From Haloplanus sp. HW8-1 (GTDB lineage Archaea > Halobacteriota > Halobacteria > Halobacteriales > Haloferacaceae), in contig NZ_CP098520.1 in the NCBI RefSeq assembly GCF_023703795.1, positions 62,001 to 126,000 on the forward strand: a DNA stretch of 64,000 bases. The letters run 5' to 3'. Under the pieces are notes generated by a model that saw nothing but the letters and a program-made list of their open reading frames with translations, ran no database searches and was not told where the DNA came from. The position numbers and the translations under genes were made by a program. Below are positions 1-64,000 of this stretch, piece by piece; within the stretch, counting starts at the first letter, position 1; each line of letters begins with the position of its first letter.

Positions 1-186
1 GTCGGATGTCGTCCTTTGACTCGCCTCGATGGTGTAGTCCCTTCGACGTGCTGAAAGGCTGGTACAAGAAGAAGCGTTGCGTAGCTATTACGCAACTCGG
101 TTATTTTAACTTTCATCCGGTCTGATATACTACCACAAAACGGCAACTCGACATGATCGTCTTCAGTTCCTTGTTCAAAATCTGCC
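1..186 (+). promoter_or_regulatory. Leader region with palindrome before first gene
   Basis: No gene is visible here. A perfect palindrome, GTTGCGTA-gctat-TACGCAAC, lies at about 76-96 and is followed by an AT-rich TATA-like stretch (ttattttaac, about 101-110). The half-site GTTGCGTAG also occurs in the inverted pairs described at 4464, 13790, 16160, 31340 and 49362, so the same DNA-binding protein could act here. The palindrome is seen; the regulatory role is inferred. Confidence 0.4.
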
Positions 187-1263
187 ATGCCTGATGCAAC
201 TGATTCGGAACACTGTCCGAAGTGTTCATTCGACCAGCTAGAGGCATTATACCAGATCAACGTTGAAGCGAAGAAGTACGCTGAGTCGGCAAGCAATAAT
301 TACTCCCGGGGAGCTAAAGCGCGAGCGCGGCATCACAGTATTCGGAAAAAGGCACTGTATGCGTTCAAACAGTCAATTCTCGAATCGTTAGTTGAGCGAG
401 ACTGCGTCGATGAGGTTCGCCTTCACAAAATCGACAACAGAGAATACTACTGCCTGTATATTGGTGAGTTCTCGTTCCATTCTCCGGTCGATGACTGGAG
501 CGATCCGCCAGCTGATGACTTGTCTGCATCTCCGACGGAGTTGGATTCATTTGAGTCCGCAGCCGGTAGTCGAAGTGACTCTCTTTCGGAGCGTGAAGCA
601 CTCACTCGTCTGAGCGATGTGTTTGGGACGCCAAACGACTATCTTTCAGCGCCGTTTGTTGAGTACCATCACCCCGAATTTGCTGGCTGGTCGTATCTCC
701 CGGGGGCGATTGAAGAAGGTGACAAAGTTGACGGGCGTTTCGGTCGAGATACACAGAGTCCGTATGAAGAGTTTCTGTTTGTCGCTGGGGACGAATTTGA
801 CACGCAGAACGGACACTGCCGTATTCGTGACCGATACGAGGCGTGGCTGACACCACTCTGGGACCAATCTCCAATCACCCCAAGACCAGTCTACGACGTA
901 GAACTTGATGGAGAGTTGCGAGAAGGTGTTCGACAGCGACGGCTTGTTGATGACTGGTATATTCTCGCTGAAACTCTGCATGACCCGCTTCCCGACGTAG
1001 AAGGGAGACAGGCGGAACTCGCAGGCAGCTCCTATGAACAACCCGTCGAGTTCGACCTCGGTGATATTGTCGAAATTGATCCTGACAGGGACGAAAGCGG
1101 GCCATATTACTGGAGGATTGTCCAAGCGTCCATCTCCTACAACTTGGTTCTCTGCAAGTTCGAGCCCGTTGGACCAACTGAACACTCCGAACCGTCACTT
1201 GCAGTCGAGGAGTTTGCTGATGACGTTGTCGCAGTCCATGATTCCCCACCAGCCTTGGAGTGA
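187..1263 (+). CDS. Conserved haloarchaeal hypothetical protein
   Basis: A 358-residue acidic soluble protein that I do not recognise. The N-terminus (CPKCSFDQLEAL) has one CxxC pair, too little for a convincing zinc ribbon. A basic segment at about residues 25-60 is followed by a Ser/Asp-rich linker and a globular half rich in Trp and Tyr. No membrane segment or signal peptide is seen. It is one of the few plus-strand genes and converges on the DUF6884 gene with a gap of about 25 nt. The ATG at 187 is the first start after the AT-rich leader. Function unknown. Confidence 0.7.
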   Translation: MPDATDSEHCPKCSFDQLEALYQINVEAKKYAESASNNYSRGAKARARHHSIRKKALYAFKQSILESLVERDCVDEVRLHKIDNREYYCLYIGEFSFHSPVDDWSDPPADDLSASPTELDSFESAAGSRSDSLSEREALTRLSDVFGTPNDYLSAPFVEYHHPEFAGWSYLPGAIEEGDKVDGRFGRDTQSPYEEFLFVAGDEFDTQNGHCRIRDRYEAWLTPLWDQSPITPRPVYDVELDGELREGVRQRRLVDDWYILAETLHDPLPDVEGRQAELAGSSYEQPVEFDLGDIVEIDPDRDESGPYYWRIVQASISYNLVLCKFEPVGPTEHSEPSLAVEEFADDVVAVHDSPPALE

Positions 1264-1287
1264 CTCAGACAGACGCCCCGTTCGTAT

Positions 1288-1878
1288 TCAGCCGTGGGTT
1301 GCAGTATCGACGATACGCCCGGAGTCACGACACGCGGCGAGCCACCCATTTTGGTAGCCGATCCCCGCGAGGTCGTCGAAGGGGAATCGGATCGTTACGT
1401 GATCGGGTGTAATGTCGGGGAGTTGCACACGGAGCGAGTGTTCATCCTGGTCGGTGGCCTCGAGGTAGTCACTTCCAGCAAGCGCATATAGCTCCCAGAC
1501 GATGTCCCGACCGTCCTTGGTCGTCTCGGGCCACTCCACATTAGAGAGCACCGTGCGGACGTCCTCGACCCACTGAGCGGTGTCCACATCGTCGTCGGTG
1601 ATGGCGACATCGTAATCGTCGATGACGCGGTCGGGATCAAGCAGTCCGAATTTCGCAGAAAGGATCCACCAGCGAGCACAGAGTGTCTCAGCGAAATCGC
1701 GCTTGAGGCCGAAGTATGTCGAACGGTATTTTTCGCGAGCAGGAAGCAAGCCGTCGTGTTTCGCGTCGCCACACCCGACGAGGGCAGTTCGGCGAACGAG
1801 GAGACCACTTCGATCACTATCCTCACGGCCTCCACCGTCAGTCTGAATCGTCTCGATTGTGGTCTGTCTCGTTGGCAT
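1288..1878 (-). CDS. DUF6884 domain protein
   Basis: A 196-residue protein with the DUF6884 signature as I know it: LVGCGDAKHDGLLPARE near residue 33, then SAKFGLLDPDRVIDDYD. The fold class is related to YaaA/TGT-associated proteins. In phages and mobile elements such genes often accompany DpdA-type 7-deazaguanine DNA-modification genes, and a DpdA-like gene lies at 11292-12509, so a role in DNA modification is a reasonable inference. I chose the ATG at 1878; an in-frame GTG at 1914 adds 12 residues of unlikely sequence. It is the last gene of the long minus-strand block. No hairpin leader is seen upstream. Confidence 0.75.
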   Translation of the reverse strand: MPTRQTTIETIQTDGGGREDSDRSGLLVRRTALVGCGDAKHDGLLPAREKYRSTYFGLKRDFAETLCARWWILSAKFGLLDPDRVIDDYDVAITDDDVDTAQWVEDVRTVLSNVEWPETTKDGRDIVWELYALAGSDYLEATDQDEHSLRVQLPDITPDHVTIRFPFDDLAGIGYQNGWLAACRDSGRIVDTATHG

Positions 1879-2045
1879 CTGTCGTCTCGGAGCGGCGTGA
1901 GTCACCCCCGCCACGAACCTGTGTGCATCAGTCGGTGCGATTTTGACACCCGCTGGGGATGAATCTACCTCCGCGGGACACTCAGCGTCATTAGTAATCG
2001 GGTGACTCTGATTGTACCTAGGATTCGCTTGATATGGGAGCCGGA

Positions 2046-2633
2046 TTAATAGTGGACGTCGACTGGCGTCACGTAGAACGAGGTCTCGTCGTTCCCTGTA
2101 TCATCGGTCGCAATCTCGTCGAGAAGTTGTTCGTATTCGGCTTGGCTCCGAATCGCGGTTCCGTATTCGTTGTAGAGGTAGTAGACCGGGCCGGCGTATT
2201 CACCGACAGAGTACATCGCATACCGGACGTCGATTGAGTAGGAGTCGATGAACTCCTCTTCGCTTCGGGTTGGGCCGAGAGGGTTCCACGGTTCGACGTC
2301 GGCTTTAATACGGGGGCTTTCGAGGAGTTCCTTGTCGGTGTACTCTTCGAATCCCTTGCGGATGACGGCCATTCTTCGAGCGAGTTCGCGAGTGGTTGAT
2401 ACCCAGGCGCCCTCGAGAAGATCGTTCCCGATCTCGGAGTCGGCACGAGCGGAGCCCTCTTCACGGAAGATGTCAGGGAGTGACTCGCTCCAGCGACCAC
2501 CATCGGTCATGAGTGTGCCGTAGTCGAACGTCGGGTAGAGCGGCGCGTCAACGCCCTCAAAGAGGCCGTGGGCGATGCCGGTCGCGTCTTCGGCGTCGTA
2601 GGCTTCGGAGACGACTCTGATGAGCATGTGCAT
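2046..2633 (-). CDS. Hypothetical protein, paralogue of the 8501-9265 product
   Basis: A 195-residue acidic protein of unknown function. Its C-terminal third (VYYLYNEYGTAIRSQAEYEQ, then FYVTPVDVHY at the end) aligns by eye with the C-terminus of the protein at 8501-9265 (IYLYDEDGTAICRAGQFIDL, then VPAFTLSVHS). The order of the central segments is also similar, so the two are probably diverged duplicates. It starts 11 nt after the small gene at 2645-2878 and is probably co-transcribed with it. Confidence 0.7.
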   Translation of the reverse strand: MHMLIRVVSEAYDAEDATGIAHGLFEGVDAPLYPTFDYGTLMTDGGRWSESLPDIFREEGSARADSEIGNDLLEGAWVSTTRELARRMAVIRKGFEEYTDKELLESPRIKADVEPWNPLGPTRSEEEFIDSYSIDVRYAMYSVGEYAGPVYYLYNEYGTAIRSQAEYEQLLDEIATDDTGNDETSFYVTPVDVHY

Positions 2634-2644
2634 AATGAATTTGG

Positions 2645-2878
2645 TCAGGGGTAGAGGGCGAATGCGGTATCGTCGGCGTCGATGCCGAATATCGCGCCAG
2701 GAGCGTTTCCTTCGGGATCAGTAGATGGATAGAGGATCGTCCCGGACTCGAGTTCGAGAACGACTGTCGATTGCCAATCATGGGCTTGCCAGCCTTCGCG
2801 TTCAAGTTCTTCGCTGGTCATTTCACGAACGTCGGCGATGCGCTGTCCGGCGATATTGTCGTCTGTGGTGGATTCCAT
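2645..2878 (-). CDS. Small conserved protein with LYPSTDPEGNAPG-type motif
   Basis: A 77-residue protein: IADVREMTSEELEREGW, then a conserved-looking block LELESGTILYPSTDPEGN with APGAIF. The pattern 'MTxEELxxEGW ... LxxGTxLYPSxDPEGNGPG' is one I associate with small conserved proteins of unknown function in archaea and bacteria. The start at 2878 is fixed by the hairpin leader, whose G-rich arm ends 7 nt upstream. It sits between the 499-residue HhH protein and the 195-residue protein in the same orientation. Confidence 0.7.
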   Translation of the reverse strand: MESTTDDNIAGQRIADVREMTSEELEREGWQAHDWQSTVVLELESGTILYPSTDPEGNAPGAIFGIDADDTAFALYP

Positions 2879-2885
2879 TTTGAGT

Positions 2886-2918
2886 GGGCCTCCACCGCGT
2901 GGGGGCCCGACAAACGAG
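2886..2918 (-). promoter_or_regulatory. Hairpin leader element, copy 1
   Basis: A 10-bp stem (arms 2886-2895 and 2899-2908, one mismatch) with a 3-nt loop; on the minus strand it is preceded by CTCGTTTGTC and ends in GGTGGAGG, with the ATG of the 77-residue gene 7 nt on. This is the archetype of the family. Confidence 0.75.
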
Positions 2919-2924
2919 CACGAG

Positions 2925-4424
2925 TTAGTCCGCCGCGTCCTCGTTCTCGTTTTGGGAGTGCTGCACGGGAATCTCGAATATGATGTGACTCTCCGTATCC
3001 GTGGTGAGTTCGTCCACCTCGGTCCAGGTGTACCAGGCTTCTTCGAGGAGATCGGTTCGGTTGGGTGTCTCGGAGATGGCGTAGACCGAGGCGCTAATGC
3101 CTTCGGTGGCGAAGCGAATATCGACGGTGAGTTGGTCGGTGTCGTCAGGTGAGACACCCATCTGACGGGTTTTGCTATCCGGGACATCGTCACTGCCGCT
3201 GTCCTGGTCGTCGAGATCGCCCCGGTAGCGGTGGGGGAGAACGTGGTCGGGGATATCGTTCTGCTCGATCACCGCGTCCTCCCGCTCATCGAGTGTCTCC
3301 GTCAGGTCCGTGAGCTTCTCCTCGGCTGTCTCGATTGCGGTCTTCTTCCGGGCGTAGGTCTCATCCATGAAGTGGTACTTCCGGGTGTCGTCGTAGAAAC
3401 GGATGCCCTCCGACCGCTCCCGTCGCTTGGTCCCCAGTATACCGTAGCCCGCCAGATAGTCAGTCCGATACTCGGCATGGGTGTCACTCACGGTCTGCTC
3501 CCGGAGCCGAAAGCGCCCGATTGTTTCAGGCCAGTCGATATCTTCCTGCTCGGCCTGCTGTTCGGCCCGGTCGCGCTCCTCGGCCCGAACCTCCTTGATG
3601 TGCGGAACGAGTTCGTCGAGCGCGTCCTGGGCGCTCTCGTGGAACTGCCCGCTCCCGTCCCGCCGGGTCCCCACCGGGTCGACGTATTCGATGTCCCACT
3701 CACCGGCGCCGGATGAGACGTCGTCGTCCCGAAGCCACATTTCGGCCAAGTAGCCGTCCGGATGCTCAACGAGGATCGAGGGCTCTTGCTCGGCGTCCTC
3801 GTGCTCATCGACGATTGTCCAGTGTTCGGGAACGTCCAGAGAGTCAACGATCCCCTCCATGACCGTCTGTTCGGTCACACTCTCGACGCCCTCGAGCTCA
3901 TCGACGTCGCCGCCGGCATCCTCGGTTGCCTGGGCATTGACGTCGATGGGGAGACCGTGGCGGGTGATTCCACGGGCCTTTAATTTCGGTATCGTTGTCC
4001 GGATCGATTTGGCCGAAGCGTCCCCGATTCCCGGCCACTCCGATAGGTCCTCGGTGTTATCTTCGACTTTCAGGACGTGACTGGCACCCGAACCCATCTC
4101 TTTGATCGAGTTGGCGACGTTTCCAGTGACTTCGAAGGCTCGAGTGATCGTGGAGGGGGTCCATGAGCCGTTGGCCAGCGCATCGAGCGCACTCTCCCGA
4201 GTTCCACCATCGAGGTATTCCGGGTCCTCGGTCGCCTGGCTGCCGGTGAGATCCGTCTGCCCCTCGATCACCTCGGAAGCGAGGCTGGCCTGCTCGCCGG
4301 GGTTAGCAGGCGGGTCGCACACGTCGTTTCGGTTGTCGACGAACTCGTCACTCCTGTCCACGACCTCTCCAGTGGAGTTCGTCGAATTGTTGCTACTCGC
4401 GTCGGTCGGCGGTGGTGAGGGCAT
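2925..4424 (-). CDS. Unknown protein with helix-hairpin-helix-like segment
   Basis: A 499-residue acidic protein. Residues 1-75 are a low-complexity Ser/Asp/Asn tail. Residues 75-150 resemble a helix-hairpin-helix unit (PGIGDASAKSIRTTIP at about 131-146) closely similar to GISDASAKKITNARP in the DUF6166 protein at 28405-29283. A charged coiled-coil-like stretch (about 275-300) and an Arg/Tyr-rich middle follow. The ATG at 4424 lies 6 nt after the hairpin leader, which is why I reject the upstream in-frame start at 4484. DNA binding is inferred from the HhH; specific role unknown. Confidence 0.7.
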   Translation of the reverse strand: MPSPPPTDASSNNSTNSTGEVVDRSDEFVDNRNDVCDPPANPGEQASLASEVIEGQTDLTGSQATEDPEYLDGGTRESALDALANGSWTPSTITRAFEVTGNVANSIKEMGSGASHVLKVEDNTEDLSEWPGIGDASAKSIRTTIPKLKARGITRHGLPIDVNAQATEDAGGDVDELEGVESVTEQTVMEGIVDSLDVPEHWTIVDEHEDAEQEPSILVEHPDGYLAEMWLRDDDVSSGAGEWDIEYVDPVGTRRDGSGQFHESAQDALDELVPHIKEVRAEERDRAEQQAEQEDIDWPETIGRFRLREQTVSDTHAEYRTDYLAGYGILGTKRRERSEGIRFYDDTRKYHFMDETYARKKTAIETAEEKLTDLTETLDEREDAVIEQNDIPDHVLPHRYRGDLDDQDSGSDDVPDSKTRQMGVSPDDTDQLTVDIRFATEGISASVYAISETPNRTDLLEEAWYTWTEVDELTTDTESHIIFEIPVQHSQNENEDAAD

Positions 4425-4430
4425 TCTGTG

Positions 4431-4461
4431 GGCCTCCGCCGTGCGGGGGCCGGACAAATCG
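4431..4461 (-). promoter_or_regulatory. Hairpin leader element, copy 2
   Basis: A 9-bp stem (4431-4439 with 4443-4451, one mismatch) with a CGT loop, followed on the plus strand by ggacaaatcg. The arm bases differ from copy 1 but pairing is kept. The ATG at 4424 is 6 nt away. Confidence 0.75.
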
Positions 4462-4463
4462 AG

Positions 4464-4510
4464 CCCTACGCAACATACGGACACCGACAGTTCGCACCGT
4501 AACGTAGGAC
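4464..4510 (-). promoter_or_regulatory. Inverted half-site pair TCCTACG / CGTAGGA, site 1
   Basis: CCCTACGCAAC (4464-4474) faces GTAACGTAGGAC (4499-4510); CCTACG-to-CGTAGG distance is 38. It abuts the hairpin leader of the 499-residue gene. Same arrangement as at 13790, 16160, 31340 and 49362; likely a dimeric or paired protein-binding site. Confidence 0.65.
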
Positions 4511-4520
4511 CGGGCGACCG

Positions 4521-5723
4521 TTACGGCCGCTCGTCCACGACCTCGTCCCAGAGCCCTTCGTGGTATTCGACGTAGTTGCGCTCGGTCTGTGTCCGATATG
4601 CGAAAGTGCGCCCGTCTTCGTAGGTGACGATAATGGCCTGCTCGATGGGATAGTGGCCATCTTCGTCCTCGTAGTCCACTAGTTCTGCCCACTCATCGGG
4701 TGACCCAAGCGGATCGGGATCGCTGAGATCCCCTCCGTTGGCAACCCAGATCGGGTCATCCGGTTCTTTGACGGCGGGCTCGAGGCGTTCGATTGGCGTC
4801 TTCCCCTCGGCGGGCCACACTCCACGTTCCTCCCAGAATGCTCGCATCTCACGGAGGCTTCGACGGACAGTCCCACGGATGGTGAGGAAGTCAGCGTCTT
4901 GCCACCCGTCGCGTGACCAGGATTCGCCTTTGTAGGCGATACCCTGCGGGCCGTTCCAATCGAGACCGATGATGTCCGCAGGCGGGTCCGCTGTGAGATT
5001 CGGTTGGGTGAGCTCCTGGATGACGCGCCATTGCTTCGTCGGGCTGGCTCCAAGGAGATGCACACGGTGACCGCGCCAGTTGGCGATATCCGAGAAGTGC
5101 CACGCTTTGATGTTTGAACGCCCCATCGCGTATCCGAGGACGAGCGATTCCCCGGGGATATCAGCGTTGGCGACGATATCGATGGCCTCGCGACACTTCG
5201 GGACGATGATGATGGTCGCGTCTGGGTAGTCGGATTTGAGTTCGCGGGCGGCGTCGACAAACGTGTGTGCTTCCTCAGGAGTGCGGGCATCGCCAACGAC
5301 ACCGATTTCGGGCTCAACCTCACGGAAGCGGGTGAGATACCGATCGAGGTCGGGCCGATTGAAATCGTTGTCGAGCATGAGGATCGGGACGTCAACGTTG
5401 CGGAGATGGCTATCCTGAATCCGACAGTCCTCGCGAGCGCCGGTAACGAATCCGAGGGCGTATGCCTCAGTCGCAAACGGGGCTCGATGAAGGAACCCGA
5501 TGTACTCGGCACGACGAGCGACTTCGATAGGGAGCGCGTCCTCTTCGCGTTCTCGTTCGGTGTTGCTGTCGGCCTCGATCTCGGACCGGTGGTCGGAATG
5601 CTCGCCTCCCGATGCCTGGTGTCTGTCCTCGAGTGTGTCAAGAGTCGCCGGCGAGAGGTACGTGGAGAGGTCGAGTTGGCCGTGGCCGATGCTCTCGACT
5701 GAACTGGTATTGGAACTCACCAT
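4521..5723 (-). CDS. DUF6610 family protein (TIM-barrel-like, unknown)
   Basis: A 400-residue protein. Residues about 1-65 are an acidic variable tail; the conserved core begins at RAEYIGFLHRAPFATEAYAL and runs through GVVGDARTPEEAHTF, IVPKCREAIDI, LVLGYAMGRSN, HLLGASPTKQW, IIGLDWNGPQG and SWSRDGWQDADFL. I match this core from memory to DUF6610, known from haloarchaea and haloviruses. The spacing of short beta-like strands ending in G/D residues and the HLLGASP motif suggest a TIM barrel, and I suspect a distant TGT relation, but no catalytic Asp can be assigned. The C-terminal 70 residues (VTYEDGRTFAYRTQTERNY) look like a separate small domain. Probably part of the DpdA/DUF6884 block. Confidence 0.7.
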   Translation of the reverse strand: MVSSNTSSVESIGHGQLDLSTYLSPATLDTLEDRHQASGGEHSDHRSEIEADSNTEREREEDALPIEVARRAEYIGFLHRAPFATEAYALGFVTGAREDCRIQDSHLRNVDVPILMLDNDFNRPDLDRYLTRFREVEPEIGVVGDARTPEEAHTFVDAARELKSDYPDATIIIVPKCREAIDIVANADIPGESLVLGYAMGRSNIKAWHFSDIANWRGHRVHLLGASPTKQWRVIQELTQPNLTADPPADIIGLDWNGPQGIAYKGESWSRDGWQDADFLTIRGTVRRSLREMRAFWEERGVWPAEGKTPIERLEPAVKEPDDPIWVANGGDLSDPDPLGSPDEWAELVDYEDEDGHYPIEQAIIVTYEDGRTFAYRTQTERNYVEYHEGLWDEVVDERP

Positions 5724-5750
5724 AGGAAGTGGCCGTCAGGATGGTCAGCT

Positions 5751-5782
5751 GGCGGCGCACGGCTCCGCCGCCGACAAAAACT
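5751..5782 (-). promoter_or_regulatory. Hairpin leader element, copy 3
   Basis: A 7-bp perfect stem (5751-5757 with 5766-5772) and an 8-nt loop, followed by gacaaaaact on the plus strand. It lies 27 nt upstream of the DUF6610 ATG. The G-rich arm is weak here. Confidence 0.65.
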
Positions 5783-5799
5783 GGCGGACGAAACCTCGC

Positions 5800-7200
5800 C
5801 TACGCGGAAGACACAGAAGGGGAGCTCGACGACGAGGATGCTCGTTCGGATGGCTCCACGGATGGGTCACGAAGATGGTCGTAGTCGATCTCGAGGCCAG
5901 CGATTCCCTCGACTGCGGCGGTCGCGACGTTCCCGGTGAGGCAGTTCTCGACAGTCGCGTAGCCGTGGAGCCGAGCCCACTCACAGGCGTCGGCGATGAG
6001 TCCCCGAAGCACGTTCACCGGGTAAGCGAGGGCGTCGGTCTGGACGCTCGCAGTGGACAGCGTGACGGCTTCGGTGTTGTCCCGGGTGTTCTGCTCCCCG
6101 GAGTGGTCTCGAAGGCAGAGTACGGCAACCAGGGAGTCTTCTGGCGTCCGGTAGGCGAAGCACGCGACGAGCGGTGCGGTGTCGTCAGATTCGCCACAGT
6201 CGTACTCATCGAGGAACGCCTGGGCGTCGGTGGTGAGGGTGGTTTCTCGACGAGCCGGGTGCTCCTCGCGGGTCTGGACAAGTTCACCCTGGGCGACCGT
6301 GCGGGGAGAGGCACATGCGGGTCTGACTGGTGTGTTCTGGTCGGTGAGGCGGGCCTGATCGGGACTGACGCGACCGGCGGGCCGTCGGGCCTCGATCGAA
6401 TGACTGGCGAGGACGTATCTGTAGCGACACTTCCGGTACGTTCCACCCCCGGCGCGGCCCTCACGAGAGTGCCATTCACTCCGGTCAGCTATCGTCGTCC
6501 CGAGGAGCTCGAACCCAGCGGCCTGATACATGGTTCCCTCGTTGCCGTTCTGGACACCGGCGTACGTGAGCAGGCGATCGTATCCTTCGAGGCGACTCCA
6601 CGCACAGCAGCGTGAGAGGAGCCACGATCCGGTATTCGCGGGCCGGTCGGGATGGGCAGCGAAGCGATACAGTTCGACCGTCCGACCGTCGGCGTTGTGT
6701 CGCCCCCGCGGGCGTCCGAGGACCGCCATCGCAACCTCTCGGTCCTGGTAGGTGGCAGTGAGTGCGATTCGGAAGGGCGTGGTCACTGGGTCGTGCTGAT
6801 ACGCGACGTCGGGGTGCTTCAGGAAGCCGTTGACACGCTCACGGACTCTGGACCCACGCTCAGCGCGGAGCGATAGGTGCCCCGTTGACGACGCACCACC
6901 GGGCGAGACGAGACGGGGGTCACAGTCGCGGTATGTCCGATAGGCGTGGTAGGCGGCAAGGGAGTCGAATTCCGTCTCGAGTATGACGATCTCCCCGGAG
7001 TCGATCATCGCATCGGTCTCGTCTTGGTTGGGGAGGCGACCGATACTAAGTGGGCCCCCTGGCGGGACGTACCAGTTGAAGGATCCGATGGAGTCGTCCC
7101 CAATGCATCGCCCGATAGCGTTGAGGTAGGGGAACGCGATGATGTCGCCGGCGCGAAGCGGCCGTATCACTCTGGACGAGGGGTGGTGACGAGTACTCAC
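5800..7200 (-). CDS. GNAT-like protein (XF1762-type), long variant
   Basis: A 466-residue protein. Residues 1-85 open with an RPLRAGDIIAFPYLNAIGR-like beta region. Residues about 110-260 look like a GNAT-type N-acetyltransferase of the phage/plasmid XF1762 class: AVLGRPRGRHNADGRTVELY, then GSWLLSRCCAWSRLEGYDRL, LLTYAG and GTMYQAAGFELLG. The C-terminal half (about 300-466) repeats parts of this architecture (DACEWARLHGYATVENCLTG) and may be a second, degenerate GNAT domain; the extreme end is a Ser run. GTG start at 7200, 15 nt after the upstream gene. Substrate unknown. Confidence 0.65.
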   Translation of the reverse strand: MSTRHHPSSRVIRPLRAGDIIAFPYLNAIGRCIGDDSIGSFNWYVPPGGPLSIGRLPNQDETDAMIDSGEIVILETEFDSLAAYHAYRTYRDCDPRLVSPGGASSTGHLSLRAERGSRVRERVNGFLKHPDVAYQHDPVTTPFRIALTATYQDREVAMAVLGRPRGRHNADGRTVELYRFAAHPDRPANTGSWLLSRCCAWSRLEGYDRLLTYAGVQNGNEGTMYQAAGFELLGTTIADRSEWHSREGRAGGGTYRKCRYRYVLASHSIEARRPAGRVSPDQARLTDQNTPVRPACASPRTVAQGELVQTREEHPARRETTLTTDAQAFLDEYDCGESDDTAPLVACFAYRTPEDSLVAVLCLRDHSGEQNTRDNTEAVTLSTASVQTDALAYPVNVLRGLIADACEWARLHGYATVENCLTGNVATAAVEGIAGLEIDYDHLRDPSVEPSERASSSSSSPSVSSA

Positions 7201-7215
7201 GGGAAAGGAGAGGCG

Positions 7216-7512
7216 TTAGGCGGATGCCCAGCCAAAGAACAGGTACGTGTCTTCTTCGACGTGAATACATCCAGCAGGGCCCCACTTGCTGTCGATTCGA
7301 GAGTCCTGTTCGTCGATAAGCTGGCTGGCGTACTCGGCGGGGTCGGTGTCGCCTACTTCGTCGTCGGGAATACGGGTGAACGAGGTTTTCTCCGCGATGG
7401 TCCCGGTGTATCCACCTTGGCCGTAGTGGTACTGGGCGTCCTCGACGGCGTCGCTAAACGCGCTCTTGGCGTCCTCGCCGTTCGCTCGGGTGAAAAACGT
7501 GTGAGCGCCCAT
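7216..7512 (-). CDS. Small conserved phage/plasmid-type protein (GGYTGTIAEK)
   Basis: A 98-residue protein: MGAHTFFTRANGEDAKSAF, then YHYGQGGYTGTIAEKTSF and FGWASA at the end. I recall this motif set from small phage and mobile-element proteins with no known function. Its ATG overlaps the TGA of the upstream zinc-ribbon gene as ATGA, so the two are translationally coupled. Confidence 0.7.
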   Translation of the reverse strand: MGAHTFFTRANGEDAKSAFSDAVEDAQYHYGQGGYTGTIAEKTSFTRIPDDEVGDTDPAEYASQLIDEQDSRIDSKWGPAGCIHVEEDTYLFFGWASA

Positions 7513-7787
7513 CAGCGGTCTCCCTCTAATTCGTCTTCACTGAGGTGAACCGCCTCGGCGTCGTCTGGAACAAGTTCCTCATAGGTTCGGAATTCCTGGC
7601 AATCAACACAGAAGACTCCGTTCTCACCGATATCGGAGTCGGTGATGGGGCCATTCTTTGTCACTTCGACATCGATATGTCCGTTCGCAAAGCGATGCAC
7701 AGCTCCGAACTGTACTTGATGGATGATCCACGAGAACCGTCCGTTTCCACAATCTGGACAGACAAGCAACTCCGATTCGGAGTTCAT
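7512..7787 (-). CDS. Small zinc-ribbon protein
   Basis: A 91-residue protein with VCPDCGNGRF near the N-terminus and FCVDCQEFRTYEEL about 50 residues later, a CxxC..CxxC zinc ribbon that could bind nucleic acid or protein. The C-terminus is acidic. It is second in a three-gene chain: the 17-codon mini-ORF (7784-7837) overlaps its start by ATGA and the 98-residue gene overlaps its stop by ATGA. Confidence 0.75.
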   Translation of the reverse strand: MNSESELLVCPDCGNGRFSWIIHQVQFGAVHRFANGHIDVEVTKNGPITDSDIGENGVFCVDCQEFRTYEELVPDDAEAVHLSEDELEGDR

Positions 7788-7837
7788 CTAACGACCTCGT
7801 ATATTCGCCGGTTTGTACTGCGGCTGGTGGTTGCCAT
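7784..7837 (-). CDS. Putative 17-residue leader peptide
   Basis: A mini-ORF MATTSRSTNRRIYEVVR directly after a hairpin leader. The G-rich arm GGTGGAGG is 13 nt before its ATG and its TGA overlaps the ATG of the zinc-ribbon gene (ATGA). The arrangement repeats that seen before PCNA (30874-30993). Coding is inferred from position, ribosome-binding site and stop/start overlap, not from conservation. Confidence 0.5.
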   Translation of the reverse strand: MATTSRSTNRRIYEVVR

Positions 7838-7849
7838 CTTGTTTGGACT

Positions 7850-7877
7850 CCTCCACCGTCTCGGGGGCCACAAACAG
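7850..7877 (-). promoter_or_regulatory. Hairpin leader element, copy 4
   Basis: Arms 7850-7854 and 7863-7867; loop and G-rich arm (CCCCGAGACGGTGG on the minus strand) match copy 14 at 31278. Preceded by TGTTTGTGG on the minus strand; the 17-codon mini-ORF starts 13 nt downstream. Confidence 0.65.
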
Positions 7878-8048
7878 GGTAAAATCGATCTCGTATGTGA
7901 AAGGAGTCATAGAATCGTTCACAGCCGATTTACTGCGGTGCAAGCGGTAGAAAATGTTGAATCATATATGATTACAGAAGCCGCTGCAAGATACAGAGGA
8001 CGGGTTCCGCACGCAATCTTGAATACAGGACACAGAGTGAGATGCTAC

Positions 8049-8393
8049 ATGAACAACAACATTTCGCTTGACGGACGGACAATGGTCGGAGTCACGAATA
8101 CTGACGACGGAGAGGTGAGCGGGGACACGAAGTTCCATTTTGAACAGGACGGTGAACGAATCTACGCCCACTACGAGGGTGGTGATGTGGTGGATGGACA
8201 CCTTGTTGGAACTGTTGAGGGCAACCATTGGGACATCCGATACACACAGATTAACCGGAACCACGAGACTGCAACGGGCCACTCTGTCGGGGTCATCGAA
8301 GTTCTAGAAGATGGCCGCCTGCGAGTTGAGGATGAGTGGAAATGGGAATCACAGAGAGGCAGCGGTGAAACGGTACTCGAAGAAATCAAATAA
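8049..8393 (+). CDS. Small conserved protein (often annotated N-acetylglutamate synthase-like)
   Basis: A 114-residue protein starting MNNNISLDGRTMVGVTNTDD, with FHFEQDGERIYAHYEGGDVV, then GHSVGVIEVLEDGRLRV and GSGETVLEEI at the end. These blocks match a small beta-rich family common in bacteria that databases often label 'N-acetylglutamate synthase' without good support. I place the start at 8049; the longer frame upstream is only an open shadow of the minus-strand genes. It converges on the 8501-9265 gene. Probably horizontally acquired cargo. Confidence 0.7.
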   Translation: MNNNISLDGRTMVGVTNTDDGEVSGDTKFHFEQDGERIYAHYEGGDVVDGHLVGTVEGNHWDIRYTQINRNHETATGHSVGVIEVLEDGRLRVEDEWKWESQRGSGETVLEEIK

Positions 8394-8405
8394 GGTAGCA
8401 CTGAG

Positions 8406-8457
8406 TGTGCAAGATACAGCGCGCGTATCTTGCACGCGAGTCTTGACAAGACTTGGA
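8406..8457. terminator. Paired hairpins between convergent genes
   Basis: GTGCAAGATA...TATCTTGCAC (8407-8436) is a perfect 10-bp inverted repeat, followed at once by AGTCTTGACAAGACT, a second small hairpin. A related structure, TGCAAGA...TCTTGCACGCG, sits at about 26396-26422, also between convergent genes. A bidirectional terminator or processing site is the simplest reading. Confidence 0.45.
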
Positions 8458-8500
8458 TAGACAGAGAGCGCGGAGCTTTCTATGACAGGCTCTCTCGTAA

Positions 8501-9265
8501 TCAACCGTCAGTAGTAGAATGGACACTCAGGGTGAATGCCGGGACGATCCATAGCTCCTCGTCAGTACTGCCGTACTCGGGCTGAGTGTAGTCGCTGGGA
8601 TCATCAGGGACGGTGTAGCTGTCGATGAGGTCTATGAACTGCCCGGCGCGGCAGATTGCGGTTCCGTCCTCGTCGTAGAGGTAGATGTCAGGTTCGGGTT
8701 CGAAGTCAACTTCAGGGCCTTCAGAGAGGTGATCACCCCAGTTGGTGCGGTTGTGGGCTTTATTAAATAGTTCGAGGCCGCGTTCGCTCGCGACGGGCAC
8801 GGCTTCAGGGAGTGCGCCCCAGCCGATATTGAAAGGACGGATATCCGGGTCGTCGGCTTCGTGGAGGAGCTCAAAGGTCATCCCGTCGAAGCCGGCGGGC
8901 TTCTTGGGGGCGTTCTCTCGAGCATCGAATGCAAGGGTGGCCTTGACGATCGCCTCGAAGCGAGATTTCGCCGGCACGACGGCGAACGCGAGTGCGTCAA
9001 TTCGTTTCTCGTAGGTCACGGAGACGTCGTCGTGAATAGGTCCATAGGGATTCTCCGATTCGAGTTCCGTGTCGCGCTCACATTCCTTGCAGAGGGCCCG
9101 ATCGGGATCGACGGGGCGATCACACTGGGTACACCGCGGGGCTTCGTCGACGGTGAATTCGCCGGCGTCATTGGGGCCGTAATGCTCGTCTTCAAAAGAT
9201 GTGTCTCCGAAGTCGTCCTTGCCGTAGAATCTCCGGTCGTCGTCCCAAGGGCTTTCGGCGTTCAT
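8501..9265 (-). CDS. Hypothetical protein with N-terminal zinc ribbon
   Basis: A 254-residue protein. Residues about 41-65 form a zinc ribbon (CTQCDRPVDPDRALCKECE). A globular domain beginning VTYEKRIDALAFAVVPAK follows, and its C-terminus (IYLYDEDGTAICRAGQFIDL) resembles the 2046-2633 product, which lacks the ribbon. The ATG lies directly after a perfect 7-bp hairpin that contains GGAGG. Function unknown; the ribbon suggests nucleic-acid or protein contact. Confidence 0.7.
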   Translation of the reverse strand: MNAESPWDDDRRFYGKDDFGDTSFEDEHYGPNDAGEFTVDEAPRCTQCDRPVDPDRALCKECERDTELESENPYGPIHDDVSVTYEKRIDALAFAVVPAKSRFEAIVKATLAFDARENAPKKPAGFDGMTFELLHEADDPDIRPFNIGWGALPEAVPVASERGLELFNKAHNRTNWGDHLSEGPEVDFEPEPDIYLYDEDGTAICRAGQFIDLIDSYTVPDDPSDYTQPEYGSTDEELWIVPAFTLSVHSTTDG

Positions 9266-9310
9266 GGAGGGATTCCTCCCTCCTTCATAGATTGTTCTCT
9301 AATATAAACG
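9266..9310 (-). promoter_or_regulatory. TATA box plus start-codon hairpin
   Basis: On the minus strand CGTTTATATTAG (TATA-like, 9301-9310) is followed about 18 nt later by GGAGGGA-ggaa-TCCCTCC (arms 9266-9272 and 9277-9283), which touches the ATG at 9265. It lacks the TTTTGTC flank, so it is not a member of the main family, but it shows the same idea: a hairpin that can hide GGAGG at the start codon. Confidence 0.55.
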
Positions 9311-9349
9311 AGCGCAAGCACTAGCGGCGAGCTTGAAGCAAAAGGGGGT

Positions 9350-9835
9350 TCATTGATAGGGTACGCGAGATGCGTCCTGTTCGCGAGAGTCCGCTTGTTG
9401 GCGGCGCTGGTCGGCCTCGAACATGAAGCGAGCGCTGGCTTTGTCCCCATCGAGGGTGCGCTGATCGACGGCGGTATCTGCAAACAGCGTCCTCTGGCGT
9501 CCGGACGCGTCCTCGGGAACCGTCTTCTCACCGTTCTGAGCACGGATAGCGGAGAGAGAACGGTTGTCGACGAACTCGTCGGAGCCGCCGGTCTCGATTC
9601 GTGAGGCTCGCTCCCGGGTATCAACGTTGACTCCGTGGTGAAAGAGCGTGGTCTCGAAGGGTTCGTCATCGAGGGCAAACAAACCGGCCTCGTCGATGAT
9701 CTTCGTCTCGGTATTTTCGGGGTCATCTTGAGCTTCGTCTTCGTGTTCAGTTGTCACGAAAACAGACTGGTGATGCACAGTGAACGAGCGGTGTCGGTTC
9801 GGTACGCTGGCGCTGGTGTCGGTATCAGTACTCAT
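9350..9835 (-). CDS. Hypothetical acidic protein
   Basis: A 161-residue hydrophilic, acidic protein with no recognisable domain, probably largely disordered at both ends. The segment IIDEAGLFALDDEPFETTLF is the most ordered-looking part; FVDNRSLSAI near the middle echoes FVDNRNDV in the 2925-4424 product. ATG at 9835 chosen; an in-frame GTG at 9883 would add 16 residues. A weak hairpin leader lies about 90 nt upstream. Confidence 0.6.
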   Translation of the reverse strand: MSTDTDTSASVPNRHRSFTVHHQSVFVTTEHEDEAQDDPENTETKIIDEAGLFALDDEPFETTLFHHGVNVDTRERASRIETGGSDEFVDNRSLSAIRAQNGEKTVPEDASGRQRTLFADTAVDQRTLDGDKASARFMFEADQRRQQADSREQDASRVPYQ

Positions 9836-9921
9836 AGATTGTAGTTCCTGCAGAACGGGTGATTCGACTGATATGATTCTCACGTCGTGCGGATTAGTGG
9901 GGTTGATGAGGCAGGCGATCC

Positions 9922-9949
9922 CCGCACCGCGTCCGGAGGCGACAAACGA
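9922..9949 (-). promoter_or_regulatory. Hairpin leader element, copy 5 (weak)
   Basis: Minus strand CTCGTTTGTCGCCTCC...GCGGTGCGGGG. The 5' flank is canonical but the stem is poor and the nearest start used is far downstream (9883 or 9835). Possibly degenerate. Confidence 0.4.
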
Positions 9950-10008
9950 GTTGGCCGTGGGCAGGCCGGTCTTGGATTTATATTGATGAGTTTAGCCATG
10001 ACGGACCA

Positions 10009-10872
10009 CTATATCCCAAATTCCATCGTGTCTGTAGAATCAAACTCGCCGAGGTTCTCGTTCCCGTTGAGGAGGATGATACGAAGTGTGTCGAAGTCTC
10101 CATCAAGGCTCCCCGTCACCGTAACAGGCCCGTACCAATACCCCTCTTCGTCGCGAACCTCACTCTCGGAGCAGGCAGGGTCGTGGCTGTACGCGAGGTA
10201 GATCGTCGCGGTGGGCCCCCTAACATAGAGATGATTGACGCCAAAGTATCCGCACTTGTTTCTGTAGTGGAAGCCGCCCTCTGCCGTGAACGCACCGTCG
10301 CCGTCGACGGTGAGCTCGAGGCCGTCCACCCGGTGCATCGTGTGGGGCGGGCTCACGACCCAGTCCTCGATGGTCGAATTGTGGACGGCAACGTCGGCGA
10401 GTTTCTTCCCAGGCTCGGGATCGTCGTAATGCGGATTCCAGTCGTTCGTGGCGGGCGAGGTGATCGGCCCGACATAGACGCGGTCAATTTGGTCGAAGCG
10501 TTCAGGATATCTGGTGTACGAAGGGGGGAGGTCGCCAGGCATCACGCCGGGACCGTTCGGCAGTCCACCAGGTCTCTCGTCGTCAGGGTCAGGCTCGGAC
10601 GTTGGTTCGGGGGTTCCGTCGCTGGTGTCGGGTTGGTTCGTCGTCGTGGACGTTCGAGCAGGAGTCTGCCCACCACCGCTCCCGGGTCCGTCTTCGTCAG
10701 TCGCGTTCTGCTCGCTGTTGACGGGTTCTGCGCCGAAGACGCCGAGACATCCGGCGAGGCTGGCGAGGCAAAGTGTCCCAATACCGCCGAGAACAGTCCG
10801 ACGGGTTACTCGTCGAGTGCTGCCGGGAGTGACTGCTTTCGGTTGGGAGAGCGGATCTTGAGGGGTCATCAT
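10009..10872 (-). CDS. Tat-exported lipoprotein
   Basis: A 287-residue protein with a twin-arginine signal (TRRTVLGGIGTLCLASLAGC) ending in an LAGC lipobox at about residues 35-42, so a lipid-anchored surface protein. A Thr/Pro/Asp-rich linker (about 50-110) leads to a C-terminal beta-rich domain with several His/Tyr and CGYFGVNHLY, GPTATIYLAYSHDPAC. No enzyme motif recognised. It follows the 10890-11234 gene by 17 nt in the same orientation. A second Tat lipoprotein is at 48590-49090. Confidence 0.7.
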   Translation of the reverse strand: MMTPQDPLSQPKAVTPGSTRRVTRRTVLGGIGTLCLASLAGCLGVFGAEPVNSEQNATDEDGPGSGGGQTPARTSTTTNQPDTSDGTPEPTSEPDPDDERPGGLPNGPGVMPGDLPPSYTRYPERFDQIDRVYVGPITSPATNDWNPHYDDPEPGKKLADVAVHNSTIEDWVVSPPHTMHRVDGLELTVDGDGAFTAEGGFHYRNKCGYFGVNHLYVRGPTATIYLAYSHDPACSESEVRDEEGYWYGPVTVTGSLDGDFDTLRIILLNGNENLGEFDSTDTMEFGI

Positions 10873-10889
10873 AGAGAGCGGTCCCGCTT

Positions 10890-11234
10890 CTACACCTGTT
10901 CGCGTTCGTCGTCGGACTGTTCTCCTTCTCGTGCTCGTTTCGCTCGGAGCTGTCGAGCCTCACATTCGGTGAGGGCTTCTTCTGGGACGCTGAGATAATC
11001 GAGCGCCCACTCTTCGATCTCAGGAAGCGTCATCGGGTGAGGGAGTTCGTGATGCCCGACGGGACGGGCGAGGAAGGAGCCATCATCGTCGCGAAGATCC
11101 TCATCATAGTACCCGAGAAAGTATCGCTCGAGGCCGTTCACCCCTGGACCATCCATGATGGTAATCATGGTGAAGGAGTCCGCCTCGAACTCTGATTCGA
11201 GGCTGAGGGTCGGATATTTGGAGGTAATATTCAC
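10890..11234 (-). CDS. Hypothetical acidic protein
   Basis: A 114-residue protein, GTG start at 11234 (MNITSKYPTLSLESE). Segments YFLGYYDEDLRDDDGSFLAR and MTLPEIEEWALDYLSVPEEA suggest an alpha/beta fold with a C-terminal charged helix. Not recognised. Upstream of the lipoprotein gene and downstream of the DpdA-like gene, all on the minus strand. Confidence 0.6.
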   Translation of the reverse strand: MNITSKYPTLSLESEFEADSFTMITIMDGPGVNGLERYFLGYYDEDLRDDDGSFLARPVGHHELPHPMTLPEIEEWALDYLSVPEEALTECEARQLRAKRAREGEQSDDEREQV

Positions 11235-11280
11235 AGGTACAGTAGGACTGGTCTGCTCATAAGTGAGACTGAATCACATC

Positions 11281-11296
11281 AAATGTGGCGGCTACA
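11281..11296. repeat. 16-bp dispersed motif AAATGTGGCGGCTACA
   Basis: An exact inverted copy of this 16-mer is at 49262-49277. It overlaps the stop codon of the DpdA-like gene. A related AATGTGGC core is the spacer of the palindrome at 60128-60151. Meaning unknown. Confidence 0.4.
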
Positions 11297-12509
11297 GTTC
11301 TTTCGAAGGACATGGCTCTTCTATCTCAGCGCCGTCGGTGTCGTCCAGACAGAACTGCCTGTTCCATAGGTTGAACTGGAGTTGCTCGCAGAATCGACAC
11401 CAGGCGGTATTTTCCTCGTATGGATGCCGATTCGGGTCGATTAGGTTCCCACAGATACACTCAACCAACGGGTCGGCAACGTCAGGACGGCCCGGCTTCC
11501 CGGCAGCGAACGCGCTGAGGGGGACGACTCGCAAGCGCCCGGGTTCGGTTGCTGCGTCTGCCGGCTCATCGGCGTAGGCAGCCGCGATGAGTGCGTCGAC
11601 GGCATCGCCGTAGTCCATGTACGCTTGGAGAGTGCGAATCCAGGCGGGGACGCGGTCGGCCCACTCAGGGTCAGTCACACGAGCGTGAGCGGCCTTCGAC
11701 TGCCACGACGTCGTATCGGCCGAATCGAGTGCCCAGAGGGTCTCGGCGTCATCGAGAACGGTCTTCGAGATCCCGAAGCCGTGGAGCGCATACTTCGAGG
11801 GGATAGCGTCGCGCAACTCCTGAATGATCGCACGAACTTCATTGGTTTTGTTCGGGCGAAGAATTGACCCGATGCCAAGCGTTGGTGAGGCGAGGCCGTG
11901 CTCTTTGAGGTAGTCGAACGACCACAGATACTCTTCGATGTCGTGCCCCTGCAAGACGGCAACGGGTTCGGCGGTGAGACCGACGTCCTCCGCAGTTTCC
12001 AGGCAGTAGACGTGGTCGCGTATTGACCACTCCTGGTGGGTGCGGACATCCCGGTCGGCGTCGCGAAGAAGATCGTGGGCACACGCCCAATCCCGGAGCG
12101 TGTACTTTTCGATTTGATCGTCGTACTCGCTCAAGTAGGCAACATAGTCGTCGATGCTCGTCGGGTAATGGTTGAACTTCTTCTGAACGCTGTACCCGCC
12201 GGAATCGATGAACCAGTTCGGCCCCTCGAAAGGGCGATTGTCCCGGCGAGCGTAGGATATCATCGCGTATCCAGGGTGTGGGATGGCGTTGAGGTCGACA
12301 CCAGCAGCGAGAAGCGCTTCCAGATCGTCGAGATCGAGTGCGTCGGGATTTGTGGCGGCAAGTGCAGCCGTCCCGATGGCTTTTCGCGATGATCCGGACC
12401 CGACCGTGTAGTGGAACTTGAACCGCTCACTCTCCTGTACTCCAGGCGATAGCGATTCACCGTGAGAAGGCGATCGCTGACCGGGACTGGCGGGTGCTTC
12501 TGAGGACAT
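11292..12509 (-). CDS. dpdA-like: DpdA-like / TGT-like transglycosylase (predicted 7-deazaguanine DNA modification)
   Basis: A 405-residue protein of the tRNA-guanine transglycosylase superfamily. The TGT proton-acceptor motif is seen as NWFIDSGGYSVQKKF (Asp near residue 102), followed by RDWACAHDLL, the TIM-barrel motif TLGIGSILRP and YALHGFGISKTVL. It lacks the PUA and tRNA-binding regions of archaeal TgtA and has instead a C-terminal zinc ribbon (CICGNLIDP ... WCRFCEQL). This fits the DpdA group, which exchanges guanine in DNA for a 7-deazaguanine base, or the haloarchaeal DUF7221 proteins. No queuosine/archaeosine biosynthesis genes are in the window, so the precursor would come from host archaeosine synthesis. 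ATG at 12509; a hairpin leader lies just upstream. Confidence 0.7.
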   Translation of the reverse strand: MSSEAPASPGQRSPSHGESLSPGVQESERFKFHYTVGSGSSRKAIGTAALAATNPDALDLDDLEALLAAGVDLNAIPHPGYAMISYARRDNRPFEGPNWFIDSGGYSVQKKFNHYPTSIDDYVAYLSEYDDQIEKYTLRDWACAHDLLRDADRDVRTHQEWSIRDHVYCLETAEDVGLTAEPVAVLQGHDIEEYLWSFDYLKEHGLASPTLGIGSILRPNKTNEVRAIIQELRDAIPSKYALHGFGISKTVLDDAETLWALDSADTTSWQSKAAHARVTDPEWADRVPAWIRTLQAYMDYGDAVDALIAAAYADEPADAATEPGRLRVVPLSAFAAGKPGRPDVADPLVECICGNLIDPNRHPYEENTAWCRFCEQLQFNLWNRQFCLDDTDGAEIEEPCPSKEL

Positions 12510-12519
12510 CGTCTCTGAT

Positions 12520-12548
12520 CTCGCGCACCTTCCAGCGAGCGACAAACG
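12520..12548 (-). promoter_or_regulatory. Hairpin leader element, copy 6
   Basis: Short stem CTCGC/GCGAG (12520-12524 with 12535-12539), flank CGTTTGTCG on the minus strand. TTTGTC lies 37 nt before the DpdA-like ATG, the usual distance. Confidence 0.6.
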
Positions 12549-12631
12549 GAGGCAGTCGGGTGGCTTGGCGACCGAGCAATTGGGGGTTAACGAGATGCAC
12601 AGTTGTCGCGAATTGAATCGGAGTCGAAATC

Positions 12632-13027
12632 TCACCTATTTGGTTCGTCCAGGAGTTCGATGGTGACGGCCGCCTCAAGATGATGCCACAGTAGACCAGA
12701 CCGGAACGTCTCAGTAAGGGTTGTTGCGCAATCAGGGAATTGAGCAGGCTCTTGGACGTCGTGGAGATCGTACACCCGAGCAAGGGTCTGGAGCGTATAG
12801 GCGATGGCGACGAGATCGCTTCCAAAGGTGTCGCGGTCAGTATGGAGGAGATCGTCGAGCGCCGAGTAGCGGGCCTCGAGCAGTTGGTCGGAACTCACTG
12901 TTTCGAGCGAGGTTCCCATCTCATCGAGTTCATCAAGGACGTTGTCGACGAGAGATTCGACGAGCGGTAGCGGTTCGGGGACGGTGTTGGAATAAACGTC
13001 TGAGTCATTCGGAGACTGCCTCCCCAT
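12632..13027 (-). CDS. Hypothetical helical protein
   Basis: A 131-residue, probably all-helical acidic protein (LPLVESLVDNVLDELDEMG, then LVAIAYTLQTLARVYDLHD). Not recognised. ATG at 13027 overlaps the end of the 137-residue gene by 23 nt; the three genes 13750-12632 form one overlapping operon. Confidence 0.65.
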   Translation of the reverse strand: MGRQSPNDSDVYSNTVPEPLPLVESLVDNVLDELDEMGTSLETVSSDQLLEARYSALDDLLHTDRDTFGSDLVAIAYTLQTLARVYDLHDVQEPAQFPDCATTLTETFRSGLLWHHLEAAVTIELLDEPNR

Positions 13028-13418
13028 GATTAGTGCCACCATCACCTTTGGCCTCGGCTTTCTCACGGAGGCGAGCTTTCTCGGCACAGTGGTCGGCATA
13101 CACCCGAGAAAAGCGATTACGCTGGCTCTCGAGGGTCATCTGGGAGCACCGGGCTCGGCGAGCTCGGTCGAACGCAAACGGGTCGCGATACTGCAGATGC
13201 GTCGGGATACTGACTTTCGCGAGGTCACCCCCGGATGAGACACCGAGTTCTCTAAGATAGCGTCGGAGCAGCGCCTCCGTAGAGCCGATTTTCGACCGCA
13301 GTGCTCGAAGCGTGCGCTCGTGACCGGATGCGAGGCCATCGCGCGCCTCGTAGTCGATAGCATCGAGGTCGATATCATCCCACCGAGGCACGTTATTGGG
13401 CGTAGAGTCACCGGTCAT
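13005..13418 (-). CDS. Hypothetical protein, charged helical C-terminus
   Basis: A 137-residue protein: DIDLDAIDYEARDGLASGHE, then a helical segment (LRSKIGSTEALLRRYLRELG) and a Cys-containing basic/acidic coiled coil (DHCAEKARLREKAEAKGDGG). Its ATG overlaps the previous stop as ATGA. Unknown function. Confidence 0.65.
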   Translation of the reverse strand: MTGDSTPNNVPRWDDIDLDAIDYEARDGLASGHERTLRALRSKIGSTEALLRRYLRELGVSSGGDLAKVSIPTHLQYRDPFAFDRARRARCSQMTLESQRNRFSRVYADHCAEKARLREKAEAKGDGGTNHGEAVSE

Positions 13419-13750
13419 ACACTGGCTTGCGCTTCGTCCGGGATATTCGCGCTCGGTGCGTCTGGGGTGATGGGTGCGCAGACAGCGGGTGGGTCGGGGT
13501 CGGTGTCGTTGTTGTCCTGAAAGCGACGGGCGATTCGGTCGTGGAGTGTTGTGCGCTCCCGATCGTCGTCCGTGTCATCGTACGGACGACCGGCAGGGAG
13601 GGCGATTCGACCGGAGATCGTCCCGTCGCCGTGAGCGGTGAAGAGGACATGGTCGGTGGCGTAGCCAAACGTGTTGACCGCGAGTTCGTGGAGCTGTTCT
13701 ACTTCCCTACGGGTGCGTTCGGGCGCGTCTTCTGCGACTTCATAAGTCAT
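13415..13750 (-). CDS. Hypothetical protein
   Basis: A 111-residue protein; N-terminal helix TRREVEQLHELAVNTFGYAT and beta hairpin HVLFTAHGDGTISGRIALPA, then a disordered Asp/Pro tail. First gene after a hairpin leader and an inverted half-site pair; ATG at 13750 is 36 nt from TTTGTC, the consensus spacing. Confidence 0.65.
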   Translation of the reverse strand: MTYEVAEDAPERTRREVEQLHELAVNTFGYATDHVLFTAHGDGTISGRIALPAGRPYDDTDDDRERTTLHDRIARRFQDNNDTDPDPPAVCAPITPDAPSANIPDEAQASV

Positions 13751-13759
13751 GTTTGTACG

Positions 13760-13790
13760 TCCCTCACCGATACGGGGGGAGACAAACTTG
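13760..13790 (-). promoter_or_regulatory. Hairpin leader element, copy 7
   Basis: Arms 13760-13765 and 13775-13780 (one wobble), minus strand AGTTTGTCTCCCCCC ... CGGTGAGGG, ATG 9 nt after the hairpin. The half-site pair at 13790 abuts it. Confidence 0.75.
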
Positions 13791-13828
13791 TCCTACGCTA
13801 CGCTCGCGCCCGTGTTGTAACGTAGGAC
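13790..13828 (-). promoter_or_regulatory. Inverted half-site pair, site 2
   Basis: GTCCTACGCTAC (13790-13801) and GTAACGTAGGAC (13817-13828); CCTACG-to-CGTAGG distance 29. Short-spacing class. Confidence 0.65.
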
Positions 13829-13849
13829 GTTGAGCGCCGGAAGAACAAT

Positions 13850-14149
13850 TCAAAATGCTCCGATCGAGACCTGTTCGGTGGTGTCGCCACCTTCTTCGGT
13901 GGGTGTATCCGAGCGGTCCATATCTTCGAGCGTTTCGGCACAGATATCGAGCGGGCACGTTCCGTAGTGGCCTTCGTCGACAGCGAGGCGGTCACGTGTT
14001 CGGTGTGGATGGACGAAATTTCCACCGTGCCCCGACGGGCGCTTGCATTTCGTGCCGATGGGAGCGCCACACGACAGGCACTCCACCTCGAGGACGGGGT
14101 CGCGGGGCCACGTTCGATCACAACCGTCACGATTGCACGAGATAGTCAT
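13850..14149 (-). CDS. Small zinc-finger protein
   Basis: A 99-residue protein with CNRDGCDRTW, then CLSCGAPIGTKCKRPSGHGG followed by HPHRTRDRLAV. The CxxCxAxxGxxCxxPSGH...HxxR pattern is one I know from small phage and actinobacterial zinc-finger proteins of unknown role. ATG overlaps the methylase stop as ATGA, so it is coupled to it. Confidence 0.7.
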   Translation of the reverse strand: MTISCNRDGCDRTWPRDPVLEVECLSCGAPIGTKCKRPSGHGGNFVHPHRTRDRLAVDEGHYGTCPLDICAETLEDMDRSDTPTEEGGDTTEQVSIGAF

Positions 14150-15060
14150 GCGAACTCGTCGAAACCGGTCTGGGAGGTCTCACTCGGGTCGAGCGTGACG
14201 TCGAGATTCGATGCGAGTGTTGGTTCTTCGGGCATCAGTTCCGGGTCGACGTCCGGCTCGGGCTCAGTGTCCGACTCCTCTTGTACGGCGCCGGCTTCGG
14301 TGTCGTCGTTCAGGTCGTCGACGTGGGGCGCACCGAAGAATCGGGTGAGGACACGGTCACGCTCGCCGGAGTCGAGTTCTCGTACGGGATGGTCGCCCCG
14401 GACGAGCTGGGCGGTGCTGATGAACCACACGCGGCGGGCCTCAAGTTTCAGGGCGTCACCCAGGAGGACATATCCGGTCATGTCGTTGAGCACGAAGTTG
14501 AGTACGGCCATCTTCGCGCAGAGAGGATCTTTGTCGTATCCGAGGTAAACGGCCGGAGCCTCCGGTGCGAGGTCCCGGAGTCGGCGGGCACTGTCGGTGA
14601 TGAGTCGACCGCTTCCACACCCGGAGATATCACCGATCACGAGCGGGTCTTCGGGCGTTGCCTCACGAAGACTGTCGGCATCAGGGAGATTTATCTGGGC
14701 CATCGCTCGGCTCACCGATCCGGGCGTGAAGTACTGGGCGAAATGCTCGCTGGTGAGACCGTAGTGTTCGTAGACGCCCCCGAGGATGTCTTCTCGCGTT
14801 TCCTCCATCGCGAGGACGAGACCCCCGAGGGCGTTGGCGTGCAGCGTCGCGAGCTCTCGAACCGTCTCCTTGTCGCGACCATCCTTCCGATACCGATCGA
14901 GAGGTTTCTGGTAGGCGTCTTCGTCGCCGGAGAAGCTGGCAACCGCCATGTTGACCCAATCGGAGAAGACCTGGTAGGGAGAGTCGCCCGTTTGCTGACT
15001 GATGTCCTCAAGCGGGTCGGTGACGTGTTCGCTGTGTTCGGGTTCTAGGAGTGTCGCCAT
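14146..15060 (-). CDS. HsdM-like N6-adenine methylase homologue lacking NPPY
   Basis: A 304-residue protein of the type I N6-methylase architecture: helical N-terminus, FAQYFTPGSVSRAM (the HsdM 'FTP' motif), then VIGDISGCGSGRL (motif I, AdoMet loop, with one extra Gly), LGYDKDPLCAKMAVLNFVLN and VLLGDALKL. After this the catalytic motif IV, normally NPPY/NPPF, is not seen: the sequence goes to ARRVWFISTAQL and an acidic disordered tail. It may be an inactive AdoMet-binding subunit or use a variant motif. Stop overlaps the zinc-finger gene; start follows the SWIM gene by 2 nt. Confidence 0.7.
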   Translation of the reverse strand: MATLLEPEHSEHVTDPLEDISQQTGDSPYQVFSDWVNMAVASFSGDEDAYQKPLDRYRKDGRDKETVRELATLHANALGGLVLAMEETREDILGGVYEHYGLTSEHFAQYFTPGSVSRAMAQINLPDADSLREATPEDPLVIGDISGCGSGRLITDSARRLRDLAPEAPAVYLGYDKDPLCAKMAVLNFVLNDMTGYVLLGDALKLEARRVWFISTAQLVRGDHPVRELDSGERDRVLTRFFGAPHVDDLNDDTEAGAVQEESDTEPEPDVDPELMPEEPTLASNLDVTLDPSETSQTGFDEFA

Positions 15061-15062
15061 GG

Positions 15063-16073
15063 CTACGGCAGACCTCCCGATGTTCGCGGCTGGTGGGAAA
15101 CGGCGATCTCGGGACTGACGAATCGACGAGCGCGGTGAGGGACGTCAATCCCCCGGCTAAGGGGGATGAAAATCGAGTCGTGGTCGCCGCAGACGATGCT
15201 TGCGAGGAGTTCGTGTTTGCACATGACCCGGTAGGGTGCGGATTGCTTGTACGGGCACGAACAGGTGAGGGCGTCCCCCCACGGGATGAATGGGTACTGA
15301 CTCCCGCTGTCGTACTCTCCGACAAGGATGGGCGCGGGGAGTTCGATGCCGTAGTCAGCGAGGGCCACTGGCTCGTCGGTGTTCGCGTGTGAGAGAGCAG
15401 ATTCGTGGAGGACGTATACCGAGTCGAGGTCGTGTTCTCGGGCGACCTCGTCGGGGTCGGTGTCGTCGTCGACGAGGACCATCCCGACGAAAGCGTTGTG
15501 CTCGAGGAGGCGGTTGGCGTCGGGAGTGGGTCCGATGCACTTCTCGATCAGCGACCCGTAGGACGACTCCTTGAGGATCTGTCGGAGATTCGCGCCGGGG
15601 ATAAGTTCCTGATACCACTTTTCCCGGTCCTTACGCACCTCACGCACGGCGTCGCGGGCGTCGGATTGCTCGCGGGCTTCGCGGATACGTGCAGCGAGAT
15701 AGGCAGGTGCGTCGACCAGAACAGTGTCATCGTCGGTGTGTTCGTAGAATTTCTCCTCTTCGCGAATCCGTACTTCGCACGATGCCTCGGCGTGACTGAG
15801 GCCCACCGGCTTCTGTTTCACCCCTCTCCAGGGATGGGTTGCGGGGGTCTCGGCTTTGTATTCCCACGGATTGTAGTCTCCGAGGAGCTGGTCGCGACGG
15901 ACAGGCCCGCCGCGCATAAAGTCGAACCGAATCTGGTGTTCGATGGGTTCGACGTTTGGTGGATCGCGGTCGACATCGTAGTCGTAGTCACGGTCCATAT
16001 GTGCGAGTGCGCCTGGTGGCAACGCCAAGTGGGGCACACTGCCGTCGGCTGAGTGGATGGTTCGACAGGACAT
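15063..16073 (-). CDS. SWIM zinc-finger protein
   Basis: A 336-residue protein. Near the C-terminus (about residues 270-290) it has CSCPYKQSAPYRVMCKHELL, the CxCxnCxH SWIM finger used for DNA or protein binding. The rest is acidic and helical, with YLAARIREAREQSDARDAVR in the middle. It heads the operon SWIM, methylase homologue, zinc finger, which suggests a three-part DNA-binding or modification unit. Start at 16073 is the first ATG after the leader; an internal ATG at 15998 (MDRDYDYDVDRD) is also possible. Confidence 0.7.
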   Translation of the reverse strand: MSCRTIHSADGSVPHLALPPGALAHMDRDYDYDVDRDPPNVEPIEHQIRFDFMRGGPVRRDQLLGDYNPWEYKAETPATHPWRGVKQKPVGLSHAEASCEVRIREEEKFYEHTDDDTVLVDAPAYLAARIREAREQSDARDAVREVRKDREKWYQELIPGANLRQILKESSYGSLIEKCIGPTPDANRLLEHNAFVGMVLVDDDTDPDEVAREHDLDSVYVLHESALSHANTDEPVALADYGIELPAPILVGEYDSGSQYPFIPWGDALTCSCPYKQSAPYRVMCKHELLASIVCGDHDSIFIPLSRGIDVPHRARRFVSPEIAVSHQPRTSGGLP

Positions 16074-16117
16074 GATTGACGAAGGGCGGAGTGCTGACGT
16101 CGGTCGTCTGCTGGACG

Positions 16118-16147
16118 CCCCGCTACCGACGCGGGGGGTGACAAATT
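16118..16147 (-). promoter_or_regulatory. Hairpin leader element, copy 8
   Basis: Six-bp stem CCCCGC/GCGGGG (16118-16123 with 16131-16136); minus strand AATTTGTCACC flank. The SWIM gene ATG is 44 nt away, longer than usual. Confidence 0.6.
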
Positions 16148-16159
16148 GGCCCAGAAAAG

Positions 16160-16198
16160 GTCCTACGTAACGAACCGAGTGTCGTCGTAGCGTAGGAC
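16160..16198 (-). promoter_or_regulatory. Inverted half-site pair, site 3
   Basis: GTCCTACGTAAC (16160-16171) and GTAGCGTAGGAC (16187-16198); distance 29, the same as site 2. Confidence 0.65.
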
Positions 16199-16276
16199 TA
16201 TCTTAGAATGATTCGCAGGGATCCTCGTACTTTCAAACGTAGCAGATCCTCAACCGAATGAAATCACGTTGACCGA

Positions 16277-19200
16277 TCACAGCCCGGCTAGCAGGCTCGC
16301 GAACTGGTCGAGTCTGTCGTCGAGACGCTCGGGTGTGTAAACGGCCTCTTGGCGTTCATAGTACAGCGAGAGTTCGGAGGCCCTGTCAGAGAGCGACCCG
16401 GGCTGGCAATCGGTCGCGATAGTGAGCGAACACACGGGGGCATACGATCGCCGTATCTGGTCGATGACGGCGTCCGTCGAGGAGGGGTTGTCGTCTGTCA
16501 CGGTGATTATCAACGGCTCGTCGCGCTGTGCTTCGACGAGCTCATGGGCAAGACCAATTGCATCAGCGAGGGGCGTCCCGCCACCACACGTCTTATCGAG
16601 GAGATTTGCCTGGACGTGGCGAGTGTCTATGCTGAATGGTTTCACGAGGCGGGCGTCACCGTCGTAGAAGTCCGTGATCGCGACGCGAATCCCGAGGTTC
16701 TCGGCGGCGAGCGCGAATCGGGCGAGGGCCTGCGTCGCGACCTCGATCTTCGGTGGTGACCCCCGACGCATCGACCCAGAACGGTCGAGGACGAGGACGA
16801 GCGCGTACTGCTTTTCGTTCCCAAGCGTTCGAGATTTGCACACGCGGGGGTCGCCGATGGCGAGGCGATGACCGGCCCGCGAATCGTAAGCCCCGGCAGA
16901 GAGGCCACGCCGCACGCTTTTGCGGCGGTCGAGCCGGAGGTACATCTCGAGGGTGTCTGCGACTTGATCCGCCCCTTCTTCGATAGCGCCCCACTCACGA
17001 GGAGGGGCGAGGTCGTCGCTGATAGGGAAGATATCGAGGTCGTCCAGGCATCCAGGCCCACCCTGTTGCTCACCCCCTTCACTGTCCCGTTCTTCTCCAT
17101 TCTGTGCTTGCTGGCGCGCGGATCGTTCGAGCTGGTCAGCGAGCGCGGAGAGTTCTTGCTCAAGGGCCTGTTCGTCGATGCCTTCGCGCTCGGACTCACC
17201 GTGGGCCGCGCGTTCGTCTCCGGCGAGGGCATTCTCGTAGGTGGCTTCGTCTTCGTCGGGTGACCTCGTCGAACTCTCGGCGTGGGCAGGCCCCTCCGGG
17301 ATATTTGGCTCCGATTCAGCGTCTGATTCGGCTTCGGGCTCTGAACCGGACTCCGATTCCAAACGTGCGTCGGTGTCCATGTCCTCCGCCGCCGCGCCAC
17401 TGCTCGCTGTCTCGGGCGTCGGGGTCTCCGCTTGGTCCGACTGCCCTGCATCATCCAACTCGTCCGAGGAATGCTCGTCGTCACCCTCGCCTGCGCCCGG
17501 ATTATCGTCGATCTCGTCTTCGCTTGTATCGGGACTTTCGCTCTCGCGATCGTCTTGGGTATTGCCGCCAAATTCCCCGAGAGTGAGCTGGTCTTGGTTC
17601 TGTTGCTGAGTGTCGATAGAACTCGACGCGGCGGATTTCGGGACGTCACCCGTGTTCTTCTCGGGCGATGGTGACTTCGACGGTGCTTCTGTCTCGGAAG
17701 AGTTGGTCTCTTGACCCGGGTTCTCTCCCTGTTGTTCCTGCTCACGTTGTCGGGCGCGGTCGGCGGCCTGCGCGATGGCTTGGGCCCGACTCGACGGTTC
17801 GGAGTCTGACTCGGTCTGTCCCTCACCTTCGCTCTCATCTTCGTCTCTGACATCGGTGTCGTCTCCCCCGTTTTGAGCGGCGTCAGGTCGCTCCTTGTCG
17901 GCTTCTGCGCCACCTGTGTCCTCACCATCCCCGTGGCGCTCCTGTGCGCCCTGACCGCTGCTGGGGGCCTGTTCGTCACCTCCTCCTTGATTGTCGATAT
18001 CGTCGACGTCGGTGGGGTCGGGATCGTCGGTAACCGGCGGTTGCTCGAAGACGTTTTGGCGGGGGTCACTCGTTGCTTCCCGCGACAGTGAGACGTCATT
18101 CGGATCAAAGTCTTCGGGGAGTTGTGTCGGGGACTGTGGCTGTGGCTGTGACGGTCCCTGTGAATCCTCATCTGTACCAGCGTCCCCCTCGCCGTCCTGT
18201 GGGCCTTCGTTTCTACTGGAGATGTCGTCGCCCGCGTCAGGGTCGGATGGCGTCTCGGGCGGATCTGCGGCCTCGCCACCCCCATCCCCGCTGGACTGGT
18301 CTTGCTGCCCGCTTTCGTTCTCGTCGACGGCCCCCTGTTGATTGTCTTGGGCGTCCTGTTCCTGCTCTTCTTCGTCCTCTTCTTCGTCCTCTTCGTCGGC
18401 CTCGAGGACGGGCTGAATATGGTCGGTCCAGGTCTGGATAACCTGTCGCGCTCGACGGATCGAGGCGGTCTTGTCGTGGTTGTGAGTGATGTCTGATCGG
18501 TCGGCGCTCCGAATCGCGTGTACGTCGTCAGACAGCGTACACAGTTCCGAATGAATCGCCTCGAATGCATCCCGATCCGCGTCACTCTTGAACTGTATGC
18601 GAGGGTCATCTCCGTCGAGGAGAACGTCGGTCGTCCCCGTCGGATAGATGGCCTCGTCGTACAGACAACCCGTTACGGCGTCCCAGAAGGAGTAGCGGAT
18701 TTCCTCCCCATCAGGGATATCCTCGGGGGTCTGCGAGTGAAGTCGCCGGGTGAGTTCGAGTCGGATCCCGGCGTTATCGCTGAAATTCTTGCCGAAGATA
18801 GCTTCGGACTCGATTGCGCCATCCTCGACGATGTTGATAAGGTCGTGAACCTGAGTGTGGTACTCGGGGTCGATCTCGGCCACGAGGAGTTCCGAGATGG
18901 CTGTGATGGCGGTCTTGAGTATATGGAGAAGTTCGTGAAAAGCCAATCCGAACTGGTGGGCATGGTCGGCGGTGAGCTGGTCGTTGAGTGGGATTCGCGT
19001 GAGATCGGCTTCGTTCCCGGTCACCAGTACCAGGTAGTCGGCGTCGACGCCGGCGAGCAACTGTTCGGCCTGAGCGCGTTCGATTTCGGTCGCATCCGAG
19101 GAGACGATGGCATCGACGTCGGCGGGGAGAACGGCAGCAGTCTGGACGCTGGAGGAAATGACGACGTCGACGGTCACATCCCTGGGTAAGTGACCGAGGA

Positions 19201-19348
19201 TAAACTCGCGGAGACGGTCGGCCCGCTGTGTAGAAATTCGCGATCTCACAGCGACGTTTGGTTTGAGGTCGTCTGCGACCTGATGGCGTTGAACTGACAT
19301 GGTTGGAACAGGACCGAGGCGGGGACGGACGAGTAATGGACAGAGCAT
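16277..19348 (-). CDS. Zincin-like plus vWA domain protein (CobT-like partner of MoxR)
   Basis: About 1023 residues. The N-terminal domain carries an HExxH motif, GLAFHELLHILKTA (about 137-142), followed by LINIVEDGAIESEAIF, which could supply a third ligand as in predicted vWA-linked metallopeptidases. Residues about 330-750 are a very acidic, Gln/Ser-rich, surely disordered linker. The C-terminal vWA domain (about 840-1020) has an intact MIDAS: LVLDRSGSMRRG, the GGGTPLADA loop and ITVTDDNPS. The architecture recalls CobT and other vWA partners of MoxR/CobS ATPases, and a MoxR-like gene is next upstream. I chose the ATG at 19348, 6 nt after the hairpin's G-rich arm; an internal ATG at 19300 (MSVQRHQVADD) is the alternative. 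Confidence 0.7.
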   Translation of the reverse strand: MLCPLLVRPRLGPVPTMSVQRHQVADDLKPNVAVRSRISTQRADRLREFILGHLPRDVTVDVVISSSVQTAAVLPADVDAIVSSDATEIERAQAEQLLAGVDADYLVLVTGNEADLTRIPLNDQLTADHAHQFGLAFHELLHILKTAITAISELLVAEIDPEYHTQVHDLINIVEDGAIESEAIFGKNFSDNAGIRLELTRRLHSQTPEDIPDGEEIRYSFWDAVTGCLYDEAIYPTGTTDVLLDGDDPRIQFKSDADRDAFEAIHSELCTLSDDVHAIRSADRSDITHNHDKTASIRRARQVIQTWTDHIQPVLEADEEDEEEDEEEQEQDAQDNQQGAVDENESGQQDQSSGDGGGEAADPPETPSDPDAGDDISSRNEGPQDGEGDAGTDEDSQGPSQPQPQSPTQLPEDFDPNDVSLSREATSDPRQNVFEQPPVTDDPDPTDVDDIDNQGGGDEQAPSSGQGAQERHGDGEDTGGAEADKERPDAAQNGGDDTDVRDEDESEGEGQTESDSEPSSRAQAIAQAADRARQREQEQQGENPGQETNSSETEAPSKSPSPEKNTGDVPKSAASSSIDTQQQNQDQLTLGEFGGNTQDDRESESPDTSEDEIDDNPGAGEGDDEHSSDELDDAGQSDQAETPTPETASSGAAAEDMDTDARLESESGSEPEAESDAESEPNIPEGPAHAESSTRSPDEDEATYENALAGDERAAHGESEREGIDEQALEQELSALADQLERSARQQAQNGEERDSEGGEQQGGPGCLDDLDIFPISDDLAPPREWGAIEEGADQVADTLEMYLRLDRRKSVRRGLSAGAYDSRAGHRLAIGDPRVCKSRTLGNEKQYALVLVLDRSGSMRRGSPPKIEVATQALARFALAAENLGIRVAITDFYDGDARLVKPFSIDTRHVQANLLDKTCGGGTPLADAIGLAHELVEAQRDEPLIITVTDDNPSSTDAVIDQIRRSYAPVCSLTIATDCQPGSLSDRASELSLYYERQEAVYTPERLDDRLDQFASLLAGL

Positions 19349-19351
19349 GCT

Positions 19352-19381
19352 GCCCCTCGCCGTCACGGGGGCGCACAAACA
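19352..19381 (-). promoter_or_regulatory. Hairpin leader element, copy 9
   Basis: GCCCC/GGGGC stem (19352-19356 with 19368-19372); minus strand GTTTGTGCGCCCCC ... GGCGAGGGG, then ATG after 4-6 nt. Confidence 0.65.
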
Positions 19382-19533
19382 AGCGCGATGGTTCCTCTAG
19401 GAGGGTGCCATACAACTCTTCACAAAGTATTGTTTCAATCAATAAATGGTGAATCAACTGTTCAGTACTCCTGCGAGTCTTGCACAGAGACGTTGCGAAA
19501 TTTCTTTGCGTCTGCCAACTGATTGCTACTAAT

Positions 19534-19767
19534 ATGAGGCTTCCCTCCCCCTCATACAGTGGTTACGCAGAATTTGTAGCGACTGTTCTCGTGACCATCG
19601 CGGTTCTCCAATACGTCGGTATCTTTGGCCCCACCGGGGATATTGATGTAACATATCTCGTTGGGATGGGCCTTACTCTTCCAGTGTTTGCCTATCTCCT
19701 GACTGTCGCTTTCGAGAACGTCGCTTGGGTTTCGCAGTGGGATAGACTGGTTCAAAACGAAGGGTGA
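19534..19767 (+). CDS. Small membrane protein
   Basis: A 77-residue protein with two hydrophobic segments (FVATVLVTIAVLQYVGIF and YLVGMGLTLPVFAYLLTVAF) and a polar C-terminus. ATG at 19534 (MRLPSPSYSG). It is alone on the plus strand between the vWA and MoxR genes and may interrupt an older operon. No family recognised. Confidence 0.5.
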   Translation: MRLPSPSYSGYAEFVATVLVTIAVLQYVGIFGPTGDIDVTYLVGMGLTLPVFAYLLTVAFENVAWVSQWDRLVQNEG

Positions 19768-19916
19768 GAGCAGGTCGAGTTACACGCCGAATGACACGGC
19801 TGGCTCAGCAAATCAGGAATGGCATCGGAGTGACCACGTGCTGAATAGATGCTCTGTACTGATCAAACCAGGAGTCTCGAACATTAGAGTATGCGAATCA
19901 TTATATGACACCTTCT

Positions 19917-21521
19917 TTAGAGGTAGTCGTTGAGCGTTTCGTAGGCGTCCTCGGGATACTGGTTTGGTTCGGCGACTCCCCAGAGCACTCCTTTGACGGC
20001 AGCCTTTGGGTACACTCCGTCTTCGATGTGTTCACAGAGGATAGTGAGATTCCGCGTCGAGAGCGTCGGCCAGGACTCTTTCTCCCGGGTCTTGTGGGCG
20101 AATTGGACGATCTTTGTAAGCGTCGGTCGATCCACGACGGGTTTACCGCTGTTCACCTGCCTGTCGAGCGTATCCACTTCTTCCTCAACATCCTGGATGT
20201 AGGGCTGCTCGAACGAGCGGAAGCGGCCTCTCGTCGCCGAGTTCATCGGCTCCGAATCCCGGTACTCGCGGGTCGGCGGGTTCATAGTGATGACGAGGCG
20301 GGCCGACGGGTGGGGCTCAACGAGTTCACCGTGACTCTTCACCAAGAGCGTCCCCTCGTTCAAGAGTCGGTGTAACGCGATGGCAGCGCCGGCCTGCATG
20401 ACGGGGAACTCGTTGATGACGATCGTATCGCCGTTCAGAAGGCCCTGTTTCACGGCGCCGTTGCGGGGAACGATGACGTCGCCATCGGGAACGAGCGGGC
20501 CGAAAAGGTCCTCGGGTTCGGTCGCTCGGTCGACATCGATTGACTGGTAGCCCCGGTTTGTCTTGTGGCACAGATACTTGAGAAGGTAATTCTTCCCCGA
20601 CCCACGCGGCCCGACCACCCGAATCGGGATGAGGCCACGGGCGAGTTTCTTCGCGATGAGTTCGTCAAGGGGGAGCTGGAAGCGTGGGTCGATGGGGACG
20701 GCAGGTGGGACGACCTCGCCGTTGTCGTCGACCGGGAGCGCGTCATAGGCTGCGTCGGGGTGAGTCGCGGCCTTCGGGACGCTCGGGTAGTCGGGATCGT
20801 CGAGGATGTGCAGGCCAGTGGTGACGGGGCTCCCGGCGTTGCGGCCGATATCGGAGACGTACATTCCGCGCTCGTCGTCGGGCTCCCACCCCTCGGAGTG
20901 GTACTGGGGTTCACCGACGGAATCGGTGACGAGCGAGAGGTCGGTGACGCGAGCGGCAGCCCGTTCGGTGTCGGGGTCCATCCGCTGGTCGTAGTAGGTG
21001 GCGGCGTTCTTCGCGAGGCGGAGTCCAACGGGGACGTGCGTGGCGGCCTCTTTGAGGAGGTTCTCGGCGCGGCTCTCGGTGAGCGTGCTGGTGAGGCCGG
21101 CGATGTCGTCAACGTTGGCGTCCGCGAGCGACTCGAAGGCGTCGTACCCGGCGTCTTGGAGGGCGTCATTAATCGTGTCGGTCACGACTTCGATCATGCG
21201 GAAGTCAACGTCGGTGTCTTGTTGGAGTTCGCCGAAGGCATCGGTGATGACCTCGGGTTCCGTCCCCTGTGGTGAAACGCCGGTGATGGTGGCGTTCCCG
21301 CTCGAAGAGCGATCTAGCGTGTAAATACCGGCGTCGTCCCCCTCGTCGATGAGGTCGGCGGCGTCCTGGTCGGAGAGGTCGACGTAGTCGGACACTCGTA
21401 GCGCCACTCGCTCGACAGGGACGTTGCCTCCTTCACGTTGGAGGAGTCGGTTCACGAGGTGTGAGAGGACAACCTGGCCTTCGGGAGTGGTGTCGCCACT
21501 CGCGGTGGATGCTGAGGACAT
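19917..21521 (-). CDS. MoxR/CobS-like AAA+ ATPase
   Basis: A 534-residue protein. Residues 1-100 look like a winged-helix-like and linker region; about 145-170 is HhH-like (ANVDDIAGLTSTLTESRAEN). The AAA+ core from about 290 has Walker A VVGPRGSGKNYLLKYL, a DRATEPEDLFG segment typical of MoxR, NGAVKQGLLNGDTIVINEFP (Walker B region with Asn-Glu) and a sensor I region RLVITMNPPTREY. It is probably the chaperone partner of the vWA/zincin protein encoded just downstream. The hairpin leader lies 39 nt before the ATG. Confidence 0.8.
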   Translation of the reverse strand: MSSASTASGDTTPEGQVVLSHLVNRLLQREGGNVPVERVALRVSDYVDLSDQDAADLIDEGDDAGIYTLDRSSSGNATITGVSPQGTEPEVITDAFGELQQDTDVDFRMIEVVTDTINDALQDAGYDAFESLADANVDDIAGLTSTLTESRAENLLKEAATHVPVGLRLAKNAATYYDQRMDPDTERAAARVTDLSLVTDSVGEPQYHSEGWEPDDERGMYVSDIGRNAGSPVTTGLHILDDPDYPSVPKAATHPDAAYDALPVDDNGEVVPPAVPIDPRFQLPLDELIAKKLARGLIPIRVVGPRGSGKNYLLKYLCHKTNRGYQSIDVDRATEPEDLFGPLVPDGDVIVPRNGAVKQGLLNGDTIVINEFPVMQAGAAIALHRLLNEGTLLVKSHGELVEPHPSARLVITMNPPTREYRDSEPMNSATRGRFRSFEQPYIQDVEEEVDTLDRQVNSGKPVVDRPTLTKIVQFAHKTREKESWPTLSTRNLTILCEHIEDGVYPKAAVKGVLWGVAEPNQYPEDAYETLNDYL

Positions 21522-21560
21522 GAGTTCTGGTGGTCGAGGCGTTCTGTCTGGGCCTTTCCA

Positions 21561-21591
21561 GCCCCTTCACCTGTCGGGGGGCGACAAAAAT
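21561..21591 (-). promoter_or_regulatory. Hairpin leader element, copy 10
   Basis: GCCCC/GGGGC stem (21561-21565 with 21578-21582); minus strand TTTTTGTCGCCCCCC ... AGGTGAAGGGG. The MoxR ATG is 39 nt away and no mini-ORF with ATG or GTG intervenes. Confidence 0.65.
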
Positions 21592-21706
21592 GGCGTTCCA
21601 CCGTCAGAGAGCGTGCAACGGTCGGTGTCTAGAATCGAATTCCGAACAGGGAAACGAGGTACGGCTCTCGATTATAAAGAGCAAGGCGAATACCCGCGCC
21701 TTTAGG

Positions 21707-21951
21707 CCTGTCTCTTACCCACAAATCGAGTCGTTGCCGAGGTCAATAAATCCGATCGAAACCTCGATATCTACAGATTTAACACTCCTATGGAACGATT
21801 TTGCTAATCCCGTGTACCACATTCAGTAACCCCCTACCGCCGAGATCATCGCCCGGATCACTCCTCGCCTCGATCTTCCGATTGCAGATTGGGTTCGACA
21901 GCGTCTGAAACGTCTGTTTGGGACTCCGTGAACTTATGGGTAAGAGACAGG
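21707..21951. mobile_element. 245-bp MITE with IS4/IS50-like ends and 8-bp target duplication
   Basis: Terminal inverted repeats CCTGTCTCTTACCCA / TGGGTAAGAGACAGG, 15 bp identical, flanked on both sides by CCTTTAGG (21699-21706 and 21952-21959). Removing it restores the left-end palindrome of the TnpB element. The ends resemble CTGTCTCTTATAC of IS50, so the mobilising enzyme is probably an IS4-family transposase. No coding capacity. Confidence 0.85.
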
Positions 21952-22082
21952 CCTTTAGGCGCGGGATGAATTCGACAACCCATTCCACAACCCACCATCT
22001 ATGGCAGGGCCGGATATTCCACCAGTCTCAACCCACACTTTTACAACAGAAACAAGTATAAGTGATTATACAGGCGTTCAAG

Positions 22083-23408
22083 ATGCTGGAAGTCCACCGA
22101 ACACACCAAGCGAAAATCCTCAACCACCAGCAGGTAGAGGAACCGCTCAACCGGCACGGGTGGTCGGCCAGCAAGCTCTGGAACGTCGCTAACTACCACT
22201 CCCGAGAAGTGTGGGAGGAAACGGGCGAGATTCCCGACCACGGCGACCTCAAAGACGAGTTGAAGACCCATCCAAAATACAAGGGACTGCATAGTCAGTC
22301 CAGTCAGCGCGTTCTGGAGGAACTCGCTGAAGCCTTTAACTCGTGGTACGGCAAGAGGCAGTCCGATGATCGCGCGAATCCGCCCGGCTACTGCAAGAAA
22401 AACTACTACGACAACGACGGCAACCGCGTCCACGAAGAACACCCCCGTTCGACGGTGACGTGGAAACAGAACGGCATCCGCCACGACACGAAGAACAACT
22501 GTGTCCGACTTTCGAAAGGCGCGAATCATAAGGAACACCCGAAAGCGTGGGAGTACATCCTTGTCGAGTACGAGACGCGCCCCGGCGTCACCGTCGATAA
22601 CCTACAACAAGTTCGCGCGGTCTACGATAAGTCGAATGAACGGTGGGAGCTGCATCTCGTCTGCAAAGACGAAGTCGAGACGCCCACCGCACCCGGCAAC
22701 GAAACGGCGGGTATCGATCTCGGCATCAGCAACTTCGCTGCCGTCGCCTACAGCACCGAAGACGCCGACCTGTACCCCGGCAACCGCCTCAAACAAGACG
22801 GGTACTACTTCCCGAAAGAAATCGCCAAGTGCGACGACTCGGGTGGCAAACGGGCCACTCGACTGCATCACAAGTGGTCGGAACGCCGCACCCACTTCTT
22901 CCATTCCTTAGCGAGACACATCGTTGAACAGTGCGTCGAGAAGGGTGTTGGGCGAATAAATGTCGGAGACTTGGAAGGCGTCCGCGAGGACGAAGACGGC
23001 GACTCGAAGAATTGGGGTCGGCACGGCAACCTTGACTTGCACGGGTGGGCGTTCGACCGCTTCACGTCGATTCTCACGTACAAGGCGAAGGTCGAGGGAA
23101 TCGAAGTCGTGGAAGTGTCAGAGCGCGATACGAGTAAGACGTGTTGCGTGTGCGGTAGAGAAGACGATAGTCAGCGTGTCGAACGCGGCTTGTACGTGTG
23201 CGAGGAGTGTGATGCGGCGTTCAACGCTGACGTGAACGGGGCGGAAAACATCCGCCACGACATCAACAATAGCGAAAGTAACTCTGAGTCTTCGGCCAGT
23301 TTGGACGAGGATAGGAGTACCGGCTGGTTGGCACAGCCCGGAGTCTACCTTCATGACCTCTCCCGAGGATTCCAACCTCGGACAGAGGTGGTGGACTGCA
23401 AACCCTAA
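22083..23408 (+). CDS. tnpB: TnpB RNA-guided nuclease (IS1341-type OrfB)
   Basis: A 441-residue TnpB starting MLEVHRTHQAKILNHQQVEE. The RuvC motifs are present: Asp in AGIDLGISNFAAVAY, Glu in NVGDLEGVRED and Asp in FNADVNGAENIRHD, with a zinc ribbon CCVCGREDD...YVCEECD between the last two, so it looks catalytically intact. TnpB uses a reRNA/omega RNA made from the 3' end of the element, here the region about 23250-23475. The ATG at 22083 is chosen over 22062 because the family starts with this motif. Confidence 0.85.
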   Translation: MLEVHRTHQAKILNHQQVEEPLNRHGWSASKLWNVANYHSREVWEETGEIPDHGDLKDELKTHPKYKGLHSQSSQRVLEELAEAFNSWYGKRQSDDRANPPGYCKKNYYDNDGNRVHEEHPRSTVTWKQNGIRHDTKNNCVRLSKGANHKEHPKAWEYILVEYETRPGVTVDNLQQVRAVYDKSNERWELHLVCKDEVETPTAPGNETAGIDLGISNFAAVAYSTEDADLYPGNRLKQDGYYFPKEIAKCDDSGGKRATRLHHKWSERRTHFFHSLARHIVEQCVEKGVGRINVGDLEGVREDEDGDSKNWGRHGNLDLHGWAFDRFTSILTYKAKVEGIEVVEVSERDTSKTCCVCGREDDSQRVERGLYVCEECDAAFNADVNGAENIRHDINNSESNSESSASLDEDRSTGWLAQPGVYLHDLSRGFQPRTEVVDCKP

Positions 23409-23475
23409 TATCCCAATCCAGCGGTGCGGTGCCGTGGGATTCCTCCGCGTTCACGCGGAGGAGGATGTCAATACT
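23280..23475 (+). ncRNA. Predicted omega RNA region of TnpB
   Basis: The 3' end of tnpB and the following 67 bp carry several inverted repeats and end in the CCTCCGCG hairpin. The segments gaggataggagtaccgg and tggactgcaaaccct-like are also kept in the tnpB-less copy (48460-48632) although that copy codes for nothing, which argues for RNA-level conservation. Exact ends are not determinable here. Confidence 0.5.
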
Positions 23476-23502
23476 CCATTCGTCTGATTGTTGAAAGAGT
23501 GG

Positions 23503-24036
23503 TTATCTAGAGAATTGATATCTGTTCTCGACGGTATCCGCGAAATCGAACGCCTTGACTAACTGAACGTGATTCTCGTAGCTGTGTTGAGAGAGTGCTC
23601 GCTCAATCCCACGGAATGCGGCTCTGTCGTTCGTGTAGATCGCTATCGAGTTTGTGAGTCCGTCTTCCAAGAGCGTAGCAGCCGCCCCACCTACTTCTGC
23701 ATCGGCTTGCTCTATCGTATGCTCGGGACGCTCAGTTGCGGCGGAGATATAGTGTCGAACCATATCCATCGTGGCTGAAACGACGGGGTTCGAGTAATCA
23801 ACTTCATCCAAGACCTGCACCCAGCCGGATTCTATCGCATCGTCAATTGGAGGTTGGTCGTAGGGATAGGACTCTGGCGTGAGTTCGTCGTATACTCGCT
23901 GCGGGACCAAGAGAACGATATCGTGTTCGGTCACTGCCCGCTTGAGCAGGCCAATCGTATCGTGGCGCTCGAAGCGAATGAAGAGATTCGTGTCAATGAG
24001 GTGGCTCTCGACATCGGGAAAGAGGTGTTCCGGCAC
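23503..24036 (-). CDS. PIN-domain ribonuclease-like protein
   Basis: A 177-residue protein with the first PIN motif SHLIDTNLFIRFERHD at the N-terminus, then VYDELTPESYP (second acidic position), EQADAEVGGAAATL (third) and SIAIYTNDRAAFRG (fourth), so the acidic site looks complete. Such proteins are usually RNA-cleaving toxins or regulators. Its start is 5 nt after the stop of the winged-helix gene, and the two form a toxin-antitoxin-like pair. Confidence 0.75.
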   Translation of the reverse strand: MPEHLFPDVESHLIDTNLFIRFERHDTIGLLKRAVTEHDIVLLVPQRVYDELTPESYPYDQPPIDDAIESGWVQVLDEVDYSNPVVSATMDMVRHYISAATERPEHTIEQADAEVGGAAATLLEDGLTNSIAIYTNDRAAFRGIERALSQHSYENHVQLVKAFDFADTVENRYQFSR

Positions 24037-24041
24037 GGGTA

Positions 24042-24629
24042 CTACTCGCCGGTTCGCTCGTCGACATCTGCGTCCAACGCCTCGATATCGATTTCCGTCG
24101 AAATCTCGTTTTCTACATCAAGGAGGATTTCCTGGAGTTCCTGGAGGATTGTTTCGGCTTCGAGGACGGGAATCTCCTGCTCGCGAGCCATAATCCGGGC
24201 AGTCATCTCCGATTTCGTGTAGGCCCGAGCGTATTCGATTGCCGTCGCCAGACCGCTGACTTCGTGGCGTTCGACGTAAAGTTCGATATTGTCGTTTGAG
24301 TCGCGTTGAGCCAGGGCAACGAGAAGCGTCGGGGTGATTTGAAACGTCTCTTCCCCGGTCTGTATGGTCATATCGACCCGACGAGCGCTATATCGGTGCG
24401 GCTGAGAGTCCGTCACGCGCTTGAGGACACCGATTTCCACGAGATGCTTGACATCCTCGTAGACCGTGGTTTGAGAACTCGCAGAACGGCTTGCGAGCTC
24501 CTCTACAGTGGGGGTGTCGAGTTCGAGTACCCGAGCGTACAGACGTGCCAACCGTTCGTTCTGGATCACGTCAGAAACTGCCAGCATCGTATCCAACGGG
24601 TGCGAACCCGAGAGAGCTGATTTGGCCAT
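24042..24629 (-). CDS. Winged-helix regulator, antitoxin-like (DUF7437-like)
   Basis: A 195-residue protein. Residues about 35-90 form a winged helix (TVEELASRSASSQTTVYEDV then KHLVEIGVLKRV). The middle is a helical domain and the C-terminus an acidic coil (LQELQEILLDVENEIS). It is the upstream partner of the PIN gene, as in haloarchaeal wHTH-PIN pairs that I know as DUF7437-type. Probably represses its own promoter and may neutralise the PIN protein. Confidence 0.75.
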   Translation of the reverse strand: MAKSALSGSHPLDTMLAVSDVIQNERLARLYARVLELDTPTVEELASRSASSQTTVYEDVKHLVEIGVLKRVTDSQPHRYSARRVDMTIQTGEETFQITPTLLVALAQRDSNDNIELYVERHEVSGLATAIEYARAYTKSEMTARIMAREQEIPVLEAETILQELQEILLDVENEISTEIDIEALDADVDERTGE

Positions 24630-24869
24630 GTATTTTAATTTCCGCGGAATACATAAAGTTGTATCGGTGGGCTAAGTGGTGCTTCCAACCGTTGATTGGG
24701 GGGTTTGTTATTCCTCAAACCGGAGAAGAGACTCATTATTTGATAGAACCGTGTGTAAGAGATAGAAGATTATGCAGCACGCGCCGATTTGAATCTCTCT
24801 ACTGACCGTATCTTAATATCCTCAAAAGTAAGTTTATTCAACAAGCAAAATAATACTACTTAAGACAAA

Positions 24870-26264
24870 ATGACGTTTTCATTTGATACCACGTATAAAA
24901 ATTTGGACCCAAACCTCTATTCGAGAGTAACGCCAAAAAGTATCGCTAATCCAGAAATTGTAGTTCGTAATGACGGGCTCTGTGCTGATCTTGGATTGGA
25001 TCCAGCGGAACTCAATACTACCATTCTAGCAGGCCAAGACCTCTTGGAAGAACCAATCGCCCAAGCATATGCAGGCCACCAGTATGGGAGCTTTACCGTC
25101 CTGGGCGATGGGAGAGCGATGATACTCGGCGAACATGTGCGCGATGGTGATAGATACGATATCCAATTAAAAGGCTCCGGTCGAACGCCGTACTCCGGGA
25201 GAGGCGACGGCAACGCAACTGTCAGCTCGATGCTCAGAGAGTATCTGTATTCATATGCGATGCAGAATCTACACATCAAAACATCGAGAAGCCTAGCTGT
25301 CCTCGAAACTGACGAAGCGATCCGACGACGGCGGAAGGAACCTGGAGCCATTCTTGTCCGAGTGATGAACAGCCATATTCGATACGGGACCTTTCAGTAT
25401 GTTGCAAGCCGAGCAGCCGACGAACTACAGCGATTCACTGACTACGTTATCGACAGACACTACCCACAGCTAACTGCAGCGGATCGTCCATACCTCGATT
25501 TCTTTGATGCAGTCATGCAGTCGTCGATTGAGATGGTTGTCGACTGGCTGCGTGTCGGATTCGTTCATGGCGTGATGAATACCGACAACATGAGTATCGA
25601 TGGAGAAACATTTGATTACGGGCCCTGTGCGTTCATAAATTACTATGATGAGGATGCGGTCTTCAGCTCGATCGACAAGCACGGGCGATATGCGTTCGGC
25701 AACCAGCGACCCATTTTGCGGTGGAATCTCGAACGTCTCGCAGAGGCGCTCCAACCGCTGTGTACACGAACGGCGCTCACGTATGATGAACTCGAAAGTA
25801 AACTGGACGAATTTGACGATCGATTTGATGCACAATACTACACGATGACGCGAAAGAAGCTGGGGATCACCTCGGATGATGAGGAAGCACTCGTCGATGA
25901 ATTCCTGGAGTGGCTCCGCAAGTCGAACGCAGACTATACCAATACGTTCCTCGAATTAGAGACGCCCGGTACGTTTGATGACCCAGCGTTTGCAACTACA
26001 GAATTCGAACAGCTCAGAGATAAACTGGCTGCTGTCGGCCTAGATGAGGAGTTGATGCAGGAGGCCAATCCGCGGTACATTCCCCGCAACTACCTGGTTG
26101 AACAGGCATTGGACGAGTATCTCGAAACTGGGACTCTTTCCACATTCGAACGGTTATTGAACGTGCTGGAAAACCCCTATATATCGAAGGATATGGGTTC
26201 ACAATTCCAGCAACCGCCGCCACGAGAATTCGATACGGAGTATACAACGTACTGTAATACGTGA
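24870..26264 (+). CDS. selO: SelO family protein adenylyltransferase (YdiU-like)
   Basis: A 464-residue SelO-type pseudokinase, which transfers AMP from ATP to Ser/Thr/Tyr of target proteins. Seen are YAGHQYGSFTVLGDGRAMIL, YDIQLKGSGRTPYSGRGDGN (nucleotide-binding Lys), REYLYSYAMQ, HGVMNTDNMSIDG and FDYGPCAFINYYD (metal Asn/Asp), plus NQRPILRWNLERLAE. Length is normal and there is a Cys three residues from the C-terminus. Low GC in its own leader and a sequence closer in style to bacterial SelO suggest transfer. Stand-alone cargo with its own AT-rich promoter (about 24800-24868). Confidence 0.85.
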   Translation: MTFSFDTTYKNLDPNLYSRVTPKSIANPEIVVRNDGLCADLGLDPAELNTTILAGQDLLEEPIAQAYAGHQYGSFTVLGDGRAMILGEHVRDGDRYDIQLKGSGRTPYSGRGDGNATVSSMLREYLYSYAMQNLHIKTSRSLAVLETDEAIRRRRKEPGAILVRVMNSHIRYGTFQYVASRAADELQRFTDYVIDRHYPQLTAADRPYLDFFDAVMQSSIEMVVDWLRVGFVHGVMNTDNMSIDGETFDYGPCAFINYYDEDAVFSSIDKHGRYAFGNQRPILRWNLERLAEALQPLCTRTALTYDELESKLDEFDDRFDAQYYTMTRKKLGITSDDEEALVDEFLEWLRKSNADYTNTFLELETPGTFDDPAFATTEFEQLRDKLAAVGLDEELMQEANPRYIPRNYLVEQALDEYLETGTLSTFERLLNVLENPYISKDMGSQFQQPPPREFDTEYTTYCNT

Positions 26265-26393
26265 GCCAATAGTACCAAAGTAGGTATACTCATCAACTCG
26301 CCATTGCTCATGCGAGGACACTATCATCGGGCAAACAGCAGTTACTGTTGATGAACTGTTGGGCATCGCCGATTGAGAGAGCAGTATTCACAA

Positions 26394-26424
26394 ATGCAAG
26401 ACTCGCGCCCTCCATCTTGCACGC
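26394..26424. terminator. Hairpin between convergent genes
   Basis: TGCAAGA (about 26397) pairs with TCTTGCA (about 26414), followed by CGCG, the same words as in the hairpin at 8407-8436. It lies between convergent selO and the 26514-28076 gene. Confidence 0.4.
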
Positions 26425-26513
26425 GGTGAGAGAATTATCTGCCATCTAATATTTGAGCGTGTGATTATGAACTCACGAATCCACAGTTGAATGACCACTT
26501 CGTTCACGGTGAA

Positions 26514-28076
26514 TCAGGAGATGTCACCGAGTCGTCGCTGAAGCTGATCCTGCACTCGGTGTGCTTGCTGATCCGAGAGGTCGGCCTCTGTATCGACGCT
26601 GATGCCCGGGATATCGACGATGTCTTCGAGAGAGTCACTGAGCGTCTGCTGATTCTCGGGAAGGACATGCTGGGAGTCGTCGTCCGTCCGCCGGTCGTAC
26701 TCTTGCATGGCGAGTTGGATCATCATCGCTGGCTTTCTGAACAACTCGCCAGCGACCTCAAGGTACTCCTGATAGGTATCCGAGGCCATCGATCCCTCGT
26801 ATTCCTGTAGTACCGCGATGAGCAAGGAGAGCTGAAGGTTGAACACAGTTGGTCGCGAGGAGGGCTTTGCGATCGAGATCGCTCGGTCGGCGGCCCGCTC
26901 TGCGTATTTGAATGCGATCCCCCAGTAGGTGTAGCAGTCTTCGACGGAGAAAGGGAGGTCCTCAAAGTCGTACGCGATGGCCCGTGTCCGACGAATAGCG
27001 GTATCGACCTCGATCATCCGAGTGTCGATGTCGTCGTAGATAGAGCGCCACCACTCGCTAATCGGGACACGGCCCTGACTGCGTTCGTGATCGGCATTCG
27101 TGGCTTTCCCGTAGTGCCGCCGTGTGTACCGTTCGCCCATATCGGGAAGGACGGTCCCGCTGTCGGGGAAGAAGAGGACAGGTCGCGCCCAGAGCGTCTG
27201 CGTGCCTCGGAAGTCGTACCCGGTCTGGAAGCCGCCGTAGATGATGGTCTCCGATCCTTCCTCGTCTTTGTTGGAGTCCTCATCGGAGTCGCTATCGTTA
27301 CTAACAGCGGTGGTGATGCCGTCTTCTTCGACGTCGTCTTCGATGTCCCCCTGATCGCCGGAGACGACGTGACGGAGGCTCGGGCAGATGACGACCATCT
27401 TGAACAACCCACCCCAATCGCGGTAGGACACCCACCCGAAGGGATTGGTTTCGCCGCGCTGCTGGAGTGCACTGATGATGGGGAGATACGCCTCCTGTGG
27501 GTTGATAATGGAGTACGAATCCGAGGCGATCTGCCACCGGAACTTAACATCGTAGCCGAGCGCGTTCAACGCCTTTCGGCGGTCGTCGACGATATCTTGA
27601 TGATCATAGACACGCACGACTGCGTCGGCCTCACTCGCGGCGGCGAGGTCTTCGATCGAACTTCCGGTATAGGATTCGAGTGCGTCGACGTCGAGGCCAT
27701 GCACACGGCGGATGACGGCAGTGTCGACACGCCCGGATGTCTCGACGAAATCGTTGGTCGCCCAGAGTTCACCGGAGTTCGCCTTCGGGAGGGCTTGGAT
27801 AGCTTCCTTAAACGAGCGGGAGTTCGCTGCCGAACACCGGGTTTCCGGTGGAACTTCATCGGGATATTCCCGGGAGTCGTTCTCAGTGAGGCCGACGAAT
27901 TTTCGGTCTGTCTCTCGGGTTAGGAGATCGGCAAGCGGAAGGGGCGGGCGGTCGGTATCGGTGCGACTGGCGCTAGTATCGTTCTCGTCCCCACTGGTGT
28001 TCTCGGTCTCGTTCTCGTTCGAGTCGGAGCCGGGGGAGCGAGGCTGGCTGGAACTGGATTTGGATTCTGTTGACAT
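26514..28076 (-). CDS. Unknown plasmid-type protein, weakly DUF932-like
   Basis: A 520-residue protein with a Ser/Asp-rich N-terminal 55 residues and a globular rest. The part VKFRWQIASDSYSIINPQEA, then GWVSYRDWGGLFKMVVICPS and TGYDFRGTQTLWARPVLFF, recalls DUF932-type phage/plasmid proteins, but the match is weak. The C-terminal third is helical (CYTYWGIAFKYAERAADRAI). ATG at 28076 chosen because the upstream extension is rich in Arg/Cys and unlike the protein. A 13-codon mini-ORF with a hairpin leader lies about 220 nt upstream. Confidence 0.6.
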   Translation of the reverse strand: MSTESKSSSSQPRSPGSDSNENETENTSGDENDTSASRTDTDRPPLPLADLLTRETDRKFVGLTENDSREYPDEVPPETRCSAANSRSFKEAIQALPKANSGELWATNDFVETSGRVDTAVIRRVHGLDVDALESYTGSSIEDLAAASEADAVVRVYDHQDIVDDRRKALNALGYDVKFRWQIASDSYSIINPQEAYLPIISALQQRGETNPFGWVSYRDWGGLFKMVVICPSLRHVVSGDQGDIEDDVEEDGITTAVSNDSDSDEDSNKDEEGSETIIYGGFQTGYDFRGTQTLWARPVLFFPDSGTVLPDMGERYTRRHYGKATNADHERSQGRVPISEWWRSIYDDIDTRMIEVDTAIRRTRAIAYDFEDLPFSVEDCYTYWGIAFKYAERAADRAISIAKPSSRPTVFNLQLSLLIAVLQEYEGSMASDTYQEYLEVAGELFRKPAMMIQLAMQEYDRRTDDDSQHVLPENQQTLSDSLEDIVDIPGISVDTEADLSDQQAHRVQDQLQRRLGDIS

Positions 28077-28292
28077 GGGTGAGTCCTCGGTATCGAAAAT
28101 GCCGCGGGAGTACGCACACGGCTGGGAGTGAACGGAGAAAACGCAGAGACGAGACGGCCGATCCCGTATCATGGGAGTTTGCCGCACAGTACTACAGCTA
28201 CGAAGGGGAGTGGAGCGTGGAGAACCGCTAGAGCCGAGAGGAGAAAGATGGGGGGTGGTGGAGAGCCCGAACAGAATCCGTCCCGGTGGTCG

Positions 28293-28334
28293 TCAATCGA
28301 CGCGCGGAACGCTTGGAGTGTTCTGTTTGGACAT
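28293..28334 (-). CDS. Putative 13-residue leader peptide
   Basis: Mini-ORF MSKQNTPSVPRVD, ATG only 4 nt after the hairpin leader arm GGTGGGGGG. It precedes the 520-residue gene by about 220 nt, with no other start of quality between. Coding is an inference from position. Confidence 0.4.
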   Translation of the reverse strand: MSKQNTPSVPRVD

Positions 28335-28338
28335 CCGA

Positions 28339-28368
28339 TCCCCCCACCGAACAGGGGGGAACAAACAG
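28339..28368 (-). promoter_or_regulatory. Hairpin leader element, copy 11
   Basis: Perfect 7-bp stem TCCCCCC/GGGGGGA (28339-28345 with 28354-28360), minus strand CTGTTTGTTCCC flank and CGGTGGGGGG arm. It serves the 13-codon mini-ORF. Confidence 0.7.
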
Positions 28369-28404
28369 GTGAGAGGGAAGCCGAGTCGGTCAGGCTGCTG
28401 TGGG

Positions 28405-29283
28405 TTACTCGTCTGCCTCACTAAGAGTACTTGTGAACGTCTGCTGGGCGGTGTCGCCCCGAGTGTTGGACATCTCCGAGAGCGACATTTCACGGGTGTC
28501 GTGCTCGGGGATGTGCTCTGTACCGCCGAAGTACTGGACGAAGCCGGGGCGAGCGTTAGTGATTTTCTTCGCGGATGCGTCGCTGATCCCCGCGAGCTGG
28601 GAGTGATTGCGCCCATAGCAGACCCAGGCTGCGAGTTCGCCCATCGAGTCGAACTGCTTGACGAGCGTACTGCGGGCGTTCGAGGGAATGTCGAGGCCTT
28701 GAATTCGATAAAGTGTCCCCGAAGCGACGGCGTCGCTGGCGGGATCTTCCTCACCGCTCCAGATGGCTTTCAGCCGTCGAAGGTTCTCGCGACGGTTCCC
28801 CGACTGCCACAGAACCTCCGCGTACTTCTCGGCGAGAGCGATCTCCGCGGCGTACGTGATGGACTCGAGGTCGGCATCCTCGAGATCGGGAACGTCTTCG
28901 GGGCCGGGGGCGGTGTTTTCGGGGTAGTCGCGACCGTCGATGGCCTCGACGTACTCATCTGAGCGGTAGTCTTGACGTTTGATTTCCCAGGTATCGTCGG
29001 TTAGTTCACGCCGGACGAAGTTCTCCGCGAATAGGTGGTAGTGTTCGACAGCGTAGTCCACGCCTTTGAGCGGGGCGAGGAGTGCGATAGCGAGTTGACT
29101 GGCCTTCTCGTCAGAGGCGTCAGGCCCCCAGTCGAATCCGCCGGGAGCGAGTCGGTGGACGAACAGATGCTTGTCGAGCAGGTTATCGCCAGCGTAGACG
29201 AAGTTTCCGCCAACGCCTCGTTCGCCTTGGTACGGTTCGTTCTTCCATTTCGTTTTTCGCGAGTAATCGGTTTTTGCTGGCAT
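28405..29283 (-). CDS. DUF6166 domain protein with HhH segment
   Basis: A 292-residue protein. Residues about 20-100 fit DUF6166 as I know it: a beta-rich start, FDWGPDASDEKASQLAIALL and HYHLFAENFVRRELTDDTWE. Residues about 195-250 are HhH-like, with GISDASAKKITNARP nearly repeating a segment of the 2925-4424 product. Last gene of the PCNA operon (30993-28405), starting 21 nt after its neighbour. Function unknown; DNA contact inferred. Confidence 0.7.
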   Translation of the reverse strand: MPAKTDYSRKTKWKNEPYQGERGVGGNFVYAGDNLLDKHLFVHRLAPGGFDWGPDASDEKASQLAIALLAPLKGVDYAVEHYHLFAENFVRRELTDDTWEIKRQDYRSDEYVEAIDGRDYPENTAPGPEDVPDLEDADLESITYAAEIALAEKYAEVLWQSGNRRENLRRLKAIWSGEEDPASDAVASGTLYRIQGLDIPSNARSTLVKQFDSMGELAAWVCYGRNHSQLAGISDASAKKITNARPGFVQYFGGTEHIPEHDTREMSLSEMSNTRGDTAQQTFTSTLSEADE

Positions 29284-29304
29284 GAGATTAAGTCTGAAGG
29301 TGGG

Positions 29305-29601
29305 TTATCCATCAGCGGATTGGTGGGACTGCGACGGGTCCGAGGCGGGTCGTGCCTCGGTCGATGGTGTGGGACTCGGTTGTGATTGCTCTAGGTTGGT
29401 CGGAGACGAATGGTAGATGAGGTACTCGTCGTCATCGGCAAGTGCCTCGAGAACGCAGGACGCGCAGCCCGCGTAGTCGTCTGGCCAGCTGTCGAGTCTA
29501 TAGAGTGAGTTCGTCTCCCAGCGACAGTACGGACACTTCCGCTGGGTTTCAGTTCTCGTATCGATAATCGAGAGAGGAGCCGCGTAGCGTCCAGGAGCCA
29601 T
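29305..29601 (-). CDS. Small zinc-finger protein
   Basis: A 98-residue protein: CPYCRWETNSLYRLDSWPDD followed by CASCVLEALADDDEYL, a CxxC..CxxC zinc site. The C-terminus is a disordered Ser/Pro/Gln tail. It lies in the PCNA operon between two unknown genes. Confidence 0.65.
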   Translation of the reverse strand: MAPGRYAAPLSIIDTRTETQRKCPYCRWETNSLYRLDSWPDDYAGCASCVLEALADDDEYLIYHSSPTNLEQSQPSPTPSTEARPASDPSQSHQSADG

Positions 29602-29612
29602 CGATCGAGTAA

Positions 29613-29861
29613 CTACCCAAGAGCCAAATCGCTGTTCGTGGTCGGGTCAGTCCCGGTATGTGCCCCAACGGTGGTCTCGTCGTTTGCTCCGTCAGGACTG
29701 AGATCGAGGCAGTGTTCGCCGATGGCGGTCTCCGGTTCGTCCGGGTGGAATACCCGGATAGTGAGTGCATCCTCGGAACGATCGACAGAAACGATGAATG
29801 TCTCGCCAAGCCGTATATCTGCATAGGTATCGCCGTCGCTGAGGGAGGTTAGCGAAGTCAT
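29613..29861 (-). CDS. Small hypothetical protein coupled to PCNA
   Basis: An 82-residue protein (MTSLTSLSDGDTYADIRLGE) with an early beta-strand pattern (ETFIVSVDRSEDALTIRVFH). I chose the ATG at 29861 because it overlaps the PCNA stop codon by one base (TAATG), which indicates coupled translation; the upstream in-frame start at 29906 would lie inside PCNA. Confidence 0.65.
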   Translation of the reverse strand: MTSLTSLSDGDTYADIRLGETFIVSVDRSEDALTIRVFHPDEPETAIGEHCLDLSPDGANDETTVGAHTGTDPTTNSDLALG

Positions 29862-30877
29862 TAGTTGGACCGGATTCGGGGGGCAATCATCGAGAGAATC
29901 TCGCACTCGCCGTCTGCAAACTCGTATTCGATCATCATTGGAAAGTCCGTCCCGAAGGTGATGCTGATTGCAGCGTTCTTCGGGAATTTCCGGGAGATGT
30001 CCTTAACGTAGTCAAGCGAAAACAGCGCCTCCGCGTCGACGGCGGTCAGCTCGGTATACTCCTCCTCCGTAAGTTCTAGGGACACGTCGTCGGTGTCGCC
30101 TTGGGCTTCGATGAAGACGGCCTGCTCGGTCTCGTCACAACGGATTTGGATGTGGTCGGAGACCATATCAGCTGCTTTCACCCCCCGCCTGATCTGCGAT
30201 TCATCGACAGTGAACGACGCGGGGAGATCCATGTCCGGAATTTCGGGTTCCGACCTGATGCTGTCGGGGTCGATACACGCCATCGTGAACTCGACGCCAT
30301 CGATGTAGATGACGAGTTTGAACGTATTCGTGTCGAACGAGAGTTCGACGAGATCATCCTTCTTCGCGAGTTTTAGGACCCCCTCGAGACGTTCGAGATT
30401 GAGGCCCAGAACACCCTCGGAGGCGTCGTAGGACTCGAAAGCCCCTGCGGACAGCACACCGTCGTCCATCGCGACGTTTGCGGGATCGACCGCACGGACC
30501 TGAATGCCATCAGGCTCAACATTGAACTTCACCTCGTCGACGATGGCGCGAAGCGTACCGACGAACTCCTTGATGTCACCGCCCATGATGGCGGCCTGGA
30601 ACTGGCTCGGCGGTCCGGTGCCGACATCGGCCTCTTCTTCTGCGTCTTCCTCGACGTCCTCGTCGGCTTCACCGTCGGTGTTGGATTCTTGCTCCGGTTC
30701 AGAATCTGGTTCCGATTCCAGATCTGGTTCGGGCTCGCCTTTGGGTTGGGTATTTTCAGCGGTTTCTGCGGTGGTCGCGTCGTCGACGTCCATCTCAGAT
30801 TCTACGTCTGAGGATCCGTCGTCGGGTGTGGTCGCTGGCTGTGCGTCCGCGCTTTCGGATTCGGTGTTGGTACTCAT
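29861..30877 (-). CDS. pcn: PCNA sliding clamp with acidic N-terminal extension
   Basis: A 338-residue protein. Residues 1-92 are a very acidic tail (repeated EPDLESEPDSEPEQES-like text) absent from ordinary archaeal PCNA of about 247 residues. From FQAAIMGGDIKEFVGTLRAI the clamp fold follows: IQVRAVDPANVAMDDGVL, LGLNLERLEGVLKLAKKDDL, MDLPASFTVDESQIRRGVKA, LFSLDYVKDISRKFPKNAAI and the C-terminal MIAPRIRSN. It would tether the element's polymerase and other clients. Preceded by a 39-codon mini-ORF overlapping as ATGA. Confidence 0.9.
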   Translation of the reverse strand: MSTNTESESADAQPATTPDDGSSDVESEMDVDDATTAETAENTQPKGEPEPDLESEPDSEPEQESNTDGEADEDVEEDAEEEADVGTGPPSQFQAAIMGGDIKEFVGTLRAIVDEVKFNVEPDGIQVRAVDPANVAMDDGVLSAGAFESYDASEGVLGLNLERLEGVLKLAKKDDLVELSFDTNTFKLVIYIDGVEFTMACIDPDSIRSEPEIPDMDLPASFTVDESQIRRGVKAADMVSDHIQIRCDETEQAVFIEAQGDTDDVSLELTEEEYTELTAVDAEALFSLDYVKDISRKFPKNAAISITFGTDFPMMIEYEFADGECEILSMIAPRIRSN

Positions 30878-30993
30878 GTTTGAGTGGAGTCGTGGTCGCG
30901 ATACTGTCGGTGATCGAGCTGCTCACGAAGGGAGAAAATCGAACCAATAATAGTAATAATAACGGTAGTACCGTTATGAACGGTAACCGTCAT
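30874..30993 (-). CDS. Putative 39-residue leader peptide before PCNA
   Basis: Mini-ORF MTVTVHNGTTVIITIIGSIF... of 39 codons; ATG 11 nt after the G-rich arm of a hairpin leader and TGA overlapping the PCNA ATG (ATGA). The DNA holds AACGGTA-type short repeats (30961-30990). Its product is partly hydrophobic. Coding inferred from signals and coupling. Confidence 0.5.
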   Translation of the reverse strand: MTVTVHNGTTVIITIIGSIFSLREQLDHRQYRDHDSTQT

Positions 30994-31010
30994 GAACTCT
31001 TCTACCTCCC

Positions 31011-31036
31011 CCCATCCCCGTGGGGTGGGCAAAACC
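31011..31036 (-). promoter_or_regulatory. Hairpin leader element, copy 12
   Basis: CCCatCCCC/GGGGtGGG stem with a bulge (31011-31019 with 31022-31029); minus strand GGTTTTGCCCACCCC flank and GGGGGGAGG arm. Start of the PCNA operon. Confidence 0.65.
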
Positions 31037-31059
31037 GAGCATGATGGTCGCGATCTCGG

Positions 31060-31269
31060 TCACTCGGGGAAGTCGATAACGTCGGGGTTGGTCGAAAGCT
31101 CCCTGGCGACGCGGTCGAGTTCGACATCGTCGAGAGTGATTTTGATGAGCGCCTCGAGTGCATCGTCGTAGGCTTGCTGTACTTCACTCTGATTCGAGGC
31201 AGCGTCAAGGCGCTGCTGGAGTGCGGTCTGGAAGCGATTCGCTGCACGGTGGCGTGCGAGTGAGCCCAT
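31060..31269 (-). CDS. Small hypothetical helical protein
   Basis: A 69-residue helical protein (MGSLARHRAANRFQTALQQR). The start at 31269 is set by the hairpin leader, whose G-rich arm ends 9 nt upstream; a longer frame from 31302 would run through the hairpin. Not recognised. It carries its own leader and half-site pair, so it may be an important small regulator. Confidence 0.65.
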   Translation of the reverse strand: MGSLARHRAANRFQTALQQRLDAASNQSEVQQAYDDALEALIKITLDDVELDRVARELSTNPDVIDFPE

Positions 31270-31277
31270 TTCGAGTT

Positions 31278-31305
31278 CCCCCACCGTCTCGGGGTGCGAC
31301 AAACG
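31278..31305 (-). promoter_or_regulatory. Hairpin leader element, copy 13
   Basis: Minus strand CTCGTTTGTCGCACCCC, loop GAGAC, arm GGTGGGGG, ATG 9-10 nt on; TTTGTC to ATG is 34 nt. Confidence 0.7.
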
Positions 31306-31339
31306 AGCGGGGGTCGCAGGTTCCGCGTCCCGAGTGTTG

Positions 31340-31387
31340 GTCCTACGTAACGATTCGGATGGTTCGATTAGGACTGTTGCGTAGGAT
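31340..31387 (-). promoter_or_regulatory. Inverted half-site pair, site 4
   Basis: GTCCTACGTAAC (31340-31351) and GTTGCGTAGGAT (31376-31387); distance 38. The second half-site overlaps the last codons of tfb. Confidence 0.6.
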
Positions 31388-32555
31388 ATAGGGGTGTCAT
31401 CCGATCCGTCTCGTCGCCTACCACCGTTCCACAGGGTAACGAGAAATGGTCGAGGTTGCCGTCCGGATCGGGAAGTTCTCCGTCATCGGCAAGGCCTTGG
31501 AGCTCCCTCCAGAGCTTGCGAATCGTTGTCGGGGTCGTGTAGCCTTCCTCGGCAAGAGTTTGTTGGGTAAGTCGGAGGTTGCTTTGCCCACTCTCTTTGA
31601 AGGCGTGATAGAGACAGGCAACGGCGACGCCGTTCGGTTGCCGGCCGTTCGCGAGGACACCCACAGCGTTCGATCTGGAGAGCTGGTAGGCACGGCGTTC
31701 GAGACGAGGGGAGGCATCAACGGCACTCGCGAGTCGTGGGATGTAGTCCTGCGGGAGTGGTGGAGGCGTTGCGAGCTCAAGATCTTGATTTAGGCACTTG
31801 TAGTCCTGATTGATTTCTTTAATATCGACACGAGCGACTTCACCAATCTCTTTGAGCGTGCGTGGCAGGCGTTCGAGACGGCAAGCAGCGTACACACAGG
31901 CACTCGCCATACCTTCGACGGAGTTGCCGGCGAGCATCCCTTCTGCGCTAACCTCGCGGTAGAGGTCAGCGGCGCGGTCGTGGATAGAGCCGGAGAGTTC
32001 GAGCGCACTGACGAGGCGAGCGATTTCGCCGAGGCCGAGGCGGAGCGAGCGGTCGCGACTCGAGCCGGTTTTCGATCGACTATCCCACTTACGGAGTCGA
32101 CGGAAACGCCGTTTGGTCTGACGCGACAGCGGGCGGTCGTACCCGTCACTGTTATATCCGATCTCCGTCGGGAGCCCCTTATGATGGAGGCGATGTGTGG
32201 TGGGAGCGCCGCCACGTTCGGGTTCACGGCCGTCCCCAGTATCGACCCAGCGAAGGCGCCGATCGAGGATATCACGGAAGAGTACGAGGCCACATTCCCC
32301 ACAGTAGGTTTCCTCCTCGTCAATGACGAGGTACTCGTCGGTTGCGCACTCAGGACACTGTATTTCATCGGTCGATTCCGAGTCCGTGGCTTTCGACTGC
32401 TCGTCTTCGGAGGCAGTCTCGCTGGAAAATGACTGAGTCTGCTGCTGGTTCTGCCTGAGGCGCGTCGAGACGGGAGTGGGAGACCCCGACCCGGCGGAAG
32501 ACGAGCCGGTACTATGGGTCGTAGTGTCAGTGTTCTCGAGGGCATCTTGAGACAT
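31368..32555 (-). CDS. tfb: Transcription initiation factor TFB
   Basis: A 395-residue TFIIB homologue, which bridges TBP-bound promoters and RNA polymerase. A Ser/Thr/Glu-rich N-terminal tail (1-65) precedes the zinc ribbon (IQCPECATDEYLVIDEEETY, CGECGLVL). The B-finger/linker region and two cyclin repeats follow (GMASACVYAACRLERLPRTL and NGVAVACLYHAFKESGQSNL). Haloarchaea carry many TFBs, and an element-borne copy could favour the element's own promoters. ATG at 32555 follows a hairpin leader. Confidence 0.9.
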   Translation of the reverse strand: MSQDALENTDTTTHSTGSSSAGSGSPTPVSTRLRQNQQQTQSFSSETASEDEQSKATDSESTDEIQCPECATDEYLVIDEEETYCGECGLVLFRDILDRRLRWVDTGDGREPERGGAPTTHRLHHKGLPTEIGYNSDGYDRPLSRQTKRRFRRLRKWDSRSKTGSSRDRSLRLGLGEIARLVSALELSGSIHDRAADLYREVSAEGMLAGNSVEGMASACVYAACRLERLPRTLKEIGEVARVDIKEINQDYKCLNQDLELATPPPLPQDYIPRLASAVDASPRLERRAYQLSRSNAVGVLANGRQPNGVAVACLYHAFKESGQSNLRLTQQTLAEEGYTTPTTIRKLWRELQGLADDGELPDPDGNLDHFSLPCGTVVGDETDRMTPLYPTQQS

Positions 32556-32573
32556 ATGGAACGGGGGCGTAGA

Positions 32574-32601
32574 CCCCCCAGTTCCTCCGGGGGAAGACAA
32601 A
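32574..32601 (-). promoter_or_regulatory. Hairpin leader element, copy 14
   Basis: CCCCC/GGGGG stem (32574-32578 with 32589-32593); minus strand GTTTGTCTTCCCCC flank and ACTGGGGGG arm. The TFB ATG is 19 nt away. Confidence 0.65.
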
Positions 32602-32675
32602 CTGAAGGCGAGGAATCTGGTCGTAAGCAACCGAAGAGCACGATTCACGGTCCTTCGAGTTCGCTGTGTTCGTGT

Positions 32676-33176
32676 TCACTCATCGACGTCATCCCCGGAG
32701 GAGCGTGTCTGGCGGTGCTCACCGATCGGGATTAGTGGCTCGTCCATCCGAAGGATGAACATCCCCTCACTAGTAGTGATGACGTCGTCGGCGGGGGTCG
32801 GCTCATGGTGAGCATAGTGCTCGATATCGTTGCCGAGCAGGACACGGTGGGTGTCCGAGTCGTGGACGCGCAACTGGCGTTCGTAGCCATCGTCAACGTG
32901 GGTGCCGGCGAGGGCGAGGACGAACCACCCCGAGTCGGGTGAGCCTCGCGTGGCTTCGAGAACACGATAGACACGGCCGGTGTCCTCGTCAAGGAAGTAC
33001 ACAGTCGGCGGGTTCTCGCGGTCGATATCGTGGGCTTTCGAGAGCGTCTGGAGAACGCACTCGTCGTCGAATTGATCGCGAAAATCAGCGAACGTATCGG
33101 GAGCAGTGCCTATGTCAGTATTCGTTTTGTTCGCACTTGAGTCTGTATTTGCGTCTGGGTCAGTGTTCTGGGTCAT
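32676..33176 (-). CDS. Hypothetical acidic protein
   Basis: A 166-residue protein (MTQNTDPDANTDSSANKTNT) with a disordered N-terminus and a beta-rich core: VYFLDEDTGRVYRVLEATRG, GWFVLALAGTHVDDGYERQL and MFILRMDEPLIPIGEHRQTR. Not recognised. Start 33176 chosen; 33194 is possible. Same orientation as and 33 nt after the next gene upstream. Confidence 0.6.
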   Translation of the reverse strand: MTQNTDPDANTDSSANKTNTDIGTAPDTFADFRDQFDDECVLQTLSKAHDIDRENPPTVYFLDEDTGRVYRVLEATRGSPDSGWFVLALAGTHVDDGYERQLRVHDSDTHRVLLGNDIEHYAHHEPTPADDVITTSEGMFILRMDEPLIPIGEHRQTRSSGDDVDE

Positions 33177-33209
33177 GGGTTCGGGAGATTGCATAGTTTC
33201 GGCTCTTGG

Positions 33210-33737
33210 TCATCCGGGTGGCCCGTTCGCGGATTCGAGAATCCCGAGGATGTCTGGGTCGTGCTTGTCGTGGAAGGCATCGAGGACATCCCACTGCCAC
33301 TGGAAGTGACCAGGATCGCCGAATTGGTTGACGCCGAGGCCCTGCGTACGGGCGAAGTGTTCGAGGTCGATACAACGGATAGAAGAGACATCACCACCCT
33401 CACCAGGCGGAACGTTGGCGGCTTCGGGAAGCGGGGTCTCGATCCAAGCGTCGAAACACGCGTCGTTCGAGGACGTGACTACGACACCGTCGGTCGCCCC
33501 AGCGAAGAGTTCGGTGGTGATTCGACCGAGATTCTGGTACACACCAGCGGGAATTGCGAGGAGGTTGCGATCGTGGTCGATGGTAGCGTCAGTGCGGATC
33601 TCCCGGGGGTGACCTCGGACGAGCCACTGCTCGTCGTCGTTGAGCCAAGCGCCTCGCCTGAGGCGTTCGATGGCGGCGTCAAGGTGGTCGTGCGTGCGGT
33701 ACTGGAGGTAGCCGGAGATTCGCGCGTAGAAGCTCAT
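33210..33737 (-). CDS. Hypothetical protein
   Basis: A 175-residue protein: MSFYARISGYLQYRTHDHLD with AAIERLRRGAWLNDDEQWLV, then TELFAGATDGVVVTSSNDAC and CIDLEHFARTQGLGVNQFGD. Alpha/beta, soluble, two Cys. No family recognised. Middle of a three-gene run from 34295 to 32676. Confidence 0.65.
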   Translation of the reverse strand: MSFYARISGYLQYRTHDHLDAAIERLRRGAWLNDDEQWLVRGHPREIRTDATIDHDRNLLAIPAGVYQNLGRITTELFAGATDGVVVTSSNDACFDAWIETPLPEAANVPPGEGGDVSSIRCIDLEHFARTQGLGVNQFGDPGHFQWQWDVLDAFHDKHDPDILGILESANGPPG

Positions 33738-33806
33738 GCTGGATGGGGGATAGGAGATGGAGGCGAGTTGCGGCGAGCGTCGTGGCGAAAGATTCGAGCC
33801 GGCTGC

Positions 33807-34295
33807 TCATCCCAACTGGATATGGTCAATTTCTCCATCGGGATCGACGCGGTACTGGTAGCCGACGTGGGGGAATCGACATTTCTCGTAGCCGACGGTC
33901 TGGATGACAAAGGGCTCGGTGAGGAACGGCGAGAGTTCGCGAAGGAAGTCCTCGGTGTGCTCACCGGCGTAGTCCCAAAGGAGTTCCTCGGTTTCGTCGT
34001 TGATGACGACCTCGCGTTCGTCTTCATCGAGATTGTCGTCGAGGCCCTCGAGGACGGCCTCGCGAACGGTCGGCCGATGCGTCGGGGAGAACGAGGCATA
34101 TCCGTAGAGCGTGAGGTGCGGCGGGTCTGCCTCGCCGGTATCGGGATCGCGTTCGGGAACCGCAATCTTCACCATGATGTCGTCGAATGAGCCCGTGCCG
34201 ATGAGCCATTCGTCGAGAAACTCGCGGAGTTCATCGACCTGAGTGGGGTCGATAGTCGGTGCGTTCGAGGCGGTGCTGAGCTGGAGTGTAGCCAT
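33807..34295 (-). CDS. Hypothetical protein
   Basis: A 162-residue acidic protein: ELREFLDEWLIGTGSFDDIM, VKIAVPERDPDTGEADPPHL, EREVVINDETEELLWDYAGE and a C-terminal beta hairpin. Start at 34295 (MATLQLSTASN) is 11 nt after a hairpin leader and 38 nt from TTTGTG. Unknown function. It is the last minus-strand gene before the interrupted TRAM locus. Confidence 0.65.
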   Translation of the reverse strand: MATLQLSTASNAPTIDPTQVDELREFLDEWLIGTGSFDDIMVKIAVPERDPDTGEADPPHLTLYGYASFSPTHRPTVREAVLEGLDDNLDEDEREVVINDETEELLWDYAGEHTEDFLRELSPFLTEPFVIQTVGYEKCRFPHVGYQYRVDPDGEIDHIQLG

Positions 34296-34306
34296 TTCGT
34301 GTTGAA

Positions 34307-34331
34307 CCCTCCACCATTTCAGGGGAGCACA
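34307..34331 (-). promoter_or_regulatory. Hairpin leader element, copy 15
   Basis: CCCT/AGGG core stem (34307-34310 with 34321-34324); minus strand CGTTTGTGCTCCCC flank and GGTGGAGGG arm, ATG 11 nt on. Confidence 0.65.
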
Positions 34332-34584
34332 AACGCGGGGGTCAATAGTTCTGCACACGTCTTGGTTGAACATGAGTAAAACAACGGAACGACTGGTATC
34401 TGGGCAGAGTGTCCCATCTGCGACGATGTCGTGAGTCCCGAGTGAATTCTGAGCAACGACACGACAGCAGAGTCAAGTGTTCTGCACTATTACGCTGCCA
34501 GGAGGCCGACTAATGAAGATTTCTGAAGAACTGGCTCTGTTGAAATCCTCAGAGAGTTACAGGTTGGCCCGGTAGTCTGACCAG

Positions 34585-35406
34585 ATGGATACCCTCCCAA
34601 AATCACAGTTGCTCCGGTTCGTTGAGCAAGCGATGCACTTGGCACACCGAGCTGTTGCCCCTTACTCCTCAAAGTTCTCAAAACGACGGTACACACTCCA
34701 CCAGCACATCGTTTTACTCTGTCTCAAAGTTCGAAAGAACACGACGTACAGGACGCTTCTCGACGAGCTCATCGAGATGCCCCGCATTCGGAAAGCCATC
34801 AACCTGGACGAACTCCCGGCACCCTCAACGTTGTGCAAAGCGTTCAACCGGCTCGATATGGCCGTCTGGCGTGTTTTGCTCAACCTCTCAATCACGCTTC
34901 TTCCGACTAATGGTATCGTCGGGATCGACGCTTCCGGCTTTGACCGCAGTCACGCCTCGAAACACTACACGAAGCGAACGAAGTTGACGATACACCAGTT
35001 GAAAGTCACACTTCTCGTGGACACGAAAGCAAATGCTATCATCGACGTACACGTAACAACGACACGAAGACACGACTCCCAGATTGCGCCCTCACTCATT
35101 GAGCGGAATACTGGTGATATCGCAGTTCTTCTCGGTGACAAAGGATACGACGACCAGAAGGTGCGTGCAGTAGCTCACGAGGAGAACGTTCGCCCGCTCA
35201 TCAAACACAGAGAGTTTTCGTCGCTCCACGAGGCGTGGAATGCTCGAATAGATGCTGAACTCTATGGCCAGCGTAGTCAGAACGAGACGGTTAACTCTCG
35301 GATCAAACGCAAGTACGGCGCGTTCGTCCGCTCACGGCACTGGTGGAACCAGTTCCGAGAAATTGCCATCGTCTGTCTCACTCACAACCTTGATCGCTCA
35401 CTCTGA
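34585..35406 (+). CDS. IS5-type DDE transposase
   Basis: A 273-residue transposase: MDTLPKSQLLRFVEQAMHLA, with the DDE triad seen as GIVGIDASGFDRSH, AVLLGDKGYDDQKVRAV and SQNETVNSRIKRKYGAFVRS. Full length for the haloarchaeal IS5-like group. It starts 54 bp from the left terminal repeat. Confidence 0.85.
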   Translation: MDTLPKSQLLRFVEQAMHLAHRAVAPYSSKFSKRRYTLHQHIVLLCLKVRKNTTYRTLLDELIEMPRIRKAINLDELPAPSTLCKAFNRLDMAVWRVLLNLSITLLPTNGIVGIDASGFDRSHASKHYTKRTKLTIHQLKVTLLVDTKANAIIDVHVTTTRRHDSQIAPSLIERNTGDIAVLLGDKGYDDQKVRAVAHEENVRPLIKHREFSSLHEAWNARIDAELYGQRSQNETVNSRIKRKYGAFVRSRHWWNQFREIAIVCLTHNLDRSL

Positions 35407-35442
35407 CCGGAAGAAGCAGCGGGACGTGAAATATCAACCGTC

Positions 35443-36093
35443 TCAGAGACCGAAGTGTGCGTCGCGTTCAACGACTGTGTATCCCTGAGCGGTGAGCACA
35501 TCGTCGCGGTACCGTTTTGCCAGTAGTTCCTGTGGTATGCGTCGTAGACCAAAACGCCGGTTCGAGGTATATTCTACCTCTATGATCGTATGTTCGTTCG
35601 TGGAATTGATTGTCGAAGTGTACGTTGCCCAAGGCTGATCGTTTACCGTGACTTCCGACTCAACCAGATACCCTCCGCTTGATGTAGTATCCGTATGAGT
35701 GTCAACGGCTACCTCTACAGAGCGGAGTCCGAAAAGATACGAGACGGGATATATCGCCATATTATCTTCTGTGGTAACCTCATTGGCTACACCCCACTGA
35801 AGTGCCAAAACAGGGGGTGTTGGGCCAGTAAAATCATCAACGACTGTCCCCAGATCGTCGTCCGTTTGGAGTTGAATTGTACCTCTCGACTGAAGTACTG
35901 GAGCGCGTGCGGCGATAAGCAAGATAGCTGCGACAACGATCGCTGGGAGAAGTGAAGTCGCAAGGTACGTCCCGTGAAACACCGATACTACGAGTACGAC
36001 GACAAATGCACTAAGAGGGCGTTCACGTCTGTGATATCGTTTTGCAACGTTGAGAGCTTCCTGTGATCGCTCGATGTCGTTTGTGGAGGGCAT
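35443..36093 (-). CDS. Membrane protein, transposon passenger
   Basis: A 216-residue protein with two adjacent membrane segments near the N-terminus (about 28-62: LSAFVVVLVVSVFHGTYLAT and LLPAIVVAAILLIAARAPVL) and a C-terminal soluble beta-rich domain ending ELLAKRYRDDVLTAQGYTVV. Convergent with the transposase and inside the transposon's terminal repeats, so it moved with it. No family recognised; a passenger of this kind is unusual for a small IS. Confidence 0.65.
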   Translation of the reverse strand: MPSTNDIERSQEALNVAKRYHRRERPLSAFVVVLVVSVFHGTYLATSLLPAIVVAAILLIAARAPVLQSRGTIQLQTDDDLGTVVDDFTGPTPPVLALQWGVANEVTTEDNMAIYPVSYLFGLRSVEVAVDTHTDTTSSGGYLVESEVTVNDQPWATYTSTINSTNEHTIIEVEYTSNRRFGLRRIPQELLAKRYRDDVLTAQGYTVVERDAHFGL

Positions 36094-36396
36094 TATGGAA
36101 GACTTCTGTTGCAGGATTATTAGTCCTATTAAACATTTCTTCGCAGCTTACGTTTCGACACCATTCGGTGTGAATAGATATTCCTCTAGTCAACTGCATA
36201 GGATTTCAACACCTATGAAAGCCTGCTAGCTCAACAAACCACGTCTGCGATACTATATTTTTCGCCGGGATCGATGCCGAGCTTGGTCACGAGAGAAAAT
36301 TACAAGCAGGAACGGTGATGGCTCAGGAACCAGCCGGCAGGCGGTCAGAACGTGAACGCGTTAGCTGTGGCTCACACCCGCTGCGACCGCCCGATG

Positions 36397-36419
36397 AGGG
36401 CCGCCGGCTCGGCGGCCCT
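36397..36419. terminator. Hairpin at the end of the IS110 transposase gene
   Basis: AGGGCCGCC-ggctc-GGCGGCCCT, a perfect 9-bp stem touching the transposase stop codon. Terminator or part of a structural RNA. Confidence 0.5.
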
Positions 36420-37426
36420 CAGGCACTCACCTCTGGTGGATCGTACACCTCCTCACGCTCCAGCATATGGAAGATCGACACGAGCAGTTTTCGCGCCGTT
36501 GCGACAATCGCTATCTGGTGGTTCTTCCGCTGTTTCAACCGAGCGTAAAACCGTCCAAGATACGGATCGTTACACCGGTGAACCGCCGTTTGAACACACT
36601 GAACGAGGATCCAGCGTAAGTCTCCACTTCCGCGCTTCGAGATTGATCCTTCCGTCCGCGAGTCGCCTGACTCGCGGACGACCGGATCCAATCCCGCGTA
36701 ACTCACCACCTGCTTCGCCTCGTCGAATCGGTCGATCTCACCGATCTCCGAGGTGATCAGCAGCGACGAGTAGAAACTCACGCCCGGAATCGTCATCAAC
36801 AGCTGCGTCTCCTCGAGAGACGCAGCGGTTTCCTCGATCAACGTTTCGAGTTCCTCGATTTGACTGGTTAACTCGTCGATGATCGAGAGGAACGACTCCA
36901 TCAGCTGATCGCCGACCACACCGAGCGAGAAATCCTCGCCGGCGAGGATTTCTCGCCCGTTCACGCTGAACGGATCCCAGTCGTAGGTGATCCCGTGTTT
37001 GTCGAGCAGGGCGTGGACTTCGTTTTTGAAGTCCGTGCGCTTTTCGACCAATCGCTTCCGGCCGCGCACAAGTGCGCGGCGCTCCCGGAGCTCTTCGGAC
37101 GGAACGTAACTCTCAGCGATCATGCCGGCTCGGCGAAGTTGCGCGAGCAACTTCGCGTCGAGCCGGTCGTTTTTCACCTCAGCATAGCCGATCGCCTTGG
37201 TTTGTGTGGGATCTGCGACAACCACGTCGAGGTGTTCGTCGAGGGTGTCGTAGACCGTGTAGTAGTTGCTGGTTGCTTCGAGCGCCGCTTTGGCTCCAGC
37301 GTATTCTTCGGCAACGTCGTCGAGATTCGCGTTTTTGACGCGAATCTCTTCGACGACCTCGGCATCGTCGTCCAAAACAGCGACGTGCGACTCATCTTTA
37401 TGAAGGTCGATTCCGAGGTAGTACAT
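36419..37426 (-). CDS. IS110-family DEDD transposase
   Basis: A 335-residue protein. The N-terminal RuvC-like DEDD domain starts MYYLGIDLHKDESHVAVLDD and includes KAALEATSNYYTVYD and VADPTQTKAIGYAEVKNDRL with DAKLLAQL. The C-terminal Tnp2 domain has LLMTIPGVSFYSSLLITSEI and ISKRGSGDLRWILVQCVQTA with the conserved Ser. Start at 37426 because the upstream 13 codons precede the family's conserved start. IS110 enzymes use a bridge RNA from the non-coding end. Confidence 0.85.
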   Translation of the reverse strand: MYYLGIDLHKDESHVAVLDDDAEVVEEIRVKNANLDDVAEEYAGAKAALEATSNYYTVYDTLDEHLDVVVADPTQTKAIGYAEVKNDRLDAKLLAQLRRAGMIAESYVPSEELRERRALVRGRKRLVEKRTDFKNEVHALLDKHGITYDWDPFSVNGREILAGEDFSLGVVGDQLMESFLSIIDELTSQIEELETLIEETAASLEETQLLMTIPGVSFYSSLLITSEIGEIDRFDEAKQVVSYAGLDPVVRESGDSRTEGSISKRGSGDLRWILVQCVQTAVHRCNDPYLGRFYARLKQRKNHQIAIVATARKLLVSIFHMLEREEVYDPPEVSA

Positions 37427-37477
37427 GGTTCCTCTGGAGTGGGAAGTGCGTGAAGGGAGCCACACCTATTCGGGCTC

Positions 37478-37508
37478 GCCGCCCGGATGCCGCTAGCATC
37501 CGGGCGGC
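37478..37508 (-). ncRNA. Candidate bridge-RNA stem of the IS110 element
   Basis: A perfect 13-bp hairpin (37478-37490 with 37496-37508, loop CGCTA) in the roughly 215-bp non-coding end upstream of the transposase. IS110 elements encode a bridge RNA in such an end. Exact RNA limits cannot be set. Confidence 0.4.
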
Positions 37509-38279
37509 CTCCCATGATAGTGCGTCCTTGGCAGGTAGGCCAATCAGAGCCACGCGTTCTCTGACGCTGTTGAATCATCGGCCTTTGACCACCCCAGTAC
37601 CTCTTCACGCACGCTGGGGACTTAGCAGGCTTTCATCCCATCAGAGCCGAAGAACTCCAATGTCTGTTTTCAGCTTCGATTGAGGAACAGGACGGGTCGT
37701 ACGTGATCGACGTTCCAGAGCGCGAGCTACAACTGGGTGATCTACAGCAAGGAGAAACATATCGCGTCGCACTCGTGTCTTCCCCGACACAGAGCGAGCC
37801 AGAACAGAGCGAACAGGCTGAAACGGGATCACAGTCCCAGCGTGAGCCACAGGAACCACCAGTTGAGGAAAGTGAGACTCGAGAAGTCGAGATTGAGGAC
37901 ATCGGCGAACAGGGTGATGGCATCACTCGGGTCGAACGTGGTTTCGTCGTGATCGTCCCGGATACGAAAGAGAGTGAGCGAGTCAAAATTGAGATTACCG
38001 ATGTACGGCAAAACGTCGCTTTCGCCGAGGTCGTCGAACGGTTGAGTTACTACGAGTAATTCCTCGATTTTCGGTGCGAGAAGAGGACGAACATACACTC
38101 GCAGTTATTGTAAGAATAGGTTTTCCGTAGAGTCAAACTGCACTTACAGCTCAGGGAAGGTGGATTTCGACGGGGAGTAACGAACGACGGGGTGGGGGGG
38201 GTGAAAGCCCTCCCGAGAGAGTTGTGCGACCACGTTAGAAAGTGTGGCCGGGAGTGAACGGAGGTGTTCCTACTTGGGC

Positions 38280-39056
38280 TTACTCCTCGAACCTGGCGTT
38301 TGCGACGGCAGCGGCGATTTCTGCCTCCTCAACCGTCGCTTCCTTGGTGACGCCGTCTTCATCTACGCTGACGTCGTCGTTCTGGTTCTCGGTCGTGGTC
38401 TCACTATTGGATCTGTCCGACCGGTGGTCCATGTCCATTCCGAGGTCCTCGCGAGCGTCGTTGACGGCCTCCCGATAGTTATCGAGGTCGAGACTGTCGC
38501 CATACTGCTCGCGGCTCATCGCGGCGAACTCGCTGTCACTATCGGGGAAGGCGTCGAGTCGGGCTTCGGTACATTCGATGGTCTCGGAAACCCACTGATC
38601 ACGGGTTTCATTATCGACGCGGGTGGTGGTCTCGGGCCGGAGCGAGACGTACGTCTCGCCATCGCTCTCGAACGCGGATGGCTTCGCGGTCACAGCGACG
38701 TACGCCGGGGGTTCGAGGCTGGAGAGGAACGCAGCGGCCTGGGGCTGGTACTGCCCGGCGTAGACGAACATAGTGCCCGTAGGGTCGACCACGCGAGCCT
38801 GCAAGTATTCGTCCTCGTTCCCGACGTCGTTGACTTCGGTTATTGTGCCGACGAGGAAGTATCGGTTGGCGACCTCGCCCGACGGAAGCAGCGCGAAGTT
38901 CGGGGCTCGTTCCTCATCAGACTGTTTGAAGACGTGGGTAGCGTCGTTGATTTCGGCGGCGAAGGCACGCTTCGCTACCTGGCGACCTTGCCGGCCGGCA
39001 TTGCTGTTCTCGGTGTCGGTGCTGTTGGATGTCGCTTCTGGGTTGGATTTGCTCAT
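38280..39056 (-). CDS. RPA-associated protein (COG3390-like)
   Basis: A 258-residue protein: GRQVAKRAFAAEINDATHVF, then FALLPSGEVANRYFLVGTIT, MFVYAGQYQPQAAAFLSSLE and ETRDQWVSETIECTEARLDA. This is the RPA-associated protein encoded next to archaeal RPA; it has a predicted OB fold and works with RPA in ssDNA binding. The acidic C-terminal 60 residues are variable. It starts 70 nt after the RPA gene stop. The same sequence type is fused to RPA in the 50037-51644 product. Confidence 0.85.
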   Translation of the reverse strand: MSKSNPEATSNSTDTENSNAGRQGRQVAKRAFAAEINDATHVFKQSDEERAPNFALLPSGEVANRYFLVGTITEVNDVGNEDEYLQARVVDPTGTMFVYAGQYQPQAAAFLSSLEPPAYVAVTAKPSAFESDGETYVSLRPETTTRVDNETRDQWVSETIECTEARLDAFPDSDSEFAAMSREQYGDSLDLDNYREAVNDAREDLGMDMDHRSDRSNSETTTENQNDDVSVDEDGVTKEATVEEAEIAAAVANARFEE

Positions 39057-39126
39057 AAAGTGTTTAGTGACGGTTGTGGAGTCGAAAGTCAGGCTACTCG
39101 GGTCGCGTTCTGGTTCGGATTCGAGG

Positions 39127-40077
39127 TTACCCGTGCTGTTCAGCCTCGTTCACATGCAGATATCGACCGACAATAGAGCCTTCTACACGGTAGTACCGGC
39201 CCACGAGCGCGTCGATGAGGACGTCCTCGACAACGCTGGTATCGAGAGCGTCCATCGCCTGCTCGATGGCCTCATTGAGCGTGATACCCGCGATGGCCTC
39301 AGTCGCTTCGCGGTCGAAGATTGCGTACTGGACGGTCTCACCGTCGTCGAAGACCGCTTTGATGCGAAGGTCGAATTCCCCTTCAACGTCGCCGTGTTCT
39401 GCACACCGACCATTCTGGAGGACGCGCGTGCAGTCCCCGTCGGGACACCGCTTGATGAGTCCCGACCCGGACTGGATTGCAACCATCGGGACAGAGAGTT
39501 GGACATCTTCGATATCGGCTCTAACGTCGATGTCGCCGTCGACAGGTTCGATGTTCGAGCGCGAGTTGAGGTTGATGCTGTATCGCCCCTGGTACTCGCT
39601 GGTGATGACGTTCGAAAGCTTGTAGACGCTACCCTCCTCAAGGGTTGGGAGTTCGGCCTTCGTCCACTTGGTGAACTTGAGGCGACCGCTCTCGTCGCCG
39701 ATGAGCCCGACCTGGTCGATGCTGTCGTGGGTGGGGTCCCAGAGTTCGACGATTTTTACGGTCACGTCCACCCACTGCTCGTGCTGGTTGATTGAGGCGA
39801 GGGTGACGTCGCCGGCGCTCTGGCCAGGGAACTCGAGGTCATCGTATTCGAGGCCGAACACGTCGCGATAGTGGCTGACCGCGGCGCGGCGGGCCTCGTC
39901 AAGAGGAACCTTGTACTGGTTGGTCATCTTCTCGAGACGGCTCGCGACTTCCTCTACGCTGGGGAGGTCGCCATCAAGGTCGTCTGGGAACTGTTCGAGG
40001 ATGCCGGTTGCAGCCTCCGAGAGGTCTGTGTCGGAGACAGTTACGGCTAGTTCTGCGGATTTTGTGTTGCTTGACAT
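39127..40077 (-). CDS. rpa: RPA-like ssDNA-binding protein with zinc finger
   Basis: A 316-residue RPA41/RPA1-like protein. N-terminal helical region (about 30-75), OB fold (about 95-190: HEQWVDVTVKIVELWDPTHD, RLKFTKWTKAELPTLEEGSV), then a zinc finger CPDGDCTRVLQNGRCAEHGD and a second OB-like C-terminal domain. ATG at 40077 gives the usual N-terminus; an in-frame GTG at 40194 nearer the hairpin leader cannot be excluded. Operon with the RPA-associated gene. Confidence 0.85.
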   Translation of the reverse strand: MSSNTKSAELAVTVSDTDLSEAATGILEQFPDDLDGDLPSVEEVASRLEKMTNQYKVPLDEARRAAVSHYRDVFGLEYDDLEFPGQSAGDVTLASINQHEQWVDVTVKIVELWDPTHDSIDQVGLIGDESGRLKFTKWTKAELPTLEEGSVYKLSNVITSEYQGRYSINLNSRSNIEPVDGDIDVRADIEDVQLSVPMVAIQSGSGLIKRCPDGDCTRVLQNGRCAEHGDVEGEFDLRIKAVFDDGETVQYAIFDREATEAIAGITLNEAIEQAMDALDTSVVEDVLIDALVGRYYRVEGSIVGRYLHVNEAEQHG

Positions 40078-40225
40078 TTTCTGGAAGTGGCGCGATTGCT
40101 GTCGCTGGCTGGAATGGTTCGACTGGGTGAACGAGACTAGATAGAAGATGAGATTCGAGTGGGAGTGCCCAGAGGACGGCTGCTGGAGCAGCACCCAGGA
40201 TGTTTGCTCCTCCTCCGATTCCCCT

Positions 40226-40247
40226 CACCCCCTTGGGGGAGCCAAAA
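40226..40247 (-). promoter_or_regulatory. Hairpin leader element, copy 16 (TTTTGG subclass)
   Basis: Minus strand TTTTGGCTCCCCCAAGGGGG then GTGAGGGG and a second GGAGGAGG. Stem CCCCC/GGGGG (40228-40232, 40235-40239). Upstream of the RPA operon. Confidence 0.65.
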
Positions 40248-40273
40248 CACAGGTATTGGTGGCCGATCGCGAC

Positions 40274-40576
40274 TCACCGGACTTCATCGAGGTTGATGGT
40301 TTCCTCGGCACTGATCCAGCCGCCGACGTTCCCGCGCTCGATGAACGCCCAGGTGCCGTCGATGAGCCTGACGAACCGCATCGTTCTTGGAAGGGGACCG
40401 GGTCCCGACGGGTACGGGTTGAACTCGTTCTTGTCGTCGGTGACGGGCCGGCTGGGATCTTCGCCGTCGACGATGTCAAGATGGAAGTCGACATCGTCGT
40501 CGCCGGTGAGTTCCTCGTTCGTGAGTGGTTGACTGTGACTGTTCGTCGGACCGTGGTCGGAGTTGTTGGTTGACAT
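40274..40576 (-). CDS. Small hypothetical protein
   Basis: A 100-residue acidic protein; disordered N-terminal half, then TMRFVRLIDGTWAFIERGNV and GGWISAEETINLDEV, a short beta sheet. It lies between the OB-fold/TFS fusion gene (gap 55 nt) and the RPA operon, in the same direction, so it may be part of the ssDNA-binding set. Not recognised. Confidence 0.6.
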   Translation of the reverse strand: MSTNNSDHGPTNSHSQPLTNEELTGDDDVDFHLDIVDGEDPSRPVTDDKNEFNPYPSGPGPLPRTMRFVRLIDGTWAFIERGNVGGWISAEETINLDEVR

Positions 40577-40631
40577 CGTTCTATTGGAATAGTGAGACTG
40601 GATGCACGGAGTGAAGTGCTGCTTCTGTCGA

Positions 40632-49173: not shown

Positions 49174-49261
49174 ACACGATGCCGAGGAAGGAGCTTGGTG
49201 GGTGTTCATAGTCAGAACTAGCAGTGAAATGCAAGCATAACTCTTCGCGAACCACATTCAA

Positions 49262-49277
49262 TGTAGCCGCCACATTT
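49262..49277. repeat. Inverse copy of the 16-bp motif
   Basis: TGTAGCCGCCACATTT, the exact inverse of 11281-11296. Confidence 0.4.
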
Positions 49278-49361
49278 CACGATGTGTAGCGGGTTGCTCT
49301 GACCGCAATTGGTGACGTTGACGGTATCTCCAGATGGGATGAAGTCGTACGAAAGGCTCAA

Positions 49362-49410
49362 ATCCTACGTTACAGTCCGAACGTAGATGCCGTTTGGTGT
49401 TGCGTAGGAC
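49362..49410 (-). promoter_or_regulatory. Inverted half-site pair, site 5
   Basis: ATCCTACGTTAC (49362-49373) and GTTGCGTAGGAC (49399-49410); distance 39. About 190 bp upstream of hairpin copy 18. Confidence 0.6.
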
Positions 49411-49811
49411 AAGAACGGAGCGCCGGAACTGGCATCCGTCTGAAAACTGCTGGCGGATGGTCGAATGGTACAGAAAGTGACGATGCGAGAGCCAGGTGCG
49501 TCGTCAGACGTGGCATTGGCAATACTGGCCGACCTCCAAGGACCACGCTCTCAAGCGTATGGTCGGGTCGGCTGTGACTCTCGACGGGGACTCTGCGATG
49601 AGTTCGGTGGCGTTGCCAGATTGCTTTCTAGTGTTGCTATGAGTGGACACGGGCAGGACTCGTGCCAAGACTCCGGGAACGGAACCGATGGAAACAGAGT
49701 CGAACGGTCGGTGAGGGCTAGCGATTGATCGTCGTGAGGCCCGCGATCTTCGACGAAGGCAGTGATAAGCCGACCTCATCGATGGGGCGAGCACTAATAG
49801 ATGGTCGAATC

Positions 49812-49841
49812 GCCCCTCACCTCCTTCAGGGGGCAAAAACT
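49812..49841 (-). promoter_or_regulatory. Hairpin leader element, copy 19 (orphan)
   Basis: GCCCCT/AGGGGC stem (49812-49817, 49828-49834); minus strand GTTTTTGCCCCC flank and a strong GGAGGTGAGGGG, the best ribosome-binding match of all copies, yet no credible gene follows. Confidence 0.6.
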
Positions 49842-50036
49842 GGAGAAAAGAAGCGCCAGAGGGAACCAGAAATGGGTAGAAGCTAGTCAAGGGTCAAGAG
49901 CCGATGCAACCGCATACCGCTTGAGACCAGCGAACCGCCGTCGTACCGGGGGCACTCGGCAGATTTTCGATGCACAGTGACGGCGTGCCGGAGGGCGACG
50001 TTCACCCTAGCCGGACGGGAATATCCCGCGCCGCCC

Positions 50037-51644
50037 TTACTGGGCGGGAGCTGGCTCCGACTCGATGTCGCTGCCGGCAGGAGCGAGGTCCTCGGCTGCC
50101 GCCTGGACTGCCGCTTCGATGGCCGAGATATCACTGTTGTAGACGCTGAGAACGGCGTCCGCTGCATCCGATTCTCCGCTCTCGAGCGCGCCTAGTCGCG
50201 CCCGGGTCGCGTTAATGGTTTCAGCCATCCACGAGTCGCGAATCTCCCCGCCCACCGTCGAGATGTGCTCGGGCTGGATGGAGACGTTCACGCCGGCGTC
50301 CGTCTCGTACTGGTGGACCTTGCCGACCACTGCGACGAACGACGGGGTCTCGGCCGAGCGGAGCACAGCCATCGGCTCCTGCTGGTACTGCCCCGCGTAG
50401 ATGTTCACAACTTCACCACCTGCCATGACGCGCCCCTTCCAGAACTCGGAGTCATCGCCGACATCCGAGGTTTCGATGAGAGCACCGACCACGAGCACGC
50501 GGTTGACCGCCTCACCCGAGGGGAGTAGCGTGAACTTTGGCGCACGATCGTCGCCCTCGTCCTCTGGACGGGTGAACGAGTGGGTCGCCATGTTCAGCTC
50601 TTCAGCGAACACGCGCTTGGCAGGTTGGCGCTGCGTGGCGGCGTCTGCGAGGGCTGCGTTACTGAGGCCGGCATTCTCTCCCGAGTAGGAGATCTCCTCG
50701 ACCTCGTCGACGAGGAAGTACTCGCCGATGACCGGGCCCCGGATATCATACGTCCTGCCGATGAGCAACTCACGGAGCTCCGTTTCGACGACGCTGGGAT
50801 CGAGGGCCTCAGAAGCCATCTCCATGGCGTCATCGAGACTCACTTCGGAGACTGCCTCAGTCATCTCAGCGTTGAACAGCGTGCGGACAGCACGGTTGCC
50901 ATCGTCGAGGATGGCCTTCAGGCGAAGATCGAACACGCCATCGACGTCACCGTGTTCGGAGCAGCGACCGTTCTGGAGGACGCGCGTGCAGTCCTCGCTG
51001 GGGCAGCGCTTGATGAGGCCCGAACCCTCATCGAGGCCGACGAGCGTCCCAGTGGCGCGAATCGACCCGTCCGTGGGTTCGACGGCCTCCTCGGACTCCG
51101 TGACGCTGCTCGCCTTGTTGAGCGAGATGGAGTACTTGCCCTCGTACTCGTTCGTGACCGCCGAGGTGATGTCGTAGGTGACGCCTTCCTCGAGTGTCGG
51201 GAGCGAGTCAGTGTTCTTCGCCCAGACAACGAACTTCATTTGGGCCGTTTCGTCGGCGATGAGGCCGACCTGCCGCATGGAATCGGAGTGCGGCTCCCAG
51301 AGGTCGACGATCTGCGCCCGGACGTCCACCCATTCCTCGTCACCGAGGTTCGAGATATCCTCGAGAGCTATCCGGTCGAAGCCCCGGGAACTGCTGTTAC
51401 CGGTGCCGACGAAGCCGGCAACCGCCTTGACCCCGTCCGAGAGGTCGTTGGATTCGAGGTCGTAGTCGTTGATGACGTTACGAACTGTCGTCTCGACCGC
51501 CGTCTCGATCGGAACGGAGAACTCCTGCATGGCCGCAATTCGCTCTTCAATGCTCGACACGGGGATCTCCACGCCCATCTCGCCGAACTCGCCGCTGATG
51601 TCTTCCGCGCGCTGTGCTACGTCTGTGGTAATGTTTGCACACAT
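50037..51644 (-). CDS. Fused RPA / RPA-associated protein
   Basis: A 535-residue protein. Residues 1-320 match the separate RPA at 39127-40077 in order: EEWVDVRAQIVDLWEPHSDS, MKFVVWAKNTDSLPTLEEGV and the zinc finger CPSEDCTRVLQNGRCSEHGD. Residues about 330-535 match the RPA-associated protein at 38280-39056: RQPAKRVFAEELNMATHSFT, FTLLPSGEAVNRVLVVGALI, NIYAGQYQQEPMAVLRSAET and WMAETINATRARLGALESGE. A genuine single-frame fusion of two proteins that are separate elsewhere in the window. ATG at 51644 gives the usual RPA start; the GTG at 51713 sits at the leader-preferred distance. Confidence 0.9.
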   Translation of the reverse strand: MCANITTDVAQRAEDISGEFGEMGVEIPVSSIEERIAAMQEFSVPIETAVETTVRNVINDYDLESNDLSDGVKAVAGFVGTGNSSSRGFDRIALEDISNLGDEEWVDVRAQIVDLWEPHSDSMRQVGLIADETAQMKFVVWAKNTDSLPTLEEGVTYDITSAVTNEYEGKYSISLNKASSVTESEEAVEPTDGSIRATGTLVGLDEGSGLIKRCPSEDCTRVLQNGRCSEHGDVDGVFDLRLKAILDDGNRAVRTLFNAEMTEAVSEVSLDDAMEMASEALDPSVVETELRELLIGRTYDIRGPVIGEYFLVDEVEEISYSGENAGLSNAALADAATQRQPAKRVFAEELNMATHSFTRPEDEGDDRAPKFTLLPSGEAVNRVLVVGALIETSDVGDDSEFWKGRVMAGGEVVNIYAGQYQQEPMAVLRSAETPSFVAVVGKVHQYETDAGVNVSIQPEHISTVGGEIRDSWMAETINATRARLGALESGESDAADAVLSVYNSDISAIEAAVQAAAEDLAPAGSDIESEPAPAQ

Positions 51645-51730
51645 GTTTGTCACTCTCTGAGGGGATTTCTGAGAAACGGCTTCGGGACTGGGCACTCGAC
51701 CGTCGCGCCCCACCCCACCCGCTCTCCCTC

Positions 51731-51752
51731 ACCCCCTTTGGGGGCTAATACT
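51731..51752 (-). promoter_or_regulatory. Hairpin leader element, copy 20 (TTTTGG-like subclass)
   Basis: Perfect CCCCC-ttt-GGGGG stem (51732-51744); minus strand GAGTATTAGCCCCCAAAGGG then GGTGAGGGAG. 37 nt before the in-frame GTG of the fused RPA. Confidence 0.7.
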
Positions 51753-51897
51753 CACGGGAGACGCAAGCAGGATAACCGGAAAGCGACGATTGGGACATCC
51801 CGACCGCCGCCGTATGGACTGATTCACTCCGAGGTTGAACCCCGGATCTCGGCGAGAATGAACGCAGTCACCGCTGCGCCCCTCTCTGACTTCCCTC

Positions 51898-51921
51898 ACC
51901 CCTCTTTGGGGACCAAAACTC
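51898..51921 (-). promoter_or_regulatory. Hairpin leader element, copy 21 (orphan)
   Basis: CCCC/GGGG stem (51899-51902, 51908-51911); minus strand GTGAGTTTTGGTCCCCAAAG then AGGGGTGAGGGAAG. No proper gene follows. Confidence 0.6.
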
Positions 51922-52026
51922 ACGCTGCGAGGAGCTGGGGAAACCGAGAGAACAGAGGCACTTTGCCCGTCCGAGCCGTCTAGTCGGAAAGCAGTACGTA
52001 CAGAATCGCGTTCACATCCTCGACGA

Positions 52027-52359
52027 CTAGAAGGTGTAGTCGTCGCGATCGCGAGCTTCGGCACACGCCTCGCAGAGGATGTCGAATGGCGGCCACCCGG
52101 TCAGTCCGTCGGCATCTTCGAGGAGCGTGGTCGGGACCAGGCCCGACATCCCACACCCACCGTCACACGACGCCCAGGAATGGCTGACCGCGGCGAACGT
52201 CTCGCCATGTGGGTCATGGTCGGGCTTCCTGAACTCGGGGCCATCGCCGGTCTTGAACTGAACGCTCACGGGTTCTCGCGGCTCAATTTTGGCTTCGGTC
52301 GCTGATCTGCTGAAATCGCTGTCGATACGCCGCTCATCGGGGTTGATGTTGTCGTACAT
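52027..52359 (-). CDS. Small cysteine-rich protein
   Basis: A 110-residue protein: disordered N-terminus, then SHSWASCDGGCGMSGLVPTT and ILCEACAEARDRDDYTF, a four-Cys zinc site. The ATG at 52359 is 13 nt after the hairpin leader and 33 nt from TATTGG, so the longer frame from 52419 is rejected. Likely a small nucleic-acid- or protein-binding factor. Confidence 0.7.
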   Translation of the reverse strand: MYDNINPDERRIDSDFSRSATEAKIEPREPVSVQFKTGDGPEFRKPDHDPHGETFAAVSHSWASCDGGCGMSGLVPTTLLEDADGLTGWPPFDILCEACAEARDRDDYTF

Positions 52360-52372
52360 CTCACTTCCCTCA

Positions 52373-52394
52373 CCCCCATTTGGGGTCCAATACT
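52373..52394 (-). promoter_or_regulatory. Hairpin leader element, copy 22
   Basis: CCCCA-tt-TGGGG (52374-52385); minus strand GTGAGTATTGGACCCCAAAT then GGGGGTGAGGGAAG, ATG 9 nt after GAGGG. Near-duplicate of copy 21. Confidence 0.75.
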
Positions 52395-52472
52395 CACGCT
52401 GCGAGGAGCGGGGGTACACACGGAACGAACGGCGCGATCAGCCCGCCGGCCGAACAGTTCGGAACAGCGCCG

Positions 52473-54689
52473 TTACCTGAAGAGACGCGAGAGGAAGCCC
52501 TGTTTCTTGCGTCGTTCGCGTTCTTCGGCCTTGATACGTTCGTTCGCCTCTTCGTACTCCTGGAGGACGGCGTCGATTCCTGTGAGTGTCTCTTTTGCCG
52601 TCTTTGCGTCTTCGCGCCGAATCTTCGGACGCATAATCTGCTTGACTCGCTTCACGGGGTCGTCTGGGAGCTCGGCAGCGTCTCTCGAGAGCTCCCCGAG
52701 GTGCTTGAGTTGCGTACGATACTGAGCGCGTTCCTCCATCAGCTCATCCATCGTTTCGAGGTAGACCCTGAGGACAAACCGGAGGCGTTCGTTCTCCTCG
52801 CCCTGCTCGCTGAGTTCGGCGAGTTCCCTTGATTGCCGGTCGAGTTTCCGAGCGAGAATTCGCTGGTCTTCACGAGCGAGACGCATTGCCTGGTCGGTCG
52901 CGGAGTAGCCCCGGATCTCACCGATGGTCCAATCCGCTGGGTACTTCTCGTCATCATTGAGCGTCGGGTCGGTGCGTTCCCATCCCGGCCCGGCGTCGCG
53001 AGCGGACGCTTCCATCATTCGCTGGGTGCTCTCGTCGAGGTCGGAATCGGTGTCCACCCCACGCGGGTCAGCGGGTTCGCGACCATCCGTCGTCGGCGGC
53101 GCGGCCCCTGGCCCGGCCGTTCTCTGCCCTGAGACAGGACTATCATCAGCACTTGTCCCAGCTGTCGTGGAACCTTTGGGTGTGGTCGTCGACGAAGCGG
53201 CGTCATGACTATGGGCCCGGGCGTGGCTGTTCCCCTGTTCCGGTTCCTGCCTAGTTGCGTAGGCGTCAGCGACTGCTGCCGGGTCGCCATCTTCGTCGGG
53301 GTTGACGGGAATGAACTCTTCGTCGTCCTCGAGGTTAGGATGGACATCGGTATTGACGGCGGGGGATCCCCCGTTCGCCCCTTCGCTGTGCAGTGGGTTT
53401 GTCTCGTCCGTAGCGGCGTTGACAGTCTCGGACGGCTCGGAATCGGAGCCAATCTTGAAATCCATCGGCGGGAGATCGTGGTCGTCCGCCCCCGAGGATG
53501 ACGATGAATCCGAGCCGTTGGAATCGGCCTTCGAGAACTTCACACCATCTTTGCTCGGGACTTCGTAGTAATCGTCCACCCGGAGGAGTGCACGGGCGAG
53601 CGTGACATCGCCGTAGGTTGCGCCACTCGCGTAGTGACGTCGCTCCCACTTATCGCGGTGCAGGCCGGATTCCTCGAACAGTGCGTTCATCCGTTTGGGG
53701 TCTTTCGCCGTCCAGAACGCGAGGTTGTGAGCGAGCGCCATATCTGCCTCGGACTGGCTTGGATAATCGGCGTCATGGGACCCCCACATCGAGGCGTCGC
53801 CTTCGTAGAGACGCTGCCTGCGGTCACCTCCCTGAGAGTCGAACATCCGCGTGAGTATCTCTTGATCTGATAGGTCCACACCGGGTCCCGCGAGGTCGGC
53901 GAACGTACTCGGACACTTGGAGGGAAGGTACTTCGTCGCGACCCGCTCGAGGGCCTCCTTGATTGCGGGGTCGTGGATGCTCTTGAAGGCGTCTCCATAA
54001 CGCTCAATGAGCGAACTCGCACTCTGCTGCGCCCGGGCCTCGATGCCGCGGCGACCATCCGCGTCACCTCTGCTTTCTGAATCTTCAACTTCTGTCCCTC
54101 TGGTGAGAGTCGTCTGTCCACCTGGTCTCACGCCCTCCTCGATGAACTCGCGGTGAACGGTCTCTATCTCATCCTGACGCTTCCGGATTTCTGTGGGGGT
54201 TCCCTCGACGTGAGCACCAGTCGTAGCGAAGTACCGTCCGGAGTCATACATCTCAATAGGGCCCTTCCGGTTTCCGCCGGGCGGAAGTTTCCCACTTGCG
54301 AGGATATGCACACCAGTCCCGGAAGCGGAAACCTCCGTATATGAGTCGACCTTGTCGATGATTGTTTGCGTCCATTCCTTGATTTCACCAGTATCAGAAT
54401 CACGACAGTTATCGAGGTCGATACCGACGATGGTGACGTCGTCACTGAAGACGAACCCCAGACCATCGGCGTTCACGCGAGAGTCGTTGAGTGAATCCCA
54501 GGCGGTGTCGAAGTCTCGGCGATGTTCGGGGTTGGTAACGTCGGCATTAATGTCACCACTCGTCCGATATGGTTTAGTCGGAATCTTGGTAGATTTTCCG
54601 TCACGCATACCTTCACGCCAGCAAATCCAATTCCTGATAGTGCGGATTTTGTCCGGGATCCCGTCTTTAGCTACGTCTACTTTTGGCAT
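52473..54689 (-). CDS. PrimPol (NrS-1-type primase-polymerase)
   Basis: A 738-residue protein. N-terminal archaeo-eukaryotic primase-like domain: NWICWREGMRDGKSTKIPTK, LGFVFSDDVTIVGIDLDNCR (catalytic DxD), EVSASGTGVHILASGKLPPG (SxH-type motif) and IEMYDSGRYFATTGAHVEGT. Residues about 290-385 are the helix-bundle domain known from NrS-1 polymerase (YPSQSEADMALAHNLAFWTA, YASGATYGDVTLARALLRVD). The rest is a long acidic linker and a basic coiled coil ending QGFLSRLFR. No helicase domain is present. It would prime and extend DNA at the element's origin or forks. Confidence 0.85.
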   Translation of the reverse strand: MPKVDVAKDGIPDKIRTIRNWICWREGMRDGKSTKIPTKPYRTSGDINADVTNPEHRRDFDTAWDSLNDSRVNADGLGFVFSDDVTIVGIDLDNCRDSDTGEIKEWTQTIIDKVDSYTEVSASGTGVHILASGKLPPGGNRKGPIEMYDSGRYFATTGAHVEGTPTEIRKRQDEIETVHREFIEEGVRPGGQTTLTRGTEVEDSESRGDADGRRGIEARAQQSASSLIERYGDAFKSIHDPAIKEALERVATKYLPSKCPSTFADLAGPGVDLSDQEILTRMFDSQGGDRRQRLYEGDASMWGSHDADYPSQSEADMALAHNLAFWTAKDPKRMNALFEESGLHRDKWERRHYASGATYGDVTLARALLRVDDYYEVPSKDGVKFSKADSNGSDSSSSSGADDHDLPPMDFKIGSDSEPSETVNAATDETNPLHSEGANGGSPAVNTDVHPNLEDDEEFIPVNPDEDGDPAAVADAYATRQEPEQGNSHARAHSHDAASSTTTPKGSTTAGTSADDSPVSGQRTAGPGAAPPTTDGREPADPRGVDTDSDLDESTQRMMEASARDAGPGWERTDPTLNDDEKYPADWTIGEIRGYSATDQAMRLAREDQRILARKLDRQSRELAELSEQGEENERLRFVLRVYLETMDELMEERAQYRTQLKHLGELSRDAAELPDDPVKRVKQIMRPKIRREDAKTAKETLTGIDAVLQEYEEANERIKAEERERRKKQGFLSRLFR

Positions 54690-54717
54690 GGATATTACCT
54701 ATTGTCAGTCCGCCTCG

Positions 54718-54747
54718 TCGCCTCGTTTCGTCGGGCGAGACAAACCG
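54718..54747 (-). promoter_or_regulatory. Hairpin leader element, copy 23
   Basis: TCGCC/GGCGA stem (54718-54722, 54734-54738); minus strand GGTTTGTCTCGCC flank. PrimPol ATG 28 nt away; the stem uses different bases from the C/G-run copies. Confidence 0.6.
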
Positions 54748-54891
54748 ATTTCGTCGATTTTCCCCGACTCAGGGCGAAAACCAACAGACAGCACACGAAT
54801 TGTGAGCGAATGATCTCCCTCCCGTATCCAATACTATGTAAAATCACTCCGGAGGTGTCGAATGGAGCGATCTGGTTGGTTGATAGCCTGT

Positions 54892-55200
54892 CTAAAACGC
54901 TTTGCGCACGTGCGCTAAGTGCTGACGCTGAAGGAGTGTTAGAAAAGGCGGATTCTGACGATAGAGCTCCCATACTGCTGATGCGCGTCACACGCGAATT
55001 TTGCGCGAAGTTGCGAGCACTCGAAACCCCCGCAAACCCGGTGATTTCGCTTTGAACCTCAAAATGCCGTTTTAGAGCCTCTAAAACGCCTTGAACGCGC
55101 GCACTAAGTGCTGACGCTGAAGGGGCGTTAGAAAAGGCGGATTTGCGGGGTACAGCGTCCGTACTGCTCGTGCGCGTCGTGCGCGGACTTTGTGCGAATG
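54892..55200. repeat. Two imperfect direct repeats of about 120 bp
   Basis: Units 54892-55011 and 55081-55200 (period 189) share ctaaaacgc, the exact core CTAAGTGCTGACGCTGAAGG, GTTAGAAAAGGCGGATT and a GC-rich tail. Both read through in frames on both strands in places, but no credible gene is present. The location between the PrimPol and transfer-ATPase genes would suit an origin of transfer, a second origin or a partition site. Confidence 0.6.
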
Positions 55201-55211
55201 CGTGGATGTGA

Positions 55212-58200
55212 CTAGTCGAGATCATCGAGGAGATTTGGAGCGCCGACGAACGTCCACTTACCATCTTCACCCCAGATGGCTTCGGTGAGCTTCTCGTAGG
55301 TCCGCTTACTTCTCTTGGGGGGCAGTTCGTCGATCCGGCCAGCATTTGCGAGGGCTCGAGTGATATCCCATGCGACTGATAGATTGGGCACAATCCAGAT
55401 TTTCATCTCGACGTCGAACCTGTTGAAGTCGTCATAGTGCTTGACCATCAGCGAGGGATGGACGTTTGAGATGACCTCTCCAATAATGACGGGATCTTTG
55501 CCATCGTAGCCGACCACGTCTGGCTTCACATCAGTCCCGTGAAGTGGCGTATATTTTTTAACAAAATAGTGATTGTTCGGGTCACGGGCGAGTGTGCGAG
55601 CGAACGCCTCTACCATCACCTTGTGGTAGGTCTTCTCGTTCACATCGCCCTGATCTTCGCCGGTAGCGACCTTCGCTCCACACGCTCGCTGGCCGTCGCG
55701 AGTCACAGTGTAGTAGACCCGCAGATTTTCGGTCCGCTTCTCGAGGTAGCCGAGTTCGATGAGCTTCTCTTCGTCTACCTCATCAAACTGATTCTTTATC
55801 CTCTCCATCGAGTTCACAACGTCGTAGGCAGGGTGGTTGCCGTTGACTGTGGTGACAATCGCGGTCAGGAAATGGCGTTCTTCAACTGTCAGACTCTTAT
55901 CTATACCTTCTCGAGTCTCTCTATCCTTTTTGTCGGCACTCTCAGTGGCGTTCTCGTTGGGGGCATCAGACGCACTCTGATCGTCTGTATTGTCGGCACT
56001 TGTTCCCCTCTCCTCGTCGGTGTCTGCATCGTCGGTTTTGGACGGATCCTCGGAGCTAGGGTCAACTCCACCGTAGAGAAAGCCGTCAACTCGATCTCCC
56101 AGATTACTGTCTCCTTCATCAGCTGATCGTGGAACCCCGCCATCGGTCTCGTTGTCATCGTTCGTCTCTCGCGGCGGGCGGCGTGAACCGAGATCGTCTG
56201 TGAGGTCGTCTGCGGGAACTCGACTAGCTCCTGATTCGGCCTGTTCGCCGTGCTCGTTCGATCGGGGTTGTCCCTCTGTGCTGGGGGTGTTTGGACTCCC
56301 CGTGCCGAGTTGCGTCTGAGGGTTGGACCCAGTCTTCTTGCCTTCGCCGTTTGCGTCTCGGTTCTCGCCGGACACGCCAATCTCGAAGTCACGATTCTGG
56401 CTATTTTCACTACCGTTGATGCCGCGTCTGTGTTCGGCTGAGAGCTGCTCGTCGGAAGCGTCGGTGTTGCTTCCGGGTAGCAGGCAGTGGTCACGCCGCG
56501 TTGTACGGGTAATTTCTGCGTTGATGTCGCTGAAGACATGACCCTGCGTCGACACGGTCTTGTTGATCACGGGGTTGTCAGAATCGCTGTGACCGTCGGG
56601 GATATCGACGGGGAGCATCGTCACGATTTCGGGGATATCGGTCATGAACCCGGTGTCAGGGAGTTGAGCGACCCATTCTCCACGCGGGAGCGACGTGATC
56701 CGGTCGACGAGTTCCTCGTCCTCGATGCCTTCGTGGAACAGCGTCATCACGAGCTCGTCGTCGACGGCGAGTTTCCCGATGAGTTTCGTATTAATGTTCC
56801 GCAGAATTTCCTTGTACGAGGAGACGTCGAGGGCATCGGCCTTGACCTGCTCTGCGAAGTGGACGATGACTTCGAGGGAGAGACCGAATTCACGCCCGTC
56901 AGGAATCATGTCGTCGCGTACCAGTTCGGACTGGAGCATCGCCGCAGCTTCGTCGATGATGAGGTTGATAACGTATCCATCCTCGACCGGCGGGGTGTTC
57001 CTGAGTCGATGACGGAGACGAGCGCCCGACCAGATGTAGTCGAGCAGCATGAAGGTAAACAGATTGCTCGAGGCGGGCCGGAGGTCACCCGTATCGACGA
57101 GGACGACCTTCTTCGAGGCGAGGACGTCCTGGATGTCGAACATCGGCGATTGGTTGGCGTAGCAGCCCTTCTCGCCGTTCCACTCGGGAACGAAATTGAG
57201 GACACGCCAGACAAAGCTCCGCTCAGCGAGCTTCGTGATGCGGTTCATCACAGCATCGATCGACGTTTGGAACCGCTGCTCGTCGGCGTGGAGATGCCGC
57301 GTGAGAGCGAGGCGAAGCGTCCGGTCGCTCACTTCGGGGAGTTGCCCCTGCTGCATCTCGTAGGCAACCTGGAACAGGTCTTGGATGGGCCATGCGTCCC
57401 GGCCGTACACGGGGTCGAACATCGCCTTGATGAGGTTGTTGAGGATCTCTTGGGCGACGAACGCCTGCTGGGTCATTTCTCGGCCCAGCACGTACACGAG
57501 GAGTTCGTTGTAGCGGTCAACTTTCTCTTGGACGGCGACCGTGCGTGAGACGCCGGCAGCGAGTTGCGGTCGAATGTCGAAGTACGGGAAAGCAAGCACC
57601 TCGTCGTTCGGCCCCGGGACGGGGACGTGGAGGACGTCATCGAGGTTGCCGAATTGCTTGAAGTGTGCTTTCTTGTACTCGTCGGCCATCGTCCCACCTT
57701 TCCGGTCGAAGACGAAGATGGGGCCGTCGAACGATTGATAGGCCGACAGCGCATCGTTGACCATTGCGGTTGTCTTCCCGCCGCCCGTCGTCGCTGCGCG
57801 GAGAATGTGGTGCGTCAGCTGCTCTGCACTGAGACGGATGGGAATGTCTCGCCGGTTGTCGACGGCGGTCTCGGCGTATCCAATGTGCATTCCGTAATCG
57901 TACTGCGAGAGCAGGTCTTCATCTGTTGCCGTGAGTGGCGATCGAGCGTCGGGTGACCCGCCCGATGACCCACGCGAGGCTCGCGGGAGGGCGTCCGTGT
58001 GCGGGACGACGACGAAGTTCGCGAGTTCGTCGGGAGAGGCACAGATGAGTGGGTCACCTTTACTGAAGCGCCCGGTAAAACCGCTGATGCTGGCCTGACG
58101 GGCGTGGCACAGGCGGGCGAACTCTTTATTGTTGAACCCGAGGAGTTCCCCCTCGATGCCATAATATGGCCCCGAGAGCGACGTGAACGCGTTTGAGATA

Positions 58201-59486
58201 CTCTGGACAGTCTGTTCGTCGCAAGCAGCTCGGAGTGTGAGGTCGAACGTTGTGGTGGGTTGTTTGCGGTCGATCTGTTCCATCCGCGACCCCGTGATCT
58301 TGTCATCATCGCCGGCGCTGACGGACCCTCCGACCTGCTCGGAGATGTCTCCACGGTGGATGTTTCGGCGTTCCTGGTCGGATGTTCCAAACATCTGCCG
58401 GGCAAACTCGTTTTTAAACGCGGAGAGCGTCCCGTGGTTGCCCATTTTGAGGTTCCGCTTGTGGGTTTCAGCCTCACTAGTCCAGTTAGAGCGTGGCCTG
58501 AAGGTGGCCTGGAAGATGAACGGATCGTCGGTGTGGACGGCCTGCTCAAGGAGCACACTGAGCGGCGAGCGATACTGGTCGTCGCTGTCGATAGCCAAAT
58601 CGCTGAACGGCCGAAGCAGCGTCATCCAGTCGTCTTTTTTTGAGGCAATGCCTTTCCACCGGACGAGCGAGGGACGCTTCTCTTCACGGACTTCCTCGGG
58701 ACGGAGCGGAACGCCTTCCCTGACGAGCTGTTCTTCAGCCTGCTCGGAAGAAAGATCATGCCCGCTTCCAATACTATGATCCACAAAAACCTCGGGGTCC
58801 TCGAAGCCAGCGAGGTTCTCGAGGTCGATAATGTCGTCGAGCGAGGCGATACGTCGCCCGCCAACGCGGGCGTTCCCGTCTTCTGAGTCAAACGCCGCGA
58901 CGGGGTTGAACGGGACGATCTCGAACTCGAAGGACTCGGGATACATCGCGGCGACGTTTGCGGCGAGCGTCTTGAACGCAGTCGCCTCGTAGGGCGTCAC
59001 GGAGATATAGAAGTCGAATCGCTTCGTGTTCCGCGGCTTGTGGATGATAAACTCAAAGGTCTTCTTGTAGTCCTTGATGCCGAGGCTGGCTTTGAGATTG
59101 AACCGCGAAGTGCTCGTCACGCCCGCCCGGTACAAGCCAAAAAGCCCCGCGATGACGTTCCCGGGTGTGACCTGCTCACGGGCGGGTGAGATGTGGATAT
59201 ATGGCCGGGCTTCGATCGGATCACTGAGTTTCTTTCCCGGCCCAGTCGTGCCCTTGACCTCGTAGGGAGTGAGTTGCTCCTCACGCTCTTCGTTCTCCTG
59301 ATCGACCTCGTTCTCGGTCGGAGGGACGCGGTCAAAGTTGGTCGGTTCTTCCTGATTCTGAGTGGGGTGGTCCCGTCCCGATTCGGTCGAGTCTTCTCCG
59401 CGCGTTGACGACAAAGAGTTGATGCGATCGTGGAGGGTGTCCTGTTCATGATCGTCCCGATTGGGGTCCGTGGATGGGGGAGTCAT
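55212..59486 (-). CDS. VirB4/TraG/HerA-type ATPase with wHTH and nuclease-like C-terminus
   Basis: A 1424-residue protein. N-terminal VirB4-like region (about 85-210: PYIHISPAREQVTPGNVIAG, FDFYISVTPYEATAFKTLAA). Walker A ILRAATTGGGKTTAMVNDAL at about 565, FVFDRKGGTMADEYKKAHFK, Walker B YVINLIIDEAAAMLQ near 845 and the Gln/Arg region ILRNINTKLIGKLAVDDEL. After an acidic linker (about 990-1190) come a winged helix (LTVEERHFLTAIVTTVNGNH) and a domain with KPDVVGYDGKDPVIIGEVIS, reminiscent of PD-(D/E)xK nucleases though the Lys is not obvious. Likely the motor for DNA transfer. ATG at 59486 chosen over 59561. Confidence 0.8.
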   Translation of the reverse strand: MTPPSTDPNRDDHEQDTLHDRINSLSSTRGEDSTESGRDHPTQNQEEPTNFDRVPPTENEVDQENEEREEQLTPYEVKGTTGPGKKLSDPIEARPYIHISPAREQVTPGNVIAGLFGLYRAGVTSTSRFNLKASLGIKDYKKTFEFIIHKPRNTKRFDFYISVTPYEATAFKTLAANVAAMYPESFEFEIVPFNPVAAFDSEDGNARVGGRRIASLDDIIDLENLAGFEDPEVFVDHSIGSGHDLSSEQAEEQLVREGVPLRPEEVREEKRPSLVRWKGIASKKDDWMTLLRPFSDLAIDSDDQYRSPLSVLLEQAVHTDDPFIFQATFRPRSNWTSEAETHKRNLKMGNHGTLSAFKNEFARQMFGTSDQERRNIHRGDISEQVGGSVSAGDDDKITGSRMEQIDRKQPTTTFDLTLRAACDEQTVQSISNAFTSLSGPYYGIEGELLGFNNKEFARLCHARQASISGFTGRFSKGDPLICASPDELANFVVVPHTDALPRASRGSSGGSPDARSPLTATDEDLLSQYDYGMHIGYAETAVDNRRDIPIRLSAEQLTHHILRAATTGGGKTTAMVNDALSAYQSFDGPIFVFDRKGGTMADEYKKAHFKQFGNLDDVLHVPVPGPNDEVLAFPYFDIRPQLAAGVSRTVAVQEKVDRYNELLVYVLGREMTQQAFVAQEILNNLIKAMFDPVYGRDAWPIQDLFQVAYEMQQGQLPEVSDRTLRLALTRHLHADEQRFQTSIDAVMNRITKLAERSFVWRVLNFVPEWNGEKGCYANQSPMFDIQDVLASKKVVLVDTGDLRPASSNLFTFMLLDYIWSGARLRHRLRNTPPVEDGYVINLIIDEAAAMLQSELVRDDMIPDGREFGLSLEVIVHFAEQVKADALDVSSYKEILRNINTKLIGKLAVDDELVMTLFHEGIEDEELVDRITSLPRGEWVAQLPDTGFMTDIPEIVTMLPVDIPDGHSDSDNPVINKTVSTQGHVFSDINAEITRTTRRDHCLLPGSNTDASDEQLSAEHRRGINGSENSQNRDFEIGVSGENRDANGEGKKTGSNPQTQLGTGSPNTPSTEGQPRSNEHGEQAESGASRVPADDLTDDLGSRRPPRETNDDNETDGGVPRSADEGDSNLGDRVDGFLYGGVDPSSEDPSKTDDADTDEERGTSADNTDDQSASDAPNENATESADKKDRETREGIDKSLTVEERHFLTAIVTTVNGNHPAYDVVNSMERIKNQFDEVDEEKLIELGYLEKRTENLRVYYTVTRDGQRACGAKVATGEDQGDVNEKTYHKVMVEAFARTLARDPNNHYFVKKYTPLHGTDVKPDVVGYDGKDPVIIGEVISNVHPSLMVKHYDDFNRFDVEMKIWIVPNLSVAWDITRALANAGRIDELPPKRSKRTYEKLTEAIWGEDGKWTFVGAPNLLDDLD

Positions 59487-59736
59487 TGGCCCACCATCTT
59501 CTTGCGAGTAGACACACCCCTCCGCCGACACTGTACAACGGTCGAGTGCGTCCCAACCCATCGGGCGATTCGGTTAGATAGGCACACTATTGGACTGTTT
59601 GTTGTCATTTTGGATTGTGTTGTGTCGTTTGATTCAGCCGCTACTGGATTGTGACCTAATTCTCCCCACAATTGGAAATTCGGACACGAGCGGCGAGCGG
59701 GGAAGGCGTCCGTACCGTCTAGCCCGTCTAGACGGT

Positions 59737-60081
59737 TTACGGGGTGGCGATCCACTCCAAGACAGCCACGAAGATCGTGACGCCGAAGTAGAAAATCGTC
59801 ATGCTCATTCCACCAATCATGAGCCACATCCCGTTCTCAGCGCGGTCGGAGTTTTTCCGGGCAGTGAACCACACGATCGCGCCAAAGGCGAGAGCCACGA
59901 GGCCAGCGTACTTCAGAACGAGCAGGACGGTGTCGTATAGATTGGTCATGATACCCTCGAAATCGGCTGGGGGCCCACTCTGCGCGGCGACTGGATCCAC
60001 GAAAACGACTAGGACGAGGATTCCCAAGACGAGGGATGTGCTGTGCTTTCTCAGGAGTTTCTTTGTTCGGAGGGTGCTCAT
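59737..60081 (-). CDS. VirB2/TrbC-like small membrane protein (pilin candidate)
   Basis: A 114-residue protein with a long basic N-terminus and signal peptide ending in AQS (LVLGILVLVVFVDPVAAQSG), then two membrane segments (LLVLKYAGLVALAFGAIVWF and MSMTIFYFGVTIFVAVLEWI) split by a charged loop. This is the topology of VirB2/TrbC conjugative pilins. Next to the transfer ATPase and divergent from the RHH gene. Homology is inferred from topology and context only. Confidence 0.65.
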   Translation of the reverse strand: MSTLRTKKLLRKHSTSLVLGILVLVVFVDPVAAQSGPPADFEGIMTNLYDTVLLVLKYAGLVALAFGAIVWFTARKNSDRAENGMWLMIGGMSMTIFYFGVTIFVAVLEWIATP

Positions 60082-60127
60082 GTTACCCACCGGGAAGAGG
60101 TGAGAATCTATTATAAAGAAGAGTAGA

Positions 60128-60151
60128 CTACATCTAATGTGGCAGATGTAG
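60128..60151. promoter_or_regulatory. Palindromic operator candidate between divergent genes
   Basis: CTACATCT-aatgtggc-AGATGTAG, perfect 8-bp arms, between the pilin-like gene (minus) and the RHH gene (plus). It overlaps the presumed promoter of the transfer genes and is a natural site for the RHH protein. Confidence 0.55.
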
Positions 60152-60275
60152 AACGGCGGTTTCAGGGTGTCAACGGGCGGGATTACGGGGGTTTTCACCG
60201 GAACAGTTATGTGGTTACCAATAGCACACCTAATTGTTGGACTTGGAACACCCTCCAGTGCCTCCTTGTCCATAG

Positions 60276-60539
60276 GTGATTGCAGTGCCAACAAACAGCT
60301 CCAAGCCCACCTCGAGTGATAACACCGACCGCGACCCCGAGACGACGATCAACATCTGCCTCCACCGGGATACGCATACGCGGTTGACCGCCTACAAGAA
60401 CGACAACCCCCTGATAGAGAAGTCGTACGACGAAGCGATCAACGAAATCCTTGAAAAAATCGACTTCCCACAGGCTGAAATGATCGAGAACAAGTACCTT
60501 CCGTCAATGTCCGACGCACATCCTAGCGACTCAGACTGA
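60276..60539 (+). CDS. Ribbon-helix-helix-like small regulator
   Basis: An 87-residue protein. The segment ETTINICLHRDTHTRLTAYK followed by NDNPLIEKSYDEAINEILEK fits a beta strand plus two helices, as in CopG/VapB-like repressors. GTG start at 60276 (or 60285). Divergent from the pilin-like gene with a palindrome between them, so it probably regulates the transfer operon. Confidence 0.65.
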   Translation: MIAVPTNSSKPTSSDNTDRDPETTINICLHRDTHTRLTAYKNDNPLIEKSYDEAINEILEKIDFPQAEMIENKYLPSMSDAHPSDSD

Positions 60540-60608
60540 GACGAACGACCCACCTACAACATGTTCTTTTTCACGCTGGTTTCCTTTCCCCACTGACGTA
60601 GCACGGTA

Positions 60609-61343
60609 TTACGGAGAGCTGGCCGTCGGGCGGCGTTTCGAATTGATCGGGACATCGTTGTGAGGGCCGCTACTGGAGGCTATCGATATCCCACCTGTTT
60701 CGGTGCGCGGGGGGCCCCACCGGAACTCGACGGTATCACCGACGTCGATGCCGTTCTCGGTGGTCCAGTAGTAGGGGACTTCGAGGACGTATTTCGACTG
60801 GCCCCGGTACTCTGTGAGGGGATCCCTGTTTTTGAGTTCAGCGTGGTGGATCACGGTGATCCGCCCCTCCTTGTCGATAAAGATGATATCGATGGGGAAG
60901 GCCATGTCCCGCATCACGTAGGTGCGTTCTCGTTCTGTGTCGTGGAGAAAAATCATCCCGTGACCATCTTCGAGGGAGTCAGTATTCGAGAGGCCGGTGT
61001 ATTGTTCTCGCCATGTGGCGGCGACATTTCCCTCGACGGACGCGAGGTAGTCGCCGCTCTCATCGTAGATGGTCGCAGTCCCGTAATCGGGAGAAGTCAG
61101 GTCTGCGTGAACAGTATAGCCGACCCATACGACCATCGGTACGAAAACGACGATGAGGATAGCGATGACCCAGGGGTTCTTGAGACGGTCAACAATTCGC
61201 CGAGCGATTGTGTCTTCAGGGAGCAACGGTTGGTTCGTGGGGCCGTACTCTTCTTGCTCCTGATCAAATCCCTGTTCTTGCCTGCGGTCGAGATTTCCAT
61301 CACAATCTCTTCCGGCGTCCGGGCGTTGGCCGTTGCCGGTCAT
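60609..61343 (-). CDS. Membrane-anchored DUF192 protein
   Basis: A 244-residue protein. Acidic Gln-rich N-terminus, one membrane helix (about 60-82: PWVIAILIVVFVPMVVWVGY), then an extracytoplasmic DUF192 domain: WREQYTGLSNTDSLEDGHGM, YVMRDMAFPIDIIFIDKEGR and IDVGDTVEF. DUF192 proteins are small, often exported and of unknown function. ATG at 61343 overlaps the previous stop as ATGA, so it is coupled to the four-helix protein. Confidence 0.8.
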   Translation of the reverse strand: MTGNGQRPDAGRDCDGNLDRRQEQGFDQEQEEYGPTNQPLLPEDTIARRIVDRLKNPWVIAILIVVFVPMVVWVGYTVHADLTSPDYGTATIYDESGDYLASVEGNVAATWREQYTGLSNTDSLEDGHGMIFLHDTERERTYVMRDMAFPIDIIFIDKEGRITVIHHAELKNRDPLTEYRGQSKYVLEVPYYWTTENGIDVGDTVEFRWGPPRTETGGISIASSSGPHNDVPINSKRRPTASSP

Positions 61344-61843
61344 AGCAAAATCCACGCGAAAACGCTGAACACGTTGCCTCCGATGCTTCCACCGATGAGA
61401 GTAAGCCCCATTACGATCCCACGACGGCCGCGAGACTCGGCACGCGAATCGCGGCTGCCGAACGCCCACCACGTCACACCGATGATGAATAAGACGAGGC
61501 CAAGGCTGTGGAGGACGATGCTGAGAGCGGTGGCGAGCTGGGAGAGGTTGCTTTCGTGAACGCCGGTCACGGCGCCGTAGGGCCACCCATCCGGGAGGAA
61601 CTTGCTTCCGAGGATGAACACGAGAACCTCGTAGATGACGTCGATAGCGACGATCGCTATGTAGCCGGCTCCGCCACCGACGGCCATCCCCCGGAAGCGG
61701 GCCATCGCTCGAGGACTTTTCGCGTAACCCCACCAGCCGATGATACCGATGACGAGCGCAATGAGGGTTCCGTAGCGCCCGATAATGGTCGCGATTTCGA
61801 GGAGTTCGATTGTGGGCTCAGTAAATTCACTAACCTTGCTCAT
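61340..61843 (-). CDS. Four-helix membrane protein
   Basis: A 167-residue integral membrane protein with four hydrophobic segments (TLIALVIGIIGWWGYA, AGYIAIVAIDVIYEVLVFIL, SIVLHSLGLVLFIIGVTWWA and GGSIGGNVFSVFAWILL). ATG at 61843 overlaps the upstream stop as ATGA. Context suggests a transfer-channel or surface-complex subunit; no family recognised. Confidence 0.7.
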   Translation of the reverse strand: MSKVSEFTEPTIELLEIATIIGRYGTLIALVIGIIGWWGYAKSPRAMARFRGMAVGGGAGYIAIVAIDVIYEVLVFILGSKFLPDGWPYGAVTGVHESNLSQLATALSIVLHSLGLVLFIIGVTWWAFGSRDSRAESRGRRGIVMGLTLIGGSIGGNVFSVFAWILL

Positions 61844-64000
61844 CCTGATTTCCCCTTGCTGGTGCGACGACGCATCCGCACCCACCACACGGCGAAGATC
61901 CCGAGGGCGAGCCACTCGACGAAGATGAGAACATTACTGATTGATGCCGAGATGTATTCCCCGACTGCGCCAACGGCCTCGAAATCGAGGGGTGAGGGCG
62001 GCAGGATATAGAGGAGTCGGTCACCCTTGTAGTAGGGGTCGCCGGGTGACCAAAACACGTCGCCGTCGTAGCGAGCGCGGAGAACCGATCCGTCCCACGC
62101 GATCTTGGCACGGCCATTATTGTCAGTCGTAACCGTCGATGTCGTTCCGTCATCTTGGGTGACAGTGATTTCCTTATTTTTGATGGAGTTGCCGTCAGTG
62201 TCCGTGAGAACGAGGACGCCATCGTGATCCGCGCCGGTAGATGAGACATTAACATCTGTCATCTGGAGGACGGTTGACTCGTATGGTTGGCTATAGACTT
62301 CGAGCTGGTCTTCGCCGGAGACTGTCTTCCCGTCGAGTGGAGCACCGAACGGATTCGAGGCGTCGACGGTGACAGCTTCACCTGTGTCGAGGTCACTCGA
62401 TCTGACGTCGATGACGTGATGTGTGTAGAGGTCGGTCGGCTGATCGTTATCGGGATCGTTGACGTTGGCAGGAAGTGGTGCTCCCGGGAGCGTCGTCGAA
62501 ACTTGGCTATCGACGGTTTTCGTGTATCCCCATACTTGGTTGTCTTCACCCTTCTGTGGGAAAGCGGCGGTGACGTTGGCGACGCCTGTCTCGTAGCGGT
62601 AGATGGCAGGCCAGCGGTCGTTGTGGGTGTGCGTCGCGTTATGAGAGGTTGACCCGCCTCCGGTGAGGACTTCTACCTCGTCGTTGCGGGAGATACCGTA
62701 GAACCGCCACGGAGAGGTGAGGTGGATGGTTTTGTTGTCGATATTGACACTGATCCTTCTCCAGGGGTCGCTCGGGAAGTCTTGATTGCCCTTCCACCTC
62801 ACGGCGAGGCGGTCGTGACCAGCGCCGTCGATGTGAGCGACATCGATCTCGAGATTCGGGGAATCCCAGTCCGTGATGGTGACGGGGACGCTGTATTTCG
62901 TCGTGTGAGTGTTCGTGCTCACACTCGTTCGCGACCATTCACTGCACTTCGAGCTGGTGACACCCCACCGAGTTTCGACTTCGCTGGTGACTTCGAGGGT
63001 CGCCGTCAGGGTGTATTCCCCTCGAGGATATTCGAGATTCTTACTCGATATAGATTCAATCGCGATCCAGGTTACCTTACCGAATCGGTTCCATTCGGAC
63101 TCGCCCGTGAATCCGGGACGATCGAGTCGGACGGACGTGACGTTCGCCGTCGAATTGAGGAGATCGTATTCGGCCCACTCGGTCTTCGGGTAGGTGTGTG
63201 AGTGAGTACTGTTTCCGTGCGTGTGCGATCTCGTACACGTTGCACTTCGACTGAAATCCGCTGGGGCAACGGCTCGGTGATCATAGGGAACGTACGCACC
63301 TCGGGTTGGGGTCGACCCGGAAACGTATCTGTCACGATACCAGGCACCGCCAAAGAGGTCGTTGATGCCGACCCATGACTCGCGGACTGTATTGAAGTCA
63401 CTCTGCCCCCATTTTCGGGACATACTCGCGCCGCTCGAGGTGGGGTAAAGCTCCCTGCCGTTCATTTTCGGGATGGCGATCCGATCTGAGTCCTGTGCGT
63501 ACTTCGTGTATTGTTCGGCCGCGTGGAGGTTCCGTGAGATGATGCTCTCGTGCTTGGCCTGGTGAACGAGGGCGTCGTCAGGGTTTGAGACGTAGAGTTC
63601 TTCCGCGTCTGGATCCCATTTCACGTCGGCGTTATAGACGGGCCGCCACTCACCGTACTGGTTAGTAGCACGCACGAACCACTCACCGTCGTTACTTTTT
63701 GGCCCGTCGTAGGTGTTCTTCTCATGCACGTTGATGAATTGCGTTTCTGTATAGAACGGCATGCTGGAGTAGGGTTTCCACTCATCCTGGATGGGAATCG
63801 CGTTGTAATCGGAGAGGTCCGTGATGTAGACATCGCTTGTTGTGGAATACCGAAGCGATTGCGAGGGTGACAGTGTAGCCCGCCCGAGGTCGACTGGGTA
63901 GGCCGGGTAGTCGTTCTCGAAGTAGCCGGTGTAACTGACATCCGCGGGATCGACATCCACGTCGTTGTTCGCGAGGACACGATAGGTTTCGTCGTAGGTA
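61840..64000 (-). CDS. Large surface protein with Ig-like domain and C-terminal anchor (5' end outside window)
   Basis: At least 719 residues; the frame stays open to the window edge, so the N-terminus is missing. The visible part is Tyr/Trp/Thr-rich and extracellular in style. Near the C-terminus (about 590-660 of the visible part) DGVLVLTDTDGNSIKNKEIT and VTTDNNGRAKIAWDGSVLRA form a Big_1/Ig-like module, followed by one membrane helix (VLIFVEWLALGIFAVWWVRM) and a short basic tail. Coupled to the next gene by ATGA. Likely a surface or adhesion protein acting with the transfer apparatus. Confidence 0.7.
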   Translation of the reverse strand, partial: TYDETYRVLANNDVDVDPADVSYTGYFENDYPAYPVDLGRATLSPSQSLRYSTTSDVYITDLSDYNAIPIQDEWKPYSSMPFYTETQFINVHEKNTYDGPKSNDGEWFVRATNQYGEWRPVYNADVKWDPDAEELYVSNPDDALVHQAKHESIISRNLHAAEQYTKYAQDSDRIAIPKMNGRELYPTSSGASMSRKWGQSDFNTVRESWVGINDLFGGAWYRDRYVSGSTPTRGAYVPYDHRAVAPADFSRSATCTRSHTHGNSTHSHTYPKTEWAEYDLLNSTANVTSVRLDRPGFTGESEWNRFGKVTWIAIESISSKNLEYPRGEYTLTATLEVTSEVETRWGVTSSKCSEWSRTSVSTNTHTTKYSVPVTITDWDSPNLEIDVAHIDGAGHDRLAVRWKGNQDFPSDPWRRISVNIDNKTIHLTSPWRFYGISRNDEVEVLTGGGSTSHNATHTHNDRWPAIYRYETGVANVTAAFPQKGEDNQVWGYTKTVDSQVSTTLPGAPLPANVNDPDNDQPTDLYTHHVIDVRSSDLDTGEAVTVDASNPFGAPLDGKTVSGEDQLEVYSQPYESTVLQMTDVNVSSTGADHDGVLVLTDTDGNSIKNKEITVTQDDGTTSTVTTDNNGRAKIAWDGSVLRARYDGDVFWSPGDPYYKGDRLLYILPPSPLDFEAVGAVGEYISASISNVLIFVEWLALGIFAVWWVRMRRRTSKGKSG

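Follow-up and report, generated by a model that had tools for sequence, protein, structure and literature searches.

Two classes of element and a second palindrome

The window, a 64,000-nucleotide stretch of Haloplanus sp. HW8-1 contig NZ_CP098520.1, carries a dispersed family of short minus-strand elements in a region that also holds RPA-like, PCNA, NrS-1-type polymerase and DNA-modification-like genes. The original prediction placed 23 copies of one composite signal here and all 23 sites are present, each with a T-rich box followed by two matching arms, the first mostly C-rich, on either side of a loop. The recurrence stands, but not the single class, as two box classes had been merged. Class A (n=15) has a TTTGT[CGT] box, an arm, a loop that is often GAnnCGGTG and a second arm, while class B (n=8) has GTTTTGG, GTATTGG or GTTTTTG (box TTTTG/TATTG) followed by CCCC-AA-GGGG-TGAGGG. 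Coordinates in the lists are in window numbering, and the quoted box position is the first T of the box; the two class B sites listed as weak were judged so by eye.

2888..2920, minus strand, class A element, box 2914, arms GGGCC/GGCCC
4432..4464, minus strand, class A element, box 4458
5752..5784, minus strand, class A subtype, box 5778, arms GGCGGCG/CGCCGCC
7848..7880, minus strand, class A element, box 7874
9920..9952, minus strand, class A element, box 9946
12520..12552, minus strand, class A element, box 12546, arms CTCGC/GCGAG
13760..13792, minus strand, class A element, box 13786
16119..16151, minus strand, class A element, box 16145
19353..19385, minus strand, class A element upstream of a VWA gene, box 19379
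21562..21594, minus strand, class A element upstream of an AAA ATPase gene, box 21588
24042..24629, minus strand, TrmB-like winged-helix protein (DUF7437) and candidate regulator; TTTATG stands upstream of its gene, where no such element occurs
28339..28371, minus strand, class A element, box 28365
31008..31040, minus strand, class B variant (weak) upstream of the PCNA gene, box 31034
31277..31309, minus strand, class A element, box 31303; in relatives the ATG is 34-35 nt past the box
31368..32555, minus strand, TFB (TFIIB) encoded by the plasmid, a candidate trans-acting factor; taken to begin with the ATG at 32555, 46 nt past box 32601
32575..32607, minus strand, class A variant upstream of the plasmid TFB gene, box 32601
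34307..34339, minus strand, class A element, box 34333
40221..40253, minus strand, class B element, box 40247
42450..42482, minus strand, class B element upstream of a 605-aa protein with an OB-like region and a TFIIS ribbon, box 42476
49144..49176, minus strand, class B element (weak), box 49170
49813..49845, minus strand, class B element, box 49839
51724..51756, minus strand, class B element upstream of a replication-factor-A-like gene, box 51750
51892..51924, minus strand, class B element, box 51918
52366..52398, minus strand, class B element, box 52392
54718..54750, minus strand, class A variant, box 54744, arms TCGCC/GGCGA

We also detected a second palindrome, absent from the original prediction, of the form CCTACGYWAC-N15/16 or N23-27-GTWRCGTAGG. 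This distal palindrome lies 5-44 nt upstream of the class A box in 15 clusters, and so at only a subset of boxes, and has a fixed half-site sequence, unlike the arms of the proximal one. Among 39 copies, the spacer is 15-16 nt in 15 and 23-27 nt in 24, with none at 17-22, giving two classes about one turn apart; seven of the 39 have no class A box nearby. Helical phasing between distal palindrome and box gave Rayleigh p values of 0.001-0.11 according to the assumed period, which are non-independent and suggestive only. The copies in the window are:

4465..4508, spacer 24 (CCTACG..CGTAGG), 6 nt upstream of box 4458
13792..13826, spacer 15, 5 nt upstream of box 13786
16162..16196, spacer 15, 16 nt upstream of box 16145
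31342..31385, spacer 24, 38 nt upstream of box 31303
49364..49408, spacer 25, no class A box found within ~120 nt

Occurrence above background and on related plasmids

The pattern GTTTGTCN{0,3}CCCCN{4,12}GGTG matched four times in the 3.84-Mb genome, each time on the window's contig and once just beyond the window, while its reversed control gave no matches. On the element-bearing plasmids, 35 of 207 non-redundant TTTGTC occurrences were followed by a stem of at least 5 pairs, compared with 2-16 hits each (~1-13%) for the 29 remaining permutations of its letters, the best-rate ordering, TTTTGC, being one that overlaps class B. With stems of at least 6 pairs the counts were 17 for TTTGTC and no more than 6 for any other ordering. 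A search of the window against Rfam returned no matches at gathering scores, and no description of a box-palindrome element was found in the literature at the level of titles and abstract openings. The genome-wide survey with element patterns was noisy, with control patterns reaching up to 4 matches per genome, and it gave 3 matches in one genome (G154) and 4 on a single contig of another, spread over ~950 kb (G292). A virus origin was considered and rejected, as two exact element patterns had no matches in viral contigs; the one distal-palindrome match (L077) lacks a box and looks unrelated.

The elements recur in nine plasmids that encode a related TFB. They are also present in a tenth, from Halarchaeum (NZ_CP054710), which has the box and the palindromes without such a TFB, so that a dedicated plasmid-borne TFB is not required. 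The distal palindrome was present in 10 of 392 genomes, namely nine carriers of the plasmid-type TFB and one stray, and all nine genomes with a plasmid-type TFB at 331 bits or more hold it; none was found in five stretches from distant (tier-2) plasmids. One host chromosomal TFB (row host_L042) has a PTTIRTG helix that is not far from that of the plasmid TFB, two rows of the TFB alignment and tree (host_L035 and host_L038) being wrong-frame ORFs and not TFBs. A second TFB is encoded on contig C3 (170893-171423). The TrmB-like protein was rejected as a common regulator since it is not universal: it occurs at 60% identity or above in 11 plasmid records, five of them tier-1 relatives, and NZ_CP104004, NZ_CP026311 (37%), NZ_CP101168, NZ_CP126164 and NZ_CP054710 fall outside this set.

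Box position, box exchange and arm pairing

The original prediction put TTTTGTC 33-38 nt before the start codon in about ten copies. In the relatives, 28 of the 60 TTTGT[CGT] boxes found up to 90 nt from 484 annotated starts fall at -40..-33, with a peak at -39..-34 and none at -32..-29. Canonical TTTAW boxes on the element-bearing plasmids lie at -36..-25 in 30 of 60 cases; most TTTAW boxes are ~3-8 nt closer to the ATG than class A boxes. Many other class A sites are 47-200 nt from a start, and for class B, by a hand count from which one false match inside a gene was dropped, 18 of 21 sites are 91-286 nt from the annotated start, three of these 18 having an unannotated ATG 32-41 nt past the box. 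Some boxes begin 11-19 nt past the end of the preceding annotated gene, and a second hairpin was seen by eye in the putative leader after some class B sites. The claim that the signal is shared by most operons proved too strong: of 157 possible heads of transcription units examined across four relatives, 62 had the motif (18/35, 12/40, 17/40 and 15/42), using a regular expression that missed some elements, for example in L028.

A scan of -40..-22 relative to the element box turned up a TATA-like box in 1 of the 36 class A clusters and in none of the 17 class B clusters, the same as in control bins. The scan is insensitive, since it found a box at only 46 of 323 non-motif starts versus 15 in a control bin. 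There was likewise no AT peak upstream of the box (permutation p 0.3-0.4). An upstream TATA serving an RNA start just before the box was rejected, as a small raw rise in class A AT content near -35 was not significant when cluster-weighted and few clusters hold a TATA there. In five tier-2 plasmids, inspected by eye, the same kind of palindrome follows TTTA[N]C (TTTAGG in one), often behind CGAA, and at the AAA promoter the more closely related GDY1 plasmid has TTTATC where contig C3 and several relatives have TTTGTC. The published haloarchaeal core promoter, as given in an excerpt of PMC4983044, has a BRE of CGAAA and a TATA of TTWT, to which the tier-2 arrangement is similar; class B TTTT and tier-2 TTTATC fit this TATA whereas class A TTTGTC does not, and classes A and B lack the CGAAA, with GCYCG or GCTCAG-like bases upstream instead.

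The proximal arms vary (CCCCC, GGCC, GGCGGCG, CTCGC, ACGCCTC) with no fixed half-site sequence, and loop features are retained while the arms change. As predicted, pairing is kept as the stem bases differ, with own arms pairing better than arms swapped between sites, beyond what the consensus gives. At 54 class A sites unselected for pairing the energies were -9.74 kcal/mol for own and -8.62 for swapped arms (p 0.002); class B gave p 0.02, and a positional set gave p 0.0004 from 28 sites in 9 clusters, one of which over-merges 15 sites, with one site (L024, TTTGTTTATCG) that is not the motif. At the 54 unselected class A sites (19 clusters), an initial test for covariation that used a helix score did not reach significance (z 1.4). 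A larger set of 77 unique class A sites, also used for a within-ortholog comparison, gave z of about -6 and is not relied on, as it takes in 25 sites added partly for having stems. In the unselected class A set the covariation was equal on both strands (z -2.3), and across 104 sites the internal mismatches read on the sense strand were 13 C.A, 7 C.T, 2 G.G and no G.T or T.G. Folding with RNA parameters gave -9.36 for the class A sense strand versus -8.93 for the other, lower in 15 of 23 clusters and higher in 6, while the strands were near equal for class B and with DNA parameters. An antisense RNA, in which a sense-strand C.A would be a T.G, was rejected since folding energies do not favour that strand.

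A proposed promoter class with operator-like palindromes and its alternatives

The presence, position and conservation of the elements, the complementarity of their arms, the box exchange and the upstream palindrome are direct observations, and with these in hand we moderately favour the elements being a plasmid-wide promoter class with operator-like palindromes over their being leader RNAs. The shared signal before many core genes of these large haloarchaeal plasmids looks more like a DNA transcription switch than a regulatory RNA. The T-rich box (TTTGTC, TTTTGG and variants) and the bases just upstream would form a core promoter replacing the canonical BRE/TATA, with transcription predicted to start ~26-31 nt past the box, just beyond the palindrome, so that leaders would be very short or absent for an ATG lying 32-39 nt after the box, and longer at other sites. 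The proximal palindrome, between box and start, would most likely be a DNA operator for a dimeric protein, which may control RNA polymerase loading or melting, and the distal palindrome a further operator that some of these promoters carry. Supporting this are the class A box position near that of canonical TTTAW on the same plasmids, the exchange with TTTA[N]C and the lack of another core promoter found upstream, the mismatch pattern and strand-equal covariation, and the distal palindrome's two spacer classes, placement before class A boxes and distribution among TFB carriers. It is weakened by TTTGTC being a poor TATA box, by the 3-8 nt of extra distance relative to TTTAW and a G-arm-ATG spacing that also suits a Shine-Dalgarno sequence, by arms that vary yet pair and slightly better class A sense-strand RNA folding, by the second hairpin after some class B sites and the insensitive TATA scan, and by a distal palindrome that was not found in the tier-2 stretches and stands without a class A box in part of its copies.

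Variable arms that still pair are expected more often in a folded single strand than at the site of one DNA-binding dimer, and the main alternative is an RNA leader, with transcription starting upstream of the box and the hairpin read in the 5' UTR by a protein or the ribosome for control of translation, processing or stability. The excess arm complementarity, the retained loop features and the sense-strand folding argue for it, and so does the G-arm, which is close to the ATG for about half of those class A boxes that lie near starts. We nonetheless consider it rather unlikely, and of the two readings in the original prediction, one regulatory RNA or a TATA-like box whose palindrome acts as operator, the second fares better on box position, box exchange and the lack of a promoter signal found upstream. 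The sense strand lacks the wobble signature, the box swaps with TTTA[N]C, the Rfam search was empty, and some boxes follow very closely on the preceding gene, though operon-internal hairpins would permit that. A narrower version, in which the G-arm is a ribosome binding site hidden by the C-arm, fits the class A sites with a box distance of 34-38 nt, where the G-arm ends ~8-12 nt before the ATG, but is not general: the same kind of G-arm is kept largely independent of ATG distance, including at the distant class B sites, and many class A sites are also far from a start. With 72% of Haloferax volcanii coding transcripts leaderless (an excerpt of PMC4983044) as a further point against it, we regard Shine-Dalgarno sequestration as highly improbable.

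Single-stranded or extruded DNA, either as a DNA hairpin promoter or as a promoter on transferred single-stranded plasmid DNA, would in turn account for covariation that is alike on both strands and for all 23 elements lying on one strand among replication and modification-like genes. In the N4 virion RNA polymerase hairpin promoters and F-plasmid Frpo, folded DNA is recognised by a viral or bacterial polymerase, and the elements here resemble these in placing a short hairpin, its loop conserved, near the start site, which here is a predicted one. However, the stems have 4-7 pairs, which is short for extrusion, the box lies outside the hairpin and the strand bias follows gene orientation; we know of no archaeal precedent for a DNA hairpin promoter, and find this reading quite improbable.

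Returning to the promoter reading, a bolder form of it would be a transcription programme of the plasmid family's own, in which a plasmid-encoded TFB whose recognition helix is altered would read a private BRE/TATA variant, much as a phage sigma factor does, while a stacked pair of palindromes, one of them kept by complementarity and not by sequence, would time expression of the whole core; we offer this speculatively and think it unlikely. Haloarchaea have many TFBs and their promoter choice is largely unsettled, and this plasmid family provides a putative promoter class that is present in many copies, distinguishable by sequence from host promoters and accompanied by variants in sister plasmids with diverged TFBs, making TFB-promoter specificity and single control of an archaeal mobile element's genes directly testable. 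It also cautions against taking every palindrome with covarying arms upstream of a gene for a leader RNA.

The repressors LrpA, Mdr1 and NrpR are HTH proteins with operators near the core promoter that keep fixed half-site sequences, whereas here the proximal arms vary and covary and a binder is postulated. These repressors occlude TBP/TFB or RNA polymerase, according to an excerpt of PMC5569661. The same excerpt describes (citing Kessler et al. 2004) a virus-specific GTC element directly downstream of the TATA in most promoters of the Sulfolobus rudiviruses SIRV1/SIRV2, which is likewise an element-wide cis signal of one mobile element, and GTC is also found at the end of the class A box; that element differs in being a trinucleotide and not a palindrome, in a crenarchaeal virus with canonical TATA and BRE, and the excerpt mentions no upstream palindrome. 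Halobacterium NRC-1 has multiple TFB/TBP promoter classes, megaplasmid TFB genes and a non-canonical bop promoter (excerpt of PMC2121645), and thus shares plasmid TFB genes, promoters without canonical TATA/BRE and the idea of TFBs selecting promoter classes; the excerpt describes no palindrome at a fixed place, while here one promoter form extends over ~50 kb of one element.

Two element classes across a plasmid family

All 23 predicted sites were confirmed in the window sequence, although they do not form the single signal originally proposed and instead separate into class A (n=15), with a TTTGT[CGT] box, and class B (n=8), with a TTTTG or TATTG box, the box being followed by a proximal palindrome in both. 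The window covers bases 62001-126000 of a contig (C3) of 200,002 bp, one of three in a 3.84 Mb haloarchaeal genome, and the exact class A pattern had no match in this genome off that contig. Genes in the window encode a TFIIB (TFB), PCNA, Cdc6, replication-factor-A-like proteins and an NrS-1-type polymerase, with a MoxR-like AAA ATPase and a VWA protein. The window also has genes for proteins resembling DpdA, Mom and an N6 methylase (11292-12635, 5800-7200 and 14146-15060, respectively), which suggests that the plasmid may modify its DNA. A 605-aa protein (40632-42449) has an OB/RPA-like region joined to a C-terminal TFIIS zinc ribbon, and relatives carry a similar-sized gene at the matching position.

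We sampled stretches of nine tier-1 plasmids (close relatives with TFBs 51–99% identical to the window TFB, from Halobellus, Halorientalis, Haloplanus, Halorarius, Salinirubellus, Salinigranum, Haloglomus and Haloarcula) and five more distant tier-2 plasmids (TFB about 37–40% identical), plus the full sequence of a plasmid that lacks a tier-1 TFB. In six relatives, across seven annotated loci, a relaxed motif matched 92 times; by hand count 76 of the matches lay between annotated genes, a few of these also being weak. The remaining 16 were inside genes and mostly weak by eye, with two good matches (L027 39343 and L022 17997) in annotated ORFs that were possibly mis-called. Rfam gave no match in the window at gathering scores, and viral contigs had no matches to two exact element patterns. 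Literature searches, over the titles and abstract openings listed, gave no description of the element; the closest known case found is the SIRV GTC element, which lies downstream of TATA (PMC5569661). By eye, several class B elements have another hairpin after them in the putative leader, with a sequence that is not related (e.g. CGACAGC...GCTGTCG):

42370-42476 (and in relatives): second hairpin after class B element

Arm pairing and the nature of the box

The arms differ between sites (CCCCC/GGGGG, GGCC/GGCC, GGCGGCG/CGCCGCC, CTCGC/GCGAG and ACGCCTC/GAGGCGT). Folding of 28 positionally chosen TTTGT sites (nine clusters) averaged -8.79 kcal/mol, with 67% at or below -8, compared with -2.96 kcal/mol and 5.7% in 419 control windows taken at matching positions upstream of starts. 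The original prediction called for a covariation test, and own arms did pair better than arms swapped between sites, folding weakening on swapping from -9.74 to -8.62 in the unselected class A set (p=0.002), from -8.97 to -6.16 in the positional class A set (p=0.0004), and from -8.14 to -7.68 in class B (p=0.02). A previous test by helix score had given no significant result. Within ortholog groups, own class A arms were better than chimeras in 142 of 198 comparisons and worse in 50, in a set that includes sites added for their stems; class B showed no effect (4 vs 6 of 10).

Such pairing could reflect a hairpin in a transcript started upstream of the box, or promoter DNA with the palindrome as operator. 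Selection on a sense RNA is expected to leave G.U intermediates in excess of C.A. Yet across the best helices of 104 sites, which are not independent, there were 13 C.A, 7 C.T (some being register artefacts), 2 G.G and no G.T or T.G mismatches, with at most one internal mismatch per helix and G.T scored as a mismatch. Covariation was equal in strength whichever strand was read (z -2.33 and -2.30, unselected class A set). With RNA parameters the class A sense strand did fold slightly better (-9.36 vs -8.93; of 23 clusters, 15 had the lower energy on this strand and 6 the higher), whereas class B, and folding with DNA parameters, gave about equal energies on both strands. Since a leader RNA requires an upstream promoter, the region before the box was scanned; TATA-like sequence at -40 to -22 of the box was present in a single class A cluster (of 36) and in no class B cluster (of 17), the same as control bins, and there was no upstream AT peak. 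The scan is insensitive: of 323 non-motif starts it picked up a box at 46, compared with 15 for a control bin. The absence is thus supportive, but not decisive, against a leader RNA.

The class A box peaks at -39 to -34 of annotated starts and canonical TTTAW at -36 to -25. Tier-2 plasmids have a palindrome of the same kind behind TTTA[N]C (TTTAGG in one case), which often follows CGAA, and in the AAA promoter of the GDY1 plasmid TTTATC replaces TTTGTC. PMC4983044 proposes BRE CGAAA and TATA TTWT as haloarchaeal core promoter elements and gives 72% of Haloferax volcanii coding transcripts as leaderless. We therefore read the box as a probable core promoter, with transcription presumably starting just past the palindrome. 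The original TATA-like alternative is hence favoured, and the regulatory RNA, weakened, is left as the less likely reading. These elements and the upstream palindrome described below make up what we consider a genuine promoter class shared across the plasmid family, in which a palindrome sits at a set position downstream of the box.

A distal palindrome upstream of class A boxes

Many class A boxes are preceded by a second palindrome, CCTACGYWAC-spacer-GTWRCGTAGG, which the original prediction did not list.

Distal palindromes in the window
4465-4508: distal palindrome
13792-13826: distal palindrome
16162-16196: distal palindrome
31342-31385: distal palindrome
49364-49408: distal palindrome

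Allowing one mismatch per arm and spacers of 0–60, we found 39 unique copies, with spacers of 15–16 in 15, 23–27 in 24 and 17–22 in none; seven had no class A box near. Neither the five tier-2 stretches nor a 100 kb sample of chromosome and contig C2 contained one. Distances to boxes (sought within 60 nt; 15 clusters) were 5–6, 16–19, 23, 30, 33, 38–40 or 44 nt, and differed among orthologous promoters (e.g. 38–40 vs 17 nt). The arms are constant in sequence, as expected of a putative protein operator. The exact palindrome occurred in 10 of 392 genomes of the order (G000, G260, G370, G231, G352, G307, G384, G351, G301 and a single stray copy in G009), with none for the reversed control, and is nearly restricted to this plasmid family.

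Candidate trans factors

Using the window TFB (31371-32540) as query and the best match per genome, the nine palindrome genomes other than G009 were those matching at no less than 331 bits, the next genome scoring 234. In seven of these nine, TTTGTCN{1,3}CCCN{4,9}CGGTG had 3–5 matches within about 18–105 kb of the TFB contig, with one match beside the TFB gene in each of G351 and G301; among the other genomes listed, G292 had four, scattered along a single contig, and G154 had three whose places were not given. The tier-1 TFBs fall in one clade (support 100/100) with TTPTTIRKLWRE-like recognition helices, while same-genome TFBs have [EK][VM]TIRNR in six of eight valid rows and PTTIRTG in one chromosomal row. 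Such co-occurrence would be expected of any gene of this plasmid family. Furthermore, the Halarchaeum plasmid NZ_CP054710 retains elements of both classes (three clear ones of class A, five of class B) together with three exact distal palindromes, its sole TFB match being 36–41% like tier-1 TFBs; a search of plasmid records gave eight whose TFB reached at least 60%, none of them from Halarchaeum. A plasmid-borne tier-1 TFB is therefore rejected as a requirement, and the plasmid TFB is kept as a candidate factor. Annotated TBP genes lie near the TFB region in two tier-2 plasmids (L044 8756-9316 and 36010-36570; L045 40026-40586). The window's plasmid has no TBP gene, those of this genome being on the chromosome only.

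Another candidate regulator is a TrmB-like protein whose gene adjoins the AAA gene, although at 60% identity it is missing from several element-bearing plasmids. Its promoter is TTTATG-type, without the element, and a different palindrome follows before the ATG, an arrangement suggesting that this gene may be autoregulated:

24630-24700, minus strand (relative L026, 23050-23150): TTTATG and palindrome TTCCGCGGAA
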